From assembly GCA_025738555.1 (NCBI GenBank), contig JAOVFP010000008.1, forward strand, positions 2,232,001-2,296,000: a stretch of 64,000 bases of DNA, read 5' to 3'. Positions 1-64,000 of the stretch are shown in pieces (position 1 is the stretch's first letter; every line of letters begins with the position of its first letter). The translations under genes and the position numbers were made by a program. This DNA comes from Cyathus striatus. Taxonomy: Eukaryota; Basidiomycota; Agaricomycetes; Agaricales; Nidulariaceae. Below the pieces are notes generated by a model that saw nothing but the letters and a program-made list of their open reading frames with translations, searched no databases and had not been told where the DNA came from.

Positions 1-1511
1 TCACATCATGGTTCAATCCACTTGATAAATATGCCAGTTGGGTGCTAATACACCTAGTGTACTTCTACATACTACAAAAACATTATTTCTATATTCTACA
101 TGCTACTTACAAATGGTATAATATATCTGGGTTGTAATTAGTAGCTAAGGTAGAGGTCCTGGACCATTAGCTAGCGTGGGAACGATTCGCGCTAATAAGG
201 GACATAACTAGCCTAAGTAGGAAAGCATCTAAGAATAGAAACACCAAGGTCAGAGCTTATTCTCGACATCAGTGGGAAATAATTACCAGTAAGGCTGGAG
301 ATCGAGCTAAGCATGTGTCTATTCTACTAATAGGACATCAAAGCTATGTTATTGCATCATAGGAAAAGGCATGAGCACTAGACCCACGGCAGTTGCTGCT
401 ATCTAACCATGCTGTACCAGCACTGCACATCAGCATGCCATGGGCATCTAGCCTGGCCTGAGACCTGACATTCCCAGCAGGCTGATTCAGCAGTTCCCAC
501 TGCTTTTGTATTAACTATATAGTTTCTCTTAGCCGTGTTCTGTAAGATATTTAATAGGTAGCTTTGTGTAGTAGAAGGGCAGTCTCCTGTACCCCAAGAA
601 ATACCATCTAGCATCGTGCTTTAGTATTTGTGTAAGCTTTGAGATTCTAAGTGCAATGCAAATTGAGAAGTCATAAGCCTGTGCTAAGTCTGAGATTAAG
701 GAACACACATCAAAACACACATCAAAGTGTTCGCTAAGCTGTTTCCCTTCATGAATGTCGGTCTTTGACACCTCCCCTTTTACTTTACTTCACCCAGAAG
801 CATTTTGCATCTGAGTCTTACCCACTGAGCACCTTCTTAGTGAGTGTATGTGGTGTGAGTGAAATTACATATATTTTAATTTATACTACATTGTGCTAAA
901 CTAAGTACTTTAGTGCAAGGGGCTGCCTTCTGAGCAATCTGTGAAAGTAACTGGGGAGGTATTATGCATTGTGACACCTCTCAGATACTTCCACTAGCCA
1001 TTTAGCAATTACTCACATGACCTTGTCAAAAGGTTTATGGTGCCATTTGGGTGCCATCACATCAATTGCATGTTGATTGATTCTGATATATCAGAATGCA
1101 CTGCAAAAGTGCTGCACCAGTGCTTTACTGGGTGAGCATTTATAGTGCACAATAGTCAGTAGATATAGTTAGAATTAAATTAAATCAATGATTGATAACT
1201 TTAGTCTTTGAATCATTATAAAATAGGTGTGCACTTTCCATTCACTCTTACTGCACACCATAATACAACTACTGTAGCACTAAAAAATTAATCAATCAGA
1301 CCCAATTACATGACAACCACTTATTGAAAGTAAATTTAACTCTTTTGCTTCTTTCCTTTTGGTAGAACTTTCACTAAACTTGAAGTTTGAGATCATTAAT
1401 TCCCATTTGATCCAATTAAAATATGAATCCTAATGCTCCCAGTGTTTCATTGGCAAGGTCTTGTCCCAGCTTCTGTAAATAACTGTACTTTATACCCCCC
1501 ATGTAAGTCTT
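1..1511. other. AT-rich stretch without recognisable gene
   Basis: Only short ORFs of 60-80 codons occur on either strand. None has a domain I recognise or a composition suggesting coding. The stretch is CpG-poor like other decayed parts of the window. I see no terminal repeats that would define an element. Confidence 0.5.
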
Positions 1512-2189
1512 CTAGTCCTGGTATGCATTCAGAAGCCCATATTTGAAGTAACAGTCTTTTAGCTTTATATGATCCAAAGGGTGGTGGTGCCAAAGGGCAT
1601 GTTCAAGAAGCTGGTACATCTGGTCCTCTTGAATATCAGTCAACCAGTCCCTGCTTGCATAGAGTGCAAGTTTGACAATTAGCTCTGAGTCTTTAAAACC
1701 ACAGACATATCCACTCTATGGTATGGCCTGTAATTGATCCACCACATGTCCAATTAGCTGATTAGAACCACTCTCATGTGTCTCCAAGAACTTCTTTGCA
1801 GCTATCCATGGGCCCCACTGGGAAAGATGAAGATTGACAACTTCTGTCCAAAAGGTGATAACCCAGATTGGCAAGTAGCTATTGGTCCCCTCTATCATCA
1901 TCCTCATTGACATTACACTTCCTTCATGTTGTACATGTGTAGCCTTAACATCCTTCAAAAGGTCTATACCAGGAATGGGGATGGCATGTATCATTTCTGC
2001 ATTATGAATGTTTGGGAGATTTGGACTCAGGAAGTCATTTGCACTGATTCCAATAGATTTCAAGCTTGTGTGAATAGTTGGTAGTGGAAAGTGGAATAGT
2101 TCAAGGATGGAATCATTAGGCTTAGGTAGGATTAGAGAGTGAAGAGCACTAGGAATAGAAAGGGCTGCCTTCTTCTGTTGAGCAGCCAT
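1512..2189 (-). pseudogene. Decayed protein resembling the fungal Ulp1-associated family
   Basis: The reading frame starts at the ATG at 2187-2189 and is open for 157 codons to a TAG at 1716-1718. It then continues sensibly in the same frame for 67 more codons to a second TAG at 1512-1514. The pattern LPIWVITFW near residue 105 and AIP-stop-SGYVCGF (tryptophan expected at the stop) resemble the LPxWxxTxW and LPWSGxxxGF motifs I associate with Agaricomycete proteins annotated as Ulp1 protease-like and usually linked to transposons. The first stop fits TGG to TAG. No catalytic His/Asp/Cys triad is visible, so this would be a non-catalytic part. The family assignment is from memory of motifs; a lineage-specific hypothetical protein is the alternative. 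Confidence 0.4.
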
Positions 2190-2726
2190 GTGTGCACATT
2201 ATGGAACTGAGTGACAAAAATAAATTTTTGCAATTACCTGTACCATATGGTACTTTCTGGCAATGGCAGACCATTCTTAGCTGGAATGACATGTGCATGT
2301 GCAGCAATAGGAAATGGATAGAAAATGTATCAACAAGGCAGAATCAAACTCATGACTCCTGGATCATGTTAGTGTGTTGAATGTGACAAAACCACTGCAA
2401 AATACCACTACATGATTAAGATTTACAGGAAAAATATATATTGGTAAGTTGACCTGCCAAAATCTCACTAATGTCACATCAGAAATTGCCAATTGGTGAG
2501 GGCATTCAGTGGTTGGGGTTGTCATGCACATCCAAGGATACCTAAGTATTTCAATTAGTACAGTATTTTGTGTAATCTGAATTTTGGCAGTCATAGAGTA
2601 AGTATGGAAAGAGAAATGATTGGTAAGTACAAATGCAAGTTGTAGCAGTGATGGGAATACAAAGTGCACTGCCAACCATGTCCCTGTTGATGGATATGGT
2701 CCCAGGAAAATGCTGGTAATCAGTTA

Positions 2727-4321
2727 CAGGCATTTGCATTAGAAACAGCAGTCATGAATTTTGCAAAACATATTTGGGTGTATTTGTTATTGACCAAACT
2801 GTGACTTCTGCAGAGGCTTGCCAGGTCTGGCCCCATACAGTGTTGCAGGGCATTGCCAGCATGCCACTCTCATACTTTTCCACTTTTCCTCATCCACTGC
2901 TCCTCACGTGGTTAACCTATTCACCTGTATGAAACTCTGGCTTGTCATCTACAAATATGCTCGCATTTTTACATTGTCTGGAGTCTGTACTGTATGAATA
3001 TTACAATGAAGAAACAAATTCAAGGATCAATGAAACATCCTTGCAATATGGGAGCCAGGAGTAAGTACTTATCCTGTGAGACTTGGGTTTTCCAATGATA
3101 AAATTCACATTGCATGACAATGCACATTGATCATGGAAAGTTGAGTGCATTAGCTTTGTTCTAGTATGTGATCTTTAAATCCTCACATGTCGTTATGCTA
3201 ATTTGATCTAGTCACCTGCTACAAGCCAGTACATTACAAGGCTTTGCCACTTTGCCAGTTGTCTATGGCAAAAACATATGCTTCATTTGAGTCCTTTCAT
3301 CTGGTGGTTTGTAAAGTATATTGTTTACTTCCCCAACAGTGCAGATATCTCTATTTCTATGTACTTATCAAACCAAATTCAAGCTCTATTAAGCATTCTA
3401 CTAGTATACCCTCTACTGACATTGCAAAGTTAACTTGCAGTCATTACCATAACTCTTGTTTGTCAGTTCAATCATATACACATTCAATATGTCCAATGTA
3501 ATTTTCTGTGTCATCTTTTCGAATCAGAATAATGATCTGGAATGACAAGGATCAGAGATCTCAGCATGAAGTGTGACAAGGTCACTATTTGTGCATAGAC
3601 ATACAGTATTCCACCATCACACATGACACTATCACATCACATGACAATCTTTCTCATTTTGCCCCCCCCGATCCCAAATCTACACCTATTACACTAATTC
3701 TTTTTGAATAGTAAGGAATAGCATACCATAAAAATGTTCCATGAATTAGCTATTAAAAATATTCACATTCCGATGGGCTATATGCAAAACAAAATGGGGG
3801 GTTTGGATAATTTAGTGAATTTCAAATCCATTGTGGCTTGTATTGCTGTAAAAAATCAGGAATAATCACTCTTAAAGTATATAATTGTTGAAGACAAGCA
3901 CTAATCTACATTTTCTATTATTTTTATTGACCTGTGTGTGTCATATCTTTATAGAATTACAGATTGTGTGATATTCACCATCTTGCAATATTTATAAACT
4001 GATCCAGGACTTCAGCACTACCAATTTTGATTGGTTTTGTAATAAATAATTGACTGTCACACCATGTGGTGCTGATCAAAATCTATTCCCATCCACCATT
4101 TTGCATATTTGACTAACTTCCCTTCATCCAATGTATTAAATATTTTACAGTAGCATGTATGAAGTACTACACTATATCCCCATACAGATTTTGTAAAAAT
4201 TGAAGGGAGCAAAGAGTTATGACGACATCATGTTTTATCTGTCACGTGTGACGGCTGTATACTGTACAGGAACAGATAGATTTCGAAAAATCCGACCTGC
4301 AGCTAATTATGCAAACACCTG
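2727..4321. mobile_element. Tc1/mariner-like non-autonomous element, TA target site
   Basis: The ends are inverted repeats, CAGGCATTTGCAT on the left and CAGGTGTTTGCAT (reverse complement) on the right, each flanked by TA (2725-2726 and 4322-4323). The other copy of the duplicated segment has a single TA at 38535-38536 between the same flanks, which is an empty site and proves insertion in copy A after duplication (or precise loss in B). No transposase frame is visible in 1.6 kb: only ORFs of up to 85 codons with no DDE motif seen. A TA duplication and CAG-starting ends fit the Tc1/mariner/pogo group. Confidence 0.7.
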
Positions 4322-6276
4322 TAAGCCAGCCTCTCTACCGCAAGCAGCCTCCTTGTTTTTGTTTGTCCCGGATAAATATTGATTGTTGTTTGCCTCTACA
4401 AAAACATAAGGAGGATCCTCACGATACGAGAGGATGGTTTTACAAGCCTGGTTGGCAGTGCTATTTGTGGGCGATCGATGAACTTGTGAAGGGTCCTGGG
4501 AATTTTGCATCAGCGTTGTCGATGAATCGCACGCTGACTCGACTTGCTTCTTCGACCACAAATGAGCTACGTTTACTCTCTATGCGCTTACACCATCCGC
4601 TATAGTGGTTCATATACATACCTTCGTCAATAACAACTCAGTCTCTATCGCGATTAGCTCCAAACTCAACTCAATCCAACCCACTCTAGGACAACTTTCT
4701 AGCAAGTACTCTCAGCATGCCCCGATCTGTCACACCTCTCACTCCAAAGCGTGGGACACACTCATTTACGCTAACAAGAGCAGCCTGCTACCAAATACTA
4801 GGACCTGTGGAACGATGTGCTTGCTGAGGGCGTTTTTGGCAGGTGCGTAGGGGAAGCGTGAAGGTGTTCAGGTGTTGTAGTAGGGTGTATGTTGAGTAGG
4901 ACTAGAGGATATGTGAACAACGGTCGTATCAACATATGGCAGGTTAGAAACGCACTATCCTACGTGCAACTTGCACTTCCATCAAGAGGACGTGCGTTGT
5001 AAGCACCTCTTTGTAGTGCAAATAGTTTATGTGGTGGACATAGTGAAAGGCGAAGCGGTCTGGTGCATTTCATTTCAGTACCTGGCAATGTTGGAAATAC
5101 TGACCTTGCTATAGTAATACAGCCCCGTACCCATCGTAGTACCATATCCTACCCACTTCACATAACCCATCGTGGACGATCACTAGTGCTAGGCAACTTC
5201 CCTTTCGTACTCGCTAGAAATACGAATTACTGCCACGTCACTACCAACACCCACCCACCCTCCCTCCGTCATCCATGCCTTCCACGACACGCTGTACATC
5301 TCCAACATCCCTAGTCCCAGCATCGTCTCCACCATCACAGGGCTATCCAAGTCACATAAACAGAGCCCAGAACGATGTTGATCTGGGAGTCTGGATAGCC
5401 TTCGTAGTTGACCAGTGGGGTGCAAGGGTGTTGGTCCGACTACGAGAGATGCGTATGAGTCCTCGAATTTGCGATCGATATGTGAAGCCCTGGAAGGCTT
5501 AAGGTTGGTACGGCGTAGGTGAGGAGAATGGGCACATATGGGTCAGGGAGATGCAGGGAGTGGGGTAGGGCGGTATGGACTATGTCGAGGAAGATTACGA
5601 GGATGAATAAGGGTACAGCTTGTGCTCCAAGGAGTCAGGCTCGGATACATCACGTACCACCCCAGACTTCTCGCTTACAGGTATCACGATGTACCTCGAA
5701 AACATGCTAGGTTGGTGAAAAGAAACAGAGGTCGATGTGGCAAGTCTTCTTTACATGTACAGTGACAATACCTGAAGCCCTGAACAAACTCACAGTCGTA
5801 CTTTCATCCCGTCATTCACGTCGAATACGAAGCAAGAGATATTCATTGAGTATACACGACGTCTTCTTTCCCTCCTTCTGCACGCAACGCACTACCGGGT
5901 GGACACCAGGTTACTGGTTCATTCATGTCATCACTTTCCCCCAGCTTTCGCAACTTCCTCGTTAACATCTCAGGAACATGAGTGGGTCACGTCACCACGC
6001 ACGCAATCGCTCCTCTCACCATTGCGCACAGCCCTTTGCTTATCCAGAACCCTCACTTCACCTTGTCTCCGCCACTACTGCGCTTCAGAATCACCAAGCT
6101 GTAGACTTCGATGCGAGCACACGGCACGTCTTCATGGCTGTTTGGAGGATATTAGGGCCCCGGCCCGCCATGAAGACATGCAGCCATTCATGCGTTCAAA
6201 TCAAAGTCACCTTTTTGTGGATTTTGAGATCTGAAGGCCGGGCGAGAAGGTGCTGGAGAAGCATAGGGTGTCGTAC
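4322..6276 (+). pseudogene. Unrecognised gene X, copy A (broken)
   Basis: Protein-like stretches on the plus strand are conserved with copy B but spread over several frames: around 4440-4500 (GWFYKPGWQCYLWAIDELV), 4605-4850 (VHIHTFVNNNSVSIAISS), 5250-5420 and 5978-6180. Intron-like gaps and frame changes separate them, and the piece at 4440-4600 has lost about 50 bp relative to B (QMQSLNMLVIATCHH is present only in B). I recognise no domain. The sequence is CpG-rich, unlike most of the window, so it resembles a recently copied host gene rather than an old transposon. The foldback element inserted at its 3' part, and homology resumes at 7145-7440. Confidence 0.5.
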
Positions 6277-7144
6277 GAGTCGTGGCTGTCATTCTGATTG
6301 ATCAGAACTGGGGAGCCTCGACAGCTTGAAATCAATCAAATGAGCTCAATGATTTATTTGTACTAAATTCAATGAGAAATCAATAAGAAATAAATGAGAA
6401 ATTAATGAGAACTCAATGAAAATTCATACTAAAATCAATGCAATATCAATCACTGAGATCAATGAGTGTTCAATGGATTATTTACGAGCTCAATGAGAAA
6501 TCATGAGTCCTGTTCATGTGTGAATCAATGAAAAAATCAATGAAAAATCAATGAAATGAAATCAATGAATAACTCGAAATTAATAGGTACCCAACTACAG
6601 GATATACTAAACACTTGGGTTGTTAACTACATGATTATACATACTACTATATCTACTAAACTATAAGTCTTGATTTTTCATTGATTTTTTCATTGATTCA
6701 CACATGAACAGGACTCATGATTTCTCATTGAGCTCGTAAATAATCCATTGAACACTCATTGATCTCAGTGATTGATATTGCATTGATTTTAGTATGAATT
6801 TTCATTGAGTTCTCATTAATTTCTCATTTATTTCTTATTGATTTCTCATTGAATTTAGTACAAATAAATCATTGAGCTCATTTGATTGATTTCAAGCTGT
6901 CGAGGCTCCCCAGTTCTGATCAATCAGAATGACAGCCACGACTCGTACGACACCCTATGCTTCTCCAGCACCTTCTCGCCCGGCCTTCAGATCTCAAAAT
7001 CCACAAAAAGGTGACTTTGATTTGAACGCATGAATGGCTGCATGTCTTCATGGCGGGCCTACAAATAAATCATTGAGCTCATTTGATTGATTTCAAGCTG
7101 TCGAGGCTCCCTGGTTCTGATCAATCAGAATGACAGCCACTAGT
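6277..7144. mobile_element. Foldback element of AATCAATG-rich type (FB1)
   Basis: The element starts GAGTCGTGGCTGTCATTC and ends with the complement of ACTAGTGGCTGTCATTC. It is flanked by TGTCGTAC (6269-6276) and GGTCGTAC (7145-7152), 7 of 8 bases equal. Copy B has the empty site near 45836-45845. Inside, short AATCAATGA-like motifs run in one orientation up to about 6590 and in the other from about 6675. The centre (6574-6670) holds a sequence also found in both arms of the inner foldback at 41110-42375. The region 6945-7059 is an inverted copy of the host flank 6162-6276, so the palindrome extends outside the element: arms 6162-6590 and 6660-7059. Confidence 0.75.
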
Positions 7145-9168
7145 GGTCGTACTATATTGAGAAGACGTTCGAAAGACGAAGCGATAGGGGATGGAGGTGA
7201 AGGCTAGCAGCGGAGATCTCAGAGACGATTATGAGGATGATATTGAAGTAGACAACTTCTCAGTGCTCGGTTGGAAATCGGTGTTACGTTTACTTCACTC
7301 GGACATCTTCTGCATCCTATTTCGTTTTGTCACCTCTGCCCTCTTATCACAGAGGGAACTCATTTTATTGTTGTTATAAGCTCTATTGATTAGGGTTATC
7401 TGCGGCTCGTATAAAGATTAATTGTATTAATAGGTAGATTAAAACATTAAGTTTGAAAACTCATATGAACCCATCACTGTCGAATCTCCAAGCCTCAGCA
7501 GGGTATATGATGAGCATTGTAGAGGTGGTTGACGTGAGGTCCTAGTTGGTCTAGGGTGCATACGTAATTCACTCTTGAAAGAGCGAGAGTCACTAGCACA
7601 TATTCACTGCAGCCTGTCTCGCGATCTCCATAATAGCCCATACAACCAACAACCCACCGTCCAACCTGTCCTGAACCACACACTGATTCCCGCATCCTCA
7701 ACCAATGTTGTATCACGCCCCAAACATCGACCTTACATCTCAAAATCGCTTCCCCCCATCCAGTGCGTAACTCACCCTGCTTTCCAACTAAACATCACGA
7801 AGGTATATTGGGTGCTCAAATGATAACCAGTAACTCGGAAATTATGACGGCAGGTGATGGTAGGTAGGAGGATGGAAATGGGACGTCGATAGCTGGAGAG
7901 ATATCATCCGCTGTACTTGGTTGAGCGGAAGTCAGATAGATGCGTGTTATGAGAGGACACTGAGGTGTGCATGTGCAGTGACATGGAACTTGAGCTCCTC
8001 TCCTGTTACCGAGGGTATGAGTGGGGTTGGGTATAAGAGAGTTATGAGGGGGGAAGATGCCGCGAACTAGAGCCTCCATGGGCGTTGCATGGAGTAGGAC
8101 AGTTTGAGGCAAGCTGCAAGAGCGAAGCCCCTGTAAATCGTGTTGGAAGTGTATCAGTTGTCTTCATCGTCATCCCTCGCCCGCGCCGTGTCCTTCTCTT
8201 CAGTTGTCCCAAACACATACTCATATCCCACAGGATGCCACACATCATATGATGCATTGATCTCACAAGCTCTCCATGGATTGTTGCCCTTAAAGGCCCT
8301 TCAGATCGATTCAGCCACCAAATATCTACAAACGCTCGCACTCCAGGTTGAGTGTAACGGACATGGCTTGGGTCTTCGATTTAGGGATTCTGAGGCGTGG
8401 CAAAGGTGCCTACGACAATGCCTTGCATAGGTAGTGGGTCGAAAGAGGCTTCCGGGAGGTATGAGCACACAAGACATTGGGCTTTGGTGAGGGTTGATAG
8501 GATGGTGTAGGCAATCCCCTGTGGTCATGGATGTAGGAGAGTAAGGAGAAGACAAGGAAGGAGATTGTAGGAAAAGAGTTTCTTGGAGCCTGAGCATGCA
8601 CGATTGAAGCGTCACCATCTGCCGTCGTTGCTAGACGTGGTGTAAGTACGGTCTAAAAAGAAGGCAGAAGAGAAAGAGGAGATGAAAAAGTGTGGAACGA
8701 GAAAGAGGAAAGAGTCGAAGAGGCAGGAGAGAAGAGAGTGGTGGATAAGTAAGAGATTCCTATACATACCCTGCCAACCCAATCGCCCAGCATCCCAGCG
8801 CATCTTCTGCAGGTATCCCCCTACCAACTTCACCAGCAAAGCATGCGACACCACTCCCCAACAGTGGAGGAAAAGGAGTAAACAGAGGAGGGAGGGAGGG
8901 AGGGAGGGAGGACACGAAGGAGGTTACTGAGGAAAGGACGTAAGATGTCTACATATATACATACTCCTTGCCTACATACCCTATTGCTCTTGTCTTCACT
9001 GCATATGCGTCTTGGAATGGCACAACTAATGTGAATACCCCGCGACGGGCTCGACACACTCCATGAATTACGAAATACGAAGGAGAGTTGACATTGTGAT
9101 TGAATCAACTCCTGGCTGCAGCCAAGCGGACACAAGCTGTGCATACTTTGTCTTTGCCTCGGATGTTA
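7145..9168. other. CpG-rich stretch, end of gene X then unassigned DNA
   Basis: Bases 7145-7440 are the distal part of gene X and match 45836-46165 in copy B, including a conserved segment near TTATTGTTGTTATAAG. Homology then stops. From 7450 to about 9165 there are overlapping ORFs of 60-105 codons on both strands, none recognised. A (GGAG)n microsatellite lies at 8880-8912. Copy B holds different sequence in the corresponding interval (PDE-like and CHK1 N-lobe pieces), so one copy was rearranged here. Confidence 0.5.
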
Positions 9169-9959
9169 TGATGAATGACTTACGGTGCATTGGTATAGCA
9201 TTGATATGTGGAATATTAACGGTAGATCTGAGCGAGAGAATGACGCTGGCTGAGGTATTTCGGCGTCCTTGGTGTTTATTGTTCGTCCCTTCCTTCTTTC
9301 CACCATTCACCTCCCCTTACTTACGTATGATACCAGACCAAGTCAACTGGCCAACCAACCACAGGCGCTAGAAGACAAACTTACAGCTTCGCTACGTGTG
9401 AATGGTAATTTGGGGTTGGCTGCTCCCAATCTATCCCAGTGCATCTTTCTTTCTTTCTCTTTGTTAAGAAGGGAAATTGATGGTGTGTTACAGAAGTAGT
9501 GAGAAAGACGACGACGGTGGTACAATTATGCATTCTGCGATGCGCGGGTCGCAGTTTACTCAGACTCTTATGTTATTCGTGCATCTCCCCTCCTTTCCTT
9601 CCTTCCTTATGGGAGTGTCAATGAAGGGTCCAGAGGAAGACGGGCAGAAGATGAGGTTGAGGATTGGGGGGTGGGACGCGAGGAGGGTGCTGTTTAAGGG
9701 GTGGGTTTGGGTTGAGAGGTTTTCACATAGGGAGGTTGAGGTTCGTTTTGTGTTTTTGCAAGGGATGTTGTGAGTTTCTTTCTTTCTTTCTTTGGGATGG
9801 AGAGGGCTGATGGTTGGAATGGGACAGGGAAATCCAATTTCGTGGCGTAAAATTTGGAAGTCAGTTATTCTGTCACCCATTGTAGAGCCGCATGTGTTGC
9901 GTAAGACACCTGCTCAACAACAGGAGGATAAGCGAGAGAGGGAGGAGCCAGAGGAGTGA
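9169..9959 (+). pseudogene. chk1: CHK1-like checkpoint kinase, C-terminal remnant (copy A)
   Basis: The first exon-like piece reads ALICGILTVDLSERMTLAEV then FRRPW, the end of a Ser/Thr kinase domain. An intron of about 55 bp (GTTCGT to CCAG, about 9281-9339) leads into LPSQLANQ and LTASLRVNG. Later pieces read GSQFTQTLMLF (about 9549-9581), RLRIGGWDARRVLFKGWV (about 9656-9710) and GNPISWRKIWKSVI (about 9828-9870), ending at TGA 9957-9959. This order (kinase end, RPSQL linker, GSQFTQ, RIGG/FKGW domain, SWR-LWK) is what I remember of basidiomycete CHK1 C-termini. The N-lobe, ATP site and HRD loop are absent upstream, so the copy cannot encode an active kinase. Confidence 0.6.
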
Positions 9960-10344
9960 GTGTTACGCTGTTCCCTTAGCAGGGTAAGGGTTTAAAATTG
10001 GAATTGGGTGGATTGGGACTTTTAATGGTACTACTACTATTGTGCTTCATGTTGTATATTTCGCGGCTTATAGGTTTGGATATGTTGTATATGTAGTGTC
10101 TTTGTAGATATTAGATTGGATTTTGGTTGGAGGTTCATTGTGGTCTCAATAGCTAGTATCGAAACATCTCATTCATCCAATACTCCAACATGATAGTACT
10201 ATTACTCGACAAAGCAACCAGAATATAACCTAACATACTTTTCCCCGTTCTACCCCCCATCTACCTTACACTACGCACCCCACACAAAGTGCACCGCAGG
10301 ACTCATACCCCGCATCACACCAACATTAGCTACATTTAGCACCA
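9960..10344. other. Spacer between CHK1 remnant and acidic gene
   Basis: No ORF of note. The stretch matches copy B (53155-53530) with CpG sites converted there, and separates two convergent gene remnants; it probably held both 3' ends. Confidence 0.5.
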
Positions 10345-11581
10345 TCAGCTTTCCTCCACAGTAGAACCGAGGAAGAACGTACCGGCTCTGCACTCCCGCC
10401 TCTTCCCCTTAGATCTGAATGTACCTTTGAGAGCGAGTACGCACTCGAGGAATTTCCCATTCTCTTTGGGTTGTGCAGTTGGTTTGGGACGGGATTCGGT
10501 GGTTATTGGGAGGGTGTGGAGGATTCGGGATCTGTGGGGTGGGGTGTTAGTTTGTGAGTGGGGAAAGAGGCGAAGGGGGGAGGGGAAGAAGGGGGTAGTG
10601 CGACGGGGGGAGGGGAAGGGGGGAGACGAGTAGATAGAAGGAAGGGCATGGAAGGGGAGAGGGAGATGAGGGGATGGGAGTGGGATGGTGGAGCCGAAGG
10701 GAGGGAGCGAGGGGGCAAAGGGAGTAAGGGGAGGGGAATAGCAAAGAAAGAGACACATACCCAAGAACAACATCCTTAGCACTCGCACCACTCTTCCTCT
10801 TCTTCTTCTTCCCCTTCGCCTCACCCTCACCATCTCCAGCAACAACAGCCTTAGTCTTGGGAGAAACACAGCAGTGAAAAAGTCATCAGGCGGGTGGATC
10901 AGGTTTATCTTGCGCTTCGTCGCCGTGGGCGGCAGAGGGGGAGCTTCCGTATCGTCGTCAGGATCCATACCGAACACAGTGGATTCTTCCTCTTCCTCTT
11001 CATCGTCGTCCTCGTCCTCATCAGCGAAGATGATAGAGTCAACATCAGAGTGCTCTATCCCACTGTCATCTTCGTCAGTTGGGCCAGAGCCATCCTCGTC
11101 AGGTTCCATATCGAAATCGTCAGAGTCAGAGTCCAAGTCAGCAAAAGGAAACCCCTCCCCATTGACAGATTCAGACTCGGAGCTCTGTTCCTCGTTGGCC
11201 TCCTTCATAGCACGTTCCATGCGCGCCATAAGTTCATCTTCTGACTCTGCTGTCTTCCCTTTATCCGTCGCCATCCTTCCCTCCCTTCCGACCCTTACTC
11301 CTGTCCTTCTGCTCCTTTTGCTCCTTCAACTTCCGATCTCTCTTCTTATTCACGTCCTTCGTTTGCTCCTTCAACTTCCGATCTCTCTTCTTATTCACGT
11401 CCTTCGTTTACTCCTTGAGCGCCTTGAGCGCCTTCTGCGCCTTTTTTACCGCTTCCTCGTGCAGCCACACACTCTTTTTGGACGTGGAGAGCAATACGGC
11501 CTCTGGTGCCTCACCCGAGTACACGTCTGAGTCACTCGCTGAGTCGTGTTTTGCGAGTTTGGATTTGGGTGATTTCACCAT
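10345..11581 (-). pseudogene. Acidic, K/E-rich protein (possibly nucleolar), copy A
   Basis: The start is the ATG at 11579-11581 (MVKSPKSKLAKHDSASDSD). A Lys/Glu coiled stretch (SKKSVWLHEEAVKKAQKALK) runs into a TAA at 11408-11410, where copy B and the following repeat have a sense codon (CAA or AAG). After the stop a 48-bp unit encoding TKDVNKKRDRKLKEQ is tandemly duplicated (11300-11407). The next piece (MATDKGKTAESEDELMARME, from 11274) is in another frame. It carries an acidic Ser/Glu/Asp region and KRKINLIHPPDDFF, an intron-like GC-rich purine stretch follows, and the 3' piece KGTFRSKGKRREC lies near 10400. Acid-rich plus K-rich organisation fits a nucleolar or ribosome-assembly protein, but I cannot name the family. 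The nonsense codon and frame break mark it as a pseudogene. Confidence 0.5.
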
Positions 11582-11789
11582 TGTGTTAGGGCGAGCGGGC
11601 GAGAGGGTGGTGGGACGGTTATGGTAGGACACTAGGAAAGGGAAGGAGAAGAGAGAGATATTTGGCGTGGAAAGAGTTCGGGTGGGTTTGGTATGTGTTA
11701 GTTGTACATAGGGACAACTTCGATGAGTATGAACCAGGAGCTTGAGTCCTGAGAAGAGGACAAATGATCCTAGGGAGCTAAATTGAACT

Positions 11790-12157
11790 TCCAATCATAG
11801 TAGCGATAAGGCGTGCACTTGTTGGATTCTGCTCTCCTTCCTGCTGCGAAGTGGAGCAAGGGGAAAAGTGCGATAGTGATGGTGTTCATTCTTGAGCCTC
11901 GACTCCGAAGTGAGAGTGTCATTGATCGCTCGAGTCGAGCTCGAGTGGGCGTACCTGCCACGTGGGGGAAAGACAGGCGAGAGGGGTATCTGCGGTTTGT
12001 CTGCAGCCATTTCTGGAGATGGCGTGAGTACAGTTAAAATATGGCGGAAGAGAAAAAGAAGAGGATGAAGAGCAGAGGAATAAGGGAAGGGGGTCAGAGT
12101 CGAAGAGGTGGAACATGCCTTGTTGACCAGAGCCACTCAGATGCAACGTACGCCCTG
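11790..12157 (-). pseudogene. Unrecognised gene Y, copy A, part interrupted by K1
   Basis: Minus-strand coding-like sequence matches 54930-55390 in copy B. The gene is cut by K1 at 12158-12165 and continues at 20494-21100, where B is uninterrupted. Pieces such as TTGRTLHLNG (B) and IGYSTHVHGLHFDAF (A, about 20730-20810) are shared. I recognise no domain. Confidence 0.4.
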
Positions 12158-12181
12158 TTGCGTCGCTGTATATTTCACTCC

Positions 12182-12565
12182 TCCACGAGATCAGGTGGAC
12201 TCCGGGTAGAGTCCGGGACTTCAGGTAGAGTCCAGGTAGAGTCCCAGACTCCAAGTAGACTCCAGGTGGACTCCAGGTGGACTCTACCTGGACTCTACCT
12301 GGACTCTACCTGGACTCTACCTGGACTCTACCTGGACTCCACCTGGACTCTACCTGGACTCTACCTGGACTCTACCTGGACTCCACCTGGACTCTACCTG
12401 GACTCTACCTGGACTCTACCTGGACTCTACCTGGACTCCACCTGGACTCTACCTGGACTCTACCTGGACTCCACCTGGACTCTACCTGGACTCTACCTGG
12501 ACTCCACCTGGACTCCACCTGGACTCCACCTGGACTCCACCTGGACTCTACCTGGACTCCCCATA
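12182..12565. repeat. K1 subterminal array, left (CTACCTGGACTC units)
   Basis: About 30 copies of a 12-bp unit CTACCTGGACTC or CCACCTGGACTC follow a short run of the same motif in inverse orientation (GGTAGAGTCCA, 12195-12280), so the array folds back on itself. The same motif lies at the other K1 terminus (20145-20450). Because it lies just inside the element ends on both sides, I read it as subterminal transposase-binding or end-recognition DNA rather than an independent satellite. Confidence 0.9.
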
Positions 12566-12631
12566 AATGCTACTTTACTTTACTTCAATAACCACATATA
12601 TATAAATTCCAAAGTTACAAAAATATTTTAT

Positions 12632-15050
12632 TTATTCTACACGATCTAATTCAATTCCATCATCTTCAACATTATTATCATTTGTATTTGTGTTTTGTGT
12701 TTGTTTGATGTTCTGTTTCATTAGCACACGTTGAGTATGAATAAAAAGCATTGCATGTGTTGTCCAATTAAAGTTGTCCACAGTCATTCTATTAAGAATG
12801 CTTTGAAATCCTCCAACCATGCATTAAGTTGTTCACATGCCTAAGTTTCAATCAGATATATATGTTATTATTGAATATTGACAAACATACCTGTGTATTG
12901 AAAGCTCGTTTGTAGTGTGGATTTCCTTCAGCATCTCTTTCAACAAGAACCAGATTAGGTGCTGATCCATTTAGAGGACTTGGATTGCAGAATTTGCGGC
13001 ATAAGTAGTCTCCCACTCTATGATTAATATAATGAAATGAGTCAACCACAAATCTGGTAGTTGTCTTCCATATATTCCAATCACGAGATGTGATCAAGTG
13101 TCTCAATACCATGCAAGCCTTATCAATACAAACATAGCTTGGTCTGACATTAGGTGTTGGATACACAAATTCCAGAAAGTCTATTATTTGGCTTTCACTC
13201 TCTGCTTTTACAAATTTTGCCCATGCAATAACAACTCCACAGGGTGCACAAATAGTTTCAACACAATAAAAGCGAGGTGCAACAAAGTAATTATCACGAG
13301 CAGGAGTAGTTGTTGCATTAGGTACTTCATCATGAGGTCGAAAATTGCCTCTATTTGTTTCAGACATCCATTCAGGAGCCCCTTCTTGTTCTGTCCTTCT
13401 GATAATTCTCTGAATTCCAAGAACTGACTGCCTTCCAAATCTTATAACATGATTATACCATCTTTGTCTATGATTTACACAAGTTTGAGATCTTTCCTCC
13501 TTCTCGTTATAACAGTCTTTCATGCGACATAAATTCTTGCATTGTGATTCATGTCTTATACAAAAAACTCCAGTACGTGCATTTTTTAAAGGCTCAGAGC
13601 AGTTTTCAAATGCACAGTGAGTTGGACCCATAACAATGCCATCAACAACTATCATTTTAACCATAGGTTCAATAGCATTAGTAGAGTCAGAAGTATCAAC
13701 ACTCATTTCATTATCTTCTATATGTTGAAATTCTTGATTTCTTGCATTTCTTTCCAAATCTGGTACATGCCTATTTTCATCAATGCCAACAACAGCAGCA
13801 TTATCATCAGCTGTAATTATATCAGCTGTAGCCTTATATTTATGAGTGCATTCACTACATGAATGTTGCAATGCATTGTTAATAATTCCTTTTTGACCTA
13901 ATTGATCAAATGCAGCTTTAGTTACTTGTTCAGTTGATACTCTATCAGGAATTCTCAAATCACAATTTGTTGATAATGAAATGTAGCGTGTGGTTTCTTC
14001 TATAAATGCTTTCCATACCTGTCGGCGTGAAACTGGTGGTATTTCATTTTCAGTACCATTTGAAAAGGTATAGTTCCAAAACTCAGTATATGCTGCAGTG
14101 GATGCATGAAAGTGATAAATAGAGTTGACAACCATGGTTGTAAACACTCTGTCAGCCCATATATTTGCACCAATCTTTAAATATTTTGCTCTGTTAAAGA
14201 ATATGGTATCTTTAGGACTCAATTGAGGATCTCGTGATTCCTCCCTTTCATCACTATCTACTTCTTCAATAATATCATTTGCATTATTTTGCTCCTGATC
14301 TTTATCTTCTGGATCATACTCATTCTTAGGAAGTATACTTTTATGATCAGCATAATATATAGCTTTACATTTCAAGCATGTCCCTGCAAGTAACTGAGCA
14401 TTTTTATATAATTGAACTCCTTTCATCAATCTAACTGTAACTCGATCACGTCCTCGAGTGTTTAGATGCAATGCTCTTCCAGCACATAATTTTCTGGATG
14501 TTGAACAAGTTATGCGTGCAGGGCAAATAAGTAATACAGGCTCAATTTCTGTAGTAGAAATTGACTTTAGAAATTGTGCATGCTCTGTCTTTTGTGTATA
14601 TGGATTTAAGCACAAAACTTCAATCATCTTATCAAGTTTCTTGACAAATTTAGTTGTCTTTGTTGATACATCCAGTGAATTTTCATTTTCATCTTCAAAC
14701 AATTGACTATCATCACCTATACGGCTCTGAATAGCACTTGCTAAAGCCTTTATCCACCCATTAGTCAACTTAGAATACTCGCTGTCAACAATTGGATTTT
14801 TTGCTCTTGCATGGAGATTGAGAAGGTCTACATTGTTTGTTAATGTAAAAAGTAAAGTTAAAACTGTTGCCAAAGTAATTGAGGAGTTAAAATTTTTTTG
14901 TATAAATTTTGAGAAAACTCTAAATGTGATGTCAGGAAAAGGATCATTTAGTGATGATGCTTGTACTTGAGGAACATAGCTCAAGAACACAAGTAATAGC
15001 CAGATTTGAAATAGACCTTGCAGAATGAAACCAAACCTATACAAGTACAA
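12632..15050 (-). pseudogene. KDZ-family transposase with CxC5/CxC6 clusters, frameshifted (K1 ORF2)
   Basis: The start is at 15050, the frame is open for about 720 codons, and a 50-bp intron lies at 12841-12890 (donor GTATGT, acceptor TTAG). Features in order: a hydrophobic N-terminal segment (residues 8-31); a CxC5-like cluster (ICPARITCSTS to GTCLKCKAIYYADH); ECTHKYK; the CxC6-like cluster VDGIVMGPTHCAFENC to CRMKDC and CVNH; then the KDZ core YCVETICAPCGVVIAW, YVCIDKACMVLR, FVVDSFHYINH and CNPSPLNGSAPNLV. After splicing, QACEQLNAWL leads into a frame lacking one G near 12811-12817; the expected GGFQSILNRM is in the next frame and ends at 12632. K2 has an intact equivalent. The enzyme would excise and integrate the element. 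A sequencing or assembly indel is the alternative to decay. Confidence 0.9.
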
Positions 15051-15147
15051 TATTAGTAAATCTGACTTAGAATTAATAGTGCATGACCAATAGAAATTTA
15101 TAAAATGTTAGAAGTACATGAAGTACATCAACAGAAAATATATAAAT

Positions 15148-15447
15148 CTACTATTGAAAGTAGGTAACTGTAGAAAAGTTGAAAATATATTGTTGAAATA
15201 TTTCAGTATAAAAGAATTAGAGAAGAAGCTACTGTTGAAAGTAGAATATTGTACAAAAGTTGGCAAATATTGTTGAAAATATCCAACCAACTGAAATAAT
15301 AAAATACAGATCTACTGTTGAAAGTAGATAGATTGTACAAAGCTGAGAAATATTGTTGAAATATTTTCAACCAAAAATAAACAGCATAAATCTACTGTTG
15401 AAAGTAGATGATTGTAATTCATTTTAGAAATACTGTTGAAGTATTTC
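15148..15447 (-). repeat. Four-unit hairpin array between K1 ORF1 and ORF2
   Basis: Four units of about 81 bp start at 15148, 15229, 15312 and 15392. Each unit holds two stem-loops with the same loop core TTGA. The first is CTACT-GTTGAA-AGTAG (loop ATTGAA in unit 1). The second is AAATATT-GTTGA-AATATTT, which becomes AAATACT-GTTGA-AGTATTT in unit 4, a paired change that keeps the stem. Units 3 and 4 are followed by TTTCAACC, complementary to the loop. The array occupies most of the 460-bp gap upstream of the transposase start. Function is unknown: RNA structure or protein-binding palindromes. Confidence 0.8.
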
Positions 15448-15514
15448 AACCAAAATTGACAGTTAGAGCATATGATGAAAAAAAATAGAACCAAAGTTAA
15501 AACAAATAAACATC

Positions 15515-17759
15515 TTACAATTTCTTAGCCTTTCCCTTTCGGTGTGACTTCTTGCTTTTCTCTTTCTCTCTCTCACTTTCCTCTCTCTCTTTCTGTTTTG
15601 CTCTATAATCCATAGCAGCTTTCTTGCCTTCAAGTAATTTTTGTAAATTACTAAAGTTAGGCTTTAAACCTTCCCATACAGCCTTTGTATGATCTTTATC
15701 AGGCTCATCTTCTTCAAACCAACTTTCCATTGCTGGATCATAACTCAACATTGGAAAGATCTTAAATGGGTACTGATAATATGTAGATGAAGCCATGAAT
15801 ACAGCAATTATCAGCTTTCTATCAATATGACAGTGGGCTATCTCTTCTAGAGAAGCCAACTCCATTTCTTTACTGAGAATCTCATTGATCTTACAGTATT
15901 TCAAGTATGTCATTTTGATGCTGTCCTTCTTCTTATCCACATTCTGAAGATGTTTAGGGATCTCAAAGTGATTTATAAGCAATTGAATTATGTCACTATT
16001 GCTCATTTCTGATTCAAATTTAGACTTAGATGATGATGACTTATTAACTATGGAAGATGGTCCTGGAATTTGCTGATCTACAGCACCATCTGCTAAAATC
16101 TCAACAATATACTTATTGTTCTCTTGTTTGCAATCAAGTGTCTCAGATCGCTGTAATGCTTTTGAGAATCTTCCTTTTAGCATCCATCTTCCATCTTTAC
16201 GAACTGAAATAGGTGAATTTTTGTCAGACACAAGCTCCCAATATTCAGCAATGATTTCAAGAACACTAGCAAGATCAGACCCTGGAGTCTGATTGTCAAT
16301 TACATAGTCTGCTTTGGTATGATCACGTGTCAGGAATAAATGAATTTCGCCATTTGTGTTCTCTGGAAGAATCATTGATACATCCATTGATACATCTATA
16401 TAAATGAATAAGTAAAACTAATGAATTAATAAATAATACAAATATACCTTCTTCTTCATCTCCAAAGTTAAAGAAATTACCAATGGCATGCTGGCGTGAA
16501 AATCCTCCAACTGCACGTGAGGCACCTTGAGGATCACTATCTGAGTAGCTTCTGACTGAGCTATGGGATTCTGAGTGACGTGATATCTTACTTATTGAGG
16601 TGCTTTGACTATCAGAATCTGAGCTGGAGAGCTCTGATCGACCACATTTAAAATCAGAAGCTTTCTTAGGTGTACAATCAATATCCATCTCCTCTGACTC
16701 GCTTATTTCCTCAGACTCACTCCTATTTTGTAACTCATCTATTTCCTTGAACTCATTCATTTCTTCTGATTCACCCATTTCTTCTGATTCACCTATCTCT
16801 TCTGATTCACCCATTTCTTCTGATTCATCTATTTCTTCTGACTCATCCACAGTAGCAAATGTATTAAGCTCATTGAGCTGCTTATTTGATTCAGAAGTGT
16901 TAGAAGATTCAGTGTCAGAAGATGACTCAGATATAGTCTTAAATTTATCAATATTCAAACTCCCCAACTGTGAGCTCAGTGGTACAAGAATTTCCTCCTC
17001 ATTCAATGAGTCGCCTACTTTTTCAGCAGTGGCACTTGTGGATGTGGTCTTAGCAGGTGAGGACACTTGATGTTGAGGAGGAGGAGGAGGAGGAGGAGGA
17101 GCAACAGATGTGTTATCATTCTCCAGAATTTGTTCCGCTCTACTAAATTAGTTAAAGTATTCAAGGTAAATATAACATTTACTTACGGGGTTAAATGCTT
17201 TGGCTTTCCTTGTACTTCATTAGCAATATCTTCTTGAAGTCGTGTAACTGAAGTTTTTCTACATTTTAATGTTAGTTAGATCACATAAAGAACAAATTAA
17301 ATTACTACATACTTAGGTTTTCCCCCTCCTTTTCCTTTCTCCTTTTTAGATGAAGATTCTGAGTTTTCTCTTTTTTTGGATTTTGTGTTAACCTGAGTTT
17401 TGGATTTCAAAGACTTGGACATATTAGTGGGTTCATGAAGTGTATCTTTTCCTCCAGACTGTTCTTGTGCCTTATTTCCAGCAATTCTTGTGCTAGATCT
17501 CATAGACTTAGGCTTCTTAGATGGCTCAGAAGGTGTAATTGTCCCTCCTCCTGATTGTACTTGTGCCCTAGAAGCAACCCTAGAGCTAGATCTCACAAAC
17601 TTAGGCATCTCAGATAGCTCAGAAGGTGTGTTTGTCCCTCCTTCAGATATTTCTTGTGTCTTAGAAGCAACTGAAGCAATTCTAGTGCTAGATCTAGAAG
17701 ATCTGGGCTCAACCATAGAAGGATTGACAGAGTTTGAGGTTGAGGTTGACTTAGACATG
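15515..17759 (-). CDS. K1 companion protein ORF1 (Ser/acid-rich with basic tail)
   Basis: Probable start MSKSTSTSNS at 17757-17759, stop at 15515-15517, with short introns near 17090-17300 and at about 16395-16450. The N-terminal exon has three imperfect repeats of about 37 residues built on RSSTRIA and TPSE. The middle exon is acidic, with repeats of the type SEEMGESEEI (16700-16870). The last exon (16387-15515) holds a globular part: SMILPENTNGEIHLFLTRD, WELVSDKNSPISVRKDGRWM, then WFEEDEPDKDHTKAVWEGLK, and ends in a lysine-rich tail. K2 has an equivalent gene at the same place with a similar W-acid-DxDxTKxxW-GLK segment near the C-terminus. No catalytic motif is recognised. A DNA-binding or chromatin accessory factor of the transposon is my inference. 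Confidence 0.7.
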
Positions 17760-18258
17760 TTAGATACAGTGGATAGTGACTTTAAAGAGCAGGTGGGGGG
17801 CAGGACAGCAATCTCAGTGTGGATCAAAGTGGGAAGGGAAGAAAGATTTCGTCACTTAGAAAGCTTACTATATGTGAGAATCTAATTATATTTCGGTCCG
17901 GCACACATTGATTCAAAAAAGTTAAAAATAGAATGGAGTCCATTAAGGTTCATGGCATGCGCCCACATTAAATTTACTAAAAATAGACTGATATCGGTCT
18001 AAATAGATTGCCATTAAATCGATTGCCAGCCGGCCTCACACTGTAATAATAATATACCAGAATCGATTTCATCTGCATGCGCTTGCAGCTTCCCATTAAT
18101 AGTTTTCTTTGTATGCGCTTGCACCTTGCCTTGTACTATATTAATAACTTCTGTGTGCTCACAATCTCACTTTCTACTAATTTGCACTCACTCATAATCT
18201 CACAGGTTTGTTTATAACCATTATAACATACAATATTTTTATTATTCTAATATACTGG
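17760..18258. promoter_or_regulatory. K1 leader between ORF1 and the CpG-rich island
   Basis: An AT-rich spacer upstream of ORF1, likely containing its promoter. ATGCGCTTGCA motifs recur at about 18077 and 18114. No gene is seen. Confidence 0.4.
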
Positions 18259-18299
18259 CTACGCTAATACAAATAGAATAACAATGCTATTTAATGTGT

Positions 18300-19930
18300 A
18301 TACGAAGATGCAGTGGTCTGGCGGTGGCGGAGGCGGCGCTGGTGTGGTGCTGGCGTTGGCGGTATAAGGAGAGGTCGTCGTCGTCACACGCGGAGAGGTG
18401 CTAGTGTTGGTGCTGGCGGTATGCGAACAGGTGGTGGTGGTGGTGGCGGGATGGCGGTACGCGGGCGGGTGGTAGTGGTGGTGATGAGGCGGCTGGGAGA
18501 GGTGGTGATGGAGGCGGTAGCGATACGGGGAGAGGGAGAGGTCGTCGTTGTAGTCGTCATCCAAGGGGACTTGGTGATGGAGGCGGTGTTGGTGGTACGC
18601 GGACAGACAGTCGTGGTGGTGGTAGCGGTACCGGGAGAGGGAGAGGTCGTCATCGTAGTCGTCATCCATGGGGATGAGATGCAGGACTTGGTGATGGAGG
18701 TGGTGGTGGTGGTACGCGGACAGACGGTCATGGTGGTGGTAGCGATACGGGGAGAGGGAGAGGTCGTCGTTGTAGTCGTCATCCGCGGGGACTTGGTGAT
18801 GGAGGCGGTGTTGGTGGTACGCGGACAGACGGTTGTGGTGGTGGTAGCGGTACGGGGAAGGAGAGGTCGGTGGTGGTGGTGGTAGCGGTACCGGGAGAGG
18901 GAGAGGGAGAGGGGTCGTTGTCGTTGTCGTCATCCGTGGGGACTTGGTGATGGAGGCAGTGTTGGTGGTAGCGGTACGGGGAAGGGAGAGGTCGGTGGTA
19001 GTGGTGGTAGCGGTACCGGGAGAGGGAGAGGGAGAGAGGTCGTCGTCGTCGTCGTCATCCGTGGGGACTTGGTGATGAAGGCGGTGGTGGTGGTACGCGG
19101 ACAGACAGTCGTGGTGGTGGTAGCGGTACGGGGAGAGGGAGAGGTCGTCGTCGTCGTCGTCATCCATGGGGACGAGACGGCAGGTGGTGGCGGTGGAGGT
19201 GAGACGGCTGTTCACGACGCAGGGGAGCCAGCCAGGGGAGCCAGCCAGGGGTGAAGCGGCGGTGTCGTGCTGGAAAGTCGATGACGTAGCATCGACGCAC
19301 GACATGGCGGGAGACGGTGGCAGCGCCAGGAGTAGACGGGGATGAAGAATCCCGTTGATTGCAGCTGTCGTCCGTCCCGATGCAGCCCAAGGAGGGAGAA
19401 GGGGCCTAACGCGTGACGTGGCGTCGGCGACGACATGGGGATGGAGATGGTGAGTGTTGGCGGTGGCAGGAAAGGGGGTTGAGGAAGGGGGTTGAGGAAG
19501 GGGCTTGAGGAAGGGGCGTCAACGACATTGGAGGATGCTAGTGTCGTTGTTGTTGTTGTCGTCGATACGCAGCGGAGAAGGCTAGGAGGAGGAAGGTGAA
19601 TCAGGAACGATGCGAGTGGAGCAGGAGGCTTACCTGATCCCAATCCTTGGCGACACTACGTTGGCGTCGACGACGTACGACGTAGACGCTTGAACGTCAC
19701 GGATTGTCCATCCAACGTTGAGGCCGGCGGGCGCTGGGAAGGATGGTCGTTGAACGTGAAGGGGGACGGGCGTTGGGCGCAGAGGGGAACGGGCGTTAAG
19801 CGTGGAGGGGGACGGGCGTTGAGAGTAGAGAGGGACGGGCGGTGAGAGCAGAGCGGAACGGGCGTTGACGGGGAAGATGTTGCGGTGGGAAGAACACGTC
19901 GTTGATCGAAGAAAACAAATGTGGGGTTGT
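18300..19930. repeat. K1 GC- and CpG-rich repeat island
   Basis: Base composition switches sharply from AT-rich, CpG-poor to GC-rich, CpG-rich. Between about 18500 and 19190 five to six units of roughly 100-150 bp repeat; each contains GGGGACTTGGTGATGGAGG, TACGCGGACAGAC and a (GTC)n GTCATCC block. From 19740 to 19880 a shorter unit around ACGGGCGTTGA repeats. The minus strand is open for 348 codons (18259-19305) as D- and H-rich repeats, and the plus strand is also open for 190 codons, so openness follows from 3-based repeats and I do not call a gene. K2 has a similar island in the same relative place. Confidence 0.8.
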
Positions 19931-19989
19931 TATTTTTGTAGCACGTGATATGACCGTGGAACTAGCTAAGTAGAATAGACATTAGTAAC

Positions 19990-20079
19990 TTCACAAGGTC
20001 TGATAACCTAGTGGTAAGTATGTGTATTGTTAACTCTCCAAGGTCTTGAGTTCGAACCAGTGTGGGGTACTTTTTTTTA
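19990..20079 (+). ncRNA. tRNA-like Pol III module, outward-facing, in K1
   Basis: An A-box-like TGATAACCTAGTGGTAAG (20001-20018) is followed by a B-box-like GAGTTCGAACC (20048-20058) at tRNA spacing, then a T8 run (20071-20078) that would stop Pol III. It reads toward the right end of K1, opposite to the transposon genes. I cannot fold a full cloverleaf, so it is tRNA-derived rather than a working tRNA. K2 has a counterpart in the same place and orientation. Confidence 0.6.
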
Positions 20080-20144
20080 TTATATATAAGTAAGAGTAAT
20101 AAATCTAATGTACAAAGATTCTACCGGAAAATCCACTTAGAATT

Positions 20145-20450
20145 CAGGTGGAGTCCAGGTAGAGTCCGTGTAGAGCTCAGGTGTAGCCAACCTGGACTCC
20201 ACCTGGACTTACCTGGACTCTATCTGGACTCTACCTGGACTCCAGTGCTTCAGTCCAGTAGACTCCAAGTACAGTCCAGGTAGCACTTGGACTCTACCTG
20301 GACTCTACCCGGACTCCACCCGGACTCTACCTGGACTCCACCTGGACTTTACATAGAAATAGGCTGATCATGATTCTGGCCAGAGTCTGGGTAGAGTCCA
20401 GGTGGAGTCCAGGTGGAGTCCAGGTAGAGTCCCGGAGTCCAGGTGGAATC
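20145..20450. repeat. K1 subterminal array, right
   Basis: GGTAGAGTCCA and TGGACTCTACC units in alternating blocks (inverse at 20145-20190, forward to 20345, inverse again to 20450), the same motif as the left K1 array but less regular. It lies about 40 bp inside the right end. Confidence 0.85.
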
Positions 20451-20493
20451 TACACGGAGTCTACACAATTTCGTGGAGGAGTGTAATGACCTC

Positions 20494-21200
20494 TTGCGTC
20501 GCACGCCGGACAGATGTATGGTACTGGGTTTGTCCTCTTCAGATTCGATCTGATTACATGTGCGAGTGTTGCTGCGGATAGAAAGGATCAGCATCAGTTC
20601 GTAAAGAACAAGGGAAGATATAAAGGGGAGGGAAGGGGTGAAGAGGGTGAAGAGAGGAAAGGACGGAAGTGAACGGAGGGAGGGAGAGGGAATGGAACGG
20701 AGGGAGATAGCTGCAGTATGCACTCACACAGGACGTACGAGTAAGTACTAGCTTCTTCTCTGAAAGCATCGAAATGAAGACCATGCACATGCGTAGAGTA
20801 ACCAATGGTCATGAGGTAGTTGAGGGGTTTGAGTACACCCAGCCCGTTTGGCTTGACAGAAACCGCAGTTGCGCGTTCATGTACAGGTAGATCGTTCGAC
20901 TACTGGCAGGCGTGTGCTATGGTGAGTTGGCGAGGGAGTACCTGCAGTTATGAGTAGGGCTGATTAGGGCAGTGGGAAGCCTGAGCTACCAGCACAAGAG
21001 GTGCCATGGTGAGGGTACGTGATAGTGCGAAGGGACTTGAGGTGGAACCCAAACATCACGCGCATGGGGAACGCCGAAATTCCACATCCATCAAATTCAC
21101 TGGGAATTCATTTATGTGAGCAGAATTGCTGCAGAGTCTCACTAGGCCATCAGAACAATAGCATCAGGATACAGAAAGTGGGCTAAAAAACCTGCATTGC
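20494..21200 (-). pseudogene. Unrecognised gene Y, copy A, remainder
   Basis: Continuation of the gene interrupted by K1; matches 55380-56075 in copy B. Minus-strand pieces include KPNGLGVLKPLNYL and IGYSTHVHGLHFDAF separated by an intron-like pyrimidine-rich stretch. No recognised domain. Confidence 0.4.
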
Positions 21201-21665
21201 TTGTGCACTGCAGTAAGCCGTCTTGGAAACAACATGCTATTGCCAATCAGTTGCAAAGTAAATGTGTCTCTACTTCAGTACAACTGTTATTGGTTATTGC
21301 ATATGAACTGAATTACAATATTCGCTCGATCTAAGTTTGATTAGTAGTATGTAGAAATAAAGCCAGTGCAAGTACACGAGTTGAGGATTGTATATTACTA
21401 CATGCGTATACTGGGGTGCATTTATCTTTAGCATGGCCAGCTGACGACTAATGAAGACGTTGAACAGCATCATGAGTCATTCATCTCTCTAATTTTAGAT
21501 CAACATCAAAGCAAACACAATTCATCCACCCAATTCTGGGTTGATATGCATGCACAGCATGTTTGATGAGACCACAATTGATATATATATGGGTCGTTAG
21601 ATGGTAGAATCTTCCCCCCCATTCGTATACGTTACAAGGAGCACAACACACACAATCAAACAGCA
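21201..21665 (+). promoter_or_regulatory. Upstream region of the NLR-like gene
   Basis: Positions 21437-21515 match the last bases of the window in copy B, so the duplicated unit reaches into the promoter of the NLR gene. A TATA-like TATATATAT lies at 21580-21590, about 80 bp before the ATG. A stretch of about 220 bp (21216-21437) is absent from B. No gene is seen. Confidence 0.45.
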
Positions 21666-23817
21666 ATGTCTCAACCATTCCAGAAAGTCATAAACCGAAA
21701 GGCTGGGACCTCTCGTTCGCTCAATACTAAGAGGAATAAAGCTCCGCTTTCCCATGGCCATATACAAGGTGAAGATTGTTCCCTTCAAACAGATAATGAA
21801 GTGTCAAGCACTATGTTATCCGGTGTACCACAGACAACATCTGTTCCAATTGTGTGTCCAAATGAAGTTATTCATTGTAAAATATATTTCTTACAAATAG
21901 CAGGAGAAAAATACAATTAATACAGGGCCTCAGGTACTTGCAGGAGCTACTGGAAATGTTGTCATAAAGGATCATGCAATAGTAAACAATGCAATGAATA
22001 TTTATCAGATCATGACAAAGGAACAAAATGATTTACTAGCAGAGAAATTGAACCCAACATTTGGTGCTTCTTATAACTCAACTGAAAGGGAAAAAGCAAC
22101 TGGATGTATCACTGGTACTTGTGTGGATCTGTTGCAAGAAATTGATAATTGGATTGCTTCAACTGATAAAGCATCCATCTACTGGCTTTCTGGGCTTGCA
22201 GGAACTGGAAAATCTACTGTGGCACATAGTGTGGCTCATAAATATCAAAAGAATGGAGCTTCTTTCTTCTTCTCTAGGGATCACTTAAGTAGGAGTGAGT
22301 CTTCAAATGTAATTAAAACTCTGGCATACCAACTTGGAGCTCAACTTCCATCACTGAAACAAAAGTTACTGGAAATTAATCTTTCAATTCTCCACTCAAC
22401 CTTTTCAATGCAGTTAGAGAAGCTTATATTGAATCCAATTGTAGATATGAAAGAAGATTTAAAAAATATTACAATAGTAATTGTATTTGATGCACTGGAT
22501 GAATGTCAGCAAGACATGCAAGCACACATTATCAAAGTATTAGCTGACAATCTCAGCAAGTGCACCTTTCCAATCAAATTCTTTGTTACCAGTAGACCTG
22601 AAGCATCTCTTGAATATATATTCCAAACTAAAACAGTGGAATCTTTGACAAATCCTTTTGTTTTGCATAATATTGAAAAAGAAAAGGTCAATGCTGATAT
22701 TAGGTTGTACATAGAACATGAGATTAATGAAATGCCAATTGAGAAGCCATGGCCAAAGCCAAATGAAATGAGTGAACTAATTGACATTTGTTCTGGATTA
22801 TTTATTGTGGCAACTACAGCAATGAAATTCATTAATGGTGGCCATGGAGTTGGAGTGCAGAACAAATTAATATCAATTCTTAATCACAAACATGAGAAAG
22901 TAAATAACAAAAATCCATATGAAGCACTAGATAACATGTATATGCAAATCCTTTTACTAGCTTCACAATCATCATACTGGAAAGATGACATATTTCAATC
23001 TATTGTGGCAATTATTATTTTAGGTTTTAACAACCTGACCATTCAAGGAATATTGCAAATTCTAAGATTGAATCATGATGACAATGCCATTTATGAGATC
23101 CTTCACAATCTGAAAGCAGTACTACTTGTGCCACCATCTAATTCAAATCTTCCAATTCATGCATTTCATTTATCATTCCATGATTTTCTTACCAATTCAG
23201 AAAGATGTTCAGATACAAGATTTTACATTGACACAAAACAACATCACACACATATTGCAACATATTGTTTGCATACACTTATGAGCATTCTCAAAGTAAA
23301 TATTTGCAATGTTGAGGACATGACCACAGCAAATAAAGATATATCTACTCCTGATACAATGACAGATGGGGTTGGTTATGCTGCTACATACTGGATCTTC
23401 CATCTGCAAGAAGGAATATTAGATAAAAATCTGAAACAGCTGGTAACTACTTTTATATTAAAGTACTTATTGCAGTGGCTTGAAGTCATATCACTATATG
23501 GTCAACTACAAAGAGCACTAGAAGGTGTAAGACTCCTAAAAAATCTGCCAGTGAGTATAACTTTTATTATTACTTATTTTTTCTAATCATTTAATTTAGT
23601 TTAATTTCATTCCCCAATGTGTGGAGTTGTTGAATGATACTGAGAGATTCATTTTGCACAACTATGAGATAGTTAAGGACTATGCATTGCATATTTACCA
23701 GTCTGCACTTTTGTTTACTCCACAAGAAACTTTGCTGTATAAGATATATCAAGCTCAATTAAAGACTGTAACAGTTGTTCAAGGACACAACAAGTACTGG
23801 GATCTATGTGTACAGGT

Positions 23818-24307
23818 CCTTGAAGGCCATTCAGATGGGGTCAGTTCAGTTGCCATCTCATTGGATGGGGCAACTATTGTTTCTGGCTCAGGTGACAGGA
23901 CAGTAAGAGTGTGGAACTCATATAGTGGAAAACTTCTCAATGAGCTAAAAGGCCATTCAGACTGGGTCAGCTCAGTTGCCATCTCACAGGATGGGTCAAC
24001 TATTGTTTCTGGCTCACATGACAAGACAATCAGAGTGTGGAATTCACATAGTGGAAAACTTCTCAATGAGCTAAAAGGCCATTCAGATGGGGTCAACTTG
24101 GTTGCCATATCACAAGATGGGGCAACTATTGTTTCTGGCTCAGGTGACAGGACAGTAAGAGTGTGGAATTCACATAGTGGAAAACTTTTCAATCAGCTAA
24201 TAGGCCATTTAGACAGGGTCAGCTCAGTTGCCATCTTACAGGATGGGGCAACTATTGTTTCTGGCTCAAATGACCAGACAGTCCGAGTGTGGAGCATTCA
24301 GAGTAGC
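23818..24307 (+). repeat. Four near-identical 126-bp WD40 repeats
   Basis: GGCCATTCAGA starts units at 23825, 23951, 24077 and 24203 (GGCCATTTAGA), exactly 126 bp apart. Each unit encodes one blade (GHSDxVSSVAISQDGATIVS then GSxDRTVRVWNSHSGKL). DNA similarity between units is very high, as expected from recent unit exchange. Variable residues cluster around D/W/G after GHSD and the x in GSxD. Confidence 0.92.
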
Positions 24308-24447
24308 AGGTGTATGTATGTTTGGTGTCTAAATGATGATATAGAACTGGTCTCGATTAATATTGATAAAAACTGTATTGTTGTCAATAACAATAAGGTT
24401 TTTTCCATCTCAACATTCACTGAGCTTGATCCCTTTTATGATTTATC

Positions 24448-24783
24448 TGTTAGATATTCTGGGTTGCACAGCTTCCTTGACAGCTGTCACTTGTCACCTG
24501 TCATACTTGATAGATCTGTGATTGACAGATACTTGATTGACAGTTCTGTGATTGACAGATTGACAGCTGTCAGTTACCTTAGTTACAGGACTTTGGTTGG
24601 ACTTTGGTAGACTTACTCAGTATATAAACACTCTGTAACTTGGTAGTTGTCAACAAGTTTCCTCCCCATCTGTGTCTGTGTCAGTGTTTGTGTTTGAGTC
24701 TTTGCTCCACTATCACCTTCTTTGCTCTTCATTATCCTCTATTCTCTCTCAACCACTCTCCTTATTCTTTGTTACTTCTCACA
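24448..24783 (+). repeat. Copia 5' LTR
   Basis: 336 bp, TGTTAGATAT to TTCTCACA, TATA box TATATAAA at 24621-24628. It supplies a 54-codon extension and a stop (24608-24610) to the interrupted NLR frame. Confidence 0.95.
24478..24572 (+). promoter_or_regulatory. Cluster of TGACAG/CTGTCA sites in the LTR
   Basis: Within 95 bp the 5' LTR has eight TGACAG or CTGTCA hexamers (nine in the 3' LTR at 34694-34788), including the palindrome TGACAGCTGTCA at both edges. The cluster lies 50-140 bp upstream of the TATA box. TGACAG is the known core of TALE-class homeodomain sites, and the HD1 mating-type proteins of basidiomycetes are TALE-class. Control by such a factor is inference only. Confidence 0.5.
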
Positions 24784-24932
24784 GGTTATGGGCCCCGCCT
24801 TTTAATCTTTGCCACAACATATTACCACTGCTACTCTCCCTATTGTCTGTTTTGGTTATTCCATTTCAGTTCAAACCACTTGTCCCTCGTTTATTTTAGC
24901 AATCCCATCATCACTCCATTTCATCATTCACC

Positions 24933-27900
24933 ATGTCTATCAATCCTGCTGCCACAATCATCTATGCTTCTGTCCCTACCCTCACTTCAACAAACTGGCA
25001 TGAATGGGCCACATCCATGGGCATGTTCTTTAGAGCTGCTGGTGTCCAGGGAATTTCTTTTGGTTCCTCTCCTAAGGAGGAGGATAAAGCTGCTTTGGAG
25101 AAGTGGCTGTCTCTTGATGGGCAGATGATTGCCTTCATTTTTGCCAAGGTTCATACTGATTATCAGTACCTTGTTAGGGATCTGGATTCTGGCAAGGCAG
25201 CTTGGGCTGCACTCAAGGGTCATTTTCAGAAGTCTACCATTGGTCATAGGATGCAGTATAGGAAGGAGTTTCACAGGGTTCCTCATGACATCACCAAACC
25301 TATTGACTTCTATATCCAGTCTGTTGTTGCAGCTTCCAAGAAGCTCTCAGGCTTAGGCTGCACTGTTGATGACACTGAAGTTGTTGATGTCATTCTCATA
25401 AATCTGGATGAGTCCTTCCACACTATTAGGAATGCCATTCTTGCCAGGAAGGATGAGCTCACCTTGGAGGATTTGAAGGTCTTGCTCCAGTCTGCTACTT
25501 CTGCAGATGTGGACCCCACTTCTACTTCTCTTCCCCACATCTCTATGGAAACCCGGAGCACCACGCTCAGAAGCATCAACATATTTCATGCTCCGAGCAT
25601 CAGCTGCTTGGCAGATCGCTTATGCCTTCACTTAGATATGTGTGCTCCGGTAATGAAATTCGGTAGCCACTCGCCTCGGTCAGATTTTTTTAATAATAGC
25701 TAGAGGAGTACAAATAGAGTCAAATTGATGATTATGTAAGCATGGTCATGAGCATCGTTGTCTTTGAGGAAACGACGCTCATGACCAGAATGTACAAATA
25801 GGTACAAACAGAAGCAAGGAGGGAGCGAATATATTGTGTAATAAGTAACAATGGATTCATTTCTAAGCTTACCCAGAGGGCTATAAATGTAGAAGGGTGC
25901 TATATATTTATTTCAAAGCAACATTTGTGCTGTTGCACCTAATGTGCATAAGTTGAGGTGATGATTGAGTAGTGAGGACGAAGTTTTGGACGAATGTACA
26001 AACAGGTACAAACAGAAGCAAGGAGAGAGCGAGGATATTTGAGAAAACAGAACTAGCTAATTAGGAGCTTCAAGTGTATACTAGTAGTACTAGTAGAAAT
26101 CTATTTCTGAAACTACCAGGTACCATCTCCATCACTGAAGTCCTCATCTGAAGTAAAGTTAACTTCAATTTCTGCCAAATCTTGTTCCTGGTATGGAAGT
26201 GGATCATCCACATTCATCATATAATCCAGTTCAGCTGAATGAGTTTCATCTGTAATGTAAATGTCAACTACTGAAAAACTAGCAGGTGATTACTACTAAC
26301 CCATTCCTTGGCCATTGTTAACACCTCCCATATAATATGAACCATCTGACATTCGATTTTCCATGCCTCCTTCAAGTTCTTGAAGTCCTGGCATTAATTC
26401 CTCATCATTATCAGCTATTTCATTCTGTGTCGAGGTTTGAATAATATCAGTCCATAGAGCAAAGTCCTCATGTGGAATTTCATTTGCCGCCTGGATATTT
26501 GTTAAAATCAACAAATATACATCCCATACATTGTGTCTTGTAATTGCTGGTGAGTTATATTGAATGTATATTGCACTAACCATGTCGGAAAATGACTTGG
26601 GAACAAGCTCAAATACTGGGTGATCTGGGGGTGAAAACAGAGTGCGTGCTTCTTGTATAGCCTCTTGTTGGACAGATATCTATAATTTATCAAATATTAG
26701 TTGACCAGATTACTAACTAAGTGAGAACACACATACTTTGAAGTCTAACACACCATATTCACTAGGATTTAAACAAATATCATTTGGAACACCATGTGGA
26801 AGAATTTTATTGTGATCTGCTCATTTTGCTGAGTTATTAACTCGATTCTTGTAAGCATCAAGCTCTCCCTGTAACCAAGGAATAAAGACCCAGCGAAATA
26901 CCAATCTAAAAAGGATAAGAATAAGATGAAATTGTATAAAATAATGACTAACGCCTCTAAAGTATTATCTGGGTGATACCAATCCTCATTAACACCATGA
27001 TCAAGAATGTTTTCAAATCCAGGAGTAAATCGATGCCGAAGCTGTGACCATGTGATCTCAGGCTTTATGTTCTTCTTCTCACACATCCAGCAATGTTGGA
27101 GTGTCCCTTTAAGTGAAGGATCATGCCAGTGTCAAAGAAATGTATGTCCATTTGCAATTCCAAAGTTTTCAGAACCAGGATCACTCTGAGTGACTAGTGG
27201 CATAGCTGTATGGTATAAATCAAATGAGAATTCAATGCAATTCATGTATGGTATGAAATATTTACCTCCCATATCTTCAATTGCTTCAAGATAATAGTTA
27301 AATATTAGCTTGGGATTGCTGTTAGAGTGCCAAACCTTCGGCTGGTGTATCTTTCCGGCAGGTGGGTCAATGCCAGTATGTAGACCAAGACCAAACTTGT
27401 ATTTCCATTTGTCATGCTGGTCCACTGCAATAATGTCATTAACACCAGCAGACCACCACTTCTTCCTCTTCAACCTTTGTGCTCACCGCTGCTTCACAAG
27501 ATCAGGCTCATAGAGAGCAAAATATGATATAACCACTTGTCTAGTTGAAGAAAAGACCATAGAGTAAGATATTTGAAGATATTGAATTCATTGACAAACA
27601 TACCGGGTAACAGCCATATTTTCCTCATGAAATAATAAACTGACCATCTCTTGAGCACCAGCATTTGGATATTGTGTATGCAATCGAACCATAGCCTCAT
27701 AAATACTGTCAACATCATGCTTTTGCTTCCGTGAACGGAATAAGCCCATAGCTTCACGCATTTCCCGAAACTGTGTCAATCTAATTTTATATATAAGTAA
27801 GATAGAGATAAATACCAAGAATAAAACAACTAGAATTACTGACCCCAAGCCATAGCGTGTAACATCCATGTGTTTTTCCTTCAGATAATGGAGTATTACC

Positions 27901-30900
27901 TTGTCAGAATGGCGCATTTTCCAGTACATAAGTATGTACTGTGCAATATCATCAATTGGAGCTGTGACAAGCAGGTAAATTAACAATTTATGAGTATAAT
28001 AAACAAACATTACGATTTGGTAAGTATTGATTTTTCACAAGTTTTGTTCGTGCCATGATAATGAAAATGAGTAGGAGACAGAAATGAGACAGCTATACTT
28101 ACACTCATCATTTTTTGTGGTATATATATGTTATGCTAACAATGGGCAATCCAAAAGTATCATAATTGCAATTAAACATAAACTGAGATGCTAATGACAC
28201 ATGTTCTTGGAGCCGATATTTAATGTGTGAAAATGTAATGCTATTATGGGTGGTGTAGCAGTAAACAATTATTCACAAAGCCTTGGCCTTCACCAAAGAC
28301 ATTGTCTTACATTACCATTTAGCTGGTTTTGTATATATTAGATATTGAACGCTCTTTGCTATTACTCTTGTAATCCTGCTAAGGAGACATGTGCATTTGA
28401 TTGATCATTGTAAGAGTAATAGGTGCATATGCAACTTAAACCTCATGTTTTTATCTGGTATATACTAACAAGTATTCGGCTCTGAGTCTTGAGTTTGCAT
28501 TGTTCTACAACAATGAACTTTACTTATCACTTACCTCACATTCTATGAGATATGACATACCCAACTCCTGCAGTTGTTGTGTGTTTAATTTTGAAGCTAT
28601 GACTGCACTGCATGTTCTTGATAATAGTGGTCCATGTTATAATTAGCATTAATACAGTTTTATGTGTGACTGACTCATGTTATTTGCATGAAGCTTAGAA
28701 TTGCAGCTTATCCTAAACACAGGGATTTTGTGAATATATATACTGTGACATCCCTCTTATGTTTTTAAGCAGCTGCTTTATTCCATCCACAACAACTATA
28801 TTCCACATCATGAACTTTGGTAACGCTGAAGCTATCGCTCAATTTACAGAGGATGCTTGTGCTAATGATTCAGTTCCTTGTGGTAGAAGTAGCTGCTCCA
28901 CTATTCTTCTTCCAGGTGACAACAGGCACTATGTGGTAGGGAATAATGGTTCTACAGGCAAGTTTGTATGCAAGCCATGCTTTGAGCATTATACCAGGAA
29001 GCCAGATACTATACTACGTGCTGTTCATTTTTCATCATTTCCATTTAGTCACTTACATTTCAATCAATTAGGACCAGATATTTTGAACAGTATTTCTGGC
29101 CCAAACCAACAGCTGCCTCATGATTCCATTCTCAGTATGTATTAACATTATAATTTAACACTGAAGTGAGTATTAAACAATTTTAATTGTAGGTCCTGCT
29201 GTTGCTTGTCAACGAAGTGCTGCAACAAGCATTGATGTCAATGCTATATGAACATCTGTAAACTGAGCACAACGAAAAGGTTAGATTTTGCATATTGTGA
29301 TGCTACTATTACTTTAATACTTACCTGATATTTTGTTTAGATTCTGAATTGCTTGCATGGAAGGTTACACCAATATCAAACAGTGTTCATTCGACATCCA
29401 GCTTGCAAAGATGGCCTATTACAAATAATGGTGCATTGCCTACCATTGGAATACCAAGTACATGGTCATCAGGCAACAGAGGGTCAGCCTCTTCTCAGCG
29501 ATTAATGGCTACTTGATATTCTGGTGCACATTCTCTCTACAGTGGTGAACATGACAAGTATCGGCGTCTATGTTACCAGTCTGGTAACCAGACTGAAACT
29601 ATCAGTGTTTTGCATGAAGTGTCAGGAAAAGCGAAGCCTGAATTGATTCTGGTTTGTTATTCTGTCTTGCTTTATATTATTGCACTTGTACTAACAAATT
29701 CATGTAGAATCTTCAGGAAGGGCAACAAAATATCCCAGCAACAGCTACACCTCCTGAGCTTAGACAGTTGGTGGAAGATACTATTTTCCCAAAGCTTATA
29801 AAGGAAACACACAGCTTTCCATTCAAAATGAATAAGTTAACAATTCGTGAGCTCTCTTCATGGGCAGATCTTTCACTTGAGAAACAGGATCACCCATACT
29901 TTTATTATTGCTGTCTTGCTGAAGGAAGAGGAAAAGATAAAACAAAGGTCTTTAAAAAACCTTCCAAACCTTTCACATTGGAGCTCTTTACACTTAGCCA
30001 TGTGTTCTGTACGGATCCACGCGGAATCCGTGTGGAATCTGCACAGATTTTTTTCATTTTGGCAGAGGTTTTTTTGGGTCTGTACAGATTCCGCACAGAT
30101 TTCGAAAATTCCGTACGGATTACGCAGAATTCCTCGGAATTCCGCATTACAGACCTGAAAATTCTGTACAGATTCTGTACAGAATCTGTACAGAATTTTA
30201 TTACACTTATTTTCTTGCATGTGACACACTGCATTAAGCATGATACTAGGTGTTGAGTGTGACACTATACGTTAAATGTGACACTATAAGCGTGACACTA
30301 GGTGTTGAGTGTGATACTAGGTGTTGAGTGTGACACTATACATTAAATGTGACACTATAAGTGTGACACTAGGTGTTGAGTGTGATACTAGGTGTTGAGT
30401 GTGACACTATACATTAAATGTGACACTATAAGCGTGACACTAGGTGTTGAGTGTGATACTAGGTGTTGAGTGTGACACTATACATTAAATGTGACACTAT
30501 AAGCGTGACACTAGGTGTTGAGTATGATACTAGGTGTTGAGTGTGACACTATACATTAAATGTGACACTATAAGCGTGACACTAGGTGTTGAGTGTGATA
30601 CTAGATGTTGAGTGTGACACTATATGTTAAATGTGACACTATAAACGTGATACTAGGTGTTGAGTGTGATACTAGGTGTTGAGTGTGATACTAGGTGTTG
30701 AGTGTGACACTAGGTGTTGAGTGTGACACTATACATTAAATGTGACACTATAAGCGTGACACTAAGTGTTGAGTGTGACACTATGCATTAAGCGTGACAC
30801 TAAGCGTTGAGTGTGACACTATACATTAAACATGACACTATGCATTAAGCGTGACACTAGGTGTTGAGTGTGACTAAGTGTGACACTAAGTGGTGAGTGT

Positions 30901-33900
30901 GACACTAAACATTGAGTGTGACACTATACATTAAACATGACACTATGCATTAAGCGTGACACTAGGTGTTGAGTGTGACTAAGCGTGACACTAAGTGTTG
31001 AGTGCGACTAAGCGTGACACTAAGTGGTGAGTGTGACACTAAATATTGAGTGTGACACTAGGTGTTGAGTGTGACTAAGTGTGACACTAAGTGTTTCGTG
31101 CAACTAAGCATGACACTAAGTATTGAGTGTGACACTAAGTGTTGAGTGTGACACTAAGCGTTGAGTGTCACACTATACATTAAACATGACACTATGCATT
31201 AAGTGTGACACTAAGCATTGAGTGTGACACTAAGCATTGAGTGTGACACTAAGCATTGAGTGTGACACTAAGCATTGAGTGTGACACTAAGCATTGAGTG
31301 TGACACTAAGCATTGAGTGTGACACTAAGCATTGAGTGTGACACTAAGCATTGAGTGTCACACTAAGCATTGAGTGTCACACTATACATTAAACATGACA
31401 CTATGCATTAAGTGTGTCACTATACATTAAACATAACACTATACATTAAGCATGACACTAAGTATTAAGTGTGACACTATGCATTAAGCATAACACTAAG
31501 TGATGAGTGTGACACTCTGCATTAAGCGTGACACTAAGTGTTGAGTGTGACACTATATATTAAGCATAACACTATGCATTAAGTGTGATACTATGCATTG
31601 AGAATGATACTATATATTGAGTGTATCATGGATTTTGTATAGTGTGACACTTTTCACCTAGGGTTATACTTGACATGTGTGACAAGGCAGCAATGCATAA
31701 ATCCACACAGAATCCATGCAGAATATGTATGGAATCCATATAGAATAATCACCTCTAATAATAATAATAGCTACTATATAAATTCTGTATGGTATCTATA
31801 CAGGTCTGTACGGGTCTGTACGGATCCGCACGGATCCGTACAGAATTTTCGGATTCCGTGCGGATTCCGTACGGATCCGTACAGACCTCTTGGGGGAGTG
31901 TAAATTACTGTTACATTGGCACTTGTTATACCAGCAAAGTTGTGGGATAAGTGTTTAGATTATATTATTGAGCAAGAGGTAAGGTATTTTTTAATCACTT
32001 CATAATGTAACTCATTTTAAAACTGAATTGTTAACTCAGGAAACTAAGGTAATCTTCATTTATCAAATGTAATTATGTTATATCTGACCTACAAGTAGGA
32101 CCAAAAAAACAACTTCAATACATCTACTCAGTTCTATGAAACAGATATAAATCCAGTGATCAATAATGCTTGTTCCATACCCAACCAGAAACCATGGACT
32201 GATGAAAGCAAGGTGCCACCTTCTGAGTCATCTGGTATGCAGAAGAGAACACGCACAGTATGGGTTTTATTATTACTTATGACATTTACATTATACTAAC
32301 ATTCAATTATGTAGAATACTCAAAACTCCATGGATTTATCCCCAACATCTACACCTACAAAGAAGCGTGTTCAAATATCAACCATTTATGTATCCCCTGA
32401 CAGAGAAAAAGTTCGTGAAGCATTGAAGACAGGCAGATTGTTAGCTAATCTTCAAACACATTCCAGTAAGTTAATTATAATATTGTTGTATTTCATCAAC
32501 TCAATACTTCTCTTGCATAAGCTAAACATATTGTGGAGCAGATCCAATTTTATGCGATTCCTGATATCAGTTTGACAGAGCTCCTTTCTGACTCTGCTTC
32601 AAAATCATTTGAACTCTCTGATCCACATCCTGGTGTTTTATCAATCAACCATCTGGAAGCACTTGGCATTGGGGCATGTAAAACTGCTCACAAAGGGCTG
32701 CTAACTGTTACACCCTTAGCCAAATCAGGCCTTGGTAATATTTTAAACCAGGCCATTGCCATTAAGCGTGTTTACTTTCCAGGTGATTTAAAGGGTAAGA
32801 AGAAAACACGAAGTGATTCACAGTCTAATTTTTCAATTGGTTGTTTTGCAGTCGACTCAGAGCTTGAAAAAACACTTATTGAAGCAAATGTTTTCTATTG
32901 GGCTGCATCATTACTATCCCATACATACTCATACATATCACAGGTGATATCAGCAAAAGGATCACCTCCATTTGAAGTTCCTCAACTGCACTTTGTGAAG
33001 GCAGGTGTAGCAATTGTACATGACTCAACAGCTACAAAATCTGGTGGAAAAGTAACAACAATGTGCAGAGTTTACCTTGTTGAGGAGTTGATTGAAGATT
33101 GTAATGGGGGGAGCTCTGAATTCATCAAATTCATTCACAATGGATCTGCAATACCACTACTTGCAGAAGTGGATCCACTTTATTTTATAGCAGAGTTTTT
33201 GTCCTTTACTCAACATGTTCAGTTTGAGAAAACAGGTGGTTTAGCATATGTATCTGATCTTCAAGGTATGTATACCACTATTTTAATGACATGATATGAT
33301 TTTGATGATTATACAGGAAACTCAACACTGTTATCTGACCCACAGATTATGACTGCACTGTAAGTATTTTATATACAATGAAATCTATCATTTTATCTTA
33401 CCAATTTTGGATAAAGACTGCTAGAAGATGAAGCAAATTTGTTTGGTGGTGGAAATATTGGCTCTGCATTTGACAAATTTCGAACCGAGCATGCCTGTAA
33501 CAAGTACTGTTCTTGGTTTGATCTTGATGGGCTAAATGTGGATGATAAATCTAGCTAGTACTCCAGTTATAGTTACCATCTTTTAGGTAGCTCTGTTTCC
33601 TCTTGTGTACCAATTGGAAATACATAGTATACGAGTTAACAGATCACTGTTTCATTAACCTTTACAGTGCTATTATCATTCTGGTCTAAATTTAATTGGA
33701 AGTTTCAATGTTGTCTATGAAAACCTTACATGCAGTTGTTTGAATTAATATTTGTTCATTCTCTTTACATATAATATATTTCTCCCCTCTTCTTGGGTCC
33801 TTTCTGAGGCCAGGAGTAGAGAAAGTATTATTGCACAACATGTTCGCTCTCTCCTTGCTTCTGTTTGTACCTATTTGTACATTCTGGTCACGAGCGTTGT

Positions 33901-34591
33901 TGCCTTCGAGGAAACGACACTCGTGACCATGCTTACATAATCATCAATTTGACTCTATTTGTACTCCTCTAGCTATTATTAAAAAAATCTGACTGAGGCA
34001 AGTGGCTACCGAATTTCATTACCAGAGCACACATATCTAAGCGAAGGCATAAGCGATCTGCCGAGCAGCCGATGCTCAGAGCATGAAATATTTTGATGCT
34101 TCTGAGTGTGGTGCTCCGGGTTTCCATACATCTCTGGTCTTGCTACTTCTGCTCAGGGAAGGCATGCATTTGGTGGATTTACAGGTTCAGGTCATGGCCA
34201 TTCAGGTTCAGGTCATGGTCATTTAGGTCACAGGTCTCAGGGATATACAGGATTATCAGGATTAGGTGGGAGTCCCTCCCTAGTGGATTCCAAGGGCTTT
34301 AGGTGGTGCAATCCCACTAATGAAGGTGCCTGTCATAGGTGTGGAAGGTCTGGTCACATTGCTGCTAGGTGCATGTATAACATGCCTCAGGAGGTTAAAG
34401 ATTGGATTATGTCCAACTCTTCTCACAACAGGTCTATGCAGCAGGCCAACTTAGCTTACCATTTCTTGTCTTCACCCATTCACTCTCCCAGCAATTCCCC
34501 TCCCTCATCCCCTCACCTCAATGCATCTATGGCTGGGCAATACTTTACTGGAGATGTCAATAATGGATTTCCTCACCCTTTGGTTATTTGA
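24933..34591 (+). CDS. Copia gag, split by the AK element
   Basis: The first part is 24933-25544 (204 codons, start MSINPAATIIYASV); the second is 34136-34591. The frame is continuous over the junction when one ACATCTCT copy is counted, giving about 355 residues. The N-terminal part is a UBN2/Copia-gag-like helical domain (TSTNWHEWATSM, KGHFQKSTIGHRMQYRKEF, LSGLGCTVDD). After a Gly/His-rich linker a zinc knuckle CHRCGRSGHIAARC (CX2CX4HX4C) follows. It forms the retrotransposon particle. Apart from the nested element there are no stops, so gag was intact when AK inserted. No protease, integrase or reverse transcriptase follows. Confidence 0.92.
25545..25842 (+). repeat. AK left terminal inverted repeat
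   Basis: About 295 bp, roughly 94% like the right repeat by eye; most differences are transitions at CpG. An internal hairpin GGTCATGAG...CTCATGACC lies at about 25743-25785. Confidence 0.9.
26113..28056 (-). CDS. Fungal integrase-core (rve-like, DDE) protein of AK
   Basis: Start at 28054-28056 (MARTKLVKNQYLPN), intron 28018 to about 27965, and several further short introns; stop CTA at 26113-26115. In order: a helix-turn-helix-like N-terminus (DDIAQYILMYWKMRHSDK, HMDVTRYGLG), MREAMGLFRSRKQ, then MVRLHTQYPNAGAQEMVSLL. The integrase core follows with KKWWSAGVNDIIAVDQHDKW, GLHTGIDPPAGKI, VWHSNSNPKLIFNYYLEAI and MPLVTQSDPGSENFGIANGH, and finally KPEITWSQLRHRFTPGFE. The Asp in VDQHDKW and in QSDPGSEN fit the first two acidic positions. 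The C-terminal tail is acidic (EDFSDGDGTW). This matches a family I remember as an Agaricomycete protein with an integrase core domain. It is the likely transposase of AK. I saw no clear internal stop, but introns were not all resolved. Confidence 0.8.
28057..28809. promoter_or_regulatory. Divergent promoter region of AK
   Basis: About 750 bp of AT-rich DNA between the two divergently transcribed genes, with TATATATA near 28122 and 28735. No other gene is seen. Confidence 0.4.
29981..31910. mobile_element. Satellite-bearing non-autonomous element S1
   Basis: Left end GAGCTCTTTACACTTAGCC; right end, reverse complemented, CAGTAATTTACACTCCCCC. Flanks are TCACATTG (29973-29980) and TTACATTG (31911-31918), 7 of 8 equal. 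Dropping the insert makes the kinase exon read through (FTLALVIPAKLWDKC). Subterminal parts carry palindromic TACGGATCCGTAC-like motifs. The ends have the same asymmetric signature as K1 and K2, so S1 is probably mobilised by a KDZ transposase. No ORF of its own. Confidence 0.85.
30225..31655 (+). repeat. S1 internal satellite (GAGTGTGACACTA units)
   Basis: About 1.4 kb of 20-22-bp units such as GTGTTGAGTGTGACACTAG. In 30240-30700 they form a higher-order unit of about 119 bp, and at 31200-31360 a clean 20-bp unit (AGCATTGAGTGTGACACTA). Variation is mainly C/T and G/A. Confidence 0.9.
33830..34127 (-). repeat. AK right terminal inverted repeat
   Basis: Inverse partner of the left repeat. Its hairpin reads GGTCACGAG...CTCGTGACC (33886-33928), with both arms changed relative to the left copy so that pairing is kept. 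Between the kinase stop (33558) and here (about 270 bp) no gene is seen. Confidence 0.9.
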
Positions 34592-34663
34592 TGGACTTTG
34601 GATTTGATGGACTTGTGTTAGATTAGGTGGGAGTTTAGTTGTACTAGCTGTGCAAGGTGGGAG

Positions 34664-34999
34664 TGTTAGATATTCTGGGTTGCACAGCTTCCTTGACAGC
34701 TGTCACTTGTCACCTGTCATACTTGACAGATCTGTGATTGACAGATACTTGATTGACAGTTCTGTGATTGACAGATTGACAGCTGTCAGTTACCTTAGTT
34801 ACAGGACTTTGGTTGGACTTTGGTAGACTTACTCAGTATATAAACACTCTGTAACTTGGTAGTTGTCAACAAGTTTCCTCCCCATCTGTGTCTGTGTCAG
34901 TGTTTGTGTTTGAGTCTTTGCTCCACTATCACCTTCTTTGCTCTTCATTATCCTCTATTCTCTCTCAACCACTCTCCTTATTCTTTGTTACTTCTCACA
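34664..34999 (+). repeat. Copia 3' LTR
   Basis: 336 bp, preceded by AAGGTGGGAG (34654-34663) and followed by TTATC and the remaining NLR frame. Confidence 0.95.
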
Positions 35000-35257
35000 T
35001 TATCTGATACTACTTTGAATCTGATTGATGATAATTGGGTGGTAAAAGCAGGCACAAGATTGTTTTGGCTTCCTCCTTCTTTTAGGCCTACATATGTATG
35101 TGCAGTAGCATTGAATGATATCACAGTTGCCATTGGAACAAAGTCAGGAAGAGTAGTAATAATTTCTCTAAGTCTTGATAAACAGGATTTTATTACAGTC
35201 ACCAAGAGGAATATATTTAAAAAAATTGTAGAGAAATTTTTAAAGTTGAAGAAATAG

Positions 35258-35582
35258 ATATACAATGACTTTAGATAGATTTTCATTTCATATACATATA
35301 GTACAGTAAATATAAAATCTATTGTATTAAAAGTGTTTGAGGGTAAAATTGAGTGATTGTAAATGCTTGACATGTGACAAAGTGATAAAGTAACTTGGAA
35401 AGATCTAGATGAAGCTACAATGGTATCCATCAGGAGCAGGTCATCTAGAGAAATAAGTGGTAGTACCTGTTGGCTAATCCCTGAAATATAGGTAGTGCAA
35501 CTGCTAGCAACATCTACACTGCAGTGCAAAAAGAATGAGCACACATTATTTTGTAATATCTCTGGAACAGTTCCATATATTC
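35258..35582. other. 3' flank of the NLR gene
   Basis: AT-rich, no gene seen. It includes the S2 target site at 35575-35582. Confidence 0.5.
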
Positions 35583-38142
35583 GAGGTCATTACACTGACC
35601 CACAGTCTCACTGGACTCCAGTGAGAGTCCAGTGAGAGTCCAGTGAGAGTATAAGAGTGTGGAGAGAGTTTAGTGAGAGTCTAGTGGGAGTATTGAGAGT
35701 CAGGAGAGAGTCTAGTGAGAATTTACTGAGAGTCAAGTGAGAAGTCCTACTAAATTAGTGAGACTCTCAGAGAGTCCAATGGGAATCTACTGAGAAAACC
35801 CATTGGACTCTCAGCACAAAAATTACATAATCAAGTAATAATTGAGTGATAAAATTAGTACTATTGGATTCACACATAGTCACACTTTTCTCATATGTCA
35901 TGTATATTACATTTTCTCATATATCATACATGTCACATAGTGTTGAGTGTGATGCTGTGTGATGAGTGTGACATAGTATGTGGAGTGTGGCACCATGTGT
36001 TGAGTGTGACACTGTGTGGTGAGTGTGACACTGTGTGATGAGTGTGACACCATGTGCTGAGTGTGACACTGTGACACACTGTGACACTATGCTGATTGTG
36101 ATACTGTGTGGTGAGTATGACACTGTGTAATGAGTGTAACACTGTGTGGTGAGTGTGACATTGTGTGATGAGTGTGACATTGTGTGATAAGTGTAACATA
36201 GTGTGGAGTGTGACATTATGTAATGAGTGTGACACTGTGTGCTGAGTGTGATGAGTGTGACATAGTGTGTGGAGTGTGACACTATGTAATGATTGTGATA
36301 CCATGTGCTGAGTGTAATACTGTGTGCTGAGTGTGACACTATATTCTGAGTGTGACGCTGTGACGAGTGTGACACCATGTGATAAGTGTGATATAGTGTG
36401 TAGAGTGTGATGCTGTGTGCTACCATGTGGTGAGTGTGGTGAGTGTAACACTGTGTGATGAGTGTGAAGCTGTGTGTTAAGTGTGACACCATGTGGTAAG
36501 TGTGCTGAGTGTGATACCATGTGATGAGTGTGACACTATATGCCAAGTGCAACACTGTGTAATGAGTGTAATACTTTGTGCTGAGTGCGATACTATATAA
36601 TGGGTGTAACACTGTGATGAGTGTGACATAGTGTGTGGAGTGTGATGCTGTGTGCTGAGTGTAACACCATGCAGAGTGTGATGCTGTGTGCTAAGTATGA
36701 TGCTGTGTACTGAGTGTGACACTGTGTGATGAGTGTGATACTGTGTGCTAAGTGTGACACCATGTGGTAAATGTAATACTATGTGGAAAGTGTAATACCA
36801 TGTGATAAGTGTGACACTATGTGCTATGTGTACCACTGTACTATGGATGTGTGACATTGTGTGCCAGACTCTACCTGGACTCAACCCAATTCTATCTGAA
36901 CTTGACCTGTACTAAGTAGTTAATTCAGTATCTGAACACTATCTGAACACCACCTGGACTCTATCTGGAGTCACTCTCAACATTCTGTAAAACTGTATGT
37001 TGAGTGATGAGTGTGACACTATATCTCAGGTGTGACCTGAGTATTGTGTAATATAGTGATACATTGTATTGAGTGTCTCTAAGTCACTTGACACACTAAA
37101 TGTCACCCTACTGAATACACACTGTCACCAAGTAAATCAATACTCAAGCCACACATAACACAGTTTCACACTCAATACAATGTATCACACTCATCACATG
37201 GTGTTAGACTAAGCACATAGTGTCACACTCAACACAGTATCACACTCAGCACACAGTGTCACACTCAGCACATGGTGTCACACTGAGCATGATGTCACAC
37301 TAAGCATGATGTCACACTGGGCATGATGTCACACTCATCACACTCAGCAAATGGTATTGCACTCAGCACACAGTATCACACTCCACACACTATGTCACAC
37401 TCATCACACAGTGTCACACTCATCACACTCAGCACATGGTGTCACACTCCACACACTATATCACACTCTACACACTATGTCACACTCCACACACAATGTC
37501 ACACTCATCACACAATGTCACACTCATCACACAATGTCACACTCACCACACAGTATCACACTCATCACAGTGTCACACTCACCACATGGTGTCACACTCT
37601 ACATACTATGTCACACTCATCACACTCAGCACATGGTGTCACACTCCACATACTATGTCACACTCATTACATAATGTCACACTCCACACTATGTTACACT
37701 TATCACACAATGTCACACCCATTACACAATGTCACACTCATCACATAGTGTCATACTCATTACATAATGTTACACTCAACATGATGTCACTCTTAGCACA
37801 CAGTATCAAATACATCACAGAACATATAGTATCACACTCATCACCCAAGAAATAATGTCACACCCAATACAGTATCACACTCATCACCCAAGAAATAGTG
37901 TCACACCCAAACATGGTATTACCAAGTCACTCCACACAACTCTCACTGTACTATCAAGACTTTGGTGGGAAGTCCAGTAAGACTCTCATTGTACTATCAA
38001 GACTGAGATGAGAATCCAGTGAGAGTCTTGAGACTGTGGTGAGAGTCCAGTGAGACTGAGATGAGAGTCCAGTGAGAGTCTCGAGACTGTGGTGAGAGTC
38101 CAGTGAGAGTCCAGTGAGAATGTGGGAGAGTGCAATATACTG
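35583..38142. mobile_element. Giant foldback satellite element S2
   Basis: Flanked by the perfect 8-bp duplication ATATATTC (35575-35582, 38143-38150). Left end GAGGTCATTACACTGACCC; right end, reverse complemented, CAGTATATTGCACTCTCCC. It has three nested motif layers. The outer one (35600-35800 and 37940-38120) is GTGAGAGTCCA. The middle one, about 0.9 kb per arm, is GAGTGTGACACTGTGTGATGA in the left arm (35940-36870) and its inverse in the right arm (37080-37900). The centre (36865-36970) contains CTCTACCTGGACTC, the K1 motif. No gene; His/Ser/Thr-rich ORFs inside are by-products of the repeats. Probably a non-autonomous KDZ-type element. Confidence 0.88.
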
Positions 38143-38535
38143 ATATATTCCTAACCTGTAAAATGTGAAAAGTAATATACCTTCTTGTCAAATGTGACAA
38201 AACCACTGAAACACCACTACACAATTAAGGTTTACAGGAAAAATATATATTGGTAAGTTGACCTGCTGAAATATCACTAATGTCACATCAGAAATTGCCA
38301 ACTGACAAAGGCATTCAGTGGTTGGGGTTGTCATGCACATCCAAGGATGCTGAAGTATTTCAATTAGTACAGTATTTTGTGTAATCTGAATTTTGGCAGT
38401 CATAGAGTAAGTATGGAAAGAGATAATGATTAATAAGTACAAATGCAAGTTGTAGCAGTGATAGGAATACAAAGTGCACTGCCAACCATGTCCCTGTTGA
38501 TGGATATGGTCTCGGGAAAATGTCAGTAACCAGTT

Positions 38536-39785
38536 AAGCCAGCCTCTCTATCGCAAGCAGCCTCCTTGTTTTTGTTTGTCCTGAATAAATATTGATTGTT
38601 GTTTGCCTCTACAAAAACATAAGGAGGATGCTCGCAATACAAGAGGATGGTTTTAGGAGCCTGGTTGGCAGGGCTATTTGTGGGCAATCAATGAACTTGT
38701 GAAGCAAATGCAGAGTTTGAATATGCTTGTAATTGCCACTTGTCATCATGGTCCTGGGAATTTTGCATCAATGTTGTTGATGAATCACACACTGATTTGA
38801 CTTGCTTCTTTGACTACAAACGAGCTACATTTACTCTCTATGCACTTACACCATCTGCTATGGTGGTTCATATACATACTTTCATCAATGACAACTTGGT
38901 CTCTATTGCAATTAGCTCCAAACTCAACTCAATCCAATCCACTCTAGGACAACTTTCTAGCAAATACTCTCAGCATGCCCCAATCTGTCACACCTCTCAC
39001 TCCAAACTGTGGGACACACTCATTTATGCTAACAAGAGCAGCCTGCTACCAAATACTAGAACCTGTGGAACAATGCGCTTGCTGAGGGCATTTTTGGCAG
39101 GTGCATAGGGGAAGCGTGAAGGTGTTCAGGTATCATGGTATGTACTATGTGCCATTTTGTCTGTTGCATTTAAGGGTGTATGTTGACTAGGACTAGAGGA
39201 TATGTGAATAATGGTCATATCAACATATGGCAGGTTAGAAACACACTATCCTACATGCAACTTGCACTTCCATCAAGAGGATGTGCATTGTAAGCACCTC
39301 TTCATAGTGCAAATAGTTTATGTGGTGGACATAGTGAAAGGCAAAGTGGTCTGGTGCATTTCATTTCAGTACCCAGCAATGTTGGAAATACTGACCTTGT
39401 GATAGTAATACAGCCCTGTATCCATCATAGAACCATATTTTACCCACTTCACATAACCCATTGCAGATGAGCACTAGTGCTAGGCAGCTTCCCTTTTGCT
39501 ACTGCTCTCTCATTCTCTCATTGATAACCTCCAGCTTCAGTATTCACCTTTATGCAAAGTTGTGGTACTTGCTAGAAATACAAATTACTGCCACATCACT
39601 ACCAACACCCACCTCCATTGTCCACACCTTCCACAACACACTGTACATCTCCAACATCCCTAGTCCCAGCATTGTCTCCACCATCACAGGGCTATCTGAG
39701 TCACACAAACAGAGCCCAGAACAATGTTGATCTGGGAGCCTGGATAGCCTTCATAGTTGACCAGCAGGGTGCAAGGGTGTTAGTC
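38536..39785 (+). pseudogene. Gene X, copy B, first part
   Basis: Same pieces as in A, e.g. VVHIHTFINDNLVSIAISS (38860-38920), and a less truncated front (DELVKQMQSLNMLVIATCHH, 38691-38750). Frame is lost at several points. Interrupted by the 5-kb insertion; the remainder is 44756-46165. Confidence 0.5.
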
Positions 39786-39864
39786 ACCAGTGGCTTCGAT
39801 TCTGATAGATTGCTACTGGTAAGCACTGGGGCTGCAAACTGTTTCATCACTGGGAGCTTGATTG

Positions 39865-40908
39865 TGTCATGAAAACCTAGTTTGCCACACAATTGATTAA
39901 GGTGTATTGTAAGGCCTTAAGGCATCACTCGCCTCACAAGGCATATTGTTGAACATCGATTCTTAAATGGGGTTTTACAGCTTCGCGGAGAGCCTTAAAA
40001 TACCATGTAAATGTCATATATACTTAAATGGACTGTAAGACTTGCTGTAGAGTCTTACAATAAATACACACCATACAATGACTTTTAATTATGTATAATA
40101 TCATTGCCTAATAAATGACAAAAATTTCATTCCTTTCATTTTACACATAGAACTCAGTGATTTATAAAGGCCAGCTGTAGGACACTCTACTTGAATTCAA
40201 TGTAGATACAGTTTATGACTAGTGACTAGTAATACTACACTTATTGTTACATTAGTATATACATTACATTGAATCACCTACCCATCTTACCTTCCTGGCT
40301 TCTTACTCATGAGCACAACTCTAACCTACTAATCTTGAGGTGACAACAAATAGAGGTTTCGTCACTCTTTTATACATCTCTGGCAGTTATTTTAGTCAGC
40401 TTGAAGCCAGATCTTGCATGGTCTAGGCATGCATGGTCAATCCAGATTCGGTCTTTGTCGGTCTATATCCACACTTTCTCCCCACTGGTTGTTAATCAGC
40501 AATACATACCAGCCCTCCACAAGCCAGTGTTCCAAACAAGCAAATTATACATAAAAACTATTAACAATATTAGTTTGTGGTGGATAGGTCAAGGATAGGT
40601 AACAATATTGGTGGGCATAGAAAAACAGAGTAAATAAGTTACCCAGTTACAGGGCTAATACTGCAAGGGTTTACAACAAATAAGTAATATTATCCTAACA
40701 TTGAAAGCTAGACTTAAGATTATGAAAGTCATAAAATCAATTGTGATACACCCTGGTTGTCATAACTGCTCTTGTGCACTATTTGGGTCTTATAATGCCT
40801 TATACTTGTATTGAGAAGTCATCACCTATGCCTTGCAATTACCTTACAATATATTACCAGGAGAATTAAGGCTTAAGATCTTGCAAGATGATTTCGGTTT
40901 TCATGACA
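39865..40908. mobile_element. 1.04-kb MITE with TGTCATGAAAACC ends
   Basis: Perfect 13-bp inverted ends TGTCATGAAAACC. The opposite arm of the host element shows the uninterrupted sequence (…GATTGAGTGCATT), so the insertion is certain and the target duplication appears to be TG only. It holds a direct repeat around CTGTAAGACTTGC/TTACAGCTTCGCGG. No gene beyond a 65-codon ORF at 40401. Confidence 0.7.
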
Positions 40909-41109
40909 TGAGTGCATTTGAGATCATACTGCATGCACTGTGATCAATGGACATTGTATTTGAAATCAATGTATACAATTATGAATCAATGGTAGATTGT
41001 GCATATGAAATAAATGATAACTAGAGAACAAATCATTAGAGTGAAATCAATTACAATTAAAAATGAAATCAATGAGAAATAAATGTGCAATCAATGAGAA
41101 ATCAGTCAA

Positions 41110-42375
41110 ATAACTCGAAATTGTTAGGTACCCAACTACAGGATATACTAAATACTAGGGTGGTTAACTATATACATATACTTACTTTATCTACTAGACC
41201 ATGAGTCCTTTTCTAACAAATAAACTTTACTCTATATTACACATACCTGGAGAGCAAAATCAATGTTGAAATCAATCATTTGTACTTAGTTTAAATTGCA
41301 TTTCAAAGTGAAATCATTGCTGAAATCAATCCTTTTGGACTTTGTAGTATTATTGGTACAAGTTTGAAATCATTGGAGAGATCAATGTAAATTCTAAGGG
41401 AAATCAATGTGAAATAAATGCAAAAATCAATGTGTTGAAATCAATCATTTGTACTTAGTTTAAATTACATTTCAAAGTGAAATCATTGTCGAAATCAATC
41501 CTTTTGGACTTTGTAATATTATTGGTACAAGTTTGAAATCATTGGGGAGATCAATGTAAGTTCCAAGGGAAATAAATGCGAAATAAATGCGAAATAAATG
41601 CGAAATAAATGTGAAAATCAGTGTTATATCATAGGGAAATCAATGGAAAATAAATACTAAAATCAATATATTATTTCATTCTATTATATAGCCTTCACAG
41701 AGTTCAAAAATGGCAGAACGATGAAATCACATGACCAAGTTTTCTAAGCTGCAGTATTATTACTATTATAACACTTTTACATAATATGTACATTTATGTA
41801 TGACCAAAATAATTATAAAACAAGTATTTAAATTTAGCATTGATTTTAGCAATGATTTCCATATTATATAACACTGATTTTCACATTGATTTTCGCATTT
41901 ATTTCGCATTTATTTCCCTTGAAACTTACATTGATCTCCCCAATGATTTCAAACTTGTGCCAATAATATTACAAAGTCCAAAAGAATTGATTTCGGCAAT
42001 GATTTCACTTTGAAATGTAATTTAAACTAAGTACAAATGATTGATTTCAACACATTGATTTTTGCATTTATTTCACATTGATTTCCCTTAGAATTTACAT
42101 TGATCTCTCCAATGATTTCAAACTTGTACCAATAATACTACAAAGTCCAAAAGGATTGATTTCAGCAATGATTTCACTTTGAAATGCAATTTAAACTAAG
42201 TACAAATGATTGATTTCAATATTGATTTTGCTCTCCAGGTATGTGTAATATAGAGTAAAGTTTATTTGTTAGAAAAGGACTCATGGTCTAGTAGATAAAG
42301 TAAGTATATGTATATAGTTAACCACCCTAGTATTTAGTATATCCTGTAGTTGGGCACCTAACAATTTTGAGTTAT
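41110..42375. repeat. Inner foldback of the 5-kb element
   Basis: Starts ATAACTCGAAATTGTTAGG and ends with its near-perfect complement. Arms of roughly 570 bp (41110-41680 and about 41800-42375) with a loop near 41690-41800. Internal units around TGAAATCAATC and GCGAAATAAAT. The terminal 100 bp of each arm matches the centre of the foldback in copy A (6574-6670). Confidence 0.85.
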
Positions 42376-44468
42376 AAAGAAATAGGGCCAGCAAGCAGCA
42401 AAGCCCACTACCACCTAGTATTCTTTTATGTAATTTCTAAAGCATCTTGTTACAGGTCTGTTCTGAGTTGGCTGAGCCTATGCCCTACTGGTTATCTATT
42501 TACAATTTCTTGATACTACTAATTTCTAGACTGATGTAAGGTACTGCCTCTCTCAATCCTGCCAGTATGTGCTATAGATATAGTCAGTAGTGCATTGAAT
42601 ATGTACTTTTTCTTCCAACAACTGTTTGTGGTAGGCAAAATCAGTTTCTGAGCTGTATAGGACAGTTACAGGCATATAGCATAGTTTCTCCAACATGTTG
42701 AGAAAAACACCATGTCAACATAGCCTTAGGGGAGACAAAGGGGAGTTCACATGAAGCTTGTTCGCATACTGAAGATCACATGACCATTCTGAACACACAG
42801 AGCACCTTCACCCACTATTCCAAATGATGACAGATCCCCAACATTCCACAAGGAAACAAAATCATTCCCTCCCTATTCTTGACCTTCCACCCCTCACAGA
42901 CCCTGTGCAACATGCACTCCTCACTTCAAAAATCAACTCTCAAAGTGCCTTCCCAAGCAGTCCCCAAGCCCCATGCTTCCACACTCAGCAGAATTACCAT
43001 ATCAAACCTTCTAGGTCTACATGAAGAACTAACTGAAACAATTCAAAATATTTCAATAGAACAGTGGGAACCGTTCTGATTGGTGGACTCTATTGAGATG
43101 AGTCAAGTCTAGTATGAATTACAGACCAATACCAATGAATTAAGTTGGGATGACTGCAATAGAAAATGAGTGTTAATGCACCCATTATTCAAACGCTGGT
43201 GTCAGCTGCCTGTGATGCTTCGTAACAGTGCACTCATTGTCCACTAATTGGCCTAGTGCAAGTTAGTAACTTGAACTTCAACCAAATGAGAACTCTTGCA
43301 CCCAAGGAGTATAGCCAATGTAGAGGTCTAGTGAAACACTGATGATGCCTTCATGTAGTGTTTTAACTACAGAGCAGGGATTAGCAGAGGCCTGATATGG
43401 TAGCAATGTAAGAGTAGCCCACCACAAATACCTACCAAGTGATGGGTGGGAAGGAGACCTGCAACACTTTCTAGTGTACTGATGTTGTCTGCAGTGGGAA
43501 CATGTTTTTGTGCACCAAAGAACAAGGCATTGCTTATAGGGCAGGTTGGTGTTTTGGATCTTGGGAGAGGGTCCTTACATGTGATGTGTCTGAGTGGATG
43601 CTGGTGCTGCTCATTGAGAGAGGGAGAGGGCTATGTACCCTGATGTTCTTGTGTTCCTTTCCTGAGGTCTATTCCATTGATGTGGCTGAATTGATGGATA
43701 ATGGAAGGTGGGTAAGAATGGGAAAGAGAAAGAAGAGAAAAGAAGAAGAGAAAAGAAAATGAAGAAAGAAGAAGAAAAAAGGAAAGAGAAGAAGACGAAG
43801 TAAGAAGAGAAAGAAGAGAAGAACAAAAAGAGAAGAAGGAAGAAAGAGGAGAGATATGAGGAGAGGTGGATGGAAGGTGGGTAAGACAAGGGAGGAGGCA
43901 TGGACAGAAGAGAGGTAAATGGAGAGAAGGAAGATACAGAAAGGTAGCAGTAGGATCATGGAGACATGTACCTTTATAACATATGTGCAATGTGGGAAAA
44001 GACATCTGTAATAGTGCCCCTCCAGTCGCACCAGTTGAGATCGTGGGTATTCATCAGTCTCATCAAAAAATCAGATGCAAAAGTTGGGAGCATCAAGACT
44101 GTCTTTGCCATTGTTGGGCAACCATGCCAGTACCAGCAATGTTCCGATGGCACAGGTGTCAGTGAGGGGTGAGTATGATTTGATGATGTGGCTAGAAATT
44201 ATAAAGTACCTGGAAAATGTACATAAAAGACAGAAAACAGGGTGACGTTAATGACAAGGGAAAGATTGAATGAGTGGCAAAGTAAGCAGGAAAGACAAAA
44301 ACAAGAAGATGATGACAGGGGGCAAAATGATCTGAGATGAGCGAAATTTGTCAGCAGTCACAAGGCTCCAGCCAATCAGGTTGAGATCCAATTCATAAAC
44401 CTGTAAATTGCCTTATAGGGAAATCAAGATGTCCCTATAACCCAACTACCTTTAAAGGTAGTGGGAAT
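42376..44468. other. Unassigned core of the 5-kb element
   Basis: CpG-depleted, with short ORFs only (e.g. 43502-43762, 86 codons) and a purine-rich GAAGAA-type tract at 43718-43900. I see no transposase motif. It may be captured and decayed host DNA. Confidence 0.45.
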
Positions 44469-44755
44469 TTGACTGATTTCTCATCGATTGCACATTTATT
44501 TCTCATTGATTTCATTTTTAATTGTAATTGATTTCACTCTAATGATTTGTTCTCTAGTTTTCATTGATTTCATATGCACAATCTACCATTGATTCATAAT
44601 TGTATACATTGATTTCAAATACAATGTCCATTGATCACAGTGCATGCAGTATGATCCCAAATGCACTCAATCAAGCTCCCAGTGATGAAACAGTTTGCAG
44701 CCCCAGTGCTTACCGGTAGCAATCTATCAGAATCAAAGCTATGACTCTGTTAGTC

Positions 44756-46165
44756 TGACTATGAAAGATGCATACAAGTCCTCAAGTTTGTGATCAATAT
44801 GTGAAGCCCTGGAAGGCTTAAGGTTGGTACAGCATAGGTGAGGAGAATGGGCACATATGGGTCAGGGAGATGCAGGGGGTGGGGTAGGGTGATATGGACT
44901 ATGTCGAGGAAGATTATGAAGATGAATAAGGGGACATCTTGTGCTCCAAGGAGTCAGGCTCAGATACATTATGTACCACTCCAGACTTCTCACTTACAAG
45001 TATCATGATGTACCTCAAAAACATGCTAGGTTGGAGGAAAGAAATGGAGGTCAATGTGGTAAGTCTTCACATGTACAGTGACAATACCTGAAGCCCTGAA
45101 CAAACTCATAGTCATACTTTCATCCTGTTGTTCATGTTGAATATGAAGCAAGAGGTATTCATTGAGTATACACAATGTCTTCTTTCCCTCCTTCTGCATG
45201 CAACACACTACTGGGCAGACACCAGGTTACTGGTTCATTCATGTCATCACTTTCCCCCAGCTTTCGCAACTTCCTTGTTAACATCTCAGGAACATGAGTG
45301 GGTCATGTCACTATGCATGCAATTGCTTCTCTCACTATTGTGCACAGCCCTTTGCTTATGCAGAACTCTCGCTTCACCTTGTCTCTGCCACTACTGCACT
45401 TCAAAATCACCAAGCTGTAGACTTCGATGCAAGCACACAGCACATCTTTGTGGCTGTTTGGAGGATATTAAGGTTTTTGGCTAGAAAGCTCGGTATTGCA
45501 TGTTTGATGCAGAGAGTGATTTGTGAGAGTAATTCCACATACAGTGAGGCAGGATATCGGTGGGCAGTTGGGGACTGGTACCCAATTCTACCAGCTATAT
45601 ACAGGGTTTTGCAGTCTCCAATTATACTCCTTCTCCTCACCCTACATCACCTCACCTGCACTCTATTCATTGGTCAACAAGCTTTCTCTGTATCAAGTAC
45701 ACAGCTTACCCAACACCACTTCTAGCCCTGGCCCACCATGAAGACATGCAGCCATTCATGCATTCAAATTGAAGTCACCATTTTATGGATTTTGAGATCT
45801 GAAGGCCAGGTGGGAAGGTGCTGGAGAAGCATAGGGTGTCATACTATATTGAGAAGACATTTGAAAGACGAAGTGATAGGGGATGGAGGTGAAGGCTAAC
45901 AGTGAAGATCTCAGAGGCACAATTATGAGGATGATATTGAAGGAGACTTCTCAGCACTTGGTTGGGAATCAGCTTTGGGGAGTCTGTGTTATGTCTACTA
46001 CACTCAGACATCTTTGAAGTCCTACATCCTATTTCATGTTGTCGTACCCCCCTCCACCCTCTTATCACAGTGAAAACTCATTTTATTGTTGTTATAAGCT
46101 CTATTAATTAGGGTTATCTGCAGCTTGTATAAAGATTGATTGTATTAATAGGTAGATTAAAACAT
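44756..46165 (+). pseudogene. Gene X, copy B, second part
   Basis: Matches 5437-6276 and 7145-7440 of copy A with CpG decay, including LHLVSATTALQNHQAVDFDAST (frames at 45350-45440). About 265 bp at 45467-45727 are absent from A, and the A foldback is absent here. Confidence 0.5.
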
Positions 46166-46820
46166 CACATTCAAATGACCCACCCTCTTCTCCTCCTCTT
46201 CCTCCTCCTCCTCCTCCTCCTCCTACCCACTCACAGCCCTTTGTATGCACCAGCATGACTAAACAATACTCCAATGTCATCAGTGCATCCTCTTAGCATA
46301 TCTCATTACAAATGAAAGAAGGAAAGGAGAGGATCTGATAAGACCTATGAGGGCAGGGTATGTCATGGTCGAAGTTATAGGCAGTGGTGGATATTGATGT
46401 ATGTCTTTGTGTCACCCCCTCCCTCCTCCCAACTCATTCTATTACAATAAAGAATATCCTGCACAGTAAACATGTAAGGGCACTGCATAGCAACATGCAA
46501 GCACATTCTCACATCAGCAAGTACTGATTATATTACACAGTGCTACAGTAGTGCTACAGAGCATTGTATAATGCCATAGCACCATAACAAAGGTGTTCAT
46601 TTATGTAGTACTACAGAGTTATCACTACATGCTATCAAGCACTACAGAGACATGGTAGCATGCTATGAAGTGCTATACAACACTGTGGAGGCTTGGCAGT
46701 ATGCTATGGAAGCTTTAGAATATCCAGGATTATAGCAGGTCCTGTAGGATTTCCTTGGGATTCTAATACCTCAGCCAATAGCATCACTCCTTCAGTTATA
46801 TAAATAAATAAATAAATATA
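46166..46820. other. Microsatellite and GTGCTAC-type repeats
   Basis: (TCCTCC)n at 46185-46225, then short repeats around GTGCTACAGAG and ATAGCACC at 46490-46730. No gene. Similar TAGTGCTAYA motifs recur at 48060-48430 on the other side of the PDE-like fragment. Confidence 0.5.
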
Positions 46821-47660
46821 TTAAGTAGTTTTAATAGATACAGGGTAAATAATAATGGGTGGTGGGGACATGATAGCCAAGGCTAGAAGATGCCACACAT
46901 GTGAGTTGGACAGACATGTGTCAGGTGGATGTCGAGGAAGGAGGAGCAAAGAGGAAGGGGCTGTATGATGTGGCCTCAACACCACACTTGCCAACAGGAT
47001 GGGCTTCATCATCATTGTAAACCAGGGGCCAGAGGCATAGTTGAGGATGGTAAGTGGGGGAATGACACCTGTGGCCTGTAGGTAAGAATGAATAGCTTGC
47101 AGGACATCAAGGGCATGGTGGAAGTTGTGATATTTGTTGTTATGGTAGAGGTGGCAAAGGTGGTGGATGAAGGGGGCCAATTGAGCTGGAAGGGGATGAG
47201 TAGGGAGAAGCACTGGGGAGAAAAGAAGACAGACCAAGGGAAACACCAATGGCAGCCTGCATACTGTCAACATAGAAGATGGCCTTGAAGATGAGGAGGG
47301 TGGCAGCGACATCATTGTCATGGAGGCTTGATGGCTGGAAGCTCCAGGAGTTGAGAATGGAGATGAGGTGGTTGCAGGTGACAGGGTCAAGGGGTGGTGG
47401 CATGGTATAGGGAGTGAGGGGAGGAGGGTGGAGGAGAGAAGGGGGATAGGCATTGTTGATAGAGTTGAGGAGGTGAGTGTACATGTCACTGAGGAGCTCT
47501 GCAAAGGCAGGGCTGGGAGGAGTGGGTGAGCTGGGGTGGGAGAGAGAACAAGGGCACATACTAGAGGTTGCTGTCACTGTCACTGGTGGTGAGCCAGCCC
47601 TGCCCATAGCTGCCACCACCAGTGGCAAGATAGAGACCACTAATGTCCACACTTCTTCAG
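46821..47660 (-). pseudogene. Cyclic nucleotide phosphodiesterase-like fragment
   Basis: Reading downward, pieces ILNSWSFQPSSLHDNDVAA and TLLIFKAIFYVDSMQAAIGV (47250-47390, one frame) are followed in a second frame by LAPFIHHLCHLYHNNKYHNF and HHALDVLQAIHSYLQATGVI (47050-47190). YHNxxHAxDVLQ is the hallmark of class I cyclic nucleotide phosphodiesterases (first metal-binding His of the HD domain). The following GHDxxHPG part is not intact. Frame changes and absence of the rest make it a gene fragment. It is absent at the equivalent place in copy A. Confidence 0.65.
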
Positions 47661-48780
47661 CACCAGTTGGGATGGCACATGGTTGTTGAGGAGGAGAGAG
47701 ATGACAAGGAGCACTGATGGGAAATAAATCAAATGATTATTATATACAATGGACAACATCCCATCACCACAGATCAGGCCACATTGCACAGTAGATGGTG
47801 CTGCCCCCCTGCTGAATCTTCTTTATCCATGCGACGAAGGGGGAAAGCAGTGGGGAGGAGAGGAGAGGAGAGGCCAGGAGGAAAGGCAAATAGGAGAAGC
47901 TGGGAAGAGAGATGGGGAAGAGAGGTGGACAACATTCATTGATGCATTCAACTAAGCATGTTCTCATGCACGTGATCATAAACTGTGAGATCAAATGTTC
48001 AAAAAAGGAATGTCAGGAGAGGGAGAAGAGTAGAGTGTGCTGTAACAGAGTGGAGAGTTGAATTTTAAGTAATATGTAGCAGATTTGTAGGTATTACCAA
48101 CTATGTACAAGTTTCAACTATTAAATTTAGTAGTGCTATATAATACTACATATCATACTAGATAGATCACAGATCATTACAGAGCACTTGGTGTTGAACT
48201 GTATAAAATTACATAGTGTACTACTTACATTATAAATTATTGCATAGCACTTGGAAACTGTATAGTACTTTATAGCATACTAATTACATTATATATTGCT
48301 ACAGATGTCTCATAAATTGTAGAGAGCTATACAGCACAGTAATTACATTATATAGTGCTACAAACTACTATACAGTGACTTTGGCTAATTTGAAAAGTTA
48401 TACATGTTACAAGGATTCATATACATACTATAGTATGCTATATGCAAAAACCAGTGCTTGCTGATGCATAACAGACAACACAACCCCCAAAGAGTGGCAA
48501 AATAGTCGAAAATGAAATGCATGTCCACACAAACATATGACACAAGTACATCCTAGAATTATAAACAGGGTTGCTGTGGAGATGAAACATAAGCATATTT
48601 ATGAGTTGTGATTTTATATGCTTATGGAGCTTGCAGCTTGGGGGATTTGTTTGATAAGATTGGTGCATTGTTTGTTCTGAGAGACAGATGGGGAGATGCC
48701 AATGGGTGATTGGCAGATCTGGATGTGGGTGTAGGAGAAGAAGTAGCACAGCATTACTTTAAACAACTTATTTCCAGGAT
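47661..48780. other. Spacer with TAGTGCTAYA repeats
   Basis: No recognisable gene. 48060-48430 contains loose repeats of TAGTGCTATA and ATTACATTATA type; a poly-C run lies at 48791-48804. Confidence 0.4.
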
Positions 48781-51700
48781 GGTATGTCATACCCCCCCCC
48801 CCCTTCTCCTCCCCACCCCCACCTCACAAAGTACAGGACTACGTCCACAAACAAGGGGTATACCACCATGACCTCAAACCAGAAAACTTCCTACTGGACA
48901 CAGCAGGAACCCTCAAATCTCCGATTTCAGCCTCTCATCCATCTTCAAGCTTGGCAAAAAGACAAAGTTACTAAGTAAGAAATGTGGGAGTGTTCCATAC
49001 ATTGCTTCTGAAGTGTGTTTTTTCTTTCTTTTATGGCATGAGGATGAGGAGGAGTGCTAATTTATGCATATGATGTTATTTGGCTTTACCACAGTTGAAC
49101 AAGGATGAACAGTATGCTGCTGAGCCTGTGGACATTTGGGGTATGGGTGTTATCCCATCTACACTTATAGCTGGCAGTGTGTGTTCTGTTGGAATATCAG
49201 AGACATCCATATTCAAATGTCTCAATGATCCCCACTCGCGCCACTATGTTTCAGCTGTATGTCTTCCATTTTATTCTGTGCCACCTAACTATGCCTTTTA
49301 TGTAGTACATGTTTTGTATTTAAATCTGTACATTACGTCGTCCACCATGTGCATTTACCCCCACAATATACGCCATCACCTGATTTTATTAGAGCCTTCA
49401 ACATGTTCCTCCCTCCCTCTCTTTACTCTCTGTGGGTGCTGATGTGGATAATACATAGATACACCATGGGACAAATCAACCCTCCACAGTCCTGAATTCT
49501 GCCACTATGTAAGCAGGTCCATGTTAGCGACAGACAAGCAAAAAGCTTGAAGTCGAACTCAAACATGAAGAAGATAGAGAAAAGATGAATCTTATTGTGA
49601 GTCTGGAATAAACTAGCACAAGAATAAGGAATATCTAACTAAAATGATCGTATTTATAATGAAAGTCCATGATGAAGTCACATGTAATCTATCCTACACT
49701 ATAATGCATGTTTACTGTGCTTCTACTGTGCAAACTCATGTACTACGTATGTAACAAGCATGGCCAAACTGTGGACTGTGCCCATAGTCTTGATGAATAA
49801 TGCATGTTGATATGCATGGTGTCTGCATTGTATGTCAGGTGATATGTGTCAGGTGACTGTGATAAGATAAGATATACGGATTAGATAAGATAAGGTGTGA
49901 AATCCTAACAGTCCATTTTTCATGATGACCTGTGGAATCGGATTAGCGAGACTGCGTTATGTTTGTCCTTTGTCTTTGTTTTGGGGTGCATGTGATAGAT
50001 GACTTATGTGCATTGGTACAGCATTGATATGTGGAATGTTGACTGTGGATCTGAGTGAGAGAATGATGCAGGCCAAGGTGTTTCAGCATCCTTGGTGTTT
50101 ATCATACATTCCTTTCTCCTTTCCTCCACCCTTCTCTCACTCACCTCTTTCATAGACCAAATCAACTGGTGAATCAACCCCAAATGCTAGTGGATAAACT
50201 TACAGCTTCATTATGTGTGAATGGTGATTTAGGGTTGGCTGCTCCCAATCTGTCCCAGTGCATCCTTCTCTCTCTCTTTGTGTTAGGAAGGAAGCTGATG
50301 TGTATGTATATAGGGGCAAGAAAGACAACAACAGGGATACAATTATGCATTCTGCAACACAGGGGTCACAGTTCACTCAGACCCTTATGTTATTTGTACG
50401 TCTCTCTCCTTTCCCCCTCATTCCCATCTAATACCCCCTCAGTCACAAACACAATCAGGAACCTGATACACACCACACCCCACACAATTCTATGCCTCCA
50501 TCAGACCTACCCTCCTCATTTCACTAATCAAAGAGACACTAGAACTTATGGGAGTGTTGACGAAGGGTCTGGAGGAAGACAGACAGAAGATGAGTTTGCA
50601 GATCAGGGGGTGGGATGCGAGGAGGGTGCAGTTTAAGGGGTGTGTTTGGGTTGAGAGGTTTACATATAGGGAGGTTGAGGGTTCATTTTGAGTTTTGCAA
50701 GGGATGTTGTGAGTTTTTCTTTTGCTGCTTTTCATTTGAGATGTTGGATGTAAGAGGAGGAGAAACTGGTTGGCTGGTTCCCCAGGCCATACCATAAGTT
50801 TCATATATTGCCCACTGTAATTACAGTAGATATGCAATGTATGGATCATAGTAATCATAGTGGCATCCAAGTAAGGAAGGAGGTGATATGCCTGACGGAC
50901 GTACAATGTATATAAGCATATTTTTGCAATATCTACATAATATAAATCACTCACTTGCGATCACAATTGGATTACCTAAGCATTGGAGTGAGGTCCGAAC
51001 TGCCAACGATCGTGCTATTTATAGTTACCACCACTAAGGACATAGTAAACAGATCTAAAAGCAATAGTGATTATAGTAAGGGATTAGCAGGAAAGCATGT
51101 ATATAGAACCCCAATGGCACTTGATCCACCATAAGCACGTGGTAATGCGATGTGTCCAGGTCACGGGATGGTTCCAGCAGCACAACTTACCCAAAGAAGC
51201 CAACAGCGTCAAGGCACCCATCAAGTGCCAACAGCCATTGCCGCTACTCTGGACTCAACCCAGATCAGTTCTTGGCATCTTGCGAATGAGATCTCACCCT
51301 GATCTACTGATCAAAGCGAACAGACCATATACCCAAAGCTGTGGTTGCCGATGGTTCTATCTTTAGGCCCGCGACACGACGGGGCATCTAAACACATGCA
51401 TCAGCCAATAAGTGTGTCTCTATTTATCACGTGTGCCCACCCCTTTTGAGGAGCTAAGTCCAATGCTCTCCTATCCAGACCTTCGTGCACATCCCTCCGC
51501 CCAGTGTCATAGTTAATTACCTTATCTAGACATCTGCTATACCTGTACAGTACCTTTACAGTACCTAAGAACTCTGCTTTTCCAGTAGTATATAAGACTC
51601 ACAAACCTGCTCATGTAGAACCAAGCAATCCTGTATCGATTCCTTCCGCTATCAGTGCTATTTAGCATATTTGTGACAATCTATTCAATTTCCAAGTGTA

Positions 51701-53150
51701 AAAACCCAGTGTGATCTAAGCCCTCCCAGGACCTCAAAGAAGTTTAGTTTATTATTAGTGATTACAAGTGGTATAGATTACAAGTGAATATTATAGTGTG
51801 TTCATCCCTCCCTTGCCCAGAATTACCTTGTGTATTCTGAAGATATTCCCCCAAACTCGCCCCTGCTTGATTGTTAGCAAGAGTAAGCGATGACCTTTAC
51901 ATAGTTTCATAGCTATTACTCCCTAGTAATCCTCTTTGCCCTTTTAGAGGGAGAAGCAGATGTAAGAGCACTGTCTCTAGGGAAGCTGATGCACATGTGT
52001 CCCTAGTGATGGCTTCTTCATCCCACCCAGTTTCTCTTTTTGGAAGTACTGCTCACGTCCAGTTTCAGTACTGTTATTAATAGATAAATGATGGTGTGCC
52101 ACTAATCTTATGTGTGCTTCTTTGAACCTTTGCATTCCCTCTCTGGGTGAAAATGCAAATATGATAGAATATGAATGTACAATCAGTATATCCAAATTAT
52201 ATTATGTATATTAGCTTGAAAGCATGCCCAATATCTTGCTATAGAGATCAGCTGCCCTAATATGTTTATATTGTCTCTAGTGAAATTCAAACATTGCTTT
52301 TCCTCATGATGCAGCAGGTGCCCCAGTGTTGTTGTGTCATTGGTCAATGCTTTGCACACCGACACTGCTGTGTCCACTCTCCCCAGTGCTCATGAATTTC
52401 TCTGTATTATTTGTAGTGGTCTAAGTACAGTAATATAGTAGGGATGTGTAAAATATGCCTTAGTTTTAAGATATACAAATGAAATTAAAATTATGGAGAT
52501 TATGAAAAATATAAGTAACATGGAGAGAGAACATAGAATCCTGTTACATAACAAGAAAACACTGATGATTGATATTTGATGCAAAGAGAAGCAATGGAAT
52601 AACATGACATCAAAACTTGATGGAAATACAAATGTAAATGTGCACCTACCCAAATATGGGTATGTTGGGATTTGGAGCAGTGTGCATTAGCCTTGCACAG
52701 TGTGCACAAGTGAAAGTATACCTCACTTATGGTAAGTATATAGTCTTATGAGTCTACACTATGATTACAGTAAATAATGCATGTGGAGCCCCACTATAAC
52801 TACTGTAGCCCATACATTGTGCTCTTACTACAATTACAGTGAATAATGTATGACCCATACAGCATCTGGTGGGTTCCCTACTTGTGTCGACTTCATTTCT
52901 TCACTGGTGTGGAAGGATGGAGGGTGGTTTCTTCTAACTTCCCTGTTGCCCATGTTGTTCTTGCATGGAGGAAAAGGAACTATTACTGATATGCTTGCTT
53001 GTAGGGAAATCCTATTTCATGGCACAAGATTTGGAAGGCAGCTATTCTGTCGCCAATCATAGAGCCACATGTGTTGTGTAAGACACCTGCTCAACAGCGG
53101 GAGGAGAAGCAGCAACAGGAAGAACAAGAGGAGTGTCGCATTGTCTGCAC
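48781..53150 (+). pseudogene. chk1: CHK1-like kinase remnant, copy B, in pieces
   Basis: Kinase-lobe pieces occur in order: YVHKQGVYHHDLKPENFLLD (48832-48900, catalytic loop with HHD in place of HRD, a CGT-to-CAT type change), TLKxSDFSLSSIFKLGKKTK (frame shift within, 48910-48965), KKCGSVPYIASE (48975-49010), and AAEPVDIWGMGVI (49112-49150). After a stretch of about 800 bp without homology follow CGILTVDL-type sequence at 50010-50090, GSQFTQTLMLF (50363-50395), RIGGWDARR-like sequence (50600-50640) and GNPISWHKIWKAAILSP-like sequence (53005-53060). Frames change repeatedly, and 2.2 kb of unrelated DNA splits the last part. Copy A holds only the C-terminal portion. Confidence 0.6.
50800..52985. 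other. Insertion in the CHK1 remnant, possibly an LTR remnant
   Basis: About 2.2 kb absent from copy A. Near both edges there are ATTACAGT/ACTGTAAT motifs (50818-50860, 52760-52850). 51090-51800 is GC-richer, has a promoter-like AGTATATAAGAC at 51586-51597 and could be a solo LTR, but I could not find its ends. No protein is recognised. Confidence 0.35.
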
Positions 53151-53539
53151 ATAAGAGTTTAAAATTAGGATTGGGATCATGTGGATTGAGACTTTTATAA
53201 TTTTACTATTGTGCTTCATGTTGTATATTTCATGGTTTATAGGTTTGGATATGCTGTATATATAATGTTTTTGTAGATATTAGAATTTGTATTTCAGCTG
53301 GAGCTTTAGTGTGGTCTTGTTAACTAGCATCGAAACAACTCATTCATCCAATTCTCCCAAAATGATAGTACTCTTATTCAACAAGAAACCACAGATATAT
53401 TGTAACATACTTCTTCCTCCCCATCCATCCATCAAACTATGCACACTGAACAAATGCACTGCAGGCCCCATACCATGCATCACACCAACATTAGCTTAAC
53501 TTCATTCAATACACCAGCTTTGCTCCATGATCTAAGGAG

Positions 53540-54731
53540 GGTGGAAGAACATACCAGCTCAGTGCTCTGACCTCTTCCCTTAGATTTCGATGTACCTTTG
53601 AGAGCAAGCACGGGCTCAAGGAACTTTTGTTCTTTTTAGGTTGGAAGGCAGGGGTAGTGCATATTTGGTTGCTTGTTGTGAGGGTGCCGAGGTTTGGGAT
53701 CTGTGGGGTGGGTGTTAGTTTGTGAGCAAGGGAAGGGAAGAATGAAGAAAACGAGGGGAAGAAGGGGAACTAGCAACAAAAGGGAAGTAAGGGGAGGGGT
53801 GGCGAAAAGGCAGCAGAGAGAGGGGAAGAAGATGACATGACGGGGAGGAGGGAGTGGGAGGGAAGAAGGGGTAGAAGGCAAAGAAGGCAAAGAAGGGGCA
53901 GGAGAGGGAGAAGGAGATGATGATGGACACAGAAAGAGACACACACCCAAGAACAACATCCTTAGCACTTGCACCAGTCCTTGTCTTATCCTCATCTTCC
54001 CCTTCACCTCATCTCCCCATCCCTAGGAATAACAACAGCCTTAGCCTTAGGAGAAAATGCAGCAGTGAAAAGGTCACCAGGCAAATGAATCAGGTTTATC
54101 TTGCACTTCATTGCCATAGGTGGCAGAGGAGCTTCCATATCATTGTCAGAATCCATGCCAAACACAGTGAACTCTTCTTCTTCCTCTTCATCGTTCTCAC
54201 CTGTGGGGATGGTGGAGTCAACATCAGAGTACTCCATCCCACTATCATCTTCGTCAATTGAGCCAAAACCATCCTCGTCAGAGTCCATATTGAAAATGTC
54301 TTTGTTAGAGCCCAAGTCAGCAAAAGTAAACCCATCCCCATCAACAGATTCAGACTCAGAGCTGTGCTCCTTGTCAGCCTCTTTCATCATGTGCTCCATG
54401 TGCGCCATGAGTTTATCTTCAGATTCAGCTTTCTTCCCTTTATCCTTCACCTCCATCCCCCTTCCACCACCACCACCTCCCCCTTCTTCCCCTCCCCCTT
54501 CCCCTCCCTGCCCCTACTCCTCTCCTTCTGCTCCTTCAATGTCTGATCCCTCTCCCTATTCACCTCCTTGGTCTTCTCCTTGAGCACCTTCTGCACCTTT
54601 TTCACTGCTTCCTCATGCAGCTGCATGCTCTTGTTGGACATGGAGAGTGAGACAACTTCTGGTGCCTCATCCAAGTCTGACTCACTCGTTGAGTTGTGTT
54701 TGTGGAGTTTTGATTTGGTTGATTTTGGCAT
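53540..54731 (-). pseudogene. Acidic, K/E-rich protein, copy B
   Basis: Start MPKSTKSKLHKHNSTSESD at 54729-54731; unlike copy A it reads past the A nonsense site (KEKTKEVNRERDQTLKEQ). A second frame from about 54456 holds KGKKAESEDKLMAHME, the acidic region and KCKINLIHLPGDLF, ending at 54004. The 3' part (53540-54000) is G-rich and intron-like. CpG sites are mostly lost. Same gene as 10345-11581. Confidence 0.5.
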
Positions 54732-54929
54732 TGTGTTGGGGTAAGTGGAGAGCAGGGTGGGGAGATGGTTAGGAAAAGCAAGTCAGAGATGTAGGGAGAG
54801 AGATCTTTGGCATGGAAAGAGTTCAGGTAGGTTTTTATATGTGTTAGTTGTACATAGGGACAACTTTGATGAGTATGAACCAGGAGCTTGAGTCCCAAGA
54901 AGACAAATGATCCTAGGGAATCAATTTGA

Positions 54930-56075
54930 ATGTCCAGTCATAGTAGTAATAAAGCATGCACTTGTTGTTGCACTCTGCTCTCCTTCCTGCTGTGAAGTGG
55001 AACAAGGGGAAAGGAGTGATAGTGGTAGTGTTCATTCTCAAGTCTTAGAACTCTGAGAGTGTGTCATTGCTCACTTGAGTGGGTGTACCTGCCATGTGGA
55101 GAAAAGACAGGCAAGAGTGGTATCTGTGGTTCATCCATAGTCATTTCTGGAGATGGTGTGAGAATAGTCAAAACAAGGGAGAAGAGGACAAGAAGAGGAT
55201 GAAGAGCAGAGGAATATGGGAGGAGGGTAGAGTCGAAGAGGTGGAACATACCCTGCTAGCCCAAGCCACTCACATCCCAGCATATCTACTGCTGACATCC
55301 CCCTACCAACTTCACTGTTGAAGCATGCAACTCCACCCCCCCAACACCTCATTCCATTGAGATGCAATGTACGCCCTGTTGTGTCGCACCCCGGATGGAT
55401 GTATGGTACTGACCTTCTCCTCTTCAGATCCAATGTGAGTACATGGGCAAGTGTTGCTGTGGATAGAAAGTACTAGTGTCAGCTGGTAATGAATGAGGGA
55501 AGATATAAAGAGGGAGGGAAGGGGGAAGAGAGTGAAGAGAGGAAAGGACAAAATGAAATGGAGGGAGGGAGGGAGAAATGGAACAGAGGAGGGATAGAGC
55601 TGCAGTGTGCAGTCACAAAGGACACAAGTACTAGCTTCTTCCCTGAAAACATTGAAGTGAAGACCTTGCACATGTGTTGAGTAACCAATGATCTTGAGGT
55701 AGTTGAGGGTTTTGAGTACATCCAGCCTGTTTGGCTAGACCAAAACTGCAATGCACATCCATGTACAGGTAGATAGTTCAACTACTGGCAGGCATGTGCT
55801 ATGGCAAGTTGGTGAGGGAGTACTTGCAGTTATGAATAGGGCTGATTACAGCAGTGGGGAGCCTGAGTGCACAAGCACAAAAGGTGCCACAGTGAGGGTA
55901 TGTGTTAGTGCAAAGGGACTTGAGGGTTGGGGACTCCAATGCCAGGCACATGGGAAATGCCATGCAAAATTCCACATTCTGTCGAATTCGGTAGAAATTC
56001 ATTTATGTGAGCAGAATTGCTGCAGAGTCTAACTAGGGCATTAGAACAGTAGTATCAGGATTTATAGAGTAGGCT
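54930..56075 (-). pseudogene. Gene Y, copy B (uninterrupted by K1)
   Basis: Continuous counterpart of 11790-12157 plus 20494-21200 and therefore the empty site for K1. Pieces such as PYIHPGCDTTGRTLHLNG (55350-55405) are readable. No recognised domain. Confidence 0.4.
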
Positions 56076-56111
56076 ATAAGACCGAGGACTTTACACTCGC
56101 CCCCTGTTACA

Positions 56112-56425
56112 CATGGAATACATGTGAATTCCACCTTTACATGTGTACTCCATGTGCACTTCACATGTATTTCACATAGCTTCAGATGTATTCAAATTGG
56201 AAAATTTCCATACAATTTTCGAATTTTTGTACACATGAAATACACATGAACTGCACATGAACTGCACATATGCAGGTGGAATGACAGAATTCCACGTGTA
56301 AACATATGGTGGAATTCATGTGCATTTCACATGCAGTGCATATAACTACGTGTATTCCACATGTATTACACATTCATAACTGAATTATGGTGCTCGGTGT
56401 ACTACACATGGAATACTTGAAAGTA
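56112..56425. repeat. K2 subterminal array, left (ACATGTGTACTCCATGTG)
   Basis: Repeats of ACACATGGAAT, ACATGTGTACTCCATGTGC and similar, themselves palindromic (CATGTG/CACATG). The same motif fills 63440-63866 at the right end. Unlike the K1 arrays in sequence but in the same position. Confidence 0.88.
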
Positions 56426-56474
56426 ATTACACTTGCTGCTTACTAAGAATAATAAAAATTAAACCGGTGAATAA

Positions 56475-56565
56475 AATCCGTCCCTACCAGTGTTCGAACT
56501 CGAGACCTAGCCATTCAGCTAAGTAACATTAGCACAATTAACCATTCGGCCATAGTGCCATTTGA
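56475..56565 (-). ncRNA. tRNA-like Pol III module, outward-facing, in K2
   Basis: On the minus strand an A-box-like TGGCCGAATGGTTAA (about 56537-56551) precedes GAGTTCGAACAC (about 56491-56502) and then a TTTT (56475-56478). An anticodon-arm-like stem GCTAA...TTAGC lies between. It reads toward the left end, opposite to the K2 genes, as in K1. The T-arm is poorly paired, so it is a tRNA-derived sequence, not a confident functional tRNA. Confidence 0.6.
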
Positions 56566-56589
56566 ACACTTAGGTATGTAGTGCTATGT

Positions 56590-58030
56590 ATACTGCTCAT
56601 TCAGCTGTCGATGACCGGTACATACCCAAGTGACGCGTCACCTGCGCTCAACAGGCGCTCACTGCTCAGCCCTGTCCCATCACCATCTCACCTCATCATC
56701 ACCACTCATCGCGCCCTCCCCCCCATCCTCCCTTCCTCATCCCTCGGGGCCCTCCAGGCTCAATCCCTCCCTGCCTGTAGAAGGCAACAACGCCGCTGGC
56801 AAGAGTGGTTCGGCACCACGTCGCCCGTCTCCCCCTCTGTGTCACAACAACAGCCCACACACTCGCCCTCTCCTATCACCCCAACAACGCTGATGCGCCA
56901 TCGGCAACACACTCACCTCAAGCCCGCCTCAATGTATGTGCCCCCCCCCTGCGATATGCCACAGCGACATTAATGCCACGTCACTCCTCATCGATTGAGC
57001 GCTCATCAGGTACGTTCCCTTTCCTCTCCCCTTTCCATCACCGCTGTCTTGTATCCCCACAGTGTTGTCTATGTCTCATAGACACCCCAAGCCTTGCTCG
57101 ATGACAATGCATCATGTCAATACCCCTCCTCCCTGCTTCTCGAAAAAGACGATGCCATGCCACGCCGTGTCACCTGCCCCTCCTCTTCTCTCCTCCCCTC
57201 TGCATCACGTCGGCGGCAGTGTCATATTATCTGGCTGCCTCTCCCTTGTTTCATGAAGACGGCGGTGCCACATCACCCGCCTCCCCTCTCTTCCTCCCTT
57301 CCCCCTGCATAACGTCGGCAATGGTGCCACGTCATCTGGCCACCTCCTCCCCTGTTTTGCAAAACGGTGACGCGACGTCACCCACCTCCACTCTCCACTC
57401 TCCACCCGCCTTCCCTCACTTCCCTCCTCCCCCCACATTCAGGTCGGCGATGGCACCACATCATCCAGGCCTCTCCAGCCAACGATGATGAAGATGCCTG
57501 GCACCCACATCCATCCCACTACACCACCGCCACCCCATTCCACCACCTCGCTTTCCACCACCATGCTTCGAAGGAGCAGCGAGGGGAAGAATAGCAAGGG
57601 GGGAGAGAGAACGAAGGGGAGAGAAAGCAAGGGGGAGAGTGTATGTGAGGGGGAGAGAGAGTGCGAGGGGGAGAGAGTGAGAGAGCGAGAGAGCGAGAGA
57701 GTGAGAGGAGAGCAAGAGAGCGAGGGGAGAGGAGGAGAGTGAAGCAGGAGGAAAGTGGGGGGGGAGAACAGAAAGGAGAGCGCGAGTAGGGAGACCAGCA
57801 AGGGAGCAAGGGGAAACGAGAATGAGGGGGAATGAGAACGAGGGAGGAGGAGAGCAAGGGGGAATGAGAACGAGGGAGGAGGAGAGCAAGGGGGAATGAG
57901 AACGAGAGAGGAGGAGAGCAAGGGGGAATGAGAATGAGGGGGGAGAAGAGTGAGGGGGTCCTCCTCTTCCTCCCCACCACTACTACCATACCCCGCGGCC
58001 ATCGTTGCCGCCTCTACCACTGCCGTCGTC
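56590..58030. repeat. K2 CpG- and GC-rich island
   Basis: GC-rich, with pyrimidine-rich GCCACGTCACC-type repeats (56640-57480) followed by purine-rich GAGAG repeats (57590-57960). The latter include about four copies of a 33-bp unit containing GGAATGAGAACGAGGGAGG (57825-57935). Long ORFs here on both strands result from the skewed composition. It occupies the same relative position as the K1 island. Confidence 0.75.
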
Positions 58031-58266
58031 TCGTCGAGCAGTGGCTATCTTATTTATATTAGTTTAGTTATAGTAACACCTGTATGTACTTAGTATGCTA
58101 ATAATATATTGTTCTCGTCATTATGATTTGTGAGTACCGAAAATGTAAAGACTGCTGTTCACAAGTCACAAATAGCATGCTGTATCTGATCATTGCTCAT
58201 CGATGATCGCACGATCTCTGCTCTAACCACAACCACCACCTATTCACACTACAATCACTGCAATCC

Positions 58267-60691
58267 ATGTCAAGCAACACTGCCAACACCGACAATACTG
58301 GCATTCAGGTTTCCCCACCTCGTTCTCGCAGTGGGAAACCTCGAGACCCAGATCTCTTCAACCATAAATCTCGCAAGCGCACTCAGTCTACTGTTGATAC
58401 CACGCAGGAGCCTGCTACCAAGAAGCCAGCAGTAGAAGAAACTGATGCTGTACAATCTGGTAGAGGTGGAAAAAGTGTGTGGGGCAGGAAACAGAAAGGG
58501 AAGAAAGCAGTACAGGGAAGGTTTGTTGTCCACTTATGTACTCTCAAACTCTCACTGTTTTCAACATTTAGAACAACATCTGCTGACAAGAACAAGGCAG
58601 ATGAGGCTGCTAAAGCTAAGACTGAGACACAGATTGCAGGGTGAGTAACACTCTTTTTGTTCTTTATTTTTTTTCCCCAAATTTTCGCATTTTATACATA
58701 CAATCATGGCCTTTCATTTGTCAATGGGTTGTCACTCTTCATGCATGTACATGTGTACTACATGTACTGAAGATATGCTTCCTCCTCAGCTTATTAAAGA
58801 GTTGTGATATTATTACTTACAATTTTACAGTGCTATGAAGTACTTGAAGGATGCACATATCTCTGTTGCTCCACCCAAGGCTACCAAGTCTTCCCTTAAG
58901 CCAGGAGCTACTAAGTCCGAGTCTGCAGCTAAACCAAAGGTTCTCACTCCAGCTGAGAGTCCTGCTTCAAGCCAGACACCTTCTGAGATTGATGATCATA
59001 TTGACACAATTGAAGAAGGTGAAAGTAATGCTGCAACTGAGGAGGAAGGTCCTGGCACAGAGGATGATAAAGTTGAAGAAGAGATGAGTGGGAAGGATAG
59101 TGAAGCAGATGAAGGAAGCAAGGAGCATACTGATAGTGAGGAAGATGAGGAAGGTGAGAAAGGTGAGGAAGGTGAAGAAGGTGAGGAAAGTGAGGAAGGT
59201 GAGAAAGGCACAGGACAGGAAGGGGAAGAGATGGGAGATGGCAAAGAAATTGAAATAGAGGAGGTAGTTACTGTTGAACAGAAAGGGAAAGGGAAGGGAA
59301 GGGAAAAAGAAGGGAGTGACAAGGATGGGGATGAAAATATGGTTATTAGCAATCCCACTACCCCAACAAAGAAAAAAGGTATGTAATAATTATTTTTAAA
59401 AGTTAAAGCTTATTCATTGTCTACAGATATTGTTATGAGAAGCCCTAGTCCAGTATGGTCTAGAGAAACATTGCAAGGTTCATCTAAAGTTTCAGGTATA
59501 TTCTATTTGTTTTGATTGAATAATTTCTTATAAATTCATAGGAGGTACACTGCATGGAAATGCAACTGGAAATGTTGATAATTGGGCTGATGTAGTTGAT
59601 CCCACTACCCCCCCTCACTCACCAGTCAGTGGAACAGTACAACTGTACATGACTCAGAATGAGCCAGACTTCAATCCTACTGAACAATCTGGGGTACCTC
59701 CAAAAACCATTTCAGTCCCATTTTCATATGAAATTGGTAATATTTTGAAGGCAGTGGCAACACCCATGTCACCTGTAAAAAGTGAGCATTCATAAATTTA
59801 TTAGTTAAAAACATGTTTATTAATATGAGTTATAGATCAAAACCGAAGGATGTACATGTATGATACTGCCAGTAAGGAATGGAATATCTTGGGGCGCTAT
59901 TCAGTAGTCGATAAACAAGGTGAAGTGCACTGGAGTAGCAGGGATAATAAGAATATAGTATATTTAGCTGCAGTATTTATTTTAATTATTGCATAAGATG
60001 TATACTAACTTTCTTCTAGGCTAATCCAATTTCTTCTTCTTATCAAGGAAACTCTGCTAGTGTTCCAAGTGCTCCAGCCACAGAGACTGATAACAGGAGT
60101 TCTCCTGAAAAATTTAATTACTTCACAGAGGAATTTATAACCCTCTGTGAAATAAAAACAGATTTAATTGCTGTTGGAAAATGGGATATTCATTTTGCTT
60201 GGAGGTTCCATAGGGAGGTTGAAAGAGTTCACACTTTCATTCAAAACATGAGAGCTGAGGACAATCCTTGGCCACAAAGTTTGTTTTATTTTATTACAAT
60301 TGATAATTTACTAATGAAAATAAAAGGTGTTGGAAAGCCAAGTAAGAAGCAAATAGTTTCATTTTTCACAGGTGGAAAGCATGGCCATACATCTTACTAC
60401 AATTGGACACATGTTATGGGGCATGTATCTGAGTATCCTGAAATGACTCAGTGGCTTGAAAATCCAGATATTAATGATGCAGATACAAAAGTGCTTTGGG
60501 GACTTCAAAAGACATCTGGTTTTACTCGTACAGATTTGGAACATTGGATTAAGCATCAATCTGGAGCTCAGAAAACCAAGAAGAGCAGTAGTAGCAGAGG
60601 TGGTAGTAGCAAGGGTAGTAACAGTAAAAGTGGTGGTAGCAAGGGTGGTAGTGGTAAAGGTGGTAGTAACAAGAGCACCACCAATAAGTAA
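58267..60691 (+). CDS. K2 companion protein ORF1 (acidic, GS/K-rich tail)
   Basis: Start MSSNTANTDNTGIQVSPPRS, stop at 60689-60691. Introns by GT/AG and frame: about 58520-58570, 58640-58830, 59379-59425, 59495-59541, 59780-59835 and one ending near 60019. In order: a basic segment (KPRDPDLFNHKSRKR), an acidic Glu/Gly repeat region (EGEKGEEGEEGEESEEGEK, 59150-59210), a Pro/Thr linker, YMYDTASKEWNILGRYSVV, and a C-terminal globular part (FHREVERVHTFI, LFYFITIDNLLMKI, MTQWLENPDINDADTKVLWG). It ends in a Ser/Gly/Lys repeat tail. The last segment resembles K1 ORF1 (W-acidic-DxDxTK-xxW-GL). Function unknown; accessory or DNA-binding role inferred from position and charge. Confidence 0.7.
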
Positions 60692-60932
60692 GTGATTTAA
60701 CTATTTTTTGATTTTTGATTTTGGTCCTTCTATAACTGTACTTTTAGTTTTTCTTTTTTTTTGTCTTCTATGTCTGCTTTATGGCTCTCTCCTTCAACAA
60801 TTTCCTTCTCTGTTTTGGAAATTTCTCTCTATGATCTCTATGATTTCTCGATCTTTTACTCAGGAAAATTGTTCAAATTGGAAATTTCTCTCTATGCTGC
60901 TGTGCTTGACACTGGACTACAAATACATTTAT

Positions 60933-63176
60933 ATGTGGACTTTACTTTATAAGTTTAGATTCTCCAATCTGAGAGGTGCTACTATATTATGTCTGCTATA
61001 TTTTCTACCTATGGCAGCTGCAAGTCCAAATGAACAGTCTTTTCCTAAAATTCATTTTAAAACTTTTTCCAACTTTATAGAATGCAACTTTGGCCCAAAT
61101 ATATCACTTTCTACTGTTCTTATGCTGTTATTCACAATGACAAGCAATACAGAGCTACTGAACTTACACCAAAGACAACAACATCCTGAAAATGAATTTG
61201 AAAGAAAAAGTTTAATCTCTGCTTGGATACGATCTTTAAGCTATGTAGTTATAAATGAGCTTGGTGACAAACCAAAGCATCTCTTCAAAGACAGTGAAAT
61301 AACACCTGGTTTCTGGAATATTAATAATAAAAATGCAGTTGCTTTGAATCTTGGAAAGAAGTTAAACAGATTTAGTAAAATTCTGAAACTAAGATCATAT
61401 GATGATCATGGAAGACTTGTTGAATATCTTAAACCTGTTTCTCTCAATAAAATACAGCCTATAAAAATGATATGTCCAGCTTCTGTCAGCTGTGCTGGAA
61501 GTAAATGCAATAACAAAAATATTAAACTTTCATCAAAATATGAAGATATACCATGTGTAACATTGATCAGTAGGACTGAGATTAATAGTCATGCTTATAT
61601 TCTTTCTGGAATCTGCTCAAACTGTAAAACAATATATTATGCTGATCATGAGAGACACAAAACATCTTCAAAACCTGCTCAGAAAGTCTATCTTAATAAT
61701 GCAAAGTACATAAAAATTGGTAAAACTCTATGGGTTGATCGCATATTCTCAAGATCTGTATTAAATGCAACCTATAGTTTTCATGCTTCTACATCTGCAT
61801 TTGCTGACTTTTGGAGTAACCCTTATGGAGATACAAAAGAAGTTAGTCGCAGACAGATTTGGTGTACATTTATAGAGGAGTCTTTGAGAATAGTAGCTGA
61901 ATCCTCAAAATTAAAATTTGTTATTGATGATGGTCTTGCAGTTAAAGACATTACAAGGAATGCATATGATAAGCTTGGGTCCAATGGTAATATATATCCT
62001 GCTACTGAGCATGGTTGCTCAGAATGTACCCACAAATACAAAACAACTGCAGATGTAATCCCTTCTAGAATTCATTCAAATACAACTGCCACTGCTCCTG
62101 AGCAATCATTATATACAAATGAAGAAAATTATTCTCCAGTGAAAATGGCTGTAATTGATGGAGTCATAATGGGAACAACAGTATGTTTAATTTCTTTAAT
62201 TTATATATTTACACTAACATGCCTCTGTAGCATTGTGCATGGGAAGACTGTATTGCTGAGCTACAAAACCACCGAGGTGGAGTATTTTGTGGACTTCATA
62301 ATATTATGTATGGCGCAAAATGCCGTGTTAAAGAGTGCATATCCCAAAAAATTACAGGTACTCAAGCCTGTGAAACACATCAAAATTTATGGAATAAGCA
62401 TAAGTCAAACTCAAGTTCCTCAGGATTAGCAGGTCTTCGAAGAGCTTTACAAACAAGAGATAGACAGCCATGGCAGCCAAGTACTAGAAATAATACATCT
62501 GCACATGATGAACCTCATGAAGAGCCAACAGAAAAACATAAGACATACTTTAAACCTTCAAAATCCTACTGTGTTGAAACTCTTTGTGCACCATGTGGAG
62601 TAGTAATTGCTTGGACCAAATTTATGAAATCTGAGTCTTCAACAGAGATTTTAAATTTTATAAATAATGTCTATCCAATACCAGAGTCTCGCCCAGCATA
62701 TTTTTGTATTGATAAAGCTTGTGTTGTATTGCGCACTGTTGCAAATCAAGAAGAATATCATGAATTACTAGAAACCAGTCAATTTGTTGTTGATAGCTAC
62801 CATTATAATAACCATAAAGCCTCTGATAGATTGTGTCAAGAATACTGTAACCCAGCACCACGTGATGGATCAGCACCAAACTTGGTTATTATTGACTACG
62901 ATAATAATGGTACACCATATTACAAATGTGCTTTTAATACACAGGCAAGTAACTTTTCTTTTTGCATAATAATCAATATTTAATTAATTTATATAGACAT
63001 GTGAGCAGTTAAATTCATGGCTTGCTGGATTTGAGTCTATTCTAAAGAGAATGACTCCATCAAACTTCAAATGGTTTTTACATACAGTACTTTTTTATCA
63101 TACTCAATATGTTCTTCAGAAGCATAGCAAAAAGTGGGTAAAGATTAGTGATGATATTGTAGAAGATGATGAGTAA
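60933..63176 (+). CDS. KDZ-family transposase with CxC5/CxC6 clusters (K2 ORF2)
   Basis: The start chosen, at 60933 (MWTLLYKFRFSNLRG), matches the K1 N-terminus; the frame is open further up to 60708, where a duplicated GGAAATTTCTCTCTATG makes an upstream extension possible. Introns: 62181-62230 (GT-AG) and 62945-62996 with a GC donor (CAG|GCAAGT). Domains: hydrophobic N-terminus; CxC5-like cluster ICPASVSCAGSKC to GICSNCKTIYYADH; ECTHKYK; CxC6-like VIDGVIMGTTHCAWEDC to CRVKEC and CETH; core YCVETLCAPCGVVIAWTKF, YFCIDKACVVLR, FVVDSYHYNNH, CNPAPRDGSAPNLV. After the last intron it ends QTCEQLNSWLAGFESILKR, WFLHTVLFYHTQYV and ISDDIVEDDE. It is complete compared with the frameshifted K1 copy. Confidence 0.92.
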
Positions 63177-63439
63177 ACACTAAATGCCTATTGTATGCAA
63201 CCCACTTTCCAAGCCAGTTTCTTAATAGCTTCATTTCTACTTGTATGTAAAGTCATTATAAAACTATAATTGATGTATATACATCAGTCTCAAAACCAGT
63301 CAAGATTTCTTTCAAATAAATTTAGCTATATAACATGTATATAGTATGTAACCCAGTTTATAAATAAGATTGTGTTGGTGTATTTAGTTCAGTCTCCAAA
63401 CCACTCTCTTCATGAATTAATGTTTACATATTCAGGTAA

Positions 63440-63866
63440 TACACCAGAACTTCATGTGAACTTAATCTTGAAGTTATATGGCAAAATGTATTTAAATGCA
63501 TGTGGATTTCACATGTAATACACCTGAACTTCATGTGAATTTAACCTTGAAGTTATGTGGCACAATGTATTTAAATCCATGTGGAATACACATGGATTCC
63601 ACATGAACCATTATAAATTTTAAGGATTCCATGTGTAATCCACATGGAATCCACATGGAAAAGTACACATGAAGTACACCTTAAGTACACCTTTCAACTG
63701 TCATTTTCATCAAGTTTTAAGAAAAGTGGAATCCATGTGTACTCCACATGGTTCCATGTGAACTACACGTGGAAAATCAGCACTTTATTCCAAATATGTG
63801 TATTCCATGTGTACTTCACATGGAAATGTGTACTACACATGGAGTACATGTGTATAGGTGGGTGTG
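63440..63866. repeat. K2 subterminal array, right
   Basis: Repeats such as CATGTGGATTTCACATG, TCCACATGGAATCCACATGG and TGTACTTCACATGG. A direct repeat of about 80 bp (63445-63500 and 63520-63580, TTGAAGTTATATGGCA) leads into it. Same motif as the left array. Confidence 0.85.
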
Positions 63867-64000
63867 CGGAAAGTACTGATAAGACCTGCACTGCAGTAAG
63901 CCGTCTTGACACCAGCTGACAACTAATGAAGAAGCTGAACAGTATCATGATTCATGAGTCATCCATCTCTCTACTTAATTTTAGATTGATATCAAACCAA

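Follow-up and report, generated by a model that had tools for sequence, protein, structure and literature searches.

Four insertions in a 64,000-nucleotide stretch of Cyathus striatus DNA (the window) most probably belong to one DNA transposon superfamily, in which the CxC5/CxC6 protein is the transposase and satellite-filled elements have been moved in trans (probability of about 0.9). On this interpretation, dispersed minisatellite islands of fungi can be recognized as transposons that have defined ends and a candidate transposase, and the widespread CxC5/CxC6 proteins, so far KDZ-associated by name and linked to Copia in Pleurotus, gain a likely role as an enzyme.

According to the proposed mechanism, coding copies of 7.7–10.8 kb carry a gene, probably multi-exon, whose product combines CxC5 and CxC6 zinc clusters with a predicted RNase H-like catalytic domain of the DDE type and would be the transposase itself. 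This protein would recognize short termini that form an imperfect repeat (A end, GAGnnCnTTACACT...; B end, CWGTAnnTTnC...), could also bind the family-specific 11-bp subterminal repeats that come after them, and would insert the element via an 8-bp staggered cut, presumably by cut-and-paste chemistry. The satellite-filled elements appear to be non-autonomous, retaining roughly 40–250 bp of the ends of their own family, and would be mobilized in trans by the coding copies; their interiors consist of tandem repeats, mostly with a TGTGACA core common to several families.

Insertions in the window

When the ends and flanks were read again, all four insertions were found where the initial annotation had placed them (Table 1). 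The 8-bp target site duplications (TSDs) claimed for them are exact for K1, S2 and K2, whereas the two flanks of S1 match at 7 of 8 positions. Empty sites of K1 and K2 had been proposed in the other segment copy, and there the joined flanks indeed align across a single, diverged 8-mer copy (TTGTGTCG for K1 and AAAAAACC for K2). Neither alignment is gap-free: that of K1 has an 88-bp gap 19 bp to the left of the site, and that of K2 has an 11-bp gap immediately to the right of the 8-mer. The read-through described for S1 was reproduced as well, the frame of the host exon staying open over the rejoined site. For a tRNA-like stretch in K1 (19995–20070), ARAGORN reported no tRNA and Rfam gave no match at gathering scores.

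Table 1 Elements and their features in the window.
Feature	Position	Strand	Description
K1	12166..20493	(-)	8,328-bp coding element, K1 family; TSD TTGCGTCG at 12158-12165 and 20494-20501
K1 B end	12166..12188	(+)	CTGTATATTTCACTCCTCCACGA
K1 B-side subterminal array	12191..12559	(.)	11-bp repeats (TGGACTCTACC)
K1 last exon	12704..12846	(-)	region of the putative third catalytic residue
K1 transposase main exon	12852..15107	(-)	stop-to-stop frame; CxC5, CxC6 and part of the predicted RNase H-like domain
K1 ORF2 domain	15515..16417	(-)	
K1 A-side subterminal arrays	20190..20461	(.)	11-bp repeats
K1 A end	20471..20493	(-)	GAGGTCATTACACTCCTCCACGA
S1	29981..31910	(+)	1,930-bp satellite-filled element, S1 family; flanks TCACATTG / TTACATTG; within host exon
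S1 A end	29981..30003	(+)	GAGCTCTTTACACT...
S1 core satellite	30220..31624	(+)	19-bp units TGTGACACTATGCATTGAG
S1 B end	31888..31910	(-)	CAGTAATTTACACTCCCCCA...
S2	35583..38142	(+)	2,560-bp satellite-filled element, S2 family; TSD ATATATTC
S2 A-side subterminal array	35620..35795	(.)	11-bp repeats (AGTGAGAGTCT type)
S2 core satellite, left half	35940..36823	(+)	19-bp units with TGTGACA
S2 core satellite, right half	37158..37808	(-)	similar inverted units (TGTCACA)
S2 B-side subterminal array	38000..38131	(.)	11-bp repeats
K2	56084..63878	(+)	7,795-bp coding element, K2 family; TSD ATAAGACC
K2 ORF2 domain	60020..60691	(+)	
K2 transposase exon	60696..62429	(+)	CxC5 (stop-to-stop frame)
K2 transposase exon	62231..62983	(+)	CxC6 and part of the predicted RNase H-like domain (stop-to-stop frame)
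K2 last transposase exon	62997..63170	(+)	

Element ends and target site duplications

Exact matches to the end motifs were counted, with the same motif read backwards as the control. There were 214 vs. 0 matches for GAGGTCATTACACT, 515 vs. 3 for GAGCTCTTTACACT (the A end of S1), 123 vs. 0 for CAGTATATTGCACT, 63 vs. 1 for CTGTATATTTCACTCC and 568 vs. 0 for CAGTANNTTNCACTCNCCCA (a count that overlaps that of CAGTATATTGCACT); the K2-type A end is weak, with 9 matches of GAGGACTTTACACT vs. 4 reversed. Among the first 20 motif matches, 4 (L009, L011, L012 and L021) lie inside another repeat, with the same 40 bp upstream, so that a motif match is not always an element end; an exact-match B partner is absent for 47 of 100 A ends. 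The two ends, initially described as asymmetric, do differ in their outer bases (in the window, GAG... and CAGTA... or CTGTA...) but are not wholly asymmetric: beyond the outermost ~9 nt, each continues into shared sequence (CACT, followed by CC), and they constitute an imperfect ~20-bp terminal inverted repeat (TIR) with different outer bases.

The expected association of these ends with 8-bp duplications was borne out in samples. Among 53 elements paired by coordinates, the 8-bp duplication is exact in 39 and has one mismatch in 5, and 9 have no matching 8-mer (2–8 mismatches); no duplications of another length were found among these pairs, none being exact at k = 4, 5, 6 or 7. The exact 8-bp duplication is likewise present in 19 of the 20 sampled S1-type pairs and absent from one. 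The exact duplications number 62, every one a different sequence. In one nested insertion (L039), the TSDs of the inner and the outer element are both exact.

Satellite islands and the TGTGACA core

An 18-mer of the S1 core gave 930 matches, the first 100 of which form 36 islands. An A–B pair encloses 30 of these 36 sampled islands, in support of the earlier view that the minisatellites are parts of elements and not simple sequence; among the other six, five have some end within 3 kb and one has none. By TRF, tandem repeats make up 17–91% of short K1, S2 and F3 elements and 82% of S1 in the window.

Of the four shortest elements of the K1 family, three, each flanked by an exact TSD, contain no copy of the TGTGACA core, which is thus dispensable. 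The other short S1, S2, K1 and F3 elements measured contain 1.7–22 cores per kb vs. 0–0.4 in five coding elements, and none of the coding elements examined gave rise to the central satellites. We see an even chance that the core is no functional cargo but a passenger satellite, carried from one family to another through gene conversion or nested insertion: nested insertions do occur, as in L039, and the core-less K1-family elements are consistent with a passenger, whereas the difference in core density between short and coding elements argues against one. A more tentative interpretation, for which the odds are somewhat unfavorable, is that the CxC5/CxC6 elements are a superfamily apart from KDZ, in several of whose families the TGTGACA core was acquired as a functional module; a tandem repeat would then be the normal cargo of non-autonomous transposons, the satellite spreading genome-wide by hijacking four different sets of transposon ends. 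If the core is functional, it would show satellites spreading through acquired transposon ends.

Coding partners and the putative transposase

Families S1, S2, K1 and F3 each comprise satellite-filled short copies and coding copies of 7.7–10.8 kb with ends identical in type. Coding and non-coding copies in these families have the TSD length in common as well, as in autonomous and non-autonomous elements, and the suspected sharing of ends between satellite-filled elements and CxC5/CxC6 transposase elements holds in all four. The possibility that S1 is an orphan family was rejected, given that its coding partner was found. Ends of the K1 and F3 families are ~82% alike, and a stretch of 100 bp is shared by S2 and K1 at 79%, so that cross-mobilization between families is not separable.

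Among 49 eligible transposase copies, an exact B end follows the C-terminal side within 4 kb in 20, compared to 0–1 in shifted controls and 1 in the flipped control, whereas the other 29 have no exact match nearby; the end signature that transposase copies were expected to carry was accordingly found, as an exact match, in part of them. In-frame stops are present in several coding copies. No relatives were confirmed in viral and genome contig collections.

The Pfam matches are to CxC6 (1.3e-17) and CxC5 (2.4e-14) in the K1 exons and to CxC5 (4.7e-23) and CxC6 (3e-09) in the K2 exons, and a single search returned 349 relatives of these proteins. For a complete homologue with 110 sequences, AlphaFold predicted an RNase H-like fold (modeling the K1 exon by itself, from 34 sequences, gave a poor result, with pLDDT of 61). 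Two Asp residues are invariant in the predicted domain, and the putative third catalytic residue, E697, is found in 38 of 110 rows, with 45 gaps and other letters in the remainder. Many of the predicted homologue proteins terminate or read on ahead of the last exon, which bears on the E697 count. In K1, the last-exon matches are split over two frames, so the frame of this copy is broken there. In Amanita rubescens P0103, the transposase includes a fused domain similar to K1 ORF2. Foldseek yielded no match at E ≤ 0.001 (best E = 0.041), and the sequence search of solved structures yielded no relative (lowest E = 0.082).

Relation to KDZ and hAT

Pfam names CxC5 and CxC6 as clusters associated with KDZ transposases; a passage in PMC7641404 credits the KDZ/CxC association to Iyer et al. 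2014. The KDZ transposase domain, PF18758, had no match in the K1 and K2 exons (E ≤ 0.01) or in nine full-length homologues including the last exon (E ≤ 10), and the PF18758 matches listed are at loci other than the CxC5/6 copies. At none of the 39 canonical KDZ (PF18758) loci from C1–C6 does an exact B end of the K1/S2/F3 type lie within 6 kb (the patterns were exact CAGTATATTGCACT and CTGTATATTTCACTCC, with S1- and K2-type B ends outside that search), and canonical KDZ genes are not supported as drivers. Given these two results, 'KDZ' is a loose label: the initial designation of the elements as KDZ-type is valid only as a reference to the Pfam names CxC5/CxC6.

It appears unlikely that the mover is a canonical KDZ or another transposase located elsewhere, with the CxC5/CxC6 protein either an accessory or linked to Copia as proposed for Pleurotus (PMC7641404). 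This would be compatible with the Pfam description of CxC5/CxC6 as merely KDZ-associated clusters, with the fact that no Pfam transposase domain was found in CxC5/CxC6 proteins, and with the Copia co-localization reported in PMC7641404. However, the exact B end is found at 0 of 39 canonical KDZ loci (6 kb) vs. 20 of 49 CxC5/6 copies (4 kb), and an RNase H-like fold with invariant Asp is predicted in the CxC5/CxC6 protein itself.

Transposons of the hAT type have short TIRs and subterminal repeats. Subterminal repeats are also present here, CAG starts the B end in three of the four window elements, and the TSD has the 8-bp length given for hAT in PMC12730594. That the elements are hAT is nevertheless very improbable in view of the CxC5/CxC6 architecture and of the finding that no hAT Pfam domain was detected in the K1/K2 exons (E ≤ 0.01) or in nine full-length homologues (E ≤ 10, where HMMER filters drop most very weak matches). 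None of the 50 structural rows listed in the fold comparison is hAT; this comparison covers the listed families and so leaves hAT some small probability.

Finally, that the islands are ordinary minisatellite expansions, with shared ends and 8-bp repeats arising by coincidence, would accord with their tandem-repeat content and widely varying lengths but is rejected as extremely improbable given the fixed boundaries, the number and diversity of the exact 8-bp duplications, the excess of end motifs over reversed controls (515 vs. 3, 214 vs. 0, 568 vs. 0) and the islands within A–B pairs.

Comparison with known systems

An 8-bp TSD, exact here in 39 of 53 and 19 of 20 pairs, is given for Zisupton (PMC12730594) and for Cryptococcus KDZ1 (PMC12810828). 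KDZ elements likewise combine zinc-chelating CxC clusters with a transposase and form large coding elements in basidiomycetes; however, the clusters are CxC5/CxC6 here vs. CxC1 in Cryptococcus KDZ and CxC2 in Pleurotus KDZ (as given in PMC7641404), and KDZ1-3 have TIRs of 139–241 bp vs. the imperfect ~20-bp end repeat and 11-bp arrays of the present elements. Kyakuja is reported to have a 7-bp TSD and CA..TG ends and to lack a TIR. According to PMC8290104, the TIR motifs of KDZ and Plavaka in Marasmius oreades are characterized in a supplementary figure of that paper. In the literature searched (Repbase, most subscription papers and that figure being outside its scope), we found no previous account of CxC5/CxC6 elements that includes ends and TSD, and none of KDZ derivatives filled with satellites.

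Maize Ac/Ds and En/Spm resemble the present system in having coding and non-autonomous copies that have mainly ends and subterminal repeats in common. The maize transposases bind the subterminal repeats; these are hAT and CACTA transposases, unlike the CxC5/CxC6 protein, and we know of no TGTGACA core in either system. Ds1, of ~400 bp, has little homology to Ac (PMC3260210). The present elements, with GAG.../CAGTA... or CTGTA... ends and 8-bp TSDs (the pairs show no exact duplication of 4–7 bp), do not conform to CACTA/EnSpm, for which CAC..GTG ends and 3-bp TSDs are given (PMC12730594). Tetris, a foldback element of Drosophila virilis, is non-autonomous, contains internal tandem repeats and is a source of satellite arrays, similar to the short elements here, but has 220-bp repeats inside its TIRs and an animal host, and the abstract names no autonomous partner (PMC4079207).

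The MSH4 insert of sporeless Pleurotus ostreatus, a fragment of 6.8 kb that includes a CxC5/CxC6 ORF of 739 aa, small direct repeats and microsatellite clusters and occurs in dispersed copies (PMC7641404), is like the coding elements described here in its CxC5/CxC6 ORF and small repeats. Its authors noted the lack of a KDZ gene in the vicinity of such ORFs and tie the insert to Copia retrotransposons; a TSD or terminal repeat is not reported in the passages concerned (PMC7641404). By analogy, the MSH4 insert may be the same kind of DNA transposon as the CxC5/CxC6 elements, which would offer a simple re-reading of this insertion, which underlies commercial sporeless oyster mushrooms.

Insertions in the window

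All four insertions that the initial annotation had described are present in the window with the ends it gave; of the 8-bp target site duplications (TSDs) claimed for them, those of K1, S2 and K2 are exact, whereas the flanks of S1 differ. One host segment is present twice (BLAST), as diverged copies that are about 76–87% identical in pieces; one carries K1, the other K2. At both sites the opposite copy is uninterrupted and has a single diverged 8-mer, as expected of the empty sites claimed. The alignments have gaps close by: for K1, one of 88 bp at a distance of 19 bp to the left of the site, and for K2, one of 11 bp immediately right of the 8-mer. At S1, the joined flanks give an open host exon, in line with the frame read-through reported earlier.

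The K1 copy is probably inactive, because homologue matches to its last exon are split over two frames. In a transposase copy at C1:2162376, the matched part is free of stops. Part of K1 (19995-20070) contains what look, by eye, like the A and B boxes of a tRNA with a run of T behind them; neither ARAGORN nor Rfam reported anything in this interval.

Table. Elements, families and associated features
Feature	Location	TSD or flanks	B end	A end
K1, coding	window 12166-20493	TTGCGTCG, exact
K1 last exon	window 12704-12846
S1, satellite-filled	window 29981-31910	TCACATTG / TTACATTG, not identical
S2, satellite-filled	window 35583-38142	ATATATTC, exact
K2, coding	window 56084-63878	ATAAGACC, exact
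Host-segment copies	window 9146-21192, 49968-56083
Coding	L013	exact
Coding	C3:2311520-2320393	exact
Coding	C3:3829242-3837492	exact
Coding	C6:3328845-3338656	exact
Coding	C7:898264-909048	exact
Coding, S2 ends	C3:6314807-6322529 (L122)	exact
Coding, S1 ends	L121	AGTTAATC at both flanks, exact
Nested pair, K1-family inner element	C3:3074904-3079194 (L039)	inner GTAGAGTT, outer CAATATCA, both exact
G- or C-rich tandem stretches	window 18300-19900, 57439-58044; L121 827-2231
Inverted repeat, arms 100%	window 6162-6551 vs 6670-7059
Inverted repeat, arms 98%	window 40909-41111 vs 44467-44669
K1 family			CTGTATATTTCACTCC	GAGGTCATTACACTCCTCCA
F3 family			CAGTATATTGCACTG	GAGGTCATTACACTGCYCCA
S2 family			CAGTATATTGCACTCTCCCA	GAGGTCATTACACTGACCCA
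S1 family			CAGTAATTTACACTCCCCCA	GAGCTCTTTACACT
K2 (fifth family)

End motifs across the genome

Exact matches to end motifs were counted in one genome (107 Mb, 24 contigs), with the identical motif read backwards as the control: GAGGTCATTACACT, 214 vs. 0 reversed; GAGCTCTTTACACT, 515 vs. 3; GAGGACTTTACACT, 9 vs. 4; CAGTATATTGCACT, 123 vs. 0; CTGTATATTTCACTCC, 63 vs. 1; and CAGTANNTTNCACTCNCCCA, 568 vs. 0, a count that overlaps that of CAGTATATTGCACT. Among the first 20 GAGGTCATTACACT matches, four are not ends and lie inside another repeat. These four C1 loci (L009, L011, L012 and the slightly diverged L021) contain a repeat with internal GAGGTCATTACACT and a common 40 bp upstream ending in AAAAATTG; it adjoins a GTGTGACAC satellite and may represent one more family of satellite-filled elements, whose ends would lie farther out.

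Pairing of the two different termini, A and B, was restricted to the first contigs (among the matches listed, 100 places per motif in contig order). Of 100 listed GAGGTC ends, 53 were paired with a correctly oriented listed B end within 20 kb, compared to 19 with a B end in any of three wrong arrangements; 47 A ends had no listed B partner. The 53 paired elements fall into two size classes, 0.37–4.2 kb and 6.9–15.7 kb. On C1 and C2, 66 of 87 S1-family A ends were paired within 15 kb (27 of 87 with a wrong-arrangement B end), and 60 of these 66 pairs are 0.49–2.68 kb long. Of 49 transposase copies examined, 29 have no exact B end nearby.

Target site duplications

When the flanks of all 53 GAGGTC pairs were compared, 39 matched exactly at 8 bp, 5 had one mismatch and 9 had 2–8; there was no exact match at k = 4–7 or 9–12, and comparison across pairs at k = 8 gave zero matches. 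In the S1-type sample, made up of the 20 short pairs listed first, 19 TSDs were exact and one had 5 mismatches. With K1, S2, K2 and L121, the exact duplications total 62 (39 + 19 + 4), every one distinct, and are mildly AT-rich (GC 35% vs. 41% for the window). At L039, a 2,175-bp K1-family satellite element is nested in another one of 4,211 bp.

Four of the five one-mismatch TSDs have T on the A side vs. C on the B side, at the position where C and the element's G form CpG; 18 of the 62 exact TSDs retain C there. Across the 60 main rows for K1-like copies, TGA accounts for 95 of the in-frame stops, TAA for 11 and TAG for 10. Both the T/C mismatches and the TGA excess would fit decay of methylated CpG.

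Coding and satellite-filled members

Family by family, coding and satellite members have common ends, as had been proposed. Exact-TSD elements were classed as coding where coordinates or translation place transposase sequence within them; this covers some of the long pairs, and several of these coding copies contain in-frame stops. Between short elements and the coding member of their family, similarity extends inward from the ends over 38–257 bp (17 comparisons: S1, the first 8 K1 and the first 8 F3); no similarity was found between the S1 interior and its coding partner.

The 200-bp zone inside each end has an 11-bp period, the lag at which autocorrelation is highest in 13 of the 14 zones analysed (7 elements), with repeat units that vary from family to family. 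Tandem repeats (TRF) make up 17–91% of short elements and 11–27% of four long ones. TGTGACA/TGTCACA occurs at 1.7–22 per kb in short elements of four families, is wholly missing from 3 of the 4 shortest K1-family elements, and reaches 0–0.4 per kb in five coding elements (window background, 12 in 42.6 kb). Being frequent in short members of four families and scarce in coding ones, this core is a module common to families and, as far as these sequences show, no leftover from the coding gene. An 18-mer of the S1 core occurs 930 times in the genome (control, 0). The first 100 matches form 36 islands, of which 30 lie within an A–B pair, 5 have some end within 3 kb and 1 has none, in agreement with the earlier view of the satellites as parts of elements.

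In K1, K2 and L121, the three coding elements read, a G- or C-rich tandem repeat lies on the A-end side of the gene, between gene and end. Two inverted repeats in the window, close to TCAATGA-type 11-bp repeats, are probably a further element family.

Comparison with known systems

Zisupton is reported to have 8-bp TSDs and Kyakuja 7-bp TSDs, CA..TG ends and no terminal inverted repeat (TIR) (PMC12730594), and Cryptococcus KDZ1-3, with CxC1, are reported to have TSDs of 8 bp or 4–8 bp and TIRs of 139–241 bp (PMC12810828). In sporeless Pleurotus, a 6,792-bp insert in MSH4 carries a CxC5/CxC6 ORF (PMC7641404). Primer MSH4-FIP (PMC12568894, Table 2), from the left flank of this insert, includes GAGTGCAA, the reverse complement of TTGCACTC from the S2-type B end; this match is a weak lead that the insert may have an S2-like kind of end. 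For the Pleurotus CxC5/CxC6 ORFs, the authors describing the insert report that a KDZ gene was not found nearby and propose a Copia link (PMC7641404). From the data on the genome studied here, we consider it likely that the CxC5/CxC6 gene itself is the transposase.
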